The notes beneath the pieces were generated by a model, which saw only the letters and a program-made list of their open reading frames with translations, made no database searches and was not told the DNA's origin. Below, one piece after another: positions 1 through 64,000 of a stretch of DNA of 64,000 bases (the first letter of the stretch is position 1; every line of letters starts with the position of its first letter). This DNA comes from Corbicula japonica (Eukaryota; Mollusca; Bivalvia; Venerida; Cyrenidae), in the NCBI GenBank assembly GCA_038501625.1, contig JAZAYU010000254.1, forward strand, positions 666,217 to 730,216, given 5' to 3'. Made by a program: the position numbers and the translations under genes.

Positions 1-281
1 ATCCTAAAGCGTTCACCTATCCTGGTTACATAATTTCACGTGTTCAAAAACTAGAAACTAGAACGAAAATGAATTTTGTCTTTTCCGGGTAGTTTACACT
101 TTAGTAGAGAATTTTTTTCTTAATTTTGCAGTTTTGAGGGTGTGCAGTAAATCTTATTCAAAAGAAATCAGGCATTTATATTTGTTAGATTATCAAATGA
201 AGCCGTTAATCTGAGGCAACATTATAAAAAGCTTCATCAGCGTTCGCCAAATCAAAAATTATTACGGAAATTTGGGATTCT

Positions 282-430
282 TCATATGCCGGTCGTCACG
301 GGAATAGGTACCTTCGGACAGTTTACGTTAATTCTTGTATTGACGTCATAAAGTTAAGCAGACGCCATTACTTAAAATGCATTTCGTGGTAAAAATTACA
401 TTAAATTGTCAAAATGTATATAATATCTTC
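282..430. mobile_element. Left half of a split MITE
   Basis: The end near 284-316 matches, with mismatches, the terminal inverted repeat of the complete MITE at 15072-15327 (shared core cacggga-aggtacctt). The next ~110 bases match that MITE's interior in reverse orientation. The copy stops near the gag relic of the Ngaro-type element. A matching opposite end lies at about 4370-4432, so the retroelement probably inserted into this MITE. Confidence 0.55.
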
Positions 431-550
431 TGAAGGAAATACATATCAAACAAATAATAATTTAAACCTGAATAATCCTTTGTTAATGAGCAAATATGAG
501 GGGTAAGGGGACAAGGAAAAGGATCAGCAATATCATCCAAGCTTTTAAGG

Positions 551-1089
551 GTGGACGAAGGCATGGTAGGAACGAACAAAATACAGACAGATGGTAGCAT
601 GGGAGGTGCCAGAGCAAAAAAGAGACGGACAGAATCAGTGGTTGAGCATGTGGATCTGTCGTCGGGTGAGCCAGGAGATGTCACAGGTGATCAAATTATT
701 GATTTTCAGAGTCTTTTAAGCAGAACAAATGTGATAAGTCAGACTAACAATGATGTTAATAATTTTAGCACAGGGTGTGACGAATTAAACCAAAACTACT
801 CCTCAGCTACAAATGGGGCAGCAAATATCGGGTACATGCAAGAATTATAATCAAGGGTATTGTTATTGACCCAGTTGCAAATTTCAGCATAAATGTTCAA
901 AATGCGGCCAGTTGCACCCAAAAATCAAATGTACAGTGGTTGAGCATACAACACAACGGGCGGAATTTACTCAAATGACCCCACAGTTTTTCAATAATGA
1001 TAGAAACAACGACTTCAACAGGCGCTTTCGGGGTCCGCGGGGAAGATTCCCGTTTCGAGGTCGTAGGGGTGCAAGAGGAGATATGTAGA
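551..1089 (+). pseudogene. Ngaro-type gag remnant
   Basis: An open stretch of 99 codons (551-850) is followed by stop-riddled sequence and then, at about 990-1087, an Arg/Gly-rich tail (RRFRGPRGRFPFRGRRGARG). Acidic/Ser N-terminal regions ending in RG-rich nucleic-acid-binding tails are common in gag-like proteins of tyrosine-recombinase retrotransposons. The assignment rests mainly on position: it lies just upstream of RT, RNase H and recombinase relics in the same orientation. Two stops between the halves show decay. No protease or zinc knuckle is visible. Confidence 0.45.
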
Positions 1090-1167
1090 GGGAGGAGATA
1101 TGTAGAGGGAGGGATAAGCAGGAATTGATGATAAATAGAGACATTGGGAACATTGCTAAGTCAATAG

Positions 1168-1950
1168 GTGACTTCTGGGAAATTGCTTCATTATCTGGAC
1201 GATTACCTGGGAGGCGATAACTCCTACGATGCATCGAAAATAATAATGCAAAATTTCATTAACTTACTTTTTGAAATGAAAGTTCCGATTGCAGACGAAA
1301 AAACGATCGGACCGGTGTCAGTTCTTTGTTTCTTGGGCCTCGAATTGGATTCGGACCAAATGGTGGTGCGCATGCCTACTGACAAAATAAAGGAAATGAT
1401 TGAGAAGATTAAATTAAAGTTATCAAAAGAAAAAGTTACTCTGAGGTTTATGCCAAGTCTAATTGGGCTGTTGAGCTTCGCATCATAAATGATAAATGCC
1501 ACTTTTGGTCTCACAAAGTCATTTCATCATCTTAGGGTAAATAAAGCCATTAAAGCAGAATGACGTATGTGCTTACAATTTTTCGAAAAATTTAACGGAA
1601 TTTCCGAGTTTCACGACCGTTTCTGGGTTTCTAACGAGGATGTTCAATTGTATTCGGATGCTGCGGCTAGTATGGGGTTTGGTTGTTACTTTAAGGGACA
1701 GTGGTGTAACGCGACATGGCCAGCAGCATGGCGTACTTCCGGCATAACCAGCGTTATCACGCTATTGGAACTATTTCCAATAATCGTTGCGCTGCACATC
1801 TGGGGTGATGAATTAAGAAATAAAAAGATAGTGTTTGTTTGTGATAATTAGGCAGTGGTTCATATACTAAATTCAATGACATCAAAATCTGATAGGGTTA
1901 TGATTTTGGTTCGCGAAGCAACAATGCGTTGCTGGAGTTGAATATCGCAA
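1168..1950 (+). pseudogene. Ngaro-type reverse transcriptase/RNase H remnant
   Basis: The RT palm end is recognisable: LHYLDDYLGG (motif C, LDD), followed by the FLGLELDS block. Motifs A and B are missing, so the region between gag and motif C has been deleted. After a stop near 1488 and a frame break, RNase H follows at 1567-1950. It shows YSDAAASMGFG (first Asp), a LELFPIIVAL segment where the Glu lies, and VFVCDN before an in-frame stop. The next residues, AVVHILNS, continue the homology past that stop. YLDD and SDAA spellings of this kind are typical of DIRS/Ngaro pol rather than Gypsy. Non-functional. Confidence 0.8.
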
Positions 1951-2028
1951 TTAAGGCGATCTGTCTAGAGGGGAAACGTAATTTCGGGAGCTTGCACCGG
2001 AGGCGGAAATACAACCGCAGCTGATGAC

Positions 2029-2458
2029 TGTGAAATTGTGAAGTTTTCGAAAGAAATCGTGAAATCACGAAATCGTGAAATTGTGAAGTTTTCGAAAGAA
2101 ATCGTGAAATCATGAAATCGTGAAATTGTGAAATCGTGAAATTGTGATTTCACGATTTCACTTCAAAACTTCATAATTTCACGATTTCATTAATTCGTGA
2201 TTTCATTATTTCTCGATTTCTCTCCAAAACTTCACGGTTTCACGATTTCGTGATTTCACAGATTCATGATTTCACGATTTCTTTTAAAAACTTCCCAAAT
2301 TCACGATTTCACGATTTCATGATTTCACGGTTTCACTTCAAAAGTTCAGAATTTCACGATTTCACGATTTCACAATTTCACGATTTCATGATTTCACGAA
2401 TTTCATCTGTTTGAACTTCCTGTATTCACGTTTTGAAATCGTGAAATCGTGAAGTTGA
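2029..2458. repeat. Inverted low-complexity satellite
   Basis: About 120 bp of degenerate gaaatcgtgaaat repeats run in one direction, then about 270 bp of the complement (tttcacgatttca) run in the other, so the block can fold on itself. It lies where the Ngaro element should carry the end of RNase H, the pol C-terminus and the N-terminal half of the recombinase. Confidence 0.85.
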
Positions 2459-2459
2459 A

Positions 2460-2840
2460 ATGTCACCACCAGTCTTTCGTACATTGCAATATTCCGATGT
2501 GTCATTCATTAAGAATGATTCAGTTATCAAGATAAAAACGAGTCAGAATGGAAAACTTATTGTGATCTGTATACCATGTGAGCCGGAATCGAACTTGTGT
2601 CCGGTACGTGCCCTACAGAGATACTTTAGTATTAGACCTCAAATTCAAGGTTATTTATTTGTGCACATGGATGGTAGGCCAGTGACGCAAACTCAGGATT
2701 CGAAAGTCACTTTCTGTCGCATAGCTTTCGTATAGGAAGAGCAACACAATTAGCAGTGAATGGAATATCAATGGATATTATCAAACGCTTAGGCAGATGG
2801 AGATCAGATGCATGCCGTCTTTACGTTAGGTAAAAGCAAA
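2460..2840 (+). pseudogene. Ngaro-type tyrosine recombinase remnant
   Basis: Frame 2460-2735 carries the recombinase core middle (LCPVRALQRYF, then GYLFVHMDGRPVTQTQ). A frameshift near 2705 moves the reading to another frame, where SHSFRIGRAT gives the HxxR box, followed by NGISMDIIKRLGRWRS and LYVR. These supply the catalytic His-x-x-Arg, the KRLGRW box and a Tyr. The first catalytic Arg region is lost in the satellite. The order RT-RNase H-recombinase identifies the element as DIRS/Ngaro class. Confidence 0.8.
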
Positions 2841-2895
2841 ATAAAAAATAGGTGAAAACATTTCAAATAATTAATTATAAATAAGATGCTTCTGG

Positions 2896-3436
2896 TGTTT
2901 TCTACAGATGTATGGATGATAGGTGCCTCCATCATACACTGGGCTGGTATACGGGCTGAGCAAATGGGTCGTGGGAACTTGAAGTTGCCTAAGCAAAAAA
3001 AAACAATAAGTTGGTTGACGCTTCGGGGATGAAATGGCAGCATTTCCACCATGTTGTACAAAGAGAGAGGCTCTTTCGTACTCCATCGGAAGTTATTATG
3101 GTCCATTTAGGTGGTAATGATTTGCTAACTTTGTACAAACTTAGAAGGGTTATAGATAAGGAGATACCTAAATACCTAAATGAATGTTTTCCTAACGCGA
3201 AGGTAATTTGGTATGACATACTACAACGTCGCAATTGGGGTAGCGATCACAAAGTAAATGTGTCTATAGAAAAGAAGCGCCGTAGGGTAAATGCGTTTGG
3301 AAGGAAAGCGATTGTAGGCCAGTCATTAGGCATGACACTATCGGCTGACATTGATTTTAAAACTAAGGGCTGTTTTACATCTCTCAGACGTTGGGTTGGA
3401 AATGTTTCTGGACGTTCTGCGAGATGGAATAATTAA
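2896..3436 (+). pseudogene. SGNH/GDSL-hydrolase-like domain of Ngaro element
   Basis: Directly after the recombinase comes WMIGASIIHWAGIRA, resembling block I of SGNH hydrolases (usually G-D-S; here G-A-S). After a frame change near the poly-A run at 3000, VHLGGNDLLTL gives the GxxND block III. A conserved WYDILQRRNW segment follows. As I recall, some metazoan Ngaro elements carry hydrolase domains of this kind. The nucleophile Ser is preceded by Ala rather than Asp, and no final Asp-x-x-His is evident in the last 40 residues. With the frameshift, this copy is inactive. Confidence 0.65.
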
Positions 3437-3624
3437 ATGTTTGGGGCTAGAATTTGGCGGATAAATTTGCAATTTATTGTGTCGGAAATTCTAGCGGTCT
3501 GTGAGTTTGGTCCTGTACTGTACAATGTACCTCTCACTACGAAAGTCCTAAGTTATTGGATAGCTAGGGATGAATACACACATCCTGCCTATCTTATTGT
3601 CAAATTCGTACGTGCATTTTAAAT

Positions 3625-3691
3625 GGGGATGTGGCTCAGTGTTAGAGCATTCGCATGTGAAAGGCCTCAGGTTCGATCCCCGGCATCTGCA
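3625..3691 (+). repeat. tRNA-Ala-like sequence (SINE head or tRNA pseudogene)
   Basis: The sequence begins ggggatgtggctcagt (acceptor plus A box) and ends ggttcgatccccggcatct (B box plus 3' acceptor), as in animal tRNA-Ala. About six bases of the anticodon stem are missing between gagc and attcgcatg, and one acceptor pair is G-G, so a functional tRNA is unlikely. Confidence 0.6.
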
Positions 3692-3897
3692 CTTTCTTTT
3701 TATGGTTTGCATAGTGATGTGGCTCGAGATGCGATTAGGTAAACATTAAACAAAAAGTCAATTACAACTTAGGTGCTATTCTAAATTCAAATTCATTAAA
3801 ACGCAATTTAGGGGTTAGGGATTTCGCTCGTATAGTCGTAGTACTTGGCGTTTCCTGTGTACCCCCTAAATTTTTGGCTACATGGTTTATCATTTGG

Positions 3898-3921
3898 TGT
3901 TGTGTTGTGTTGTGTTGTGTT
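3898..3921 (+). repeat. tgtgt microsatellite
   Basis: Four near-perfect five-base units (tgttg/tgtgt type) in tandem. Confidence 0.8.
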
Positions 3922-4369
3922 AAAAGTAGTCAGAGCATTTTAGTGTTACAAAGTCATGTTTTACATATAATGAAAAGGTATTAAAATTAGTACTCGTACA
4001 CCTAGTTGCAAACTGGTGTCTTAGATTGTGTGGTGTTAGTGGTTAATATGAATTTAGCGCTGTTAATAATAGCACCAATACGGCACGTTGATCTTTTCAA
4101 GACAGGCAGGATCAAACTTCCGGACCTCTAGTGTTTTCAAACGGTTCAACCTTGGCCATAGTTGGTACCCAGGTGAACCATATAGCGGCCACATACCTCT
4201 ATATTATAACTACATAAGACATTATAGGTTTGAACAGGACATAATGTTTTTTTTCATATCATGAGGCATGTTCTCCGGAATAAACTCTTAATATTTTGTA
4301 ATTGTTGTAATGTTATTGTATTGGAGTCAATAAATAATAGAACGTTTTAAGTTCTATCTAAATTTAGTA

Positions 4370-4432
4370 ACAACTAAAATGTCACCAAATGTGACCGGAT
4401 GTACCTTTTCCCGTGGCGTGCCCCATATTAAA
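4370..4432. mobile_element. Right end of split MITE
   Basis: The segment ends taccttttcccgtggcgtgc followed by cccat. This is the reverse complement of the start of the MITE at 15072 with few changes. It pairs with the half at 282-430, bracketing the decayed Ngaro-type element. Confidence 0.55.
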
Positions 4433-4847
4433 ATATAACAAAAGTTAAACATGTTTCAGCTTGTAGTAAATACATGTTCTTTGAGGAAAATACATGGCTG
4501 AGCTGGTCCGGGGCGTGATAATCGGCCGAGACGAGCGTAACGGCCAAAGGCTTTGCTACAATCGGCAAATAAACAGAAGAGTTGTTTCCCCGTATTTGAT
4601 ACTTAAAAAATGAACACGTTCAAAACAAAATATTGCCAACGGTATTCATTTTGCCATAAACCTGCTTGATTTTCAACAAACATATTTTTCTGCTCAGTTT
4701 AATCTCTTAACTATTACTCTTGCACATAATTGCCTAAGCACCTAAGTAGCTTTTTCCCTCTCTAACTTTTCAACTTCCTTAAAGAGGAATACTGAAGCAT
4801 CCAGAACATCTCTTGAGAAAAATATCCATGACTTAATACCTCATTAA

Positions 4848-6022
4848 AACCCCGGTCACAACCCGCCGTGCTTGCAATTGCGTGCTGTCTACGTGCAAAA
4901 ACGTGGGCCAAATTCAGGGATCCGTACGTGGTGAGTACCGCCTCCGTAGCGATTTGGGAACACGCAGAGACGCCGTAGCATTTTTAGTGCATGCAAAACT
5001 TTTTTCTGCATTCGAGCTGCGTGCGGGCTACTGATTCACCGCAAGTACGGGTGACGTGCGTACCCTGTACGTACACGAGCGCATAACGCACTGCCTCTGC
5101 GAGTCTTTGCGTGGTCCGTGCGAGGTCCGTGCTACCTCAGTTCATCTGTCCAAAACGCGCACAGAACTCAGGCGGACCTTACAGAGCAAGTACGTGCTCC
5201 GCACTTACAACGCACGGTGTGCGCACGGACCTCTGTGGTATATAAAATATATATCGAGCATCGATAGGTCGTCCTTATAATACGTATATCACCCAACAGC
5301 GACCAAAATAAACTCACGTTCACCGCACTCGCACGCACTTACAACGGGTGAGCGAGTATGGCCGATATTCTATGGTTCCGTAATGCGAATTCCGTGTCCG
5401 TGTCAGCGTCCGCCTGCGTGTCAGTGATTCTTCACTCACCAAAGATATCATTAGGTATATTCCATACCTCCGTGTCCGTTCCGTGGACAAGGACGCGGAA
5501 CGGACACGGAGGTATGGAATATACCCAACGATATCTTTGGTGAGAGAAAAATCGCGGACACGGAAGCGGACGCGGACATGGACGTATTCCGTGTCCGCTA
5601 CCGCGTCCGTTTCCGCGATTTTTCACCTACCGAAGATATCGCTGGGTATATTACATACCTCCGTGTCCGTCCGACGCGGAAGCGGATACGGACACGGAAT
5701 ACGCATCACGGAACTATGGAATACCGGCCTAAGAACACCGTACGTGAGCAGTACTTCCTTCGTACGACATGGAAATCGCACGATCTTGCGTTGTAAGCAC
5801 GTTGTCAGCACGTACAACTCACTTACCACCTACGGAACGTACGATGCACGCAACCTTTTACCCCAAGACGTGGCGTGCGGGCCACGTACCCACACCTTGC
5901 GCAACCGTGAGTGTGACGTGCGTCCTCTGCTCTTGCCACGTCCGACCAAAAAACGCCGCGAACGTAACCTCCGCAGAACACGTACGGACAAAAAAGACGC
6001 ACGGCGGGTTGTGACCGGGGCT
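4848..6022. mobile_element. Harbinger-type element 1, GC-rich, with internal hairpins
   Basis: Terminal inverted repeats read AACCCCGGTCACAACCCGCC on the left and the complement of AGCCCCGGTCACAACCCGCC on the right. Both ends abut TAA (4845-4847 and 6023-6025), the usual PIF/Harbinger target duplication. The interior is much more GC-rich than the flanks. It is made of degenerate cgtgtccg/cgtacg motifs, including two hairpins centred near 5490 and 5605 whose outer arms both carry a ccaaagatatc box. No transposase is visible. Confidence 0.75.
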
Positions 6023-6056
6023 TAAGATACGATGGATGCACTAAACCTGGACATAA

Positions 6057-7389
6057 AACCCCTGTCACACTAGGGTCGCGTTCTTACGGCGATCCCACGG
6101 CGTCCAAGAACGCAAAGGTGAGCGCAGTACGATCGCAAGCATCGCCGCAGGAACGCAGTGGCATCGCCAGTAGACGCAGTGGGATCGCATAGAACGCCGA
6201 CCGACGGCGCTCACTTTGAGCATGCACAAAACGAACCCCGTCGCTCGGCGTTCTGAGAGGAGCGCAGTGGGGTCGCCGTAGCAGCTCAGTAAGATCTCAT
6301 ACAACGCCACACGTGCTCCGCGGGCGCGCACAGAGGTAATCAATGGCGCTTGCACGGAGATTGCACGGCGTTGTCTGAGATGTCACTGCGACTTTACTGC
6401 GCTGAACGGCGCGTCTACGGCGCTTATACGGAGTTTTAATTATTTTTACTGCGCTCTTGCAACGACTGTACGGAGCTGTCACGGCGATCATTTCGCTTCC
6501 ATTGCGCTTCTACCGCGTTGTCACGGCGATCATTGCGCTCTTAATGCGCTTCTACAGCGTCCATTGGCGTTTGCATGACAAACACGAGCTAAATGGTAAA
6601 AATATAGAAGATATACAAACAAACTCATTTCAGTATGACTGATATCTGCCTACTGCTGGCCTATATAAAGGTCAAGCAGATACACCAGATGCAGACGTTA
6701 TGCATGTTATTCAAACACGACGAAGGAGAAGGGCCCAATGGCGTGTGAGAGTTTTGGTTCGATCATGGATGGGCGAAGGCAGGAGGTTTCAACAAGACCA
6801 CTATCATCGGCTCATGCCTGAGCTGCGATATGAGGATCTTGCTAGTTACTTCAACTAGCTTAGTGCCACCCGCAGTGGTCGACAAGCTCCTAGAGAAGCT
6901 GCGTTATCGAATTACCATAAAAGGACACACGGTCAAACCAGGATTAAAACTAACTAGTATAACGACCGGCTTCCTTCACTCATCTAGTGTTGCGACGGCA
7001 CTTTCAAAGGAAGAATTCTGCGAACCCCACACAACATGTTCTGTTGGACGGTTGTAACTCACTGCTGAGGTGAAAGCGCAGTGCACACAGTGGACGCGCC
7101 GTAAGAGCGCCGTGAAAGCGCAATGCACGCAGTGGAAGCGCCTTAAGAGTGCCGTGAAAGCGCAGTGCACGCAGTGGGAGCGGCGTAAGAGTGCAGGCAA
7201 TCGCCGCCAAGAACTCAGTATGAACGCGATAGAACGCCATGTGAGCTCAGTAGCAACGCCTTGGTCGCAGTGAAGACGCCTCAATCTTCGCGAAAAATAT
7301 CATATTTTTCTTGCGATCTCACTGCGTTCTGGAAAATTAGACAACGCCGTGGCATCGCAGTGGAAACGCGCTATAGTGTGACAGGGCCT
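6057..7389. mobile_element. Harbinger-type element 2 with transposase fragment
   Basis: Inverted ends AACCCCTGTCACACTA and the complement of AGGCCCTGTCACACTA are flanked by TAA (6054-6056 and 7390-7392). Long subterminal regions (6075-6560 and 7070-7370) consist of degenerate gcgcagtgg/aacgcc motifs. The centre carries a piece of Harbinger transposase, so this is a deletion derivative of an autonomous element. Confidence 0.8.
6706..7010 (+). pseudogene. Harbinger transposase N-terminal fragment
   Basis: One frame reads RRRRRAQWRVRVLVRSWM, then LMPELRYEDLASYF, before a stop near 6857. A second frame continues with VPPAVVDKLLEKLRYRI and then GLKLTSITTGFLHSSSVATAL. Together these match the N-terminal region of PIF/Harbinger nuclease-type transposases: an Arg-rich start, the MPPxxFDxLL box, then the LKLaxTLrxLATGdSyxsL box. 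The DDE catalytic part is absent. One frameshift separates the halves. The fragment lies between matched terminal repeats, which independently supports the Harbinger call. Confidence 0.7.
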
Positions 7390-7739
7390 TAAAATGTCGT
7401 TGTTCTTTCTGTTAGACACCATTATCGCGGGTACTTAAATTCGTGGATGTAAATTATCTATAGTATGTTAAAATTCAATTCATAATTTTTCGTGAAGGTT
7501 TTTAATTAATTAATCGATTTCTCTCGAAATCTTACGAAATTCACCAAAATAAGTATCTCACGAATATTAGGATTTTACAGTATCTTTACTTAAAATGAAA
7601 AATAAATCGTTTACTAATTAATCTATATATGGTCTTTCTTTTGCAATAAGTGTTTTTGTATTTTATTAGATTTTGTCTTAGAAAATTTCCTATCCTTGCT
7701 TTGCAAGAATTTTTAAGGATAACAGCTTGTCTTCAACAT

Positions 7740-7862
7740 AAGGTTATAAAACTGAGCTTAGAAACCAGTCACAAATCTTAAGCATCTGATTGGCTGACGC
7801 CATTTCAGTCAAATCAGATGCTTGGGATTTGAGACTGGTTTCAGATCTCAGAGTTATTATCT
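7740..7862. mobile_element. Palindromic MITE, copy 1
   Basis: A foldback of about 120 bp. Arms read ggttataaaactgag...gaaaccagtc and back, with catctgattggctga/tcaaatcagatg at the core. It belongs to a family with further copies at 8380 and 14564 and fragments elsewhere. Confidence 0.8.
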
Positions 7863-8379
7863 TCAGCACAAAAGTCAACGAAAGTGAGATTAACTTCTTA
7901 ATAGGCTGTGCTAAAATATGGAATGAAATTAATGGTACGTATCTAAAATCATACAAAAGCATCTGAAATAAATAAAAGTGGATCTTTTACGTAACATAAA
8001 ACACTTAAAGCTGAAATGTCGCCAACGAGGTACAGGAATGTTTAATGTGACAACTGGATTGAAGATACGTTATAGTGTCTATTTTAATGTCTTGGGAATA
8101 TTAATTTTAATTGTCTTGGGGATATTGTAAATGAGTCTAAACAACTAATTGAAAATAACGATCAACATTGGAGCAAAATAAAAGTCACTGGAAATTTACC
8201 GCTAGCTTTTTTATTTTCAGTTCATATAACATGGAAGATCTTATTGCTATTTATAAATTATGGTTACCACATATTCAGTAAACTCTGCAAGTAAGATCAT
8301 GTTTTCTTAAAATAAAGTTTTTACTTCTTTGCCGATTAGGTTCTCTGTGATATGCAGGATTTATATTCTCAGATCTCCT

Positions 8380-8527
8380 GGTCCCAAGATCATAAAACTA
8401 AAGCTGGAGACCAGACTCAAATCTCAAGCATCTGATTGGCTGAAATGGCGACTGGTCGCCATCTCATCCAATCAGATGCTTGAGATTTGAGTCTGGTCTC
8501 CAATCTCAATTTTATGATCTCGGGCCC
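8380..8527. mobile_element. Palindromic MITE, copy 2
   Basis: A near-perfect inverted repeat of about 148 bp. It starts ggtcccaagatcataaaact and ends with the complement (ttttatgatctcgggccc). The centre is gcgactggtcgcc. Confidence 0.85.
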
Positions 8528-8812
8528 TGTCAAAATTATATTATATTTCCGTCCATTGCTTTATCGTTTGTAGCAAAGCCATTCTTTTATCTAGGGACCT
8601 TGGAAATGGAATGGTTTACATCTGAAGATACCGCATTAAAGGTTCCATGTTCATCGTCATATGCATACATGTACTTTCGTTTCGGATCAATCGAAATTGT
8701 TATGTTTATTAATGTAAATATTGATGTTTATTTTTTAATAATTGAGTAAAACTATTTGTGTCTGTAATTATGTGACTGTCTTCGTTCCTTATATTCCATG
8801 TTGGACTATTTG

Positions 8813-8914
8813 GTCCCAAGATTTTAAAACTGAGAATGGAAACCAGTCTCAAATCTCTATTATCTGATTAGCTGAAAACATTACCAGTCGCCATTTCAGC
8901 CAATCAGGTGCTTG
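8813..8914. mobile_element. Palindromic MITE, copy 3, truncated
   Basis: The left arm and the centre are present. The right arm stops after caatcaggtgcttgaa, where a different dispersed repeat (gccgagcctgcag) begins. Confidence 0.75.
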
Positions 8915-9010
8915 AAGCCGAGCCTGCAGTATTTTCATATTAAAATTTTGTCGTGTTCGGTGGCTTTCGAAGTTCCCTTTTCACCTATTTCTACAAAGAA
9001 ATTTTTGTGT
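8914..9010. repeat. Dispersed GAGCCTGCAG repeat
   Basis: The sequence gccgagcctgcagtattttc, followed by tcgtgttcggtggc, recurs at 13271-13345. It also occurs in reverse complement at about 45690-45835 and 46285-46440, and more weakly at 47790 and 31405. The related flank actgcccangccgcctagcc travels with it. No coding content or clear termini. Probably a medium-copy non-autonomous element. Confidence 0.6.
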
Positions 9011-9213
9011 GTGAATATTCGTGTGCTTCGAAAGTTATTATCGACAATGAAGCGAAACAAGGAGGTTGCATAAAATGTTTTGCTAAAGCTTACTGAAAAC
9101 GTGGCAGAACTTTTTAATGAAAATAAATGTTTGCCTATGATTTCTGAAAACAAAATCTAAAATACCCAACAACATGTTCTTTTATGGCTTTAATTCGTAA
9201 CGTTCAGAAAAAA

Positions 9214-9362
9214 AGTGAAATCTGCATATCAGGAATTCAAATATCCATGAAGAACAGCCTCCCGAGCTAACCAAATGGTAGTGATGAAACGCAAGCTCAT
9301 GTTTATAAATGATCCTGTTTATAAATGATCAATTTCAAAAAAGGACACCGCAGGCAACGAAA
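9214..9362 (-). repeat. PLE 3' tail fragment
   Basis: A degenerate copy of the 3' end shared by the Penelope-like elements in this window (gtgaaat-tgcatatcagg on the plus strand), extending to the ggacaccgcaggcaacga segment. Confidence 0.6.
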
Positions 9363-9379
9363 AGCTTTGTAGTTGTAAA

Positions 9380-9885
9380 TAAAAAGGAGTCGCATATAAA
9401 TATTGCGTTATATATTGTTTGTGAGATTTATTGTTACTCTTAAACTTGTAATTTGAAAAAGTAAAATAATATTTGTAACATCATTTTTTTGTCTAAAATT
9501 TCAGACAGGGTTCAGTAAAGTAGTTTATGTTAGTCACTGTTCAAAGAACACGCTTTAACAGGTTTCCTAAAGAAATCACTAAAAGCTAAATTTGTGCATT
9601 GAAGAGATTTTAGAATGTTTACATGACTTACCAAATTTTATTATAGTTTCTCATTCGATGAGTTGGAAAATCTTGCCATAGTTATTTAATAAATACAATT
9701 GGCTTAAATAATGCAAATAAAGCACACTTACTACACATCACCAGTAATGATAAATTACTTTATAGATCAGAAACATTGAAAACTAAAACCCGCACTTCAT
9801 ATGATCAGTCATTATAAATTATTTAATAAAACAAATTGGTTGAATAAAATAAATAAATTATTATCGAAAACGATAACTTTTGGTG
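9380..9885. other. AT-rich stretch, nothing seen
   Basis: No frame with recognisable protein, no tRNA-like boxes and no inverted or tandem repeat noticed. Confidence 0.5.
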
Positions 9886-9889
9886 TTTT

Positions 9890-10600
9890 CGCCTTGGAAC
9901 GGTCAGAGGCAATACAATTTGCCACAGAGGATTAAAACTGATAGATATGGTGCAAATAACCTCAAACAACAGGTCTTCATATAAATCAACAATACACGTT
10001 TTCTTGGTGAAATTACTCTAACTAACCCACCACCTCGACAATGTTGTATGCAATAGTATACTAAAATATAAAACATAATATTTAAAGAAGAATATAACAT
10101 TATAAAGCGAAAGGGAGGGTACTCTATGACCTTTCTGAGATCAGAGACACAGAAGTCATGCCAGCATGAACACGATGAAAGTGAAAACACGATAAAAGAA
10201 GTAGTAGATCGAGCTTCTAAATTTTCAGAAAACTTTCCTATAAACCTTCATAAATTTTTAATCCCCTGCATCCGTCGTGCAAAAAAAAGAGGAAAGCATA
10301 ACGATCAACTGTAGATAGATTATTCACCAGGCATGCAGAGCGCTGTAGAATATCATGTTTTTAACCTTTCTGTTTGAATTTTTAGATGGTTTTTACGAAT
10401 AAAGTAGAGAAATTAGTTTTGCATTTTATTTTCTTAAGTGTATCAATAACATCCACATAAAACTCGCTGTTAAATACCTTGTTGCAATAACGACTTAAAC
10501 TGTACATATATTTTTAACAAAATCTGGAATTCGGCGGTAAACCTTGCAAAAGGTTTTCCTCCTTTTGTGGTACCGATAACCGTGATGAAACAGTTTTTTA
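9890..10600 (-). mobile_element. Degraded Penelope-like element
   Basis: Read on the minus strand, about 10270-10600 carries a decayed C-terminal part of the PLE reverse transcriptase. It aligns base by base, with many changes, to the copy at 27945-28270. About 9890-10270 is the 3' untranslated tail, with the ggaacggtcag...caatttgccac hairpin region. The far 3' end is missing. Confidence 0.65.
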
Positions 10601-10983
10601 TGCTTAAAAAGGAAATATCATTTAATTTCGCGGGGACGAATGTTCGCGCAAAACCCCTAAATAACGAATTCGCGAGGGCATAAATTCGCGCATTGTATTT
10701 TTCTATAAAGAAACACTGTTAAATGGTTTAATTTTGCTGGGTTTGAATTTCGCGCTCTTGCAGTGGCGCGAAATACGCGAATATTAAACCCACACGAAAT
10801 AAAATGATTTGACAGTGATATACTTTTCCATTTCTGCTCGAAAGTTGAGCATGGATGGTGTACAAACAAAAATTATTGATTATATACATGATATTTTTTA
10901 AATTATTTCTGCTTCGGTTGGATCTGTTGAAGATAGTACGTTATTGAATTATTTATATTACTACTATTACTAACTAGCCGAAT

Positions 10984-10993
10984 GCGCATGCGC
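10984..10993. promoter_or_regulatory. NRF1-like palindrome GCGCATGCGC
   Basis: A perfect GCGCATGCGC stands out in AT-rich surroundings about 110 bases upstream of the ATG at 11104 of the PAN/FReD gene. In animals this is the NRF1 consensus, commonly found in promoters. Function here is inferred from position only. Confidence 0.3.
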
Positions 10994-11103
10994 GCTTTTC
11001 GTACAGGTTTTACTAAATATCAATCCTTAAAAAACGATTGTCAGTTATTGATGTTCCAGCGCTCGACACAGGTCGTTGCATAAAAATTCAGCTGACGTGA
11101 ATC

Positions 11104-11366
11104 ATGGAAGGGTTTTGCTTGCTTTTCTTGTACCAGATTGTGCTGTTTCGCTGTGTTTTCTACGACCGGCATTACTTATGGACCATCTTTGCCCGTGGAA
11201 GGACTAGTTTCACTTCTCCAATGTTTGGCAAAATGCTCGGAAACAGAAGAATGCGAATCCGTTAATGTGCAACGTGAAAGCCTCCAGTGTGAATTATCCG
11301 AACATTATCCTCTAGACAACGGCTTGGAACCGAATCACCGTCATGGATTTACGGTCTACTATAGAG
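11104..11366 (+). pseudogene. PAN/apple-like first exon of a FReD-type lectin gene
   Basis: The frame from 11138 encodes VSLLQCLAKCSETEECESVN, then a segment containing LQCELSEHYPLD. Four cysteines are spaced as in PAN/apple domains (C-x3-C, then C, then C-x-L). A donor-like AG|GTTTGC follows at 11366/11367. An ATG at 11104 opens a hydrophobic leader (MEGFCLLFLYQIVLF) that would suit secretion, but it is in another frame, so a one-base frameshift near 11140-11180 breaks the exon or the start lies elsewhere. PAN followed by a fibrinogen domain fits a secreted mollusc recognition lectin. The downstream FReD exons at 14804 and 22656 are on the same strand. Confidence 0.5.
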
Positions 11367-11608
11367 GTTTGCTTTATATTTATAGAAAGAAATAGTCATT
11401 TTATAAAATGTAAAATGCACCCAAAGTTCTACGAGGTCATCAATGGCATATGTTTACAATGCATGCTAGTTTCGCTTCTACCCTATGTCAAGAGAGGCTG
11501 TGGAAAGAACTGGTTTGTCTTTGAGTCAATTAATAAGTGTCTTTTTAATCTTTATTGGTTGTTAAAGGAATTCAATGCCATTTTCTAATACCTCTTGTTC
11601 AAAATTAG

Positions 11609-12530
11609 TAATTATTAATTGTATACATTCTAGTTGTAATATATTGCATAACGATGGTAATCGAATAGCAAATGAAAGTGTAATTATTAATTGTATATAT
11701 TCTAGTTGTAATATATTGCATAATGATGGTAATCGAATAGCAAATGAAAATGTAATTATTAATTGTATATATTCGAGTTGTAATATATTGCATAATAATG
11801 GTAAGCGAATAGCAAATGAAAAATGTAATAATAAATTGTATATATTCTAGTCTTAATATATTGCAAATCGAATAGCAGATGAAAATGTAATTATTAATTG
11901 TTTATATTCTAGTTGAAATATATTGTATAATGATGGAAATCGAATTGCACATGAAAATGTTATTATAAATTGTAAATATTCTAGTTGTAATATATTGCTT
12001 AATGATGGTAATCAAATAGCGAATGAAAATGTAATTATAAAAAGTATATATTCTAGTTGTAATATTTTCCATAATGATGGTAATCGGATAGCAAATGAAA
12101 ATGTAATTATAAATTGTATATATTCTAGTTGTAATATATTGCATAACGATGCTAATCGAATAGCAAATGAAAATGTAATTATTAATTGTATATTTCAGTT
12201 GTAATTGCATAACGATGGTATTCGAATAGCAAATGCAAATGTAATTATTAATTGTACATATTCCAGTTGTAATATATTGCATAACGATGGTAATCGAATA
12301 GCAAATGAAAATGTAATTATTTATTGTATATATTCCAGTTGTAATATATTGCATAACGATAGTAATCAATAGTGAATGAAAATGTAATTATAAATTGTAT
12401 ATACTATAATTGTAATATATTGTATAACGATGGTAATCGAATAGCAAATAAAAATGTAATTATTTATTGTATATATTCTAGTTATATTATATTGCATAAT
12501 GATGGTTATCGAATAGCAAATAAAAATGAA
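11609..12530. repeat. 72-bp tandem array (about 13 units)
   Basis: Units of the type tctagttgtaatatattgca, then cgatggtaatcgaatagcaa, repeat every 72 bases (for example 11629, 11701, 11773) with a few short or indel-bearing units near 11850 and 12200. Because 72 is divisible by three, long repetitive open frames appear on both strands. Composition and two-strand openness argue against coding. Confidence 0.9.
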
Positions 12531-12622
12531 TAGTTATAGAACAGATACAATGTTAGGGTTAGATAACCATGCGGCATATCAACCTTCAGAAATGACCATG
12601 ATTTCTACGTATGTAGAAAAGA

Positions 12623-12708
12623 TCAATATCTGTATCAGGAATCGCCGCAGTCAGAAAACAGAGCCTCCCCACGCAGCGAAATGGAAGAGAGGGATAGAGA
12701 GGATGTAA
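12623..12708 (-). repeat. PLE 3' tail fragment
   Basis: The plus strand reads tatcaggaatcgccgcagtc, then cagcctccccacgcagcgaa and an agagaggg stretch: the terminal ~85 bases of the PLE tail. Confidence 0.7.
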
Positions 12709-13270
12709 CAACCTTCGATTGTTACGGGTGGCATGAGCTGTCTGGATATAATATAACAGAACAGAAATTTTATTTCGACTTATGCATTTTAGCTCATCGT
12801 CATGCATGAAAAAATGCAATTACATGCGGTGAGATTCATACAATTCAAACAACAGAAAATTGCAATTGTTGTGAGAGTGTTCATCTTGAAATAAATACAA
12901 ACAATTAATTTGATAGGTTGTGTACAACTTTATAATTTAACAAATGTGAATAATCTATCTAAATGTGTATGGCTTCATTCCTTAGTTTAAAAGCCTTGAT
13001 ACAATATAATGCTAACTTATTTAATGTTGATGTTTGGTTTGAATTTTACAATTCGATGATAATGAACGCAGGGGACACAACCACTGGCTTTAAGACCATT
13101 ATTCCGGACGGTAAGTTTGTAGAACATGAGTGGGGAATGAGACAACATGATTTAGGTAATACTTCGTACATTTCAAATGCTTTATGTTCAGAATAAATTG
13201 ATTATTAATCTAGGCGACGTGGGCTGCAATATGCATTTCCGTTACTGCCCAAGATTAGGCTCTATCAAGC

Positions 13271-13345
13271 CGAGCCTGCAGTATTTTCATATTTGTCGTG
13301 TTCGGTGGCTCTCAAAGTTCCGTTTTCATCTATTTCATCTTCATA
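13271..13345. repeat. Dispersed GAGCCTGCAG repeat
   Basis: Nearly identical to 8914-9000 over gccgagcctgcagtattttc and tcgtgttcggtggct. It is preceded by the actgcccaagattagg flank also seen in the copies near 45.8 and 46.4 kb. Confidence 0.6.
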
Positions 13346-14410
13346 CATTGCTTAGCGAAAATAAAAACTAAACAAAATAATGTGGGGAAACTTTTGTTCA
13401 CTGAAGCTTCAAAGTTTTTTTTATTCTTTATTAACGTTGTGGCATTTGTACATAGCGAGACGTTTGATAAAGTAAAACGTTACAGTAACTTTCAACATTT
13501 CAGACTGTCTCTTGTTCGAATTAAATCTAGTATTAATCGTCATCTTCTTACATAATAATGATGAGTTTTGTTCGGATATTATTATGGTGATGTTTGTTCT
13601 TAAAAATTGTGATATTTTCATAAAATGGCGATTTGCTGTTTTTAATAAAAGTGTTTTTGTTCCTATAATTTGATGTCGATTTTTAGTTCTCTATTTGGTT
13701 AATTATTTGTGGTGTCTTATTTGAAATTGATATTCTTACAAAAACATGCCCAGTCTCTACATTTTCGCTTAGTTTTGCGATTCCTCATCTGCACATTTCA
13801 CTTTTTTATAACAATGGTGATTTTTGTTCATAAAATAATAATGCTGATTTAACAAAAATTCACATTTTTTATATAATAACATATTATATAAAAATGCGAA
13901 TTTTTGTTAAATCTGTTTCCTGTTGTTTATTGTCACAATTAGCCAAAGTTTTACTTTTGATTTTTGGGGTACTTTATTTATTACGCAAAAACTTTTTAAT
14001 TATGCAATCAATTTTCATAATTTTGGTATCTAAATGACCAATCATCAATTCGGTTTAATGAAACTGTGAAATAATATTTATAAGATGTATATTTTCCTTG
14101 TTAAAATGCAATCATCCCGACCGTGCGTTTTCATTGTCCTTAAGTATATCATGTTTGACCAAATAGCCAGGTCATATCTTGAGTTTTAGCAATACTGCTG
14201 GTGTAAGCAAACATTCGTTTTTTTATTTGCATGTTGGATTAGATATTTTCTGATTAAAATGCTATCAAGCAAATTGCTAAATGAAATTGTATTGATTGCT
14301 AAATATGCCTGTCGCTGCGGAATTAAATGCATAGTTAATAGTTTACTAACAAAATGCTTAAGCGACAAATAAATGTAAACCAGTTCTATATTATTGTTTT
14401 TTAACGTGTA

Positions 14411-14745
14411 AAATATGCATATCAGGAATCGTCACATTCAGAAAACACAGCTTCTTCACACAGCGAAGGAGAATAGAATAGAGGAAAAGATAGCATATGC
14501 GTATAAGAATATCAATGTCAAACAAGACACCAGAAACCATAAACGAAAACGAGAACTGGATTGAAGGTTATACAGCTGAGATCGGAAACCAGTCTCAAAT
14601 CTCAAGCATCTGATTGGCTGAAATGGCGACCAGTCGCCATTTCAGCCAATCAGATGCTTGAGATTTGAGTCTGGTTTCCATGCTCGGTTTTACAACCTTG
14701 GGCACTGATGTTACAGCCATGGAACGATCAGTGGCAAAACAGGAA
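14411..14745 (-). repeat. PLE 3' tail interrupted by a MITE
   Basis: The tail runs from aatatgcatatcaggaatcg to gaaaacgagaac at 14557. It is broken by the palindromic MITE at 14564-14699 and resumes with catggaacgatcagtggcaa, aligning with the standard tail. The MITE is therefore younger than this PLE copy. Confidence 0.7.
14564..14699. mobile_element. Palindromic MITE, copy 4
   Basis: A foldback of about 136 bp with arms aaggttatacagctgag / ctcggttttacaacctt and centre gcgaccagtcgcc. Sequences flanking both ends belong to the same PLE tail. Confidence 0.85.
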
Positions 14746-14803
14746 GAGAATATTTCGAGTCTATTAACAGTGACTCTGGTTGTATGTATGTTTGGTTTTA
14801 TAG

Positions 14804-14990
14804 GAGTTTACCCAGTCGAAGTGTTGTGTATCATGGACGAAGACGGAGTGGGCTGGACGGTAATACAGAAGAGGGAGTCAGACTCAGATTTTCAAAAGGG
14901 ATGGCAAGAATACCGGGATGGGCTTGGGGATGAGACGAACTTTAGGATTGGTCTAGAGAACATACATAGGCTAACATGGTTGCAATGTAA
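14804..14990 (+). CDS. Fibrinogen-related domain exon (N-terminal half)
   Basis: After an acceptor (ttggttttatag) the exon reads GVYPVEVLCIMDEDGVGWTV, then IQKRESDSDFQKGWQEYRDG and NFRIGLENIHRLT. This is the characteristic start of a FReD: G-V-Y-x-V, Cys, GxGWTVIQ+R, F-x-+-x-W-x-x-Y-x-G-x-G, GLE-x-IH-x-LT. Entry phase is 1, as usual for FReD exons. The 3' end is unclear: the frame continues as NLKILLTYF to a stop at about 15024, and no strong donor is visible. FReDs bind glycans or acetylated ligands in secreted invertebrate immune lectins. A short piece (gaataccgggatggg) is repeated at 15034, suggesting local rearrangement at the exon end. Confidence 0.75.
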
Positions 14991-15071
14991 TCTGAAAATT
15001 TTGCTAACATATTTCAAAACATAACATAACATAAGAATACCGGGATGGGTTTGATAAAATGTTTCAACTTT

Positions 15072-15327
15072 ATTATGGGGCACGCCACGGGAAAAGGTGT
15101 CTTCGGTCATACTTTTTATATTTTTACTATAATTGGGACGAACCTAAAATTATATGTTATTTTTTCATAACTGAACAGTGATTTTGTAACATATTTTGCC
15201 TATATATTGTTATTTTTACCGCGAAATGCATAATAATTAATGCCGTCTTCCTTAACTTTATGACATTATTTAAAGAATTTACGTCAACTGCCCGAAGGTA
15301 CCTTTTTCCCGTGACGCGACCCATATA
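15072..15327. mobile_element. MITE of 256 bp, complete
   Basis: Imperfect terminal inverted repeats: attatggggcacgccacggg-aaaggt on the left, and acctttttcccgtgacgcga followed by cccata on the right. The interior is AT-rich with no coding. It is the reference copy for the split MITE at 282-430 and 4370-4432. Confidence 0.75.
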
Positions 15328-15370
15328 TTTATTTATCTTTAGACTCTCCTTCGTCTATTAACGAAAAAAG

Positions 15371-15470
15371 TTAAATATGCATATCAGGACTCGCCACACT
15401 CACAAAACACAGGCTCCCAAGTTCCCAACGCAGCGAAAAAGAAGAGAGGAAAGGAGGGTATGTTTAAGTA
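15371..15470 (-). repeat. PLE 3' tail fragment
   Basis: It begins ttaaatatgcatatcaggac on the plus strand and ends in the agaagagaggaaaggagg stretch of the tail. Confidence 0.7.
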
Positions 15471-15790
15471 AGGATCCAACGTTTACATGTGTAAACGGTC
15501 ACGTTTCGATTTCGGGCCGTCAACGTTTTCAGAATTTCTAACCGTTTTAACGAACGGTCACGCGATTATAAAGGAGGAAAACATATTAACTAAAAATCGA
15601 CTAAGTAATAACAAGCGAGCAAAATATTTTCAGGCTGTCTTGCACTTCATGTTACTCACCAAAAATTGATGGTAAAAAAATGCTGAATACAAAACCGGTT
15701 AAAAGAGACCGCATTCTCATTTCATTGCATAATTTTGATCTTGTTGTTCTTTTTCTTTCATACTTGAAGTGAGATAATGAAACCGTTGTC

Positions 15791-15868
15791 CAAGGTTATA
15801 AAACTGAGAAATTCAATGGAAACCAGTCTCAAATCTCAAGCATATGATTGCTGAAAAAGCGACCAGTC
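15791..15868. mobile_element. Palindromic MITE, left arm only
   Basis: Matches the family up to the gaccagtc centre, where the Harbinger-like element at 15869 begins. No right arm follows that element. Confidence 0.7.
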
Positions 15869-16424
15869 AGACCTTACACAGACGGTCGGTGCCCAATCGG
15901 TTGTTTTGTTTAAAATTAGTCGCTGTTTTGATCGGTTGTCATGCGTTATTTTATTTCTGGTTTTCTATGTAACCAGCCATCGGTGATTGACAAGTGTTCA
16001 TCGGTTAAAAAGATATTTCATGGGTTACTGGTAAACTTTAATTCTCATCTTTTTGTTCTATCGGTGGTAAGTATTAGTTGATTGGTTGCTTATCGGTGGC
16101 CCATCAGATATATCGGTTGTAGACGGGTTGTCGATCGGTGAAATCATTTGTAGACAGGTTGTCGATCAGTGATGATCGGTTGTAGACAAGTTGTCGATCG
16201 GTTATTTGTATAATATTTTCACCGATCGAGAATTTTAAACATGTCTAAAAATCCCGATCGCTTATTTTTCACCGACGAAATTCATCTTTCACCAATAACA
16301 ATTGATAGGTGGCAAACAGGTTACCAATAGTTGATATCGGTGGTAAATCCCTTGTCATCTGTTCACTCCATTATTTTGCTAACAACTACCGATCGATCAC
16401 CGATGGCTCTGTGTAACTGGGGTT
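15869..16424. mobile_element. Harbinger-like element 3 (non-autonomous)
   Basis: The right end, read inward, is AACCCCAGTTACACAGAGCC. The left end carries the matching ttacacagacggtcggtg. The right end abuts ttaa. The interior consists of degenerate cgatcggttg/atcggtgg motifs that resemble the inner part of the terminal repeats. No transposase. The architecture is like elements 1 and 2, but there is no clean left TAA. Confidence 0.6.
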
Positions 16425-17221
16425 TTAAACAGATCTTTTTGAATGCTTTGAGGTTGATTTCATTATTTTGTACATGTGTTTATATGCGAAACGTCGACCC
16501 ATTCTTTCTCACTTTCGGTTTGACATTTTAATAACAATCACCAAGATTGAGTTTACTTTCATTTTCCTCAGACTGAGGTGGCCAAAAAAGGCAAAATACA
16601 AAATGCAAAAGTGTTGGCAAAAACAACTGAACAAAAGATTTTTGCACATAAACAATAAGAATTTTGCTGTTCATAATATTCCAGAAGATGGTGACTTTTT
16701 TCATATAGATTTCTACAGCTCAATAGTATTCCACACCATAATGTCAAAATATCATATATTGTTATACTAGTTGTTTGTCCCAGCTCATTTGTGACAACCT
16801 AAAAGAGGCGATTTCTTAACAAATCTGAAAACTAATACCTGTTTTGTGAAATACAAAAAAGTCCTATGCTGCAAATTCCTGGATTTTTCTTTCAAACAGA
16901 TATCAAGCTTAAAATCGCACAATTTAAATTTCCTATGGCATGCTGCCATTGTTTACAGTTACTGTATTGATCTCCATTTTGTGAGGCAACGCGTGACGTC
17001 ATCGCGATTGAAACAGAGCGGGGAAGTCAAACTGATTAGTGATATTTTGATTTAATTTCTCAATCACTCTTGCAAAGCGCAGTAAAATCTATTATACTGT
17101 AAGAAAATTACAGACATATTTTTATACCCTCATTGTACAATGAATTTACAAACACGAGGAATCACATGTTAGATTGTGGTGCTTCTAAATCATCATTAAC
17201 TTTATGTCTTTTAATAATTAG

Positions 17222-17400
17222 TCAAACCTGTCTTAAGCAGCCACCCAAGGGAATGACAAAATGTGGCTGTTTAAGACAGATGGCTGCGTACTGTAAGACA
17301 GATAAAAATTAGAACAATGTGTCGGTTTAGGACATCTTCAAACTGGCTGTTTAAGACAGGTGGTTGCTATTGGCAGGTGGCTTCTTATGACAGGTTTGAT
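17222..17400. mobile_element. Short foldback MITE
   Basis: Ends tcaaacctgtcttaagcagc and complement (tggcttcttatgacaggttt). The motif ggctgtttaagacag recurs internally at about 17265 and 17345. Length about 180 bp. Confidence 0.7.
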
Positions 17401-17506
17401 CATTGCTTTTTCATATGCCAGAAACATTTACTGCATTTTGGTGCAACGGTATCGTTCGTCCTATAGTTTATCTTGTATCTGTGTGCATCCATTATATTGT
17501 CTATCG

Positions 17507-17890
17507 CAGTGGCGTAGCTACTATTAGGCCATGTAGGCCCGGGCCTACATGTTGGACAAGAAAGTGACCTTTTTAAAAGTCTCTTAAATACAATAAAAAC
17601 AAGACGGGGTGGTATGGTTGCGGTTTCAAGTCGTTTTGTCGAGGCAAATATGTATTTGGCATTGATATGCCTGCTGGGGAAAATGATTACTTTGTTTGCC
17701 AAATGTAAATGCAGGCCTACGTTCCAATGCTCTGTGTTATCACGCTTTATTTGCATTTTGCTATATTTAATCTCAACATGTTTACTGCTTCTTGGTGGGC
17801 TTTACACTCCAGTGCCCCATACCAAGAGGAAGCGCCACTAGGAACCCCTTGTAAGTGCCTACAACTTGAAAAAAGCTGGCTACGCCCTTG
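17507..17890. mobile_element. hAT-type MITE
   Basis: The ends CAGTGGCGTAGCTAC and GGCTACGCCCTTG fit the CAGTGGCGTAGC termini common in hAT transposons. A tatcg shared by the two flanks is a weak trace of a target duplication. The interior has no transposase. Confidence 0.7.
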
Positions 17891-18218
17891 TATCGTGCAT
17901 TTTGTTTGTAACATATGCCTATTTTGATGCAGTCATGCCTGAAATGGGAACCTTAATGCAAATATTTTTAATAATACTATTATTTATGTTTCCAGTATAT
18001 CAGCATAATTAGATTATTATCACGTGTTATTCTGTGTTAGCAATGGTGCTATTACCAGCATTTCAATATTAACTTTAGGCTTGTACATATAAAAAAGAAC
18101 CAAACAAAATAGGCACTTGCACCATCGTCGGGTCCCAAGCCCCGAGTGTGAAAGCAGGAGGGACTATTTTGTTTACATATTAATATTTTTGTGGCAGTTT
18201 TGGGTTGGAAAGAATAGC

Positions 18219-18287
18219 CTTGACCAGGACTTGAACCTTAGATCCAGTTCTTCATAGTGATGCTCTGTCAGCGACCAAGGCCACCTG
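18219..18287 (-). repeat. tRNA-like sequence (SINE head)
   Basis: On the minus strand a split Pol III promoter is visible: TGGCCTTGGTCGCTGA resembles the A box and GGTTCAAGTCC is a good B box. The intervening arms do not fold into a clean tRNA, so it is probably a tRNA-derived SINE head. Confidence 0.5.
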
Positions 18288-18289
18288 AA

Positions 18290-20185
18290 GGAAACCTAGA
18301 ACAGTTTAATTTTTGAAGTGTTATTATCAGAGTAAAGACAGTAAAATGCATTGCTTGTTGCTAAAGTGTAACAACCCAAATAAAAGCTTTTTTGTTACAT
18401 TTTGGTTTATTAAATTATAGCTCAAGATGTTTCCAGTCATTCAGAAGCAGCAAGTTAAACGTTTTCTTGAATAAAAGAGGTTTGCACTAGAGCTCGCATT
18501 GAGGCGGTGCCTTAGTTCATATTATTTTATTTATCAGTTTGTAATTAAAGACAGAAACACCTAGAAAATTTTCCCGTATTTGTTAACAAGCAAAAACATT
18601 TTGCAGGAATCTGCGAACTGCGTATCGACATGAAGAGAGCTGACAGTGCACATGGCGTTGCAAAGTATCTGGTACAAGTATTTTGATAGACATTTCGTCG
18701 TTATTTTCCGTTTTTTGGTCGTTATTTTCCGTCGTTGTAGATTCAGTACCAGCGTCGGACTGCTGCAAAATGTTGCATGTAACTTGAAATGTTCTTGTGC
18801 TATAATCTTAAAATTTGGAATAGGTCACCTGCATCAACAAAACCATCTTTGGCAAAATGAATATAACTCCAGTTTGACTATTTTTTCGACTAAAGCCCCT
18901 TTTGAAACGACATAAATCATCTGCATGAGCACAACCTCTCATGTCGTCAAGATTGATAACTCCTGTCCGATTTCTAGTTATGTCCCTTTATTATGTATAC
19001 CATACGAATACTAATGTTGCTGATAATTTGGAAAAGAGCTGCTCCTTTTGATACAAAACTTGGAATATATTAGTTGTCTCTGATAATAAGAGTAGCAACC
19101 CCTTGTTGAATGTTTTATGTCTTTCTGTGCTTATGCATGCGCAATTTTCGAGCACCAGGTTAGCTGTGCCAAAGATAATTAATCTGACCAGTCTCAAATC
19201 TCAACCACCTGATTGGCTGAAAAAGCGACTGAGGTTTGGACCCTGTAGTTGATTTATCAAGGCAACTTAAGTAATTGCGCATTTCGTCATTGCTTCGCCA
19301 TAGACAAAGACGAAATAATATAAAAATCTCTCAAACTTTGCACAATCCAATGTTATTGATATATATGTTTTATTTACATACGCTAAGAAAAGTTAGAAAA
19401 GTAAAGAAAAATAGTAACACCCCCAAAAAGACTTAACTTCTATTTGCAATGTATCACAAAAACGGAGCAACAGTAAACAGTAACTAAATGTCTTGATGAG
19501 TAATGAGTTACTGACAACGATACCTAAGGCCCTTGGGTATATCAAATGTATACAATGTGAGTTAATTGAAAACGTGTGTCTGACCTTCAATTTCCTGGTC
19601 GCGAAAATAAATGGATAACATAATAATAAAAAATGTTGATTTCTCTCTTCACAATTGAAAGCTCTTTTCAAGGACCTTACATAATGTTGTCAGTATCATT
19701 TTACGCATGTTGACATTTGAATTGTTGTTTTGTGTTGCTTCCTTTTTGTGATAAATTGCAAATAGAATTTTAGGGATTTGTTCTGCCTAACTTTTATCTT
19801 TACTGTTCAAACTTTTCTTAACATAAGCAAAAACATCATACACTTTTAGCATTTATTTGTGCAAACTTTGATGGGAATGCATTATGCCGTTTAAGAGATT
19901 TTCTTATATTTTTCTTTTTTTGTCTATGGCAAAGCAATGGTGAAAGGCGCAATACCTAAAATATTTTCGTTCATTTTAGAACCTGACGGGCCAAGTATTA
20001 GATTGGTGCACTCATGAACCTATTTTTAACCAGCAGTGGCAAAATGTTCCAAGGCAGGTTCTCCTCGGTTCGCACTGTTTGTTAATTGAATGTAATGTCT
20101 TGTTGACACTGATTTATATTATATTCTTTCCAATTCTTTCTAGCATTAGCTTCGTGAGAGGCTTTGAATGTGGTCGTTCCTCTGT
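18290..20185. other. AT-rich stretch with one MITE fragment
   Basis: Only a fragment of the palindromic MITE arm was recognised (about 19188-19235, accagtctcaaatctcaa...gattggctgaaaaagcg). No exon with credible splice sites was noticed. Confidence 0.5.
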
Positions 20186-21636
20186 ATATACAGACATATT
20201 AAATACACATTAAAGAACCTAAATATCGGCGCAGGTGGGCGAATGCTAGGGAGGGAAAGTATCTACACACTTGAACCATCCCTTATTTGTTTCCATTTTC
20301 CCCTTATTTAGTCTTATAGGCACAATGATAGGTTGTTAACTATCCACCGATTAGTTCACCATCCATAATATTAAATATATTTTGCGTTTTTGCAGACACG
20401 CCGTTCAAAAACAAGGAGGGGTTGCGCCTGTCACTGTGCAAGCGCGGTTCTTTTTGAAGAAAAAGAAATAGAAGCATTAGAACACCTGGGGCCTCACCGT
20501 TTCCAAAGAAAGCAAAATATTAAAGCCCTTTCAAAGCTGAGTTCTCATTAACATCTCAACATCTTCACAAATCACATTCCTTGCTAAACGTTCTTTCATT
20601 TGGTCAACTATCTTTCCATCCTCATTTACTTCCAACAAAGTAGGATTTAATACGTTTGGCGAACCACATTCCTTGCTAAACGTTCTTTCATTTGGTCAAC
20701 TATCTTTCCTTCCTCATTTACTTCCAACAAAGTAGGATTTAATACGTTTTGCGAACCACATTCCTTGCTAAACGTTCTTTCATTTGGTCAACTATCTTTC
20801 CATCCTCATTTACTTCCAACAAAGTAGGATTTAATACGTTTGGCGAACCACATTCCTTGCTAAACGTTCTTTCGTTTGGTCAACTATCTTTCTGTCCTCA
20901 TTTACCTCCAACAAAGAAGGATTTAATACGTTTGGCGAACCACATTGCCTGCTAAACGTTTTTTCATTTGGTCAACTATCTTTCCTTCCTCATTTACTTC
21001 CAACAAAGTAGGATTTAATACGTTTGGCGAACCACATTCCTTGCTAAACGTTCTTTCATTTGGTCAACTATCTTTCCTTCCTCATTTACTTCCAACAAAG
21101 TAGGATTTAATACGTTTGGCGAACCACATTCCTTGCTAAACGCTCTTTCATTTGGTCAACTATCTTTCCTTCCTCATTTACTTCCAACAAAGTAGGATTT
21201 AATACGTTTGGCGAACCACATTCCTTGCTAAACGTTCTTTCATTTGGTCAACTATCTTTCCTTCCTCATTAACTTCCAACAAAGTAGAATTTAATACGTT
21301 TGGCGAACTTAAAGACGCCTTTTCCCAGGCCGCTTTTGAAACACCATCAACTCGATCTTAACATGAACATTTTCTTAAATTACCACCAAGGTGTGTTTTG
21401 TCATAGACTTCAAAGTCGTTATCTTTGGTTTTGTCGGGAACATAATACGGTTCGAAATAATCTTCTATGCCATGTATCATTACTGTGTCAACCGATCATC
21501 GTGCCTATATGACTAAATTAGGGGAAAATGGAAACAAATAAGGGATGGTTCAAGTGTGTAGATACTTTCCCTCCCTAGCATTCGCCCACCTGCGCCGATA
21601 TTTAGTTACTTTAAGGTGTATTTTATATGTCAATAC
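20186..21636. mobile_element. Foldback element carrying a 92-bp satellite
   Basis: Long inverted arms, about 20186-20335 and 21487-21636, share aaatatcggcgcaggtgggc, then gaatgctagggagggaaagt, and continue to ggcacgatgat-type sequence with few mismatches. The satellite lies between them. Satellite-cored, non-autonomous elements are known in bivalves (the pearl family), but the long inverted arms here differ from the usual Helitron-like ends, so the class is uncertain. Confidence 0.7.
20573..21308. repeat. 92-bp satellite, eight copies
   Basis: The unit starts cacattccttgctaaacgtt and ends aatacgtttggcgaac. Successive starts fall 92 bases apart (for example 20665 and 20757). Units differ by only a few substitutions. 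Confidence 0.95.
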
Positions 21637-21639
21637 GTA

Positions 21640-22650
21640 CTGAATGTAAATAACAAAGAACCGATTTAGAAAAAAACATACACTTAAACACAATGTGTGT
21701 ACATGTCGAGTTGTGTTTCTAGTACATACTGCCCACATTATGTAAAAGGTAAGTAAACAAGTCAGTATTATCATCTATTCATTCGGCATCTTTTTTGAAC
21801 TAACTTATATTTGCGGATCTTTGCGATTCTGTATAAAAATAATGCTGTGAACGAATCGGTAAAAGTGCATTAAACGTGTGATTCCAGTCAATCAGTGTTC
21901 TTATGCACAACCGTCACACCAGTAGCGCAACCGCTACCGTAAAAATTTTGGCCAGCATTTTCGTTTAAAAGGAATACAAATTTAAACCAGTCACAGGGAA
22001 TACAAAACGTAACAAATACTTTGTTCTTGCAGTGATACAGGACGAGAATACGACTAAATATTGCTCGAAAATCGAAAAAAGCTTTACCTCACATTAAATT
22101 TTGCTCATTTCAGAGGCGGAATGATCGTCATAACTCAACCATGTTTGCGTATTTTGGTCTCATATTATACAAGCGTGCAGATAAATCCAACACGCATCGA
22201 ATCACGTTCCCCGTTTTTCAAAGAATTGCTTAATATTTTTATAAAAACGAGTCAAAGCTGACCACCTACCTTTCCGGGTCAAAATAAACATCTGAAAACC
22301 GTCACCGGAAGCTTGCTAAGATTGCGGCATTCAGCAGTCCACGCCTCGTTTTTAAAAACGTGTTTTGATAAAAATTGGACACACCGTTCTGCGACGGAGC
22401 ATTGGAAAAAGTGTCTATTACTACCTTTGAAGGCTATTAAGCACGATACATAAAAACATGAACCGTAAAACAACAAAATTTTCATAACAGCATAACTTCT
22501 ACTTTATGTTAATATTGATGTTTTGTACCTCTAAACAATGTGACGTCATAAAATCTTTACATAATGTAGCTATTTGACTTGATGCAATTGTGTATTCAGT
22601 CAGCAAACAAAGAAGATTATGGATTATTTTATATATTTCTCAGTCGATAT
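21640..22650. other. Stretch without recognised features
   Basis: AT-rich sequence of mixed composition. Nothing with splice signals or family motifs was recognised between the foldback element and the FReD exon. Confidence 0.5.
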
Positions 22651-22655
22651 TACAG

Positions 22656-22830
22656 GAATTCGCTCTGGGAAGTGAGCAATTTCGGTTCAACATGGTTGTT
22701 AAAGGATACAGCAGTCCCGGGACCTTTCACGATCCTGAGGACGCGCTTACAAATGATATGTTTTTTGCCATTTTCAACCTTCGACACAGACACTGCACAA
22801 TGTGGTTACAGTTTGACGGTATGCAAATGT
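22656..22830 (+). pseudogene. Fibrinogen-related domain exon (C-terminal part), frameshifted
   Basis: After an acceptor (tcgatattacag) the frame reads EFALGSEQFRFNMVVKGYSS, then PGTFHDPEDALTNDM. This is the F-x-(L/V)-G-x-E-x-x-x-(Y/F)-x-x-x-(V)-x-x-Y-S segment of a FReD. The expected FSTFDxD calcium-site segment (PFSTFDTDTAQCG) is present, but in another frame from about 22765. A short indel in the T-rich run therefore breaks the domain. The final WW-x-x-C part is not seen. It is the natural partner of the exon at 14804. The connecting A-Y-A-x-Y segment is missing or unrecognised. Confidence 0.65.
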
Positions 22831-23149
22831 TATTTATTAAGAAATTATACCCGAACTCTGTATTATCGACGCATCTCTATTACCGTCGTATTAAAGTTGA
22901 CCTAGATTTGCCTAGCTCTGTCATTTCTCGGTAAATATAACGTTGATATGTTAGTTCTTTTCACCAAAACACAGAAATTATAAGCTTATATTCAACTTCA
23001 TAAGTATCGTAGGGATTTTTACAAGTACGCCGATAATACAGCGTTCCAGGCTATATCATTTTTTAATATTAATCACGTGATTTTGTGTTTCATTAAATTT
23101 AATATAATTTGCATAAATAACAATTAGATGTGAAAATTATCACTTTTTT

Positions 23150-23352
23150 TTTAAACCCTCAGTGGCAAATTGTTTTGACACTGACCGTTCCAAGGCGGTA
23201 ACTCTTTGGGTTCTCATTTTCGTTTATTGCTTGTGGTGTCCACATTGAAACTGATTATTGTAAAACCATGCTCTCTTCTCTCTAAATCTTTTGGCTGTGT
23301 AGGGAGGCTGTGTCTGCTGGATGTGGGCATTCCTGATATGCATATTTCACCT
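23150..23352 (+). repeat. PLE 3' tail
   Basis: Runs from the hairpin region (cagtggcaaattgttttgac) through ctgtgtagggaggctgtgtc to gatatgcatatttcacct, the element's 3' terminus. Confidence 0.75.
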
Positions 23353-23699
23353 CTTTTGAGTTTGTCTTATATCATTATCAGTCGTATTTATATCACTTTA
23401 ATTTGCATAAGTGACAATAAAATATGCTGTTATAGGCAACTACTTTTTACTTAAATTCAAAGAAAAAGTTCACCGATTACATTTACAATAGCTTGGGTTT
23501 ATTCGGTTTTAATGAAAGATAGTGAAGATTTTCGACATTTGTTTTACCTCAAGGTTTCAAATTCATAATTTTGACTGTATAAAATAAGGCTGCTGAGTTT
23601 GTTAAAAAATCTTGACATGGAGCCTTTCGCAGAGGTGTAAAATGAATTCAAGGAACGATAACTCTGCAAAGGAGATTGCATGTGACTCATATGCAGTAC

Positions 23700-23892
23700 A
23701 TTACATAATCGTTTTAAGGTGGTAAATCTTCGGGTTCCGATTTTTGTTAATTGTTTGTTGTGTCTGTTTTGAGATTTGGTCATTTTATAAACCATGCTTT
23801 CTCTTCCTCTCTTCTTCTTGGCTATTTGTGTGTGCGTGTTGGGGGCTGTGTCTTATGAATGTGGCAATTCCTGATATGCGTATTTCACTTTC
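23700..23892 (+). repeat. PLE 3' tail, diverged
   Basis: Begins aaggtggtaaatcttcgggt and ends with gcaattcctgatatgcgtat and a ttcac end. Confidence 0.65.
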
Positions 23893-24023
23893 GTTTATTA
23901 AATAAAGAAGTTTGGATACGTTTCGTTTCTTATTTTCTAAAGCAATGACATTGTAATACAACTTAATTACAACATAATTATATGTGCAACGGCAATGCTT
24001 TATGTAAACACATGAGCAATTAA

Positions 24024-24726
24024 GAGGTCGCAAACATTGCAAATGGTGAAAACAGGCTAAAATTTCAAAAAATGAATTTTGGGGGAAATACTTATTGCCA
24101 CCTAGATATTAGTAAATAAATGAATTTAGCTATGGATGTAGTAAATGTTTGCAAGCTCAATTTAGTCTAATTCATGTTCTAATTACCAAGCACATACTAA
24201 AACAAAAGAAAAACCATTTGCATGAGAACTCTGAAATTCATGAACAATATACCAAAGCAACTCATACCTGAAATAAGTATATGCTGGTCTACAATGTTTA
24301 GTGCCAATCCGTCAAAATAATGTTAGGGTTATCAAGAAATTCAATGAAAACTTACTTCCTACTTTCACTTTCTACTTTCACTTTGAACCAGGAAGTAAGA
24401 TTTCCTTGAATTTCTTAAAAACCCTAACATTATTTCGAAGAATTGGCACTAAACATTGTAGACCAGCATATACTTGTTTCAGGTATGAGTTGCTTTGGTA
24501 TATTGTTCATGAATTTCAGAGTTCTCATGCAAATGGTTTTTATTTTGTTTTAGTATGTGCTTTGTAATTAGAACATGATATATACTAAATTAAGCTTGCA
24601 AACATTTACTACATCCATAGCTAAATACATTTAATAACTAAAATCTAGGTGGCAATAAGTATTTCCCCCAAAATTCATTTTTTGAAATTTTAGCCTGTTT
24701 TTGCCATTTGCAATGTTTGCGATACC
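24024..24726. mobile_element. Long palindrome (arms about 345 bp) flanked by TTAA
   Basis: The left arm from aggtcgcaaacattgcaaat to about 24370 is repeated in inverse orientation up to tttgcgatacc at 24726. Agreement is high throughout (for example tagtgccaat at 24300 against attggcactaa at 24442). The loop is a few bases around actttcactttc. TTAA abuts both ends (24020-24023 and 24727-24730). No coding. A transcript could fold into one very long hairpin. Confidence 0.9.
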
Positions 24727-25512
24727 TTAAATCAATTGCATTTGCGTTTGTTCAAACCAAATTGGAATCGCTCCAATAGGCTTTTAAGCTGATGACGTCA
24801 CCAAATATGGCGCGAGAGTACTCCAAGGAATATGAGTAAAATGCTATTTCGAAAACAAACTTGAACTTCAGTCGCCATACGGAGTACATTACCAGAAATC
24901 GATGGGCGTGTCACAATTCACAAACTGACTCATCCATCATGGCCGCCAATGACGCAAGAATGCATGAGCGTAATATTTTGTGCTCACTTAACTCAAAAAA
25001 CACTCTGCATTACGTGATAGTGCTTAGCCTAGTAAACATTGAGCAGAAGACAGTATTCTGATATTTGTGAAATATGTTTGCGTAATAGAAAATCAATTCC
25101 TAGATTCTCATCCCCGCCCCTCGAAAATCACTCCACCCGAACTTTTTATTTTTAAAAGAGCGTGCATCAAAATTTTCATTACGAGTAACAATCAGTAGAG
25201 TACGAAAACGCAAAATGACACATGTAAGTGCGAATCAGCAATTCATAGTCGGCTTGACGCTTATTTATCTTTGCACTACACAAGCGTCGTTAGAAACAGT
25301 GAAAATGATAAATAAAAAATAAAACCCACCCACCCGCCTCATTTTTTCCAAAATTTGGATGAGAATCTAGGAATATATTTTCTATTGCCATATGCGGCAG
25401 AAATTAATATAGGAGAAGGGTGCATAGTTATGTTCCAAATAAGGCAAAAGCTTGAATCTTATCCAATATCTATCAATGGACTTTGAAATGATACATGTTA
25501 CATTACAGTTAA

Positions 25513-25626
25513 AGCCCCCAGTGGCAATTTGATTTGCCACTGGACGTTACAAGGCGGTAACCCCTCGGGTTCTCTTTTTTGCAAGTTGTTTATGGTGACT
25601 TTTCTGAAACTGATCATTTTATAAAC

Positions 25627-25717
<91 letters not shown>

Positions 25718-25732
25718 ACGTTCTCTCTCTCC

Positions 25733-25788
<56 letters not shown>

Positions 25789-25835
25789 AGTCTCTCTCAC
25801 TCTCTCTTGATATTCCTGATATGCGCAATTCATTA
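25513..25835 (+). repeat. PLE 3' tail with microsatellite expansion
   Basis: Starts with the cagtggcaatttgatttgcc hairpin and the ccgttacaaggcggtaacc-like region, and ends tattcctgatatgcgcaatt. In other copies the middle is a short ctctctttccctctct stretch. Here it has expanded into about 175 bp of CT repeat. Confidence 0.8.
25631..25806. repeat. (CT)n microsatellite
   Basis: Nearly pure ct dinucleotide with a few interruptions. The Ser/Leu-repeat and Arg/Glu-repeat open frames here are artefacts. Confidence 0.98.
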
Positions 25836-26345
25836 TTTGCACACGTTTAATTCTGATGTAGACTGAAAAGGTGAATGTCGTTTTTTAAACGTGAAATTCT
25901 AATAACTGTGTGATTAAGTATGTTGGACAACCTGGACTCCCTTTAAAAACAAGTTTTAGCCAGAATTGTTCTTAAATTCGAAACAATAATATGTCATAGA
26001 CTAAAACATTTTTATATCAAAATTTCAAACTCTCAGGATACAGTTTGAAAGATGTTTATAGTTCACATGTGGAAAATCTTACAGTTTATAGCAATGCGTC
26101 AAGAGCATTTAAAATCAGGGCATGGCTCATTTCGGAACAAATATGGATTAAAAAAAACTTCAAACGCCTTACACACTGGTTTAAATGATACTATTTATCA
26201 GGAAGGCAACATTTAAAAATCCTGATTATGAAGTTTTTGAATTGCTTTAAATACGTTGAAAATCGAGATCGTTTTGAAGCAGGACTAATGGTAACATAAA
26301 CAGAAAATCACGTGTTCGTTGTTCGATTCATGTTCTTCAAGTTAT

Positions 26346-26480
26346 TGTAAATGATAGAGTCCTAGCTGGGAGGAAACCCGCACCGTCACGGAGACATCGC
26401 CTAGCCCTGCCATTCCGACGACGCAACCAACTGAGCTAGCCCGGACAACCCCAAAAGAGGTTGATCGGATAGCCTTGATA
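26346..26480 (-). repeat. tRNA-derived SINE
   Basis: Minus-strand GGGCTAGCTCAGTTGGTTGC contains a strong A box. A degenerate B box (gcgggtttcctcccagc) lies about 50 bases on. A related fragment interrupts the TIR exon stub near 39060-39150. Confidence 0.55.
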
Positions 26481-27311
26481 TATGTAACCATCACTGCATG
26501 ACTACGGTAACGGATTATTTTACTGATAACAGTACTGATCATATGTACGGGGAGACGTTTTACGGCCGCCTCACTCCACAAATAGCGCTACTGTGTATTT
26601 CAAATGATAGTAAGAAAATCTTACAGACTCGCTATGATTTCACGGTTATCTTCTCGTTCTTTATCAATGCTCAGAAACTGGATGAAGAAGCTGGTTACAA
26701 GAACTCATTTAACTTTATTAAGTTGCAAGTCTTTTTCAGTGTTACTCTCGGCATGTTCTCAGGCCACACTGACCACATTGACTTGAAATCGAATAATCAA
26801 AGAAAATTTCATAAAAATTCTTGCATTATGAATAATAAAAAAGGCTTTGATAATAGTTATATGTCAATTGTGGAAAAGGCTAATATTTATAAAATGCAAT
26901 TATGTGTCCGGTATGAAGTGTATTTCAGGTGTCAAAATACAAATATTGTCCTCTCAATTGAGTCAAAAATTGTGAATTAAAATATCCACTTCAATATTTC
27001 CTCTGTGCCTAAAATTGTTTATTTTTTTAACAAAATTTAAAACCTTGACTGACTCTGACTCTGTGCTGTGGTATAGGCAATGCCATTGAATACCTGACCC
27101 TTTGCTTGACAAAGCATTTAGCTTCTTATGTTTTATAAGTGTACTTTCGCATGCAACATTGCCGAGTTGATGGGTAGGTTGGAGTGATTTCACCAAGACA
27201 ACTTATTTTGTTCATATCAGAAATTGTTGAAACAAGTGTTAGATTAAAGCAACCTAGAACCTAGTTTAAACCCATGTTGCAACTTGTTTTGCCACTGATC
27301 ATTCCACTAAA

Positions 27312-27400
27312 AGTGAAATATGCATACCAGGAATCGCCACACTCACAAAACACAGCCCCCACGCAGCGAAAAATGAAGAGAGGTTAAGAGCGCATGTTGT
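27312..27400 (-). repeat. PLE 3' tail terminus
   Basis: An extra copy of the terminal ~90 bases lies just before the longer PLE copy that starts at 27429, in the same orientation. Confidence 0.75.
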
Positions 27401-27428
27401 TATAAGTATGGCAATTTAAATAAAAAAG

Positions 27429-29006
27429 GTGAAATATGCATATCAGGAATCGCAACATTCAGAAAAAAACAGCCTCCCTACACAGTCAAGAAGAAGAGAG
27501 GGAGAGAGCATAGTTAATAAAATGATCAGTTTCAAAAGAGACACCACTAACAATTAACAAAAATGAGAACACGAGGGGTTACCGCCTTGGAACATCAGTG
27601 GCAAATCAAATTGCCACTGGGGGTTTAAACCAGGTTCTAGGGTGCACCAACCTCACACTTGCCCCAACAGGTTCTCATATCACAAAACAAATACACGTTG
27701 TCTTGGTGAAACAACTCCAACCCACTTATTGGCTCAACAATGTTGCATGCAAAAGCACACAAACATATAAAACATAAGAATCTAATAGCATTGAAAAGCC
27801 AAAGGGCGGGTACTCAATGATCTTACAGAGACCAGAGCGTAAAAAGAGTAAAATCAGCAAGAACACGATGAAAGGGATAAAAGAAACAAATCGAGCTTCT
27901 AGGTTCTTTTAAGAAAAGATTTCCCCATAAACCTTCATAAACTCTTAAACACCTGCCACCGTCGTGCAACCAAAGAGGTAAGCATAATGATCAACTGTAG
28001 AAGGGTTAATCACCAGGCATGCAGAGCGCTGTAAAATATCATGTTGGTAACCTTTCTTTTTAAATTTACAGATGGTTTTTACGAATAACCGGGAGAAATT
28101 AACATTGCCCTTTATCTTCTTAAGTTTATAAATTAAATCTCCATAAAAAACTGGCTGTGAAATACCTTGTTGCAATAGTGATTTTAAACTGCACCTGTAT
28201 TTATGAATTAGATCTGGGTATCGACGATAAAACTTGCAAAATGTTTTCCTTTTTTTGATGATACCGATAACCATGTTTTAAAAGTTTTTCTGTAATGCAA
28301 AGATTACGTTCATTGAAATCATTAATATCGTTGCAAGCTCTTGAAAAGCGAACAAGCTGTGAAATATAAACCCCGTAAGATGTGGCACGGGGAACATCGC
28401 CGTCTAAAAACGGAAAATTTACTATATTAAAATTAAAATCATCTCTTTTATCAAATATTTTAGTAGTGACATAACCATTTTCAATTGACAGATTTAGATC
28501 GAGAAAGTTTGCTTGCTTTTCTGAAGTGTTTGCTTTATTTAGTTGTAATTCTTTAGGGTAGATCTTATTAACCAGTAATGAAAAATGGTTATTATATATA
28601 TTTAATAAATCATCAAGGTACCTCGAGGTGTTGTTAAAAGCTGTAATAATATCATCTTGATGTTCAGTAGAAAGAGATAACATAAAGTCTCTTTCATAAC
28701 AGTATAAAAACAGATCAGCAACAAGGTGTGCACAATAAGTACCCATTGGGATGCCTATTACTTGTTTATAAATAGAGGTACCGAATCTAACATAAATATT
28801 ATCCAGTAAGAAAGTTAGCGACTCCATTAGGTCTTGACAAGTCCATAAAGTATAATTATCATAAGAACCATCTGTAAAAATGCCCTATGTTCATTACAAG
28901 CGATGAACGTTTTATTAAGACGCCACAAACAATTTACGACATAGAGAACCATTGGGATTATCGCCTTTGAACGGTCAGTGGCAAGACAAATTGCCATCGG
29001 GTTAGC
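27429..29006 (-). mobile_element. Penelope-like element, longest copy, flanked by tail repeats
   Basis: In minus-strand order: a partial tail segment (29006 to 28914, containing ggtcagtggcaagacaaatt on the plus strand), the reverse transcriptase (28913 to 27945), a 3' untranslated tail of about 500 bases, and the terminus cgattcctgatatgcatatt followed by tcac. The tail segment at the 5' side is a direct repeat of part of the 3' tail. Partial tandem arrangements of that kind are known for PLEs. Confidence 0.75.
27945..28913 (-). pseudogene. Penelope-like reverse transcriptase, frameshifted
   Basis: The minus-strand frame reads through LTFLLDNIYVRFGTSIYKQV, IGIPMG (RT motif B region), then ADLFLYCYERDFM. 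It continues with SRYLDDLL (catalytic YLDD), NFLDLNLSIENG and YGVYISQLVRFSRAC. A one-base shift in an A-rich run near 28255 moves the remainder to a second frame (CKFYRRYPDLIHKYRCSLKS, SQPVFYGDLIYKLKKIKG) up to VINPSTVDHYAYLFG and a stop. This IPMG...YLDD...FLD family abounds in mollusc and cnidarian genomes; I assign it to the PLE clade from memory of similar proteins, not from a search. The N-terminus is missing and no GIY-YIG endonuclease is seen. Confidence 0.75.
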
Positions 29007-29009
29007 ACA

Positions 29010-32000
29010 TTTCACTTTTTTACACTGTTTGTCATGGTATTATAGTCTTATCCCATGAAGTAATGTGGTTGGTTACGTATAAGTTACAATGAATGCTGCA
29101 AATAATCTTCCATATGATTCTGTAAAAAATATAGTCACTTTTGCTTAAAATATGTGTAAGCGGCGCAATTTGGAGGATAATTTTTTCTAGTTACCGAGAA
29201 ATTATTGTGAAATCCAGGGTTCGAGTCTAATTGATCATGCTGTATATTTTTGTCTCCCCCAAACTGTGACATAACCTTTTTTGAAGATAAGCGATAGCGA
29301 TATTCATATTTTTATTATTGACGCTTGCAAGCACTTTTTTGTCACAAAAATATACGCTGTTTATCAATTATGGTATTTTCGTGTGAGTTATCTATTTGTT
29401 TGCAACATCGTTAGATTTATACTTCTTTATGTTTACGTATATTTGTGGTATCGCATATAATAAGACTTAAAAACGTTTATTTGTCAGTGGGTTATAATTT
29501 TAACTTAACTGACATATTTTACGTAACATGATACGCTAATGACCGACAAGCTTTTTAGCATACTCACACTTGTTAACACCCGTACTTGATGTACCTACAT
29601 AAAACATATTGGAGGAGGAAGTATTTAGTGGGGGAGAAAGTGACACTGCATTTAAAGAGTGTTAGGCGAGGTCTACATGACATTGGGATAAAAATATAGC
29701 AGAGCAGTCAGTTAATTTAACAATATATGGATATATTTATTGTGCCAGGAAAGTGATTTCATACAATCTTTAATTTAGAGGCCATCTGAACATTCATTGA
29801 CCAGATACCTACGGTACCCTCCAAACTTTGTTTCATGAACGCAGATCTTGCACAAGAAAATAATCAAAATCTCAATAAAGACAACATGTCGTTCAATGAA
29901 TCTTTGCACAAATAAATGTTACTATTGTATCTTTATTGTGCATATGGTAAGACAGGTTAAACATTTAAGAAAAATAACTAAGTCTAAAAATTCTCTAAAA
30001 GTATATTTACATAAATTCACATCATTGTAAATGCCCACATGAATAATATGATACTGACAACAATATATTGTGTCTCCTTGACTTACATATGTAAACTATA
30101 TGGGAAATCAGTTAAAGTGTGTTTGACCTTTAATTTCCTGGTCGCTTCACGGTCGCGTAAACGTATGACAAACATTAATTTCTGACATCATAATTGAATG
30201 TTCCTAAAAAAGGACACAACTTTTCTTGTCAGGTTATTATTACATTAAGCAAAATAAACAACGTAAATTAATTGCATAAAAATGTGATCACAGTTAATAA
30301 AAAATAAATTCCATAACATTTGTGTTATTACATTTAAATGCTAGTTTTAATGCATTTACATTCATGTAACTCTTAATACAGCCAAGCACAGCCAACTGCC
30401 CTACGTAATGTCAGTCGTTGTTGCGGTGAAGAAAATGCGGCACCGCCACCAACAGCTGGAGTGGCTATATTACTTATTGTGACTTGTCTTCACTTCAGCC
30501 AATCAGGTGCTTGAGATTTGATACCAGTCTCCTATTTCATATTTATAATCAAACGTCCTGATGTCCAGTTCTATCTCATTTGTCATCGTTTGTTTTAATT
30601 TCTGTGCATAAATTAACTATAGCAATTGATTTTTGATGATTATGTAATTACAACGCTGTTCAAATAGATGAGAAGGTCACTAAATATTATTTCTTAACTT
30701 TTAACATAAATTTATAGAGGAAGAAACTCTTACTTAACCTTAGCCACATCATGTTTTTATATTATTTTTATAGAAAACGGTATTTGTACAATATTGTTCG
30801 TGTGTCCTCGAATCGTCAGTCTCCTATTTCAAATGATGTCTGAAGACTGACATTATTGTGCTCATTTGTCAGCCTCACCCGTTGTTGATTGAGATATCGG
30901 ATCCTGAAATACATAGACAAGTTGATAAAATGAAATTAGAAACTAATCCCTAAACAATAAAAAGACGAAAGCACCAATTATTGCTGCTACTATAGCATGA
31001 TAATACACATAAGTTCTGAGGTTGGTTGCATGTTGATAGTTTTTGGTAGTTTTATATAAAAAAATCAGATAAAGGCAGTGCTTTTACTTTTGGGACATTA
31101 ATAAAAAGGTTTGGTGGATAAGTAAACAAATTTGTATTGGAGTTCGGCCGGCAGGGCTCAAGTCAAATTTTACTATCAACGATTCACTAATAAAAACTTT
31201 AGTGAGTGCGTTCATAAGAACGCGCTATCTAATGTATCCCAGTTAGTAGAAAACCAGTGTTGTTTGTTTATATAAACTATACTTCAGGATTTTAGCAGCC
31301 AGTGATGATACTAGCGAAAAATATCTCGTGATAAAAACATTCGTCGTTTGTTTTTGAACATGTATATCTACAATAGTTTCATGATGGTGTTTAAACATCA
31401 ATATATTGCAGGCTCGGTTTGACCAAGTCTGTTCATGGACATGTTTGGAGATGTGTAACACTGCCCGCTGCCTAGCCCCGGCTTGAGCGCTTTTTAATAA
31501 TTACACTCATAATGTATCATGCAAAACGGCCTTCAAATTCTGTGCACTCACATGTTTCATGACCGTAAAAACTGCCTATTGATTATTTAATATCGTGGTT
31601 TTAGCGCAACACGGTTGAAAGTCACTTTTTGAAAAGTTTTCAATATTAACAATACAATAATTTGTGCTTCTCATATTTGAAAATTTCTACCTTTCTGTTG
31701 GTATGCATCAGACAAAATATGTTCTAAACAACTTTATAAAATAAGAATTTTTTAAAAAAAATATCCAATAGTGATATTTATAAATATATGACTTACATCT
31801 GTTTTCCACTTAAAATACGAACAGAAATGAGAACAATGTTTAATTGCAAAAGGTATGTAACTCAGATAAAACTAAATTGCTAGAACATTTTTTGAAATGA
31901 CAAGAATATTTTATTGTAAATAACATAATTTATGACCACTCTTAAATTTGAGTGCCCAATGTATACTTAATTTTATAATAATGATTTCCTAAGTGTAATA

Positions 32001-33065
32001 TCTATTGTTTAAAAATTTACGTGTTCAATATAAAACAGTATTACTAAATTTAATTGTAATTTTTTATTTTTGACTATGCATGGTTGCTTTACTGCCCATA
32101 AATATTGTATTCTTTCCTTTTCAAGAAAATAATTGTTCTTTCACAAAACTCTATTTAATAAGTACTCTTTCATTACAGCAATAACTAAAATTCAATTTTA
32201 ACATTAACTTGCCGAAAGTATTTTATTATCACACACGCACGGCTAAAAATGGATGTTCGTAACATAAGAATTAGTATCACTAAGATAGGACAGATGTGAA
32301 TGCTTAGGTTTAATTAAATATTCACAAAATCACCATTCATTTAGTTTCGCAAATGAGTTTAATTTGCTAAAATATTAAATCAACTTTCGTTAAAATTTTA
32401 TGTAAAATATTTAGCTTATAGAATTATCAGCGATTTCAACTGAAGCTGATTCCAAGCAAATTCCAACCTCACCTCATTATGGCCTGAGGTCATTTTGATG
32501 CAAGAGAAATTTTGTAAAAAGAGTACCGGAAAATGATATGCAGATAAATGGACACACAAATAAAAATGAAGTTTAAATAATTACATAAAGATTTAGAATA
32601 TTGGAATACAACTTAAGACTCATAACATTTTGATTTTAAGCCATTTAAAGTTCTTGTTAGGGTAAAAAAAACTTCTGTTATTGAAACCCTGGTAATGACT
32701 ATTTGAATTCATGCATTATTGTACAATTTTGTTTGGGTTGAAAGCCACCAATTAGTAATGAATAAAATATTTATCAAGCTCACTTATCGGATGTGATAGG
32801 GATATAAAAAGTATGCCATGGGTAATATTTTATATTTTGGTGGTTCTTTTATTTTTTTACACAGAAATCTGTAAAAATATCTAATTTCATCCTTAATTCT
32901 GTTTTATGATTCTCAATAAGGAATCTAGTCTTTTTTGTTTTTCAAATGACTAAAGAATAATAAAAAAAAATCAGAAAATACATGGTTTGAACTTAATACC
33001 CAACAAAAAAAGAAGATGAAAGAGTGAGAATCTCCCCCCCCCCCCAAAAAAAAACAAAAAAAAAA
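29010..33065. other. Long AT-rich stretch without genes
   Basis: Four kilobases with no credible exon. The only recognised element is a palindromic-MITE fragment at about 30487-30545 (cttcagccaatcaggtgctt). A weak relative of the GAGCCTGCAG repeat lies near 31405-31480. A G/A homopolymer patch sits at 33037-33065. Confidence 0.5.
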
Positions 33066-33068
33066 CAG

Positions 33069-34310
33069 CGAAATATGCATATCAGGAATCGCCACACTCA
33101 CAAAACACAGCCTCCACACGCAGCAGAACGAAGAGAAGAAAAGAGAGCATGTTTGTTATAAGTATGTCGATTCAAATAAGATGCCACAAGCAATTAACGA
33201 AAATGAGAATCCTTGGGATTACCGCCTTGGAAAGGTCAGTGGTAAAACAAATTGCCACTGGGGGTTTAAACAAGGTTCTATGGTACAACAACCTTACAAC
33301 ATTGCAACATTGTTAAGTGATGGTGAGTTGGAGTTGTTTCGCCAAGACAACTTGTACTTGTTTGTTGATTTAGAACCTGCTGGGGCAAGTGTGAGGTTGG
33401 TGCACCCCTCGGGTTCTCACTTCCTATAACTGTTTATGGCGTCCATTTTGAAATACTGTAATAAAATGCTCTCTTTTCCTTTCTACCTTTTTGGCTGTGT
33501 GGGGAGGCTGTGTCTGCTGGATGTGGCCATTTCTGCATATTTCACCTTTTATCATACGCCTAAGCAGGTTCTCATATCAACAAACAAGTAAAAGGTGAAG
33601 TAACTCCAACTAACACCGTCGTGAAACCAAAGAGGTAAGCAAAGTGATCAAGATGGGGTAATCAACAGGTCTGGAGAGCGCTGTAGAATATCATGTTGGT
33701 AACCTTTCTTTTTGAATTTACAGATGGTTTTTAAGAACAATTGGGAGAAATTAATATTGCCTTTCATTCTCTTAAGTTTATAAATTAAATCTCCATAAAA
33801 AACTGGCTTAGAAATACATTGTACTTTTTAATTAAATCCGGTTATCGACGATAAAACTTGCAAAAGGTTTCCCTTAATTTATGATACCGATAACCTTGTT
33901 TTAAAAAATCATCTGTTATGCAAAGATTACGCTCATTAAAGTCATTAACATCATTGCAATCTCTAGAAAAGCAAACACGCTGTGAGACATCAACCCCGTT
34001 AGATGTTCCACGAGGAACATTGCCGTCTAAAAACGAACGGAAAATTTACTATATTTAAATTACAATTGTCCCTTTTCTTTTGTAATTGTAATTGTATGAT
34101 TATACTGTAAAAATGTTATGCTCTCCCACGTGGAGGAAATAAAGGTATCTATCTATCTAGCTTTATTTAGTTGTAGTTCACGAAGGCAAATTTTATTAAC
34201 CAGATACGGAAAATGGTAATGATCTATATTCAACAAATCATCAAGGTACCTCGAGTTGTTGTTAAAGGCTTTAATAATGTTATCAAGGGGTGAAAGAGGC
34301 CGATGTCAAA
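33069..34310 (-). mobile_element. Composite Penelope-like element copy
   Basis: The minus-strand tail (33069-33300) abuts a plus-strand tail piece (about 33310-33555, from tgagttggagttgtttcgcc to gcatatttcacc). Then the minus-strand reverse transcriptase relic runs from about 33640 to 34310, including the FYGDLIYKL and YLDD-side regions in broken frames. A foreign segment at about 34080-34163 interrupts it. Confidence 0.7.
34080..34163 (+). mobile_element. 3' end of a retroposon inserted in the PLE
   Basis: The sequence ctcccacgtggaggaaataa, then aggtatctatctatcta, has an AATAAA signal followed by a short tatc repeat tail. This is typical of the 3' end of a non-LTR retroposon. Both flanks are PLE reverse transcriptase sequence. 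Confidence 0.6.
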
Positions 34311-35515
34311 TACATCTTTTTTATTACTTGCAACAGACAATCAGTTTGTTCTTTAATTCGAGGCCTTGATGCTTGAAGGATATTGAGTATTAATAGTTCA
34401 TCAATAAATTTACACTGACAAAATATAAATAAAAGTATTGTTTTATTTGAAACAAAGAGAGAAGTTATTTTATTAGATATATCGGAATACGGTCCTTGTT
34501 AACCTTTGAATACCTGGGATATAGCTGATATCTCATTGACAAACAGTGCAAATCCAGATCAGCCAGCAAATCCAGATCAGGATCTACATTGTTCACTTTT
34601 TGATTCATTAGGTTATTTCTGACCTAGAAGCCTATACAGCAGCCTGAACAAGGACAGACATGTGCACATGAGAAAAGAAACCTAGAGTAACGGAATGATT
34701 TTGATTTCTTTAAATTTTCTTGACCATTCATCTTTTCATAAGAATTCATTTTCTCAAAGCTGTAAAATTGAAATACAAAATTTATGTGGTGTTCCTTATA
34801 ATAATCTCCAACAGCTTCCGTGACCGTTTAATGTCTATAAAAATAAGTAATAACATGTTTTCAAAATAAAATTTGATTACAAAATATCAAACACAACATT
34901 TCTTTTATTTGTTATATTATCAAAATTGATGAATATGCGAATAGTGTTATAAGATCCAAAAAGTTTAATAAATATAAATTATTCATCTTAAATACTTACA
35001 AAAGTGTACGCCAAACTGCGATAAAAATCATCCCAAATGAAAATGTATATTACATATGTAATGGGATAATTCATATATGTAAAAAATGGAATAAATCTTA
35101 ATGACCTCGATGATGTCCATATAAACACTGAGTTACATCTCGATTCCCCTTGAAACTCATCACAGATAGTCGATGTTTTTTGTGCAACACGTTAATAATG
35201 ATTCTTATGCATTGCATTTCTACGCCACACCAGCTACCATTATACCAAGTCTGAAGTGATTCCTCTCAGCTGGTTTTAAGTTATATTCGAGACAAGAAAA
35301 AAACGAAGACAGATAACTCAAAACCTAACGTGATCAGATTTACTACTATCACGATTTATTAAACCCGTCGGTTTTGGAGTAAATACTGCCTATCCTGAGA
35401 GCATAAAAACTAACAATCGAGAAAGTTTAACAATTTTTCATAGGAGTGTGTAATTTATGATTTTATTGATACAGAAACCTTATTATATTACCACAAAAGC
35501 ATGAAGTTGGCATTC
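34310..35515. other. AT-rich stretch, nothing seen
   Basis: No repeat family or exon was recognised downstream of the last STING copy 2 exon. No TIR exon was found here on the minus strand. Confidence 0.45.
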
Positions 35516-35516
35516 A

Positions 35517-35960
35517 CTTTCCTCACCCATTCCCCACTCTCTCATTTTCTCTTTTTTTCTTGGCAGTGTGGAGAGGCCGTTTATTTTTGAATGTGGAACT
35601 TCATGATATTCACATTGCACCTGTTTATAATCACATTAATGGTTGATGTGCTGTGTGGCAGCCGTAAAACGTCTCTCCGTACGTAATTCAATACTGTCAT
35701 TTCAGCCCTCAAGAACTGCATTTGACATTCACTTTCCACAACCCCTCTAACTTACTCATTTACTCTTCTCTTCTGCTTGGCTGTGTGGGAAGGATGTTTT
35801 TCTGTATGATGCAATTCCTGATTTGCATAATTCACCTTTTTATAACCACAATAGTTGTAATATGCTGTGTGGCGGCTGTGAAACGTCTCCCTGTACTTAA
35901 ATTCAACACTGTTTTTTCACCCCTCAGGGAATGCATTTGTCATTCACTTTCACACCCCAT
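35517..35960 (+). repeat. Tandem PLE-tail / spacer units
   Basis: The segment cattcactttcc...gctgtgtgg...gatttgcataattcacct, followed by gctgtgtggc-gc-gt-aaacgtct, occurs twice (from about 35517 and 35720). A third start lies at 35938. A copy of the spacer part occurs near 46215 on the opposite strand. Confidence 0.6.
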
Positions 35961-35969
35961 ACCCACTTA

Positions 35970-36490
35970 CTATTTTATCCCCGTCATCGTGTTCTTGCTG
36001 GTTTGACTCCAGGAGCTCTGGTCACGGTAAGATCATTGAGTACCCATCCTTTTGGCTTTGCAATGTTATTAGCTTTTTATGATTTATATGTTTGCGTGAT
36101 ATTGCATGGGTCGGTTGGGTTTTTACTAAGACAACTTGTACTTGTGTTTATATGATAACCTGTATGGGCAAGTGTGAAGTTGGTGAACCCTAGAACCTGG
36201 TTGTAACCCCCAGTGTCAATTTTTTTTGCAACTGTGTTTCAAGGCGGTAACCCCAAGGGTTCTCGTGTTCGTTAATTGTTTGTGGCGTCTTATTTAAATT
36301 GACATACTTAAAACAAACATGCTCTCTTTTCCGCTCTTCTTTTTTCGCTGCGTGAGGAGGTTTTTGTGAGTGTGGCGATTCCTGATATGCATATTTCACT
36401 TTTTTCATTTACTCTTCGTTTCTTCTTGGCTGTGTGGGAAGCTGTTTTTCTGAAAGTGGCAATCCTGATATGCATAATTCACCTTTTAAA
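35970..36490 (+). repeat. PLE 3' tails, plus strand
   Basis: A nearly full tail starts with cgtcatcgtgttcttgctgg and ends gcatatttcactt at about 36402. A second terminal piece ends at 36486. Confidence 0.7.
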
Positions 36491-36533
36491 ATGCTATGTG
36501 CAACAGCATCGGTAATTATTGACTACTTATTAA

Positions 36534-36640
36534 AAGGTGAAATATGCATATCAGGAATTGCCACATTCAGAAAACAACAGCCTCCCCACACAGTCAAGAA
36601 GAAGAGAGGGGGAGAGAGCATGGTTAATAAAATAATCAGT
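36534..36640 (-). repeat. PLE 3' tail terminus
   Basis: Plus strand aggtgaaatatgcatatcag through the gaagagagggggagagagca stretch, about 150 bases from STING copy 2 exon 4. Confidence 0.75.
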
Positions 36641-36786
36641 TAAACATTACCGCATTTGACTGGTACATATAACTTTTATTTTCAGATAATTTATTAGAGA
36701 CATTCTGACTGATTGAGAATAAAAGAAACAATATTTTGTGAATATAAGTTATAAATGTATCGATTTTACAAGAATGTAAGTCTTAC

Positions 36787-36860
36787 CGTAAAATCATCCT
36801 TATTTGTTTCTTCTTGCTCTTTTAAAAACTTTACAATAGCGTCTTTGACATTGTCTGTAT
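36787..36860 (-). CDS. STING1-like: STING-like copy 2, exon 4
   Basis: Acceptor tctaatgttag and donor ACG|GTAAGA. Entry phase 1 and exit phase 0, as in the corresponding copy 1 exon (43943-44025). It encodes TDNVKDAIVKFLKEQEETNK and a few more residues, an amphipathic acidic/basic helix just after the ligand-binding fold. Copy 1 has NIPKEKEKIAERLLKYIKDD in the same place. No following TIR exon was found down to 33 kb, so copy 2 either ends soon after, uses an exon I missed, or is truncated. Confidence 0.6.
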
Positions 36861-37723
36861 CTAACATTAGAAACAAAAAAAAATATCAGTTAAAACCTTT
36901 AAATGCCGCTCGGTCGCTCTTGTTATATCTGATTTAGGTCTAAATGCATAATAAAGCTGGGTGCAGATACATCTGTCTATCCATTCTATCAAACAAATGA
37001 TAAAAAGAGTTGTTCAAGTTCATAACATGATACATTTCAAATACAAGACATCTCAATAAAGCGTCCCACCAATTGTTTTCTCGTTAAAAGCAAACGATTA
37101 TTTTATCTGGTGACCATACGCCAGTGAATAAGGAATAGTATTAATCTGGGAAAGTCGCAATGAAAGCTCCATTTTCACCGTCAATAGCATATCATAAGCG
37201 ATGAATCGCAATTGTACTGTTTATGAATGATTGTGGCTCTAGCTGGGAGCGAACCCAGAGTGTAAATATTGAGTTGCGCTGGTTACGCGGCGTGGGCAGT
37301 TATATGCATTTTCATTACTGCCCATGTACGTGCTAAATCAAACAAAAGCTGCAATACTTTTATGGGTCGAGCTTGGTGTCTTTAACAGTTTCCTCCTCGT
37401 CTATATCTATTCTCTTAGTCAATAATTGTTTCAGAGTCGGTTCATTTGAATTGCATATGATGTTCACATTTACTTAATTAAAACATACAGCGGCTGCATT
37501 TTAAATTACGAAGAAGAAGCTTGACTGAATTTACAATTAACATTTTCATTCTGGAGTTAAAGTTAATGCGTGATTACCTTAACATTGACTCAATTGAAGA
37601 AACAGCTACTAGATAAAGATAACATACGAGAATTACTAATTAAAACTTATTGAAGAAATTACAATCCAAATAAAATATTTTCAGTATACGAAATCCGACT
37701 AAAACAGATATGTTTTAATATAC

Positions 37724-37913
37724 CATCAATTTCGAGAACCTGTACTTTTCCGCGCAGCACTTTACTGCTTTCGATTAACTGCTTTGTGAGTTCAATAAAT
37801 CCTTTCACTTCTTCTTCCAATTTTTTTTCCGTCCAGTGAGCCGGAGCTTCTTCCCGTATGCATTGTAGACAAATGACTGGATTAGGGTATTCTGCCATAA
37901 TCAAGTATTCTTT
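37724..37913 (-). CDS. STING1-like: STING-like copy 2, exon 3
   Basis: Acceptor tttatttggcggcag; donor GATG|GTATAT; phases 0 and 1. The peptide starts KEYLIMAEYPNPVICLQCI, aligned with the strand and turn holding EYATPL in vertebrate STING. It continues with WTEKKLEEEVKGFIELTKQL, the long helix, and KVQVLEID, the last strand. It corresponds to two exons of copy 1 (48558-48653 and 46764-46854), with one codon more in total. The Glu of AEYPNP is the equivalent of human Glu260, by eye. Confidence 0.75.
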
Positions 37914-38400
37914 CTGCCGCCAAATAAAAAAAAATTAAACTGTAGTAGAATACCGCCTGAAACATTCAATTACTTAAACAGATGAAGGAATGAGTTCCAC
38001 ATCAAACAAGCTAGTGACACTTTGCCTAATTTGGACAATTAACTATGGAAGTCCAATACCATACCAAAAGTATTAGAAAACAATAGGCGAAAACTTGCAT
38101 ATTACTCTTAATATATATCGTTTGAATTTAAAAAAATTAGAAAAGTTTGATGATGAAAATGTATCATTGTTTCAAGATGAAGAACGACACTATTGATTTG
38201 AATGAAATTTTATGATATATTCTATAAAAATGATTAATTTATATTATATTTTGATCATACTCTTGATCATACTATTGCTATTTCAATGTTCAAAATTGTA
38301 CTGGTATTTCTTGAAAATGTAAAAATAATGATATGTTGTATCTTCTGTCAACAAAATTTACCTGAAATAAAAATAATGTAAAAAAGCAAGAAGAGATGCG

Positions 38401-38745
38401 CATATCGTAGTCTTGTTCCGGCCAGGCCCTTTCATACAGAGGTATGGTCCTTGATAAGTTATGCAGTATGCATATAGAGCATTATTCCGCGCTATTTCTC
38501 TGAAACTACTGAATGGATTTCAACGGAGCTTTTTGGAAATCATAAATACCAATGGTATACGTGCATATCATCGTTCTGGTCAGACCATTTAACACAGGGT
38601 TATGGCCCTTGATAAATTATGTATTGTGCATGTAAAGTAATATTCGTTTCCGCGCTATTTTTCGGTAACTGCTTTCATTTCAACAAGATTTTACGAGAAC
38701 CATCAATAAGAAAAGGAGATTTGCATCTCACAGACATGAACCGAT
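38401..38745. repeat. Two tandem units of about 162 bp
   Basis: Units start catatcgtagtcttgttccg (38401) and catatcatcgttctggtcag (38564). Both contain ccgcgctatttctc/ttcgg and an atggtccttgataa-like segment. A third start appears near 38724. Non-coding, within copy 2 intron 2. Confidence 0.75.
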
Positions 38746-39039
38746 TATACTATTTATCATTGATTTATGACTGAACAGTTATTATGTGCAAAAACACTTT
38801 TAGTACTAGTTATATGCATTTTTTGCAACAACTGACCGAAATTAAGCCTTTTAATGTAACTCGTGAATTTTCTCATCAAAAACTGGTTTTACATTGTAAG
38901 AAATACCTGGCCATGAAGAATAAACAGGATATATAAGTGAAAAAAACTGTACCTTAAACTTTCTTCCATTAGTTCATTACATTATTATTTAATTTAGTAA
39001 ACAGTTACAAGCCCACATTTGTAATCTTACCCATACGTC

Positions 39040-39150
39040 GAGTATAACCACATCAAATGTGATACTCTATCGCTTGAGCTAGCCAGAACAACCCCATGAA
39101 ATGTTGTGCAGATAACCCTTTGGATAATAGTGATATCTTATACTCGTTTT
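39040..39150 (-). repeat. SINE fragment disrupting a TIR exon
   Basis: Minus-strand gttgttctggctagctcaag carries the A-box-like core of the SINE at 26346-26480. It joins directly onto the TIR exon stub. Confidence 0.5.
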
Positions 39151-39151
39151 G

Positions 39152-39256
39152 TACCTTATTCTCATTTTGTTTCAGAAGATCTTTCGACTTCTGCTCTTGC
39201 TTTTGGTCTTCAGGAATGTCTTTCGTGTTGTCTACTAACACACCTTCTGGAATGTC
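39152..39256 (-). pseudogene. Truncated TIR exon stub inside STING copy 2
   Basis: Acceptor tttttcgctgtag, then DIPEGVLVDNTKDIPEDQKQ and a segment ending KDLLKQNENKV. This is clearly homologous to the start of the copy 1 TIR exon (DKPKSVFVDYTKGIPEDEKE). About 50 bases of upstream intron match too (compare 39257-39305 with 42124-42175), so the duplication included intron sequence. After about 35 codons the homology ends in SINE-like DNA. The remaining TIR core (strands C-E) is missing. It follows exon 2 in matching phase 0, so a transcript skipping exons 3-4 could in principle end here. Confidence 0.7.
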
Positions 39257-39421
39257 CTACAGCGAAAAATTACAGTTAAAACAGGTGTTCAGTATCTATT
39301 CTAAAATCACATGACGCCGTTAACCGAATGTATACCAGTGCTACTGTGAATTGTAGATAATTATAAGCCCACACAGAGACAATAAAAATGCAAGAAAACT
39401 GGCAGATTTAATAACATTTAC

Positions 39422-39675
39422 CTTTTGAGGATTTGTGTTTTCTGTAACTTTGTAAGGTATAAGCTGATATTTCCGACATTCCATGCCACTAACATTTTCT
39501 TCTTCGTAATCGGGTTTTAGAGCTTCGAATCCTGCAATCTTTTCCCCTGTTTCACTTTTTTCTAGAACGTTCAATCGTTTTTGTACAAACAACTTTGGCA
39601 CAACGATGAGTAGCTTTTTATAAAGTTTACTCTCTTTATTCTTCAAATGTATACGTTTCATTCTTTCACCCGCAT
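39422..39675 (-). CDS. STING1-like: STING-like copy 2, exon 2
   Basis: Acceptor ttttgtgtcgttgcag; donor AAG|GTAAAT; phases 1 and 0; 254 bp. It encodes (D)AGERMKRIHLKNKESKLYKK, LLIVVP, then the pocket segment GMECRKYQLIPYKVTENTNP. This covers the central sheet of the STING domain. Its length equals exactly the sum of copy 1 exons 2 and 3 (146+108). The Arg and Tyr of CRKY align with human Arg238 and Tyr240, which contact cGAMP. Confidence 0.75.
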
Positions 39676-40600
39676 CTGCAACGACACAAAATAAAACGAT
39701 GCATTTAGTACTTGAAAATTATCAGTTAAAATTCGTTAAATTTAGTTTTGAAATTTTTTAGCAAGTCAGCAAATCGATAAGAAATTATCAGAAACACATA
39801 TGAAATGATAAGCGTCATAATTGAAAGTCAGCCCCGAAAAGCAATAAAATCAAATAGTTTTTTATGAGCTTTTAAAGAGAAGAAGTAGACAATCCAATTT
39901 AAAGTCCCTAAAATTCAACCAGTTTCAGAAAATTCAACCAACAAACGTTTAACTTAATATTAACATCAGAAAAAGTCACACGCAAAACAAAAACCCTAGC
40001 CTCATGACTCAGCAAAACTGAAGTGAGAATGAGAGAGTATTAATGTATAACACTATAGACAAGCAACTTAAAACAAGTCCACAAACAATAAACACAAAAT
40101 TATCGCATTGGAAAAGAAAGTAGCAGAACCTCTTTTATACTTGTGGTTTAAGCCTGGTTAGTTTGAACAACCTCACACTTTACTCAATAGGCTTTTAAGT
40201 AAAATGTTAAAAATCACGGTTCATTAACTTGGAATATTAACTGCAACCGACCAACCTACTTGACAATAATGCAAACCAAATAACACAGAAGTATCCAATT
40301 GACATTGTCAACTAAAACTGGCGAGAACTCGAGAACCTTCTAGAGACGAAGTACACAGATTTAATATGTATATTTAACATTTCAATGACAATGGAACTTA
40401 CAATAGTTTTTTCATATCGATAAAGTGATTGACCATGATATTAATTAAATTAAACTTCTCAACGAAAAAGCAAATAACAACAACTGTTATAATACAGCTC
40501 CCTTAATAATAATTATAATCATAATATTTCCCACATTAAATGGTTTCTTCAATGTATATGTCTGCAATGAGTTTACACGACAGTGAATGTTTTTGGTTAC
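39676..40600. other. STING copy 2 intron 1
   Basis: GT-AG intron (donor GTAACC, acceptor TTGCAG). AT-rich, with no element recognised except faint PLE-tail-like words near 40080-40350. Confidence 0.6.
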
Positions 40601-40690
40601 CTTTCAAATTTGTCTCTAGGTAGTTGTAAACATATGCATATGCAAGTCCTGTTTTCGCAGTATCTGGTATGTCACTATCACGGTGTCCAT
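40601..40690 (-). CDS. STING1-like: STING-like copy 2, exon 1 (helix 1 exon)
   Basis: Acceptor attttctcacag; donor AAAG|GTAACC; phases 1 and 1, identical to the corresponding copy 1 exon. It encodes GHRDSDIPDTAKTGLAYAYV, then YNYLETNLK. The segment TGLAYAYVYNYLETNL matches the first helix of the STING ligand-binding domain. The Tyr corresponding to human Tyr167 is kept, while the Trp and Gly of the usual motif are replaced by Tyr and Asn. The upstream coding exon is not identified. Confidence 0.7.
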
Positions 40691-41139
40691 CTGTGAGAAA
40701 ATCATAAGAACAAGATTTTATACATTGATGTTAAAAGTAACTTATAATATGTTTGTTTGACCAACTTCCGCACATTTTAACAACATTTCCTGACTTGAGC
40801 ATTGCAGCTACTGTTATCTCTTTATATCTTTATGCGATATTTGACTGCATTGTTTACAGCATACACATTAAATTTTGCAATTCTTGAAACACAATGGATT
40901 TGCATTAAGCTGCCCTTGCACCAGGTACAAATCCCTAGTTTTGTCGGTATTGCTTATATTTTTATGATTACTTGTTCATGTACTACCGTAATTATTGCGT
41001 TTAATGGATTCCGTGTTAAAACGTACCGCATGCGATATCCCTACCTGACGAAATGCTATCAATTTACTGCACATGCTGTTATTGGACTTCATATTCAATA
41101 TCTTTAAATGCGACGAGTTTTTTGCTGAGTTTTGTTAAG

Positions 41140-41452
41140 CCGAAAAGTGGGTTGGAGTTTTTCCACCAAGACAACTTGTACTTGTTGTTTCTTATGAGAA
41201 CCTGTTGGGGCAAGTGTGAGGTTGGTGCACCCTAGAACGTGGTTTAAACCCCCAGTGGCAATTTGATTTGCCACTGACTGTTCCAAGGCAGTGACCCCTC
41301 GGGTTCTCATTTGTGTTTATTGTTAGTGGTGTCTTTTTTTTAAACTGATTATTTTATTAACCATGCTCTCTCCCCTTCTCTCCTTCTTGACTGTGTGGGA
41401 GGCTGTTTTTCTGAATATGGCGATTCCTGATATGCATATTTCACCTTTTTTT
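41140..41452 (+). repeat. PLE 3' tail, well preserved
   Basis: Runs from gggttggagtttttccacca through the cagtggcaatttgatttgcc hairpin to gatatgcatatttcacctt. It lies between STING copies 1 and 2, opposite in strand to both. Confidence 0.8.
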
Positions 41453-41495
41453 AATATGGTTATAAGTTCAAAGTACATGTACCGCATTTGTTGTA

Positions 41496-41501
41496 TTTAT
41501 T
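41496..41501 (-). terminator. Possible polyadenylation signal AATAAA
   Basis: On the minus strand AATAAA lies about 230 bases after the TGA stop of STING copy 1. It is consistent with a short 3' untranslated region; not proven. Confidence 0.3.
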
Positions 41502-41730
41502 GTCCGAAATGAATTCCACATGTTCGTCGATAGTTTATGACACGTAAAGCAGAAACAATATTGAATTGCAGCCATGCATAGCATAATGTTAATATGAACA
41601 CAATTATATAAACATTGAATATAAATAACCCATCAACAAATTGGTGGGTATAGAGAAACATAACGTAAAGTAATTGCAATATAATTAGGTAAATTGAAGA
41701 GAATTTCGCCTTGTGAATTGTTGTTTTCGT

Positions 41731-42123
41731 TCAGAAAAATATACTGAAATATACTGTACGTTTTACTTCTTGCAAAAGACTTTCCAAGAATTTGTCTTGT
41801 TTACACCGTAGGAATGTGTGTGGATGAATTCGTAGCTCGTAAGTCAAATCTTCTTCTGTAAGATCATCCGTACAAACAACTATGAGCGTAGCATGATTCT
41901 GCAACCTCTCTTTTAGATCTTCTTTTCTCGCATATTTTTGTTCGCGTTTCTCTAAAGATTGCCTGGACACAACGAGCACCATACACTGGGTTTCATATAT
42001 ACCGGGATCGTCATTGAGAACATTATACTCATTTTGTTCCAGAAGTTTTTTCAACTTCTGCGCCTCCTTTTCGTCTTCAGGAATACCTTTCGTGTAGTCT
42101 ACAAACACACTTTTTGGCTTGTC
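41731..42123 (-). CDS. STING1-like: STING-like copy 1, exon 7: C-terminal TIR domain
   Basis: Acceptor taatttttcgttgtag; phase 0; 130 codons then TGA. TIR features in order: SVFVDYTK (strand A), EDEKEAQKLKKLLEQ (helix A), YNVLNDDPGI (strand B and a BB-loop-like DPG), CMVLVVSRQSLE (strand C and following turn), ATLIVVCTDDLTEEDL (strand D), FLRCKQDKFLESLLQEVKR (C-terminal box). It is shorter and more diverged than Toll-like receptor TIRs. I cannot assign a catalytic Glu, so signalling versus NADase activity is open. TIR-linked STING proteins are known from oyster and from bacteria. Alternative donors near the end could splice past the stop. Confidence 0.75.
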   Translation of the reverse strand, partial: DKPKSVFVDYTKGIPEDEKEAQKLKKLLEQNEYNVLNDDPGIYETQCMVLVVSRQSLEKREQKYARKEDLKERLQNHATLIVVCTDDLTEEDLTYELRIHPHTFLRCKQDKFLESLLQEVKRTVYFSIFF

Positions 42124-42987
42124 CTACAACGAAAAATTACATTTAAGACAGGTGTTCAATGTCAATTCAAAAACCATACATAATGAATATTTCCGTTACT
42201 TTAAATTCAAATAAAGTGAATTTTAACCCATGTAATTTGCTAATGAGAAATGTCCAAACAACCTTTCCACAATCAAAGAGTCGAGAAGAAAAATAGAACA
42301 TCTTGATTATGTACGATGCTTATTTCAAAAAGACACCTCATACGATTAACAAAATAAAAAAAAACTGAATGATATGCTGACAGTATGTTTTGGTATCAAA
42401 CATATTTCGTCAAATGAATAGAACAAAATTGATCATTGCTTTCCATCATAAGGAAATAAGTTAAAACCATTCACATAACTTAACTTAGAATTGATTTGTT
42501 AATCAAAATTATCATCAACGACCGTGACAAATAAACGGTTATGGTCACAGGGAAGACTTCCAATGAGCGAGTAAGAAAAACGAAGTATATTCAATATGAA
42601 ACACATACTAATGGGTATTTGTTTTATTTTTAGCAACTGCTTCAAATAGCACATTTAAGTAAGAATTGTCTTTGTTATTCTAGTAATTTAATTCGTTTGT
42701 GTAAAGAAAAGAAATGCCGTTTAGATAGATAAAAAGATACCCGAATACGAAGAAAAAAAGTTTAAATGTCTCCGTTTATGACAAATATTGCAATTAATAA
42801 GACTGAGCCTGTGAATGAACCACACAAATATATTTATCGTGCTCAACGACCTTCAAAGGCGAGAATTTCATTAAAGAATAAATGTAAGGGCAACTTTTTT
42901 CAGCTTCCAGGCGACACAAACAACGCACCTTTGCAAGTCACAGAAATGCTGAGTACTTAAAAAAAACTTCCAATTGTGGAGAAAAAA

Positions 42988-43845
42988 AAATGAAATATGC
43001 ATATCAGGAATGGCCACATCCAGCATACACAGCCTCCCCACACAGCCAAAAAGTAGAGAGGAAAAGAGAGCATGGTATTACAAAAATCAGTTTCAAAATG
43101 GACGCCACAAACAAATAACGGAAGTGAGAACCGGATGGGTTACCGCCTTGGAACGGTCAGTGGCAAAACAAATTGCCACTGGGGGTTTAAACCAGGTTCT
43201 AGGGTGCACCAACCTCACACTTGCCCCAACAGGTTCTCGTATCACAAAACAAGTACAAATTGTCTTGGTGAAATAACTCCAACCCACCCATCAGCTCAAC
43301 AATGTTGCATGCAAAAGCATACAAACATATAAACATAAGAATTTAATAGCATTGCAAAGCCAAAGGGCGGGTACTCAATGATCTTACAGAGACCAGAGCA
43401 CCTGGAGTAAAATCAGCAAGAACACGATGACAGGGATAAAAGAAACAAATCGAGCTTCTAGGTTCTTTTTAGAAAAGATTTCCCCATAAACTTTCATAAA
43501 CTCTTAAACCCCTGCCACCGTCGTGCAACCAAAGAGGTAAGCATAATGATCAACTGTAGATGGGTTAATCACCAGGCCTGCAGAGCGCTGTAAAACATCA
43601 TGTTGGTAACCTTTCTTTTTAAATTTACAGATGGTTTTTACGAATAACCGGGAGAAATTAACATCGCCTTTTATCTTCTTAAGTTTATAAATTAAATCTC
43701 CATAAAAAACTGGCTGTGAAATACCTTGTTGCAACAGTGATTTTAAACTGCACCTGTATTTATTAATTAGATCTGGATATCGGCGATAAAACTTGCAAAA
43801 GGTTTTCCTTAATTTGTGATACCTATAACCTTGTGAGAGAGAAAA
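42988..43845 (-). mobile_element. Penelope-like element, 5'-truncated, in STING intron 6
   Basis: 3' terminus at 42988 (atgaaatatgcatatcagga on the plus strand), full tail with the 22-base hairpin at 43160-43181, then the C-terminal part of the reverse transcriptase up to about 43845. It ends only about 100 bases from STING exon 6. Confidence 0.8.
43504..43838 (-). pseudogene. PLE reverse transcriptase C-terminal fragment
   Basis: The open part reads QQGISQPVFYGDLIYKLKKI, NFSRLFVKTICKFKKKGYQH and VINPSTVDHYAYLFG to a stop. It is the same protein tail as at 27945-28270 and at 54396-54700, with a handful of differences. A 5' truncation removes all catalytic motifs. Confidence 0.75.
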
Positions 43846-43942
43846 TAACGTTTCTCTTATATTTACTCGATCATTAAAAGCATACGCTCTTAAATAACTC
43901 GGAATAATGAAGCGATAATCCGGTATACAAGAAATAAGGTAC

Positions 43943-44025
43943 CATTATTTCAACTTCGCCGCTATCGTCCTTGATGTATTTTAGAAGTCTCTCAGCAATT
44001 TTTTCTTTTTCTTTTGGAATGTTTT
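43943..44025 (-). CDS. STING1-like: STING-like copy 1, exon 6 (linker helix)
   Basis: Acceptor ttcaattttccag; donor ATG|GTACCT; phases 1 and 0. It encodes (E)NIPKEKEKIAERLLKYIKDD, then SGEVEIM, a charged helix between the end of the STING fold and the TIR exon. Copy 2 has an equivalent exon at 36787-36860 with the same phases. Confidence 0.65.
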
Positions 44026-44029
44026 CTGG

Positions 44030-44775
44030 AAAATTGAAGAAAAATTAGATTATCGATACTTATACATTAATTAATGCCAAGGCGCGTTCTTCAATTCGAA
44101 TATGAGAATAATATAGAATAAAATAAAATATTTAAATACATTTTATACAGGTTTTATACATGTTTTGAAGGGTGTTTTGATCAATAAATTAAATGTGGTA
44201 GGTAATTCTATGCAGCTATAGACACTAATTATGCGTTAAATTTGTACAACATCTGGTATTTAACGGTGAGAAATATTAAAATTTGCTTGTTTGTAAAATA
44301 TGTTCAGAGACTTGTTTGTTAAAACCTTTGACTAAACAACTTTCTTGTAGGTTTGAAATTGTGTCTTTGATTAAACTTTGTTTCAGTTAGATGATGTATT
44401 TCTTTTATTTCATAAACGATGTCATTTTTATTTTCATTGTTTTTTTCACATTACATGTAGTTGTTGTTTTTTTTCACATCAGTAAACATACGCATATACA
44501 ATTTTGAGTGACAACGTTTTGAAAACGGGTTAAAGTGTGGGTATATGACGACATAACGAAACGGTTAACACACGTTTTGCCCCCAAATCCAATTTTCTCG
44601 CAAACACATGCAAATTGTGTAATAAAAACATAAAAATAATAAAAAATACCAGTAAAAGATAAATATATACGAATATTTTTACTCTGGCTTCGCTACTAGT
44701 GATTTTTTATATTTTGTTCATTAAACGTAAAGTGCTTATAGCAAACAAATACATATCAAGTGGTAGACATTCGTT
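44030..44775. other. AT-rich intron sequence
   Basis: Part of STING copy 1 intron 5. No repeat or exon recognised. Confidence 0.5.
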
Positions 44776-45300
44776 TCGTTTTCGTTTCGTTTATTTGGCA
44801 ACTCGGCATAAACAATGCCTATGGCCATTTACAATTAGGAAAACAAAATATGACCACGGCATACATTGAAAATACAGAAATGATCAAAATACATATAAAT
44901 TTCACATAGAGAAAGAGACATGGTATAATACATACAAACATACAGTATAACTCACGTCATTTTAAAGTTGTGATTCTGTTTTCTCTTTTCAAAAATGCAT
45001 ACTTTAGTTTTGTTTACATTAATTTTAAGTCCTCATTTTTCAGAATAATTATAAATACAGTTTAACTGAGATTGCAAACTTTCTGGATTCGTCGTGAAAA
45101 GAGCAATATCATCAGCAAAAAGTAAGAGATACATAGACAAATATTCAAGATCATTTTCGGTTAAGGTACTAATATCAATCGACTGTTTAATGTAATTAAT
45201 AAAAAGAATAAACAGGATTGGCGAAAGTGGCTCTCCCTGTTTCAAACCTACTGATACATCAAAGAACTCTGAGATTAACATATTAGATGACAGTTTAACG
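44776..45300 (-). mobile_element. 5'-truncated non-LTR retrotransposon (LINE)
   Basis: The minus strand carries VGLKQGEPLSPILFILFIN (RT motif B region), YLLLFADDIALF (motif C, ADD), then NYSEK, a stop, and GLKINVNKTKVCIF (the thumb segment that follows in LINE RTs). The 3' end reads atgccgagttgccaaataaa followed by cgaaacgaaaacgaaacg, an AATAAA plus a short repeat tail. The body upstream of motif B is missing, as expected for 5' truncation. It belongs among CR1/Jockey/RTE-like groups; finer placement needs a tree. Confidence 0.8.
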
Positions 45301-45689
45301 CATGACTTAACAACCGCATAAATTTATGTGTGGGATAGTAAGACTTGTTGTTTGCGATATAATTTTCAACAAAATTATTGTCTTTCTTTTACAGCTGAAA
45401 AAAGGAACTTTGTTATGTTATTAGTTATTAGTTAAATTGTCCAGATTAAGTTGACTGTTCAATATATTTTAAAAAGAAAGAACAAAACTTGTATTCTTTT
45501 TCATAAACATGCAGGACTAGTAGGGCATTTCCAAGATAAAATAAGGACAATTATGAGTTCAACAAGTTGTAGGGAAATGTAAAAAAAGACGCTTTAAACA
45601 CTCACTTGTTTTTTTTTCTTTTAATTACGTTTATCTCTATAAAAGAACGTGTAAATTAATTCAGATAGATAAAAGGCGAACTTTGAAAG

Positions 45690-45835
45690 CTACCGAACAC
45701 GACAAATATGAAAATACTGCAGGCTCGGTTTTATTTAGCCTGTTCATGAGCAGTAATGGAAATGCATATTACTGCCCACGCCGCCTAGCCTCGGGTTGCG
45801 CGCAACTCAATATTCCCACCAAAACAGTATAATTT
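45690..45835 (-). repeat. Dispersed GAGCCTGCAG repeat
   Basis: Reverse complement of the repeat at 13271, plus the actgcccacgccgcctagcc flank. Confidence 0.6.
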
Positions 45836-46204
45836 TGATCCATCCTACACGATGATATGCATATGGCGGTGAACGTGGAACCTTAAATGCTGTATTTTCA
45901 GATAAATACCATTCCATGTTCAGCGGCGTATGGTGCCCAGATAAAAAAATGGGTTTGACCTAAACGGGAAAACAATGGGCGGAACTAAACATAAAATAAT
46001 TAGGAGAGGGTATCTGAGAATATAAATCCTGCATATGACAAACAACGCCAACAGCAAAATTCTAAAAAGCAGGAAGTATTGGGGTGATTGAACAATATCA
46101 GAATATAAAACTTGCCGAAATACTTGAACATAAGTAATTTAAGAAGTACTAGTGACATACAACATAAGTATCGTTTGACGACCTTCAAAGGACGTAACCG
46201 ATAA

Positions 46205-46440
46205 CAGCACTGATTGAATATATGGGGAGACTTTTCACAGCCGCCACACGGCACAAACGACGCTACTGTGATATTTAAATAGATATAAAGGGAACTTTGA
46301 AAGCCACCAAACACGACAAATTTAATAAAAGTGCAGGCTCGGTTTGACTGAATCTGTTCATTGACATTAATGGAAATGGTTATGGCAATGGAAATGCATA
46401 TTACTGCCCAGGCCGCATAGCCCCTGGTTGAGCGCAACTC
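46205..46440 (-). repeat. Dispersed GAGCCTGCAG repeat with spacer unit
   Basis: Contains aactttgaaagccaccaaac, gcaggctcggtttgactgaa, and the ggggagacttttcacagccg word also found at 35660 and 26540. Confidence 0.55.
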
Positions 46441-46448
46441 AAATATAG

Positions 46449-46733
46449 AGACCGTCTCCCTGGCCTAGTGGTTAAGGCATCCGCCTTGGGAGCGGGAGGT
46501 CGAAGGTTTGAATCCCACCAGGAGTTCGTTCTGATATGGCCGGTTGGTGAGCCGCCAGTTAGTTAAAGAATGGTTACCGTATGCCTACCTGCCTGGTGCC
46601 TGGCATTAAAAGGATAGGATTCGGGAGGTACAAGTGCAATAGAAAAAGGTGTCTCATAAGTCAGAAATGGCTGGCCCTTTCAATAGGGGTGACACTATAA
46701 TAAACAAACACTTTACCTTTATAGAGATCAATC
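46449..46733 (+). mobile_element. tRNA-derived SINE, complete
   Basis: The A box TGGCCTAGTGG (46461-46471) and B box GGTTTGAATCC (46505-46515) form the Pol III promoter in a tRNA-like head. A body of about 180 bp follows (gtgagccgccagttag ... atggctggccctttcaat), ending cactataataaacaaacac. The tRNA-like part does not fold well enough to be a functional tRNA. Located in STING copy 1 intron 5. Confidence 0.75.
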
Positions 46734-46763
46734 GATCCGCATAATTTTACAAAAGAAGAATAC

Positions 46764-46854
46764 CTGGCACGGGAATCATTCTAAAGACATTTCTAGACTC
46801 CTGGTCCTCTAGACGATAGACGATATTTCTTAAGGCGTCCATATATCTTTCAAC
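46764..46854 (-). CDS. STING1-like: STING-like copy 1, exon 5 (long helix and last strand)
   Basis: Acceptor attcattatcacag; donor CCAG|GTATTC; phases 0 and 1. It encodes VERYMDALRNIVYRLEDQES, then RNVFRMIPVP. This matches the human STING segment QAKLFCRTLEDILADAPES followed by NNCRLI: same spacing of the amphipathic helix, acidic turn and closing strand. With the previous exon it equals copy 2 exon 3, short of one codon. Confidence 0.75.
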
Positions 46855-46902
46855 CTGTGATAATGAATACCGGACGTTCTTAATATATTGAACAACTGTG
46901 AA

Positions 46903-47090
46903 ATATGCATAAAAATGGCCACACTCATAAAATAATAAATTAAAAAAAAACACAAACATTGAACGAATATTTAGAAATCGAGAGGATACCGCTTTAAATC
47001 GGTCCCTGACAAAACATTTTGCCACTGGAGATTTAAACCAGGTTATATGGTGAACCAACCTCACTTTTGCGCCGAAAATAAGGTCAGAAG
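46903..47090 (-). repeat. PLE 3' tail, diverged
   Basis: Plus strand gtgaaatatgcataaaaatg, then a degraded copy up to gaaccaacctcacttttgcg, just upstream of exon 5 within intron 4. Confidence 0.6.
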
Positions 47091-47094
47091 ACAT

Positions 47095-48555
47095 GACGCC
47101 ATGTTGATATAATTTGTTTCAAGGCGGAAGTAATTTCATTTGAAAATAGTAGTAAAAGTGGTAAAAATAATATATACTAGTCATTTATGAGGGAGAAAAT
47201 TGATTTGAAATGTTTTAATAAATGATGTGTATGAATATGTGAATATTAATTATGTCGTTTTGGTCCCTAAATATTTAAACTGCATTTTCACAGTTCAGTG
47301 TGGAATTCTTCTATATCTCAGTTCTGGTTTATACCGACTTGTCTTCTATACCATTCCTAAAATGGACTGAAAACGAATGAATTTTGGATTTATCAGTGTA
47401 TTTATGTTCTATGAGTAAACTTTACTGCGTTATTAACGCTTATAACAAATTTGGCTTTAAATTTATTTACTTGTAGGTTGGCTGAGTAGGAATATTAAAA
47501 AAATCTCTCTACAGGTCTTCTACAGTTCATATTATAAATGTTCATATTTTCTAACACTTCAAGAATTTTGTCCTGACTAGGCACCTTAGTTATGCATGTT
47601 TTTCCTAATGTCAAGTTTGGCAACGTCAATGATCTACTTAATGGTTGAAGTCGGTGTTGCCAAAATACCTTTTCACTATTACGATTAATGGAAAAAGGTA
47701 TAAAATTGTATGCTCCCTTGTGACAAAAAGAACATTATTTATCTTGTGTTTATCCAATGTAATGCAAACCGATGAAAATGAATTATTTTGAAATCCACCG
47801 AACACAACAAATTCCGAATTAGCGCAGGCTTGGTCTACTGAGCCTGTTCAGGTTGCGTCGGCATTACTTCCCATGAAAAGGCATAATTAAATCGAGCCTG
47901 CAATTTTTCTAGTGGAAATGCAAATAACTGCCCACACTTCCTTGCCCCGGGTTAAGCGTAACTCAATACTTAAACAAATAATGTTATGCTGATCAAACGC
48001 CTTCAAAGAGCTTAATATTCCCGCTTGCTTGATCCTTACTAATTGTTTGTAGAAATGTTTTATTCTGTTGGCTATGTATTTTGAAACAATTTTGAAAGAA
48101 ATGTTTAGTACAGATATAGCTCTATTTTTAAAAATATTTTTTTCTTTTTTTATTAACGGTATACAAGTAATTATTTCCTATTCAAATGATGTAGACAATT
48201 AAACTAGTAAAGCTTTACTTGCAGAGCTTACCAGAAAAACAGATATCTATCCAAATTACTATTGTTGAAAAAAAAACAGTAAATCCAGTATAACATGGTG
48301 ATGAATACTGGACAACTTTCAAAAACAAGTAAACATTTAATGTCCCTCACGTGATCATTTTAATATTTGTTTTGTGATTACCAAAAGTGATGGCTTTTTA
48401 TCCCTGATTTCCGTTCATTATGTTTTGAAAAGGCACCTATATTATCTATAGTAAAATGAGAGGTCTGCAAGTTCCGTGTTTTAATCCTCTGTAAATCGTC
48501 TATGATGCACCGACTCGTGATGTATTTTGCACCGGAAACAAAATCAAAATAACTT
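47095..48555. other. STING copy 1 intron 4, mostly featureless
   Basis: AT-rich. A weak relative of the GAGCCTGCAG repeat at about 47790-47960 is the only thing recognised. Confidence 0.5.
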
Positions 48556-48557
48556 AC

Positions 48558-48653
48558 TTCTTTTTCCCGATCGGTTTTGTTTATAATTCCTTTATCTTCC
48601 AAAATTCCCAAAATAGTGAATGAGTGTGGTATTTGCACAACAAAGTAATATGT
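48558..48653 (-). CDS. STING1-like: STING-like copy 1, exon 4
   Basis: Acceptor ctttgtatttttcag; donor GAA|GTAAGT; phase 0 at both ends. It encodes TYYFVVQIPHSFTILGILED, then KGIINKTDREKE. It aligns with human TCVLEYATPLQTLFAMSQ and the GFSREDRLE segment. The pocket residues differ: the position of Glu260 is Gln and that of Thr263 is His (alignment by eye). This would be expected to change ligand preference or affinity. Confidence 0.75.
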
Positions 48654-48688
48654 CTGAAAAATACAAAGAACATATAACAAATACATAC

Positions 48689-48783
48689 TTGTAAGCTCTT
48701 TTCGATATCATATCCTGAACAAGAAACGTTGTAAGTAAGAGCTCGTTTTATTATGCCTTTTAATTGGTCACATGTTTTCAACT
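48689..48783 (-). CDS. Candidate extra exon of the STING copy 1 locus
   Basis: Acceptor acatatatatgcag; donor TTACAA|GTATGT; entry phase 1, exit phase 0. It encodes ELKTCDQLKGIIKRALTYNV, then SCSGYDIEKSLQ. The open frame continues upstream through the acceptor (RIYVLITIENGEKAHIYA), so it may start further 5'. It can splice to exon 4 (phase 0) but not from exon 3 (phase 0 into phase 1). The direct exon 3 to exon 4 join gives normal STING homology. It could therefore be an alternative first coding exon or belong to another gene. I do not recognise the peptide. Confidence 0.35.
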
Positions 48784-49080
48784 CTGCATATATATGTGCC
48801 TTTTCCCCATTTTCAATTGTAATTAAAACGTATATTCTCTTTTTTTACACATTGCTGTGATAACGTAAAATGAAGACTGTATTCCGAATGCAACTTCTTT
48901 GGACTATTTCAGGAAAGCAAGACGGTGTTACGTAGTAACCGACCCACATCGAATAATGTCTTCATTTTTATTTAGAAAAAGTCCACTTTCTATAAAATAC
49001 TGACCCTCCTTATAAAAATAACGACCCCGAATCGTTATTAAAATATTGACCCCAACATACCGATTTCTAAAATAATATAC

Positions 49081-51073
49081 ACAGTGTCTAAGCGTACAGT
49101 TAACCGAAACGGAAGTTGCTGATCTGTACGCCGATGATCACATAGTTGCTTACAGAAAAACACGCGACATCGACTTTTTATTTGTAAAATATATTCAAAT
49201 TAAACGTGCATTTTGCAGAAATAATTGTTATATAAGTACATCGTTGATTAATAGTCTTACTGTGATCTTGAAGTCTTGAACTAACGGCTCGTTAAGTGGC
49301 AATCTGTAATCTTTTCACACGTGATCAGTACAAAATGGGGAAAAAGAGTGGAGAAAATTTGCATTTGTGACCTCATATTTTATAATGTACATATTGGAAA
49401 GGTATATATTTGACTTCCCGTGAAAGAAAAATCATGTCCAACGCTCACAAAATGCGTTGAACGGTGCTTGAACGAATTAGCAACGAGAAAATGGTCTTTC
49501 TGTGCAGCAACCGAAAGTTACAAGACTGTACGCAAAGTTGCAGTACCTCAATGTCAGACTGTACGAACAGTTGCGATCATAAGTGCATCATATACTGATC
49601 AACTGAAAAGCATCAATGAAGCAAGAACTTGTAAAATGAATCAATCAAAGGAATCAACCAAATCTAATGTATTATTTATCAAAAATAAAACCTTATATGA
49701 TCACATTTTAGAGCTGACAAGCAAGTTTTGAGCTATAAATTAATAGGTTTTTTACTCTGATTTACCATATGAACGAATTGGTACACTTTGCAAATAAGAC
49801 ACCGATAATTGCTAGAAATCCTAAATCCCCTGAGTGTGACATTAAATAAAACCTAGTATAAACCTGCTGAAATCCCCGCCGGTGTTGGCAAAAATATACA
49901 TTATGCACAAATATTATCCAATATCATAAAGACTTTAACAATCCGGTCTTTGACAGGAAAATTCCATTAAGTGGTTTCAGATTTTGAAATTCACCACTTC
50001 GTGACTGAGATAAGTAAGTCTACAATTACGTCTGCAACTGCTAAGAATTTCATGTTTAAGGTCGTTAAAATGTCGAGTTGGATTTCATTTTGGCCGACTT
50101 TCATTGGTAGAATTCAGGGATTATGTTAATTTGCTTGGAGCATTCTATGAAATCTTTAGAAGCTATGGTTGAAGTACTAACGCGTATTTGTCCAGCTACA
50201 TTATGACTTCTACAGTTTGCACTTCAGAGAAGAAATGAAAACATTACAGTGGGCCTCTACATATCTTACACGGTCTTACCATTGATATAGCTCGGTTGGT
50301 CTATAGTCGTTTTTTCACGCCTCCTTTCATGAAAAGCTAACAAGAGATTTAAAAACAAATCTGACTTTGAAACAAGCCAAGATCAGTTATTTGTTTATAC
50401 AATTGTATTATTAAAAGAATGAGCAACTTTGTTGAAAAAAAAGCATTTTTCAGGTTCCTGTGCAAGAATTATTAAGGTTAACTGAAGCTAAAATGATAAC
50501 CTGTCGATATAATCAGAAAAGTATCAACTGGAACCAAACATTGTTAATGATCTGTTTGACAACTCTGCGTACAGATGTTAGGCATCTGTTAACAACTAAC
50601 GATCGCGTACAGTTGCAACTATGCGTACAGTCTTATCATTTACAGTGACATAAAGAAAGTATCATTTTCTCGTTGCGAAGTCGTTCAAACTCAGGTCAAC
50701 GAAGTACACAAGTTGAAAAAATAAATTTTCTCCCACACCAATACAAATATGGTTCAAAATCTATTTACACAAAGAAATTTGAACCCAAAACGTCTCGTTT
50801 TGTTCAATGTTTTGCTCCTATTTTGTCTGATCGAGTTGGGAACGATGATGGATTATAACAATACTAACCCTTCTTTTAAGTCTATATGATCACAGCAGGG
50901 CTAACAATTAACGTTGTACTTACCACAGAAATATTTTTTCCAAATGCACATTAAATTTGGTTTATTTACCAATAAATAATTCGATGTCGCAGGTTTTTCT
51001 GTAAGCAACTATGTGATCATCGGCGTACAGATCAGCAACTTCCGTTTCGGTTAACTGTACGCTTAGACACTGT
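49081..51073. mobile_element. Foldback element with about 100-bp near-identical ends
   Basis: acagtgtctaagcgtacagt at 49081 and its complement ending at 51073 head inverted repeats of about 105 bp with only a few differences. Further inverted similarity occurs inside: caacgagaaaatg and gactgtacgcaaagttgca at 49475-49545, against 50580-50690. There is no transposase, and no clear target duplication. The small open frames inside (49420-49731, 50460-50860) mostly follow the inverted repeat and look non-coding. In STING copy 1 intron 3. Confidence 0.75.
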
Positions 51074-51430
51074 GATAAACATCTATTCAAGTCATTGCTT
51101 ATATTTATTGAGGTTGCTATTATATTTTTGCCTCCGCTGTGTCTAAGGCTGACACAATAGAACACAAGCTGACACTCTGCTCAGAAGTTAGCGTATATAT
51201 ATTTAAAATAAATTATATTATTCAAAGTTTGCTAAGCACCAAGTTTTCCGCATACAATCTCGAATTCTACATCATATGAACATATTTTATTTACTTTGTG
51301 AATCGTGTAGTAATTAAGAGTGTTTCTTGCGTATCCATTACATTGAATTACGAGCGATTTCTACTTGCAAGTAGTGCAAACAAGGTGACCCCGTATTTCC
51401 ATAGTCACTGTTTATTTGACAGAGCATCCA

Positions 51431-51975
51431 TGTATCGACACGTATACAGTGTTCATTCTTTGCTTTCTATTGCAGTTGGTATGGTGGAGCAAGGGGCCCG
51501 TCATCGTGAGGTTGGTGAGATGTTTGGTATGGACCATACAGTTGTCCCCCGAGCCTGGGCGAGGTTCCAACAGTATAACCGATAAGACGACATGGTGGAT
51601 GCACATGAAGGGTGACTACTAAGGTTGAGGATCGGTTTTGGTCATCCAGGCATGAAAACACCGTTATGCAACTGCAACCCAACTTCGCTTTGACCTTCAA
51701 AATGCTTCCGAGGTGCGAGTATCAACACAAACCACACGCATAACATTACATTAAAGTGGTCTGCGATACAAGACTATGTATACGTAAATAGCTGTCTCGA
51801 GATCACTTCCGGCTCCGATATGATTGGGCCATGGACCTTGTTGTTTGGAGCAGGATGAACTAGTGGCATTCACCGATGATTCTAGATATTGCCTAGTCTT
51901 CATGTATGAGCGTACTATAGTATGGCGAAGGCCAGGGGAACGACACCATGCAATATTGCTGAATGCGACCAATCG
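51431..51975 (+). pseudogene. Tc1/mariner-like transposase relic
   Basis: The N-terminal helix-turn-helix is readable: AVGMVEQGARHREVGEMFGM, then DHTVVPRAWARFQQYN. This matches Tc1-like GM-x-x-x-G-x-x-x-REVA-x-x-FGV-x-x-x-TV-x-R-x-W-x-R-FQ. After several frame changes and stops, LVVWSRM and then FTDDSRYCLVF and TIVWRRPGERHH give the DDE-domain block with the second Asp (usually FTDESRF...VWRRPGER). The segment after this is lost. In the intron between STING exons 3 and 4, opposite strand. Confidence 0.75.
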
Positions 51976-52129
51976 TTAATTGGTTCATTTTAAAGGTTTA
52001 TTTTATGGACTGGCCGGCATAGTCCCCTGACTGAAGCTAATATTCGGCATACAACCTAATATTCGTACAAAAATATTCTTGGTGCTTAAAAACTTATAGT
52101 AGTGTATAAATTGAATATGTGTTATGCCA

Positions 52130-52250
52130 GTGTGAGATAGAAATATATTTCACCGAGTGTGCTACGAAATTCGTATTTTCACGATTGGCGAAGCGACGGG
52201 TGAATATTAATAATTCAATATGTCACGAGTGAAATATATTTCTATCTTTC
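52130..52250. repeat. Inverted repeat, gatagaaatatatttcac type
   Basis: gatagaaatatatttcac at about 52136-52153 and its complement gtgaaatatatttctatc at about 52228-52245 flank 75 bases with acgaaattcgtattttcacg. Probably a MITE core. Confidence 0.6.
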
Positions 52251-52699
52251 AATTGTAAAAAAAATTATGCTTTAAAATAATGCACAATTAGCGTTAATTT
52301 GACATAACAATTGCACGAAATGTGGCCAAAAAGGTTTGTTTACATGACGCTACGTCATGACGTCATAAACTCAAATTTGAACCCGTTTTCTAAACGTTTT
52401 CATTCGTTATATTGTGTACGTTTGGGTGTCATCGTCAATAAAACAGTGAAAATAAAAAAGAAATTTCACTGAAAACAGTGGAATACCACTTTTATTTCAC
52501 ATACAAATTCTATAATTCACTGGAAAGCATAAAATAAAAAAATTATTTGTATTTGAATAATCATTATTGTACTTAAAGTATCAATAATTACATCAATATC
52601 AGAACAGAAAGTATAAATATTTACAAAAATATAAGAACAGAAATCGTTCTCAGGTTAGAGAGCTACAGCAATCCAGGATGATTTGGTTTTGTTAAGCAA

Positions 52700-53245
52700 A
52701 ACTGTAAAATGCGTATCACGAACTGCCACATCCAGGCGACACAGCCTCTCTACGCAGCAAAGATGAAGAGAGGAACAGAGACTTCATACTTTATAAAATC
52801 ATTGGTTAAAACAACACCACAAACAGTAAATAAAAATGAGAACCCGATGGGTTACTGCCTTGAAACGGTCAAGGGCAAATCAAATCCTCACTGGGGGTTT
52901 AAACCAGGTTCTGGGGTTCAGCAACCTCACAATTGCCTCAACAGGTTCTCATATCATCACTTAGATACACGTTGTCTTGGTGAAATAACTCCAACCCACC
53001 CATCATCTCAACAATGTTGCATGCAAATGCACACAAACATATAAAACATAAAAAGTTAATAATTGCAAAGGGGCGGGTACTCAATGATCTTACCAAGGAC
53101 AGAGCTCCTGTAGTACAATCAGCAAGAACCAGCGGGTTACCGCCTTGGAACGTTCAAAAGCAAAACATTTGCCACTGGGGGTTAGAACCAGGTTCTATGG
53201 TGCACCTACTTTACACTTGCCCCAACATAATCTCATACATACAAA
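52700..53245 (-). repeat. PLE 3' tails, two in series
   Basis: A long tail from aaatgcgtatcacgaactgc to about 53120 (ending in the agcaagaac words). It is followed immediately by the middle part of another tail (gcgggttaccgccttggaac to about 53235). Just downstream of STING exon 3 in intron 3. Confidence 0.7.
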
Positions 53246-53310
53246 CAAAGGGGTTCTTTGAAAATAGAAAGGAATAACGAGAATACCGACCAAGAAAAGT
53301 TCAACCATAC

Positions 53311-53418
53311 CTGTACCGTTTTAGGATCAGTAATGGTGTATACTGTAACCTCGTGTTCTCTCCCTTCAAAACTTCCATGATCAGCTTTAATGGGAAGGAT
53401 CGTTCTGTGGTCTTTCGG
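53311..53418 (-). CDS. STING1-like: STING-like copy 1, exon 3
   Basis: Acceptor ttttatttgtcaaag; donor CAG|GTATGG; phase 0 at both ends. It encodes PKDHRTILPIKADHGSFEGR, then EHEVTVYTITDPKTVQ. Aligned with copy 2 and human STING, the Arg of EGREH falls at Arg238, but the Tyr240 position is His. The pyrimidine tract of the acceptor is weak, but exact phase and length agreement with copy 2 exon 2 supports it. Confidence 0.65.
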
Positions 53419-53878
53419 CTTTGACAAATAAAAAGTTTATTGTTCACTTAATATATAATTCGATCAATTATGATAAAGCGAAAGTAAGAAATAAAAACAA
53501 TATAATAAATTAAACAGTCTAAATATAAGAAAATCGTTGGAGTACATGTATGATTTTAGTTGTCATTTTGATTTGGTTATTTCCTTTTTGTAATTCGTTG
53601 CACTAATTTTGCAAACAAACCAGAATCATTCCCAATAAATTAGTATTAACGTAAAAAAATCGGTTATAGGTTTCATACAATGATTGTCACACTCATCAGC
53701 ATTTAGTTGCTCAATGAATAGCCACCTTCAAGCAAACGTCCTAGCTTTTTAAGAGACGTCTACAGTCATCATTGCAAAGAGTGATATTGTTACTGCACAC
53801 ACTCTACAAATTACAAAATTTATAATCAGTACTGAGCCGAAACAATACAAAGTACCTACTATGTATTGGCTGCCTAAA

Positions 53879-54950
53879 AAGGTGAAATATGCATATCAGG
53901 AATCGCCACATTCAGAAAAAACAGCCTCCCCACACAGTCAAAAAGAAGAGAGGGAGAGCACATGGTTAATAAAATGATCAGTTTCAAAAGAGACACCACT
54001 AACAATTAACAAAAATGAGAACCCGAGGGGTTACCGCCTTCGAACAGTCAGTGGCAAATCAAATTGCCACTGGGGGTTTAAACCAGGTTCTAGGGTGCAA
54101 CAACCTCACACTTGCCTAAACAGATTATCATATCACAATACAAATACAAGTTGTCTTGGTGAAACAACTCCAACCCACTTATTGGCTCAACAATTTTGCA
54201 TGCAAAAGCACACAAACATATAAAACATAAGAATCTAATAGCATTGAAAAGCCAAAGGGCGGGTACTCAATGATCTTACCGAGACTAGAGCTCCTGGAGT
54301 AAAATCAGCAAGAACACGATGCCAGGAATAAAAGAAACAAATCGAGCTTCTAGGTTCTTTTAAGAAAAGATTTCCCCATATACCTTCATAAACTCTTAAG
54401 CCCCTGCCACCGTCTTGCAACCAAAGAGGTAAGCATAATGATCAACTGTAGAAGGGTTAATCACAAGGCATGCAGAGCGCTGTAAAATATCATGTTCGTA
54501 ACCTTTCTTTTTAAATTTACAGATGGTTTTTACGAATAACCGGGAGAAATTAACATTGCCCTTTATCTTCTTAAGTTTATAAATTAAATCTCCATAAAAA
54601 ACTGGCTGTGAAATACCTTGTTGCAATAGTGATTTTAAACTGCACCTGTATTTATGAATTAGATCTGGGTATCGACGATAAAACTTGCAAAATGTTTTCC
54701 TTAATTTGTGATACCGATAACCTTGTTTTAAAAGTTTTTTCTGTAATGCAAAGATTACGTTCATTGAAATCATTAATATCGTTGCAAGCTCTTGAAAAGC
54801 GAACAAGCTGTGAAATATAAACCCCGTAAGAGTATATTAAAATTAAAATCATCTCTTTTATCATATATTTTAGTAGTGACATAACCATTTTCAAATGACA
54901 GATTTAGATCGAGAAAGTTTGCTTGTATTTTTTGAAGTGTAAAAATGCAT
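53879..54950 (-). mobile_element. Penelope-like element, minus-strand member of a head-to-head pair
   Basis: 3' terminus at 53879 (aggtgaaatatgcatatcag on the plus strand), tail to about 54395, then reverse transcriptase relic 54396-54950. The RT retains CKFYRRYPDLIHKYRCSLKS and the FLDLNLSFENG block in two frames. A deletion removes the KRDDFNF-to-YGVYISQ junction. Confidence 0.75.
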
Positions 54951-54954
54951 AAAA

Positions 54955-56170
54955 CACGTTTACTAGAGAAAATAAAACCTTCATCGCTTGTAATTAACAT
55001 AAGGCATTTTTACAGATGGTTCTTTTGATAAATATACTTTACAAACTTGCCAAGACCTAATAGAGTCGCTATCTTTCTTACTTGATAATATTTATGTTAT
55101 GTTATATTTATGTTAGATTTAGTACCTCTATTTATAAACAAGCAATAGGCATAACAAATGGTATTAATTAAAAAGAATTGTTTCAATTTTAATATAGTAA
55201 ATTTTCCGTTTTTAGACGGAGATGTTCGTCGTGCAACCTCTATCGGGTTTATATCTCACAGCTTGTTCGCTTTTTAAGAGCTGACAATAATGTGAATGAT
55301 TTCAATGAACGTAAGTTTTACATAACAGAAAAAAAAACTTGTAAAACAAGGTTATCGGTATCACAAATTAAGAAACACCTTTTGCAAGTTTTATCGCCGT
55401 TATCCAGATATAATTCAAAAATACAGGTGCAGTTTAAATTCAATATTGCAACCTTGTATTTCACAGCCAATTTTTCTGGAGATTTAACTTCTAAACTTCA
55501 GAAGATAAAAGACAATGTTATATCCCGGTTATTCGTAAATTCGTATGTAAATTTAAAAAAAAAGGTACCAACATGATATTCTAAAGCGTTCTGAAGGCCT
55601 GGTGATTAACCCATCTAAAATTGATCATTATGCTTATCTCTTTGGTTGCAGGACCGTGGCAGGGGTTTAAAATTTTTACGAAGGTTTATGGGGAAATCTT
55701 GTATAAGAATCTAGAAGCTCGATTTTTTTTTCTTTTATCCCTGTCCTGATTTTACTCCAGGAGCTCTGGTCTCGGTAAAATCATTGAGTACCCGCCCCTT
55801 TGGCTTTGCAATGCTATTAGCTTCTTATGATGTTTGTATGCTTTTCCATGCAACATTGTTGAGCTGATGGGTGGGTTGGAGCTATTTCACCAAGACAACT
55901 TGTACTTGTGTGTTGTTATGAGAGCCTGTTGGAGGCAAGTGTGAAGTTGGTGCACCCTAGAACCTGGTTTTAACCCACAATGGCAATTTATATTGCCGCT
56001 AACCGTTCCAAGGCGGTTACCCCACGGGTTCTCAGTTTTGTTAATTGTTTGTGGTGTCATTTTGAAACTGATCATTTTATTAACCATGCTCTCTCCCTAC
56101 CTCTTCTTCTTGACTGTGTGGGGAGGCTGTTTTTTTCTGAATCTGGCAATTCCTGATATGCATTTTTCAC
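54955..56170 (+). mobile_element. Penelope-like element, plus-strand member of the pair
   Basis: Begins with the FTDGSFDKYTLQTCQDLIES region of the reverse transcriptase (about 55008). It has an internal deletion near 55165, continues with NDFNERKFYITEK and the FSGDLTSKLQKIKD region, reaches its stop near 55670, and carries a complete tail ending gatatgcatttttcacctt at about 56173. Its 5' side meets the 5' side of the minus-strand copy at about 54950. Confidence 0.75.
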
Positions 56171-56174
56171 CTTT

Positions 56175-56312
56175 TCGTTTATTAATTGAATTGTGGCGTC
56201 TTATTTGAATTGACATACTTATAACAAACATGCTTTCTTTTCCTTTCTTCTTTTTTGCTGCGTGGGGAGGCTGTGTTTTGTGAGTGTGGCGATTCCTGAT
56301 TTGATTTCACTT
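56175..56312 (+). repeat. PLE 3' tail terminus, second copy
   Basis: Runs from cgtttattaattgaattgtg to gcgattcctgatttgatttc, directly after the previous tail and in the same orientation. Confidence 0.65.
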
Positions 56313-56805
56313 TTTTATTATTATGTTGTGCAAAATTTGGCACATAAGCCGTCATTTTCTTTTCTTAAATAATTTTTCAAACCTATATATTTCAGGTTAA
56401 AAAAATAACTTACGTCTCGTTGCTGCATCGGCAAATTTCACACTTATCTGTTGTCATATTTTAAAGTACCTTATTAACTAACTATTTTAAAATATTCGGC
56501 TATCAATATACAATAAGGGTACGAGTGTAGTCAACTTTTAACTTTGCGGCCTTCACTGAACATTAATATAAAGCTCACAAATAAGTCTTATAATAAATTC
56601 TTTTAGATTTTATCTTTATCTTTAAAGTAAGATATGTTGTTTTTTCTTACATTGTGTTGAGCTTTCTTATGTTAATTGTTTGTTTGTGAAAATTTTGAAT
56701 TTGGTATATAACTATTTATCTTCTCTTAGGTCTCTTTTAAAGGCTTTCAGAGGACTTTGGATTTTCTGCTAATTGTATTACGAGATATAAACTTAAAGTA
56801 CATAC

Positions 56806-56951
56806 CCAAAAGTAGTACTCCGCTGGTAGTTTAAAATCCGACAATCTTTCCACTGACTTTGCATTATAAGGAAATATGTTAAACTCCTTAAGTGGAAAAT
56901 AGTTTTCATTGCCTTTATAGAGCTGGCTTTGTTTTATTTTTCCTACTAGCT
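56806..56951 (-). CDS. STING1-like: STING-like copy 1, exon 2
   Basis: Acceptor attattttctttcag; donor TGG|GTATGT; phases 1 and 0; 146 bp. It encodes (E)LVGKIKQSQLYKGNENYFPL, then KEFNIFPYNAKSVERLSDF and ends LPAEYYFW. Joined to exon 1 it gives RIVLRELVGKIK, aligning with human RLILPELQARIR, which confirms the splice. FNIFPYNAKSVERL takes the place of the YILLPLDCGVPDNL strand. Confidence 0.75.
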
Positions 56952-57615
56952 CTGAAAGAAAATAATAAATTTTCAACGAAGATCGCTTTTGCACAAATTC
57001 TGGCAGCTAGCAAGAAGTTTTAAAGGGGTTTTGTGACAGTTAAGCATTTCTTCATCATCAGTTATAAATTATCCATCTTGAACCTGATCTGCTAAGCAAC
57101 TCCTCAGATAAATTGACTCAAAGCAATATCAAACCTATCAACAACTAACCCCGGGGCAAAGCGTCTCAGACGTATGTGAAACACACTAGCCGGTAATAAT
57201 TTAGATCAAAAATTCCTTTTGTCAATGCTTTATTAAGGAACAGTTTTGCAATTGTAGTGCATCTTAGTCATATAGCTATAGTCTGATGAAACTATCTAGC
57301 ATTAATCTTATTTGCTTAGCATCTCCTCAGAACAGACTTGACTAAGTCACGTCACCGTCTTGGTTCAAGGAAACAACCCAGTCGCTGATTGATGATTGTA
57401 AAGCAAAGAATAAGTCGTGTAGAACTTTTTAAGTATTGTTATTTTTAATGATTATTGTTTACAAGTAAACAATCGATTTTACGCAAATAGCGAACAAAAA
57501 CGATGTAATAAACCATGACTGAGCGTTGAATTAACATGTTGTGACCTCACAACATAAGTTGTTTATAACTGCAATAAAAGACTTTAACTAAATTTAAATA
57601 ATTGAAAGGAATTGC

Positions 57616-57717
57616 CTCTAAGAACTATCCGTGTGTATCCTATATAATGGCTCCATGCCAGTCCTTCGGCTATATTACCGACTTGTGCAGACTGAATAGG
57701 AGTTGGCGCTGTACCAC
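57616..57717 (-). CDS. STING1-like: STING-like copy 1, exon 1 (helix 1 exon)
   Basis: Acceptor tttctttaatacag; phases 1 and 1. It encodes GTAPTPIQSAQVGNIAEGLA, then WSHYIGYTRIVLR. GNIAEGLAWSHYIGYTRIVL is an unmistakable match to the first helix of the STING ligand-binding domain (human NVAHGLAWSYYIGYLRLIL). It keeps Ser162, Tyr164, Gly166 and Tyr167 equivalents, with Tyr163 changed to His. The 3' splice donor must be GC (AGAG|GCAATT) to keep the frame with exon 2, so intron 1 is a GC-AG intron. The upstream exon is not found. Confidence 0.8.
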
Positions 57718-58880
57718 CTGTATTAAAGAAATAATCAATAGCACCACTCTGTTAATCACTAGTTAAACAAGTTATTTTTTTTACCTTTTTCTAATTCGAA
57801 ACTTTTCGTGAAGCTAATATTCAAAACTCAATAACATATTTCAAAAATATCAACCCTTAAAAAAAATGGTGCTATATAGTTTTGTATTGATTAAAACTAT
57901 TTTGATACATTTTGTTTCCTTTATAAATTACGAAATGCCCCAGTATTATTCCTATCCGGCCCAAACTTCTTACCGTAAATGTCAACAAATTTGTAAGTAC
58001 TAGTAAGTATCGGTAAATATTTACTAGTGTCCAAAAGAAACGATACCAAACCTTTTCAAAATGTTTTTTTTCTGCTAAGTGTTCATTTTAGACCGCACCA
58101 TTTTACATTATTAATCTTATGATTGTACAGAATTGATAAAATTGATTTTTAGTCTCTAAAATAAATTATTTCAATCGGAAATATCTATTATTGTTTTGAC
58201 TTTATTGAATCTCTTTGTTTCTTTTGGACACTAGTTTAGAAACATTGATTTGAGAACAATAAGAACATCGATTTCTAACAATTATGGAAAGAATCTGGTG
58301 AATTAAACGAAATGGAAAAAAAATAAACGTGAATTTTGAAATTCCATTTAAAATAAAGTAAGCGAGGTGTGATCCAGCCTGTTTACTAGCTGAAACGAAA
58401 TTACACGAAATTACACCCCCCCCCCTTAACCTGGTTGAGCACAACACAGTTTCGACACAAGCTAAGAGAACACGATTTGATTCATCCCTATCGATGCTAT
58501 GACGTTGTTTATAAAACCTTATATTTGGGTATTTTTCAGACTAATATCCCTCCATAACAAACGCTTTTGATTTCTAGATGAGAATAAGACTAAAAATACA
58601 AAATAATATTTAAACAGGCGATCTAAAATATATCTTTTGCGTATCGTGTCTGGTGAATCTAAAATTCCATTATTTTCTATTGTGCGAAAGAAGATTTCTA
58701 TAAAAGCTTCACTGTTCATTATTGTCACTGAATAAGTGCGCTCTCTTCATATTATACAAATTTATAATAATTGTCTTGATAAAAGAACTCGTGCCTACCC
58801 ATGATCCAAACAATTAATACCTATCGTAAATACACTAAAAGCTGCCTTGTGTGTCCTTTTGCGTGCTAACCCTGTCAAGT
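57718..58880. other. Upstream of STING exon 1, no exon confirmed
   Basis: A minus-strand ATG at 58719 opens MNSEAFIEIFFRTIENNGIL and a further ~45 codons, but I see no good donor in the needed phase 1. No hydrophobic exons resembling STING membrane helices are visible here. Confidence 0.45.
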
Positions 58881-58884
58881 TGAT

Positions 58885-59190
58885 CGGTGGTTCCAAGTTA
58901 TTTTACGAAAAGGATTAGAACTTGTTTTTTTTCATATGAGAACCTAATACAGTAGTGTGAGTTTGGCGAAATAAGAACTTGTTTAAAAACCAACAGTAGC
59001 AAATTGGTTTGCTACTAACTATTCCAGGCTGTAACCCCTCGGGTTCTCGTTTTCTGTTATTTGTGTAAGTTGCCTTGTTTGAAACTGAAAGTTTTATTAA
59101 CTCATGCTCTCTTTCCCTCTCTGTTTTTGCCTCTGTAGGAAGGGTGTGTTTTCTGAGTGTGGTTATTTTAAATATGCATGCTTCACTTTT
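58885..59190 (+). repeat. PLE 3' tail, diverged
   Basis: Runs from about gttccaagttattttacgaa through aacccctcgggttctcgttt to aatatgcatgcttcacttt, ending about 35 bases before the Ngaro-type element. Confidence 0.65.
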
Positions 59191-59224
59191 TATAGAAATT
59201 CATTATTGGTACTTTTGCATATTT

Positions 59225-59291
59225 ATGTATTTTCTGCCGGTTGAGTGAAGCGAATTAGGCGGAAAATAATTTCCTTTGATTGGGTAAGATC
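59225..59291 (+). repeat. Left split direct repeat (A1) of Ngaro/DIRS-type element
   Basis: 67 bases identical to 63934-64000, where the window ends, so the true repeat is at least this long. It contains an imperfect palindrome (attttctgccgg...ggcggaaaat). Direct repeats at the ends, with a tyrosine recombinase instead of an integrase, fit split-direct-repeat retrotransposons of the Ngaro type. Confidence 0.85.
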
Positions 59292-59421
59292 TTTTGAATG
59301 GGCCAATCAAAAGTTGTTTTGTTCACTGGTTAAACGCACGAGTTGTCGTGCATATTGGTTCAATATCTATGGTCATTCAGCTTTGGGCATCTAAGGCTTA
59401 CGGACACTTTTTTAATCTACT

Positions 59422-60183
59422 ATGGCGGAAAGTTCACCTTCTAGACAACCTTCAGATATTAATCAGACTTTACAATTAGTTTTGGAGCAAATTCAGTCTC
59501 AACGTGAAGATTTAAATGCGTTAAGAGATGATGTGAAGGGAAATAATTTAACAGTTTCATCAGAGGTGAAAAGACTGAAGGAAAAGGAGCTTTCGTGGAG
59601 AAAACCAGGAAACAAAATCCAGTACGATTTTAACGCCGAGGTAGGAGATTCGGTTACTCAAGCTTGCTGGGCGTTAAAAAATCAGAAGTTTGACTACGCT
59701 TTGGAATTGCTGGAAGAATCCAAAGACAAGATTCATAAGCGTAATAAACTCATTCGGATTGCAGATACTTCGGAAGGGGGCTGGGAAACTGTACGCCAAT
59801 ATCAGAGTAATCCAGTGGCCAGCGACTCCGAAGACGAGACTAGAATTTCCAAGGCAGAAAACAGGGCTTTGCGCAAGAGAAAACGTTTGCAGTCGAAAAA
59901 GCCGTCAGCGTCTGCAACGTCAGGGTCTGGTAAAAATGCGTCTACACCAGGGCCTCTTTCTACTGGGAATTTTACATTTCCTATGTGGGGTGGTCAGCAG
60001 TCGGCGACCGGATCATTTCAGCCGGGGACAAGTACCTTTAATTTTCGTCCCTACACCAGGAAATCCTCTGGAAGTTGTTTCGCATGCGGAGAGTTCTCGC
60101 ATTACAGAAAAGACTGTCCTTACGTGTCAGGGGACTTCAAGAAACAGTATCAGTCAGCAGACGTCATCCAAAATAGAAAGTGA
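59422..60183 (+). CDS. Gag-like protein with zinc knuckle
   Basis: 253 residues, starting at an ATG in ctactATGG about 130 bases inside the left repeat. An N-terminal coiled-coil-like part (LVLEQIQSQREDLNALRDDV) is followed by a central region with WALKNQKFDYALELLEESKD. A basic stretch (RALRKRKRLQSKK), a Ser/Gly/Thr-rich linker and one CCHC knuckle come next: CFACGEFSHYRKDC (about residues 218-231). It would package element RNA. The pol frame overlaps its 3' end in the +1 frame. Intact, so probably recently active. Confidence 0.85.
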   Translation: MAESSPSRQPSDINQTLQLVLEQIQSQREDLNALRDDVKGNNLTVSSEVKRLKEKELSWRKPGNKIQYDFNAEVGDSVTQACWALKNQKFDYALELLEESKDKIHKRNKLIRIADTSEGGWETVRQYQSNPVASDSEDETRISKAENRALRKRKRLQSKKPSASATSGSGKNASTPGPLSTGNFTFPMWGGQQSATGSFQPGTSTFNFRPYTRKSSGSCFACGEFSHYRKDCPYVSGDFKKQYQSADVIQNRK

Positions 60184-62206
60184 AAGTACAGAGTTGACAG
60201 ATGAGTATGCTATTTATAGCTGTTATTGTTCAGATGTACATGGTGACAATTTCACGCATGATTATTTTGAATACGAGCAGGGTCAAAAGTCTATTATTGT
60301 TAAAGACAGATTAAAACACAGTATTGGGTTTTGGCAAAAGATAGGAGCTAGTGATTTTATTCTAGATGTGATTAAAAATGGGTATAAAATTCCTTTTTTC
60401 ACATTACCACCGGCTTGTATTTTGCAAAATAACAAGTCCGCTTTAAATGAAAGCGTTTTCGTACAGGAGGCAATAAATGATCTTTTTTTGAGGGGTTTGA
60501 TTGAAAAATGTGACAGTATTCCCATCGTAGTTAATCCTTTGACAGTCTCTGTTCAGTCTCCGGGGAAAAAACGCTTAATTCTTGATTTAAGGCATGTAAA
60601 CAAACATTTATGGAAGCAATCTGTCAAATATGAGGATATAAGAATTGTGATGAATTATTTTCGACCCGGCTGTTACATGTTTAAGTTCGATATTCATTCG
60701 GCTTATCATTTTGTATCTATTTTTCCATCGCATACTGATTATTTAGGGTTTTCCTGGGTCGATGATTCTGGGAATGTCAATTATTACCGATTTTTGGTTT
60801 TGCCATTCGGAATTAGCACGGCTGCATATTTATTTACCAAATTGACAAGGCCTTTGATTGCCAAATGGAGGGGAGAGGGCAAATTTGTAGTCATGTTTTT
60901 AGATGATGGTTTTGGATGCGGAAAAGATTTTAGGAGTTGCGATGATGTTTCTGTTGCAATTAAGAGTGATCTGATTGAGTCTGGTTTTGTTCCGAAAGCG
61001 GAAAAATCGTGTTGGGCTCCGGTTCAGAATCTTGAATTTTTAGGTACTATGCTTGATTCCACTATAAACAGTATATACATTCCAGATAGACGGATAAATA
61101 AAGCGTTAAATACTTTATCAAGTATAGAGATTTCTATGAGAAAACATAGAAGAGTACACGTGAAAACAGTTGCCAGTTTTGTTGGTCAAATTATATCAAT
61201 GTCTATTGTTTTAGGTCATATTTCACAAATTATGACCAAGTACCTGAGTATAGATATAGCATCAGCATTTTCCTGGTCGACTTATATTCAGCTGAGTACA
61301 GAAAGTTTAGATCAGATTCAGTTTTGGAAAGAACATTTATGTAACTTGAATATTTGTAAAATAACTGCGGCTGATATATTCACTAAGATCGTATTTAGTG
61401 ATGCTAGTGGAACGGGGTTCTCAGGTTATGAAGTTAAGACGGTTAATGGTGTTGCTCACGGTTTATGGTCGGGTGAAGAAAGATTGCGGTCTTCCGCTTG
61501 GAGAGAATTGACTGCGGTGTTTAAAGTCATGCAATCTCTCATTCATGTATTATCTGGACATAGGGTCAAATGGTTTACCGATAACCAAGCTGTTAGTGTT
61601 ATTGTAAAAAAGGGTTCAATGAAGGCAGATTTGCAAAATATTGCCTTAGATATTTTTAAATATTGTCTCAGTCATGGTATTGTGTTGGATGTTGACTGGA
61701 TTCCGAGGGAGGAAAATCAGAGAGCTGATTATCTTTCGAAGATAGTTGATAAAGATGATTGGGGAATTTCATTCAGTATTCTGAATTTAATCGAACAGAG
61801 ATGGGGTCGTTTAGAAATAGACTGGTTTGCATCTAGTCACAATCACAAGTTACCCGTGTTCTTTTCTCAGTTTTGGAATGATAAATGTGCGGGAGTAGAT
61901 GCTTTTGCTGAATTTTGGGGTGATAAGAGAGGGCTTTTTGTTCCGCCAATTATAATAATGGCGAGAGTTATAAGAAAATTGCAGACAGACAAGGCTAATG
62001 GAGTATTAGTAGTCCCATTGTGGGAATCTGCAAATTTCTGGCCGTTATTGTGTCAAGGAAACAGGTTTATTTCCAATGTGATCGATTGGATTGATTTGCC
62101 AACAAATAAAGAAAGCTACATTTCTTGCAAAAATGGGTTTGGCATTTTCGGAAATGAAAACCTAAAATTTAGAATGTTGGCACTGCGAGTAAAGTTCCGA
62201 GATTGA
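60100..62206 (+). CDS. Pol: reverse transcriptase and RNase H, DIRS/Ngaro type
   Basis: The open frame extends back to 59690 but overlaps gag; recognisable pol sequence starts near 60100-60200 with no in-frame ATG, so +1 frameshifting or reinitiation is needed. Motifs (residues from 59690): KKRLILDLRHVNKHL (~295), YMFKFDIHSAYHFVSI (motif A, ~330), RFLVLPFGISTAAYLFTKL (motif B, ~366), VVMFLDDGFG (motif C, ~400), LEFLGTMLDS (~446). RNase H: VFSDASGTGFSGYEV (~566), SSAWRELTAVFKVM with Glu, KWFTDNQAV, and PREENQRADYLSKI. The tail has IDWFASSHNHK, DAFAEFW, VPPIIIMARV and VVPLWESANFWP, a region conserved in DIRS-like pol proteins. No integrase or protease. Confidence 0.9.
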
Positions 62207-62278
62207 TTTTATTTGTAATAATTAGCTACTTTAAGTAAAATCATAAAATTGTTTTGGAACTGTTTGACAATAAACATG

Positions 62279-62700
62279 TGGCTGGCAAGCCTTCAGAATA
62301 TGCGTTTAATTGGTATAGTAAAGGCGTGGCTGCCATTATAATTGCTAGACTTAATACATAGTCTTTTTAGGCTGGCAAGCCTTGATAATATGTTGTATTG
62401 GTACAGTTAGGGCGTGGCTGCCTTTATAATTGCTAGACTTAATACATAGTTTTTATAGGCTGGCAAGCCTTGATAATATGCGTTTAAATGGTACAGTAAC
62501 GGCATGGCTGCCTTTATAATTGCTAAATTTAATACAAAGTTTTGATAGGTTGACAAGCCTTGATAATATATAGTAATTATTATAGTAAAGGCGCGACTGC
62601 CTTTATAATTGTTAGATTTAATATTCTTAATAGGCCGATGGGCCTCGATAATGATTTATTGTATAGTAAAGGCTTGGCTGATTTCAATACTACATGTGAT
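62279..62700. repeat. Five degenerate units of about 90 bp between pol and recombinase
   Basis: ggctggcaagcct-gataata starts units near 62278, 62370, 62459, 62548 (ggttgacaagcc) and 62633 (ggccgatgggcc). Each contains gtaa-ggcgtggctgccttta and an attgctagacttaatac segment. The ggctggcaagcc and ggcgtggctgcc words look able to pair locally. Divergence grows towards the recombinase. Confidence 0.9.
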
Positions 62701-62768
62701 AGTTTATTACAACATCTTGTGTAAATCGGTACCTGTAGATTAATGCTAACATTTGTTTTTATGCACAT

Positions 62769-63776
62769 ATGTTTTTTCAGTGTTTTTCGGATGACATTCA
62801 TAGCTTGCCAGATGTGCTGGTCGACAAGGTGCCTTTGATCCCGGATTTACTGAAGGACGCTCGTGCTAACAGTACCACCAAATGCTACGAAAGAGGCTTT
62901 ATTAGGTGGAAGAAATGGGCTCTGAGTAATTCTTTGGGGGAAAAGGACATCTTTCCGGCCAACGCATTTGTATTTGGTATTTATTTGTGTTCAATTGTAC
63001 AATCTTCGAATTCGTTCAGTGCGGTTTCCAAAGCATTTTATAGTGTTAAATGGATGCACGATTTGTATGGAATGAAATCCCCAACGGATTCAATGTTGGT
63101 TAAAAATATATTGGAAGCTGCCAAACGTAGGCTTTCTAAAAAGGTTGTTAAGAAAGAACCAGTGACATCTGAAATGTTGCTTAAAATGTTCAACAAGTTA
63201 TATTGTGAAAATAATTTGAAAAACCAAAGGATTATATGTGCATGTTTATTAGCTTATGCTGGATTTTTAAGAAGTGAAGAATTGCTTAAAATTAGACGTT
63301 CGGACATTGTATTTAATTCTACATATATTAATATATTTATTGAGTCGAGTAAGACTGATGTTTATAGAGATGGAGAATGGGCGACAATTGCTCGCACCGG
63401 AACTGTTCTATGCCCAGTGGTGAATTTAGAACGTTATCTGAAATGGGCGGATATTAATCCTGAATCAGACATGTACATATTTTGTGGGCTTTCTAAGGGT
63501 AAAGAAGGATATAAGTTGAGGGACATGAACAAACCTATATCTTATACAACTTTAAGAGAATTATTCATTGAAGCTTTCAAAGACCAGGTTTCGGATATAT
63601 CTAAGTTTGGTTTACACTCATTACGTTCAGGTGGCGCCACTGCAGCCGCCAATAACGGAATAAAAGACAGGCTCTTTAAAAGACATGGTAGATGGCGTAG
63701 TGAAAACGCTAAAGATGGTTACATTAAGGATAGTTTGTCTGAAAGACTAAGTGTGTCTCAGAATTTAGGTCTATGA
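62769..63776 (+). CDS. Tyrosine recombinase (YR) of the Ngaro/DIRS-type element
   Basis: 335 residues. The N-terminal SAM-like DNA-binding part (YERGFIRWKKWALSN ... AVSKAFYSVKWMHDLYG) is followed by the catalytic domain. The first Arg lies in LAYAGFLRSEELLKI (about residue 168). Lys/Asp-rich strands follow (SSKTDVYRDG), then GLHSLRSGGATAAANNGI with HxxR (about 282-285), FKRHGRWRSENA with the GRW box, and the nucleophile Tyr in KDGYIKDS (about 317). All tetrad residues are present and the frame is intact. It would integrate circular cDNA by recombination, without the staggered-cut target duplication of an integrase. Starts at an ATG just after the repeat spacer; ATTATG alternatives are not better. 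Confidence 0.9.
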   Translation: MFFQCFSDDIHSLPDVLVDKVPLIPDLLKDARANSTTKCYERGFIRWKKWALSNSLGEKDIFPANAFVFGIYLCSIVQSSNSFSAVSKAFYSVKWMHDLYGMKSPTDSMLVKNILEAAKRRLSKKVVKKEPVTSEMLLKMFNKLYCENNLKNQRIICACLLAYAGFLRSEELLKIRRSDIVFNSTYINIFIESSKTDVYRDGEWATIARTGTVLCPVVNLERYLKWADINPESDMYIFCGLSKGKEGYKLRDMNKPISYTTLRELFIEAFKDQVSDISKFGLHSLRSGGATAAANNGIKDRLFKRHGRWRSENAKDGYIKDSLSERLSVSQNLGL

Positions 63777-63933
63777 ATAAGAATCAATCGTTAATGTACA
63801 AGTATTATAGAGTCAAGTTTTCCCCGTTCTTTTAATTCAGCATTGCCCAAGTGCTAAGTACAATATATACATTTTATAAAGAAGTTTCGTTTTTGTTCTC
63901 TATTGGTACAAAGATATGTGAAGGTCAAAGGAA
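63777..63933 (+). repeat. Predicted B1 segment of the split direct repeat
   Basis: 157 bases between the recombinase stop and the right-hand A repeat. In split-direct-repeat elements a B segment lies here and is repeated after A2. The second B would be outside the window, so this is a prediction. Confidence 0.45.
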
Positions 63934-64000
63934 ATGTATTTTCTGCCGGTTGAGTGAAGCGAATTAGGCGGAAAATAATTTCCTTTGATTGGGTAAGATC
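63934..64000 (+). repeat. Right A repeat (A2), cut by the window end
   Basis: Identical over 67 bases to 59225-59291. Perfect identity suggests recent insertion. Confidence 0.85.

Follow-up and report, generated by a model that had tools for sequence, protein, structure and literature searches.

Tandem STING domains in the clam Corbicula japonica, one with a predicted C-terminal TIR-like domain

Two STING ligand-binding domains lie in tandem

The window (the whole 64,000-nucleotide stretch of Corbicula japonica DNA that was analysed) carries on its minus strand, in tandem, two ligand-binding domains of STING, an immune sensor of animals: module A, with seven exons (57717-41731), followed by module B, with four (40690-36787). 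The last exon of A and the first of B are separated by 1040 bases (Table 1). An AG acceptor precedes each of the eleven exons (A1-A7, B1, B2, B4 and B5), and nine of the ten exons requiring a donor have GT, the remaining one, A1, having GC. Acceptors were ranked against 3202 AGs and donors against 3475 minus-strand GTs. The A1 acceptor falls in the top 1.7% and the weakest acceptor of the set, that of A3, in the top 12.2%; the donors of A6 (top 11.1%) and B4 (top 17.4%) are weak. Each chain is open throughout in a single frame, without a stop. For random segments matched in length and frame, the product of the chances of being open is 2.5e-8 for A and 3.3e-5 for B, values uncorrected for the choice of exons. 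The sequence-only reading had assigned the two modules the same exon phases. This holds for the boundaries that both possess (incoming 1; internal 1, 0, 1; outgoing 0). Two introns of A, however, A2/A3 and A4/A5, are absent from B. Overall, the exons of both modules are confirmed to be real, and their coordinates and joins to be right.

Table 1. Exons and exon-like segments of the two STING modules.
Feature	Coordinates	Strand	Description
A1	57616..57717	-	start of STING ligand-binding domain (GLAWSHYIGYTRIVLR); phase 1 both sides; GC donor
A2	56806..56951	-	STING domain (from join, STING_LBD match and splice ranks)
A3	53311..53418	-	STING domain; conserved lid Arg (GREH)
A4	48558..48653	-	STING domain (from join, STING_LBD match and splice ranks)
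A5	46764..46854	-	STING domain (VERYMDALRNIVYRL)
A6	43943..44025	-	end of STING domain; phase 0 donor
A7	41731..42123	-	terminal exon; 130 codons and TGA; predicted TIR-like domain
B1	40601..40690	-	start of second STING domain (GLAYAYVYNYLETNLK); phase 1 both sides
B2	39422..39675	-	equals A2 and A3 in coverage; conserved lid Arg and Tyr (CRKYQLIPY)
B3	39155..39256	-	incomplete copy of the TIR exon (5' portion), in the B2/B4 intron; phase 0-0; probable relic
B4	37724..37913	-	equals A4 and A5 in coverage; AEYPNP pocket segment
B5	36787..36860	-	end of second STING domain; good phase-0 donor

The analysis upheld the proposal that the seven exons join in frame into a STING domain with a TIR-like last exon and a stop, and that the four exons about 1 kb further on encode a second STING domain. 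The A product, 338 residues in all, matches STING_LBD (PF15009) with an E value of 2e-12 over residues 14-200, the match beginning within A1; the joined B product does so at 2.7e-13 over residues 13-187. The scores, 47.3 and 50.1 bits, both exceed the curated cut-off of 27. The best PDB match is a STING chain in either case (5cfp at 2.2e-8 for the whole A product; 7.2e-8 for B), and A also matches chain 6wt6 at 3.5e-8. The top PDB entries (5cfp and its kin, 6wt6 and 8efn) are from sea anemone, oyster and coral. The description of the locus as mollusc-specific was not borne out. As to the prokaryotic family prok_STING, none was listed for A, and the match of B (0.0081) is below the cut-off. The only PADLOC match, to a type I specificity subunit (0.0018, in B), was taken as chance. 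When the joined A product was searched against a protein database, none of 3950 candidates matched at an E value of 1 or less. One public fragment (P0001) has 72% identity with exon B2 over 87 residues, the similarity ending near the limits of the exon.

Divergence of the modules and their nucleotide pockets

Between the two STING domains, identity is only about 19% (BLASTP E value, 0.067). Thus, of the suggestion that the locus had duplicated and diverged, the presence of two tandem STING domains stands, but any duplication must be old. The roles of the residues at the pocket columns are assumed here, as is the correspondence of these columns to the residues in PMC9980059, which follows our own mapping. 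Both modules keep the helix-1 Tyr and the lid Arg. Module B also has the second stacking Tyr, where A has His, and the Glu of the "EY" motif, where A has Gln. Module B therefore keeps the nucleotide-pocket residues better than A and scores slightly higher on STING_LBD; described earlier as the diverged domain, it is not the more degenerate copy. An aromatic pair and an Arg are common to known STINGs, according to PMC9980059. With its changed pocket residues, A may be without ligand binding.

A predicted TIR-like tail in module A

Exon A7 has an AG acceptor and is joined to A6 in frame, in phase 0. Its 390 nucleotides are open, as is the case for 0.27% of random segments. An AATAAA lies 230 nucleotides past its stop, on a strand where AATAAA or ATTAAA occurs 2.8 times per kb. 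On its own, A7 matches the Pfam family TIR_2 at 1.7e-5 (residues 6-97, model positions 1-101 of 122), and no TIR match arose from ten control sequences (one reversed, nine shuffled), whose best match to any family was 0.055. The score nonetheless stays below the Pfam cut-off of 28, both for A7 alone (25.7 bits) and for the whole 338-residue product (21.9 bits, 2.5e-4). The TIR call made earlier is thus retained in weakened form; the Pfam comparison proposed along with it places STING_LBD above its cut-off in both modules but leaves TIR_2 short of its own. A7 also has a weak match to AAA_5 (0.0049), below the cut-off for that family.

Could A7 be something other than a TIR, an unrelated lineage-specific tail, in which case A would be a STING that ends in a novel domain? 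Besides the sub-threshold Pfam score, a PDB search with A7 returned no TIR, only two matches to RNA polymerase subunits (the best at 0.42). An AlphaFold model of A7 alone was unusable (pLDDT 38). No relatives of A7 were found from 13 candidates, in a database that was equally empty for the whole A product. NCBIfam and PADLOC gave no TIR either, both being prokaryote-centred collections that likewise missed the STING domains. Against this stand the match over most of the TIR_2 model, its absence from all the controls and the precedent that TIR is already an established partner of STING, as presented in PMC10732462. We regard a non-TIR tail as highly unlikely. In frame behind the STING exons of A, A7 seems to be a predicted TIR-like domain.

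By eye, this domain is short between the second and third strands. A7 contains no Trp. The Glu of the helix that follows the third strand is catalytic (NADase) in TIR domains. At this position A7 has Ala in an alignment with 6wt6 that scores only -2.3 bits and proves nothing alone; the TIR-like domain may be without the usual Glu. NADase activity would not be expected of A7.

Gene boundaries

Both genes are incomplete in the window, A at its 5' end and B at both ends; the absent ends may lie outside it. A start-exon search of 59300-57730 gave no 5' exon for A above the score limit, and no domain family was found on the minus strand upstream of A1 in two of the three frames of 58000-64000. A DIRS-type element is present in this upstream region. 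On the other side, an X-masked translation of about 21787-36786 in three minus frames gave no family for exons after B5, in a scan of low sensitivity (as a positive control, A7 placed inside 4999 residues gave only an E value of 0.056). None of the minus-strand open frames of at least 70 residues below 36787 is TIR-like by eye.

The interval between A7 and B1 bears on where one gene ends and the next begins. It holds three ATG-to-donor candidates (4, 11 and 14 codons, two of them with one common donor) and no convincing start exon for B. Splicing of A7 to B1 would yield either one STING-TIR-STING gene or a TIR-STING gene B with an N-terminal TIR, TIR before STING being the known oyster order. 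The gap is only 1040 bases, and two GTs in the required phase 1 are found near the end of A7. However, one of these (AAC/GTACAG, the slash marking the splice point) is matched or beaten by 34.2% and the other (TCA/GTATAT) by 61.3% of the 3475 minus-strand GTs, worse ranks than those of A6 and B4, the weakest donors accepted. Moreover, A7 joins A6 in frame and is ended by its own stop. Such a splice appears improbable.

One or both modules might instead be in decay, as pseudogenes or as copies reduced to fragments, within a stretch rich in transposons. The missing 5' exons of A and B and the missing 3' exon of B would fit this view, as would the GC donor of A1, the changed pocket of A, the DIRS-type element upstream and segment B3, a broken TIR-exon copy with differences compatible with neutral drift (P 0.34). 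Yet a single frame runs without a stop over eleven exons, including the rarely open 390 nucleotides of A7, and the likeness of B2 to the public fragment fades near the exon limits. The missing ends, for their part, may be beyond the window, and the X-masked scan was insensitive. We consider decay of the modules quite unlikely.

Relation to known STING proteins and proposed function

We favour, with moderate confidence, tandem STING genes (or two modules of one gene), A being a STING with a C-terminal TIR-like domain and B an anciently separate STING with a better-kept pocket. Both resemble the transmembrane STING of animals in keeping the helix-1 Tyr and the lid Arg within a ligand-binding domain; A differs in bearing a predicted TIR-like tail. 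The sequence-only reading had likened A to the TIR-STING fusions of oyster and bacteria, overlooking the order of the domains: TIR comes first there and STING first here. The oyster protein (6wt6 and 6wt7), from Crassostrea gigas, combines an animal STING ligand-binding domain with a TIR, as the A product is predicted to do. Chain 6wt6 ("Metazoan TIR-STING fusion") is 415 residues long and its STING match begins at residue 171, so that a TIR can fit only ahead of STING; in A, the TIR-like domain follows STING and is short, weak-scoring and perhaps without the usual Glu. The bacterial TIR-STING proteins of CBASS (Sphingobacterium faecium and others) combine the same two domain types. Their TIR too is ahead of STING, the reverse of A, and the domains of the locus match animal STING_LBD and not prok_STING. 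In the bacterial fusions, the published model has cyclic-dinucleotide-driven assembly controlling the TIR (PMC9402430), and the oyster and bacterial fusions are argued to be independent in origin (PLoS Biol 2023, PMC10732462). Within the literature searches and the passages covered, no animal STING was reported to carry its TIR at the C-terminus. From its sequence, STING-then-TIR is plausibly a new layout of a known system.

The locus is presumably transcribed. In the most likely mechanism, a cGAS-like enzyme would make a cyclic dinucleotide; the STING domain, presumably dimeric, would bind this ligand and stack into higher-order assemblies. For module A, such assembly could cluster the TIR-like tails, and the clustered tails might then offer other TIR proteins a platform on which to dock, instead of cleaving NAD themselves.

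A fuller scenario, which we put forward as doubtful, combines three elements. Module A would be an animal STING with a C-terminal TIR, possibly the third independent joining of STING and TIR, after those in bacteria and oyster; the adjoining second STING cassette would take the same splice phase (A1 and B1 are both in phase 1); and one upstream N-terminal exon could be spliced alternatively to either module. The two outputs could be a STING-TIR with an altered pocket or a plain STING with a better-kept one. Were an animal STING to carry its TIR at the C-terminus, probably without enzymatic activity, it would represent a further independent joining and would suggest that the output can be TIR clustering instead of NAD cleavage. 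The adjacent modules, with about 19% identity and one pocket kept and the other altered, would offer a site for testing the division of ligands among several STINGs.

A probable relic of the TIR exon within module B

Segment B3, a partial second TIR exon overlooked in the earlier reading, carries an acceptor and a weak donor. Its inclusion as an exon of gene B lowered the STING_LBD score from 50.1 to 39.6 bits, splitting the match into two stretches, and weakened the best PDB match (7.2e-8 without B3, 7.8e-6 with it); B3 was therefore left out of gene B. Positive selection between A7 and B3 was considered and rejected, the excess of pN (0.192) over pS (0.108) being within neutral drift (P 0.34). 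Probably, B3 is a relic. The regions around the start of the TIR exon and of B3 align without gaps over 157 bp at 83% identity (42176-42020 against 39309-39153), and this piece is the sole recent duplication seen among the exons of the locus.

Two STING modules

The window (64 kb, G+C 35.4%) has the character of intron-bearing animal DNA. On its minus strand, the seven predicted exons of a first module (A1-A7, 57717-41731) join into a single open frame of 338 residues plus stop, and those of a second (B1, B2, B4 and B5, 40690-36787) into 202 residues open at both ends. These joins confirmed the sequence-only reading of seven in-frame exons with a stop, followed by a four-exon second STING. All 11 acceptors are AG and 9 of 10 donors GT, the A1 donor being GC. 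Sites were scored with a generic splice matrix against the 3202 AGs and 3475 GTs of the minus strand. Ten of the 11 acceptors ranked within the top 7.0% (A3, top 12.2%); among GT donors, that of A3 was best (top 0.4%) and those of A6 (11.1%) and B4 (17.4%) were weak. The proposed identity of exon phases holds at the boundaries common to both modules (incoming 1; internal 1, 0 and 1; outgoing 0), but B is without the A2/A3 and A4/A5 introns. The exon scan beyond B5 was insensitive, as the known A7 scored just 0.056 by the same method.

Both joined products are STING by sequence. Pfam STING_LBD matched residues 14-200 of A (2e-12, 47.3 bits) and 13-187 of B (2.7e-13, 50.1 bits; cut-off 27), so that the ligand-binding domain recognized earlier was recovered in each. 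The top PDB sequence match was 5cfp, a sea anemone STING chain (A, 2.2e-8; B, 7.2e-8), and the second-best for A was 6wt6, a "Metazoan TIR-STING fusion" (3.5e-8). A public 147-residue fragment from a 950-base contig shares 63 of 87 aligned residues with B (72% identity). The similar stretch approximates the B2 bounds, within about 5 residues at the start and 2 at the end, and no similarity to B was reported outside it, as expected if the flanks are intron. By itself, the fragment scored under the STING_LBD cut-off (0.024).

Divergence of the nucleotide pocket

A and B are about 19% identical (BLASTP, 33/174, E 0.067) and thus not a recent copy. Alignment with two reference chains showed the helix 1 Tyr and lid Arg in both; the second stacking Tyr is Tyr in B and His in A, and the Glu of the "EY" segment, present in B and both reference chains, is Gln in A. 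An aromatic pair and Arg are described as common to known STINGs (PMC9980059), their assignment to alignment columns being our own mapping. Retention of these pocket residues in B and the change of two of them in A suggest that B is the better kept receptor of the pair, and that the ligand of A may be altered or absent. The earlier interpretation was partly supported: the two STING domains and the TIR-like tail stood, but B as the "diverged" copy did not, its pocket being better kept than that of A.

A TIR-like terminal exon

A7 probably encodes a TIR domain, weakly shown by its profile match. TIR_2 (cut-off 28) matched exon residues 6-97 (model 1-101 of 122) at 1.7e-5 and 25.7 bits, and the full A product at 2.5e-4 and 21.9 bits. 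Ten control sequences (one reversed, nine shuffled) gave no TIR match, the best score for any family being 0.055. The TIR-like exon proposed earlier is thus favoured by profile and controls, but the score lies below cut-off and TIR was absent among the PDB sequence matches of A7. The suggested Pfam and AlphaFold checks were likewise divided: STING passed its cut-off, but TIR_2 did not, and the single-sequence model of A7 (pLDDT 38) was unusable. A7 also matches AAA_5 weakly (0.0049). It had no match in NCBIfam or PADLOC, which miss the STING domains too, and no relatives in a protein-database search. Highly diverged, uncharacterised TIR clades of molluscs and other animals, described in PMC13142454, would fit the weak TIR_2 score. 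Strands 2 and 3 appear by eye unusually near each other, and a very low-scoring alignment with 6wt6 (-2.3 bits) places Ala where the usual TIR Glu would stand; on these grounds NADase activity would not be expected.

A6 joins A7 in frame at phase 0, and A7 terminates with TGA. An AATAAA lies 230 nt further on, a mild support given that AATAAA/ATTAAA occur here at 2.8 per kb. A7 might instead be an N-terminal TIR of B, a module whose own start exon was sought in the window without a convincing candidate; this reading is less good, since splicing to B1 would have to leave from either of two poor phase-1 donors close to the A7 end, equalled or bettered by 34.2% and 61.3% of GTs. The in-frame join, the stop and these poor donors make STING-then-TIR, with A7 belonging to A, the better reading. 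As A1 and B1 both require phase 1, the modules could share one upstream exon.

In the B2/B4 intron, a 157-bp segment repeats the A6/A7 intron end and the first 104 bases of A7 without gaps and at 83% identity; B3 is part of this copy. B3 has the appearance of a relic; its changes relative to A7 (pS 0.108, pN 0.192) do not depart from neutral (P 0.34). B3 was also tried as an exon of B and rejected: STING_LBD dropped to 39.6 bits in two stretches, with a best PDB match of 7.8e-6.

Relation to known systems

In bivalves, cGAS-like receptors can be very numerous, and several STING genes are reported in C. virginica (PMC9980059). Oyster STINGs have expanded through tandem duplication, some without transmembrane parts and some with TIR (PMC5869526); hence a tandem pair per se is not new. 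Eukaryotic TIR-STINGs are called rare and independent of bacterial ones (PMC10732462). The STING match of 6wt6 (415 residues) starts at 171, so its TIR precedes STING, whereas A has STING before A7. No report of STING-then-TIR in an animal was met in the literature searched, whose coverage was partial; two reviews, as far as available, apply "STING-TIR" to oyster and bacterial proteins, order unstated. If the C-terminal TIR of A holds, it would be a novel arrangement of a known STING/TIR system.

Repeats and a possible further gene

Repeats and other features of the window
Feature	Position	Strand	Details
DIRS-type retrotransposon	59416-63773	+	upstream of A1; reverse transcriptase 4e-9, phage-integrase-type recombinase 4.9e-7
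Open frame, partial fibrinogen C-terminal domain	14662-15021	+	Fibrinogen_C 3.7e-13, residues 51-107
Repeat family copies	43076-43630, 53967-54522, 55332-56175, 41132-41400, 36002-36641; also 27948-28884	both	in/beside introns
tRNA match	46459-46523	+	A5/A6 intron; 35.4 bits, gathering score 29
Second tRNA match	3625-3691		36.5 bits
Tandem array	20573-21308		92-bp unit, 8 copies, 96% matches
Tandem array	11608-12528		72-bp unit, 13 copies, 86% matches
Inverted repeat arms, 124 nt	49080-49203, 50951-51074		A3/A4 intron; 90% complementary, separation 1747 nt

The fibrinogen-type frame is possibly another immune-type gene of the window; the 3.3 kb after it gave no more matches in three X-masked plus frames. 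The repeat family was compared over 36000-58500. Open frames akin to it, at 28884-27948, resemble a Penelope-type reverse transcriptase on visual inspection; the three frames tested had no Pfam match at 0.01. The intronic tRNA match probably forms the head of a short repeat derived from a tRNA, and the inverted repeat is possibly a small DNA transposon. The DIRS-type element also weakly matches RNase H (0.007) and Dam (0.01), both under cut-off, and shows, by eye, an end sequence repeated near 59.3 kb and 64.0 kb.
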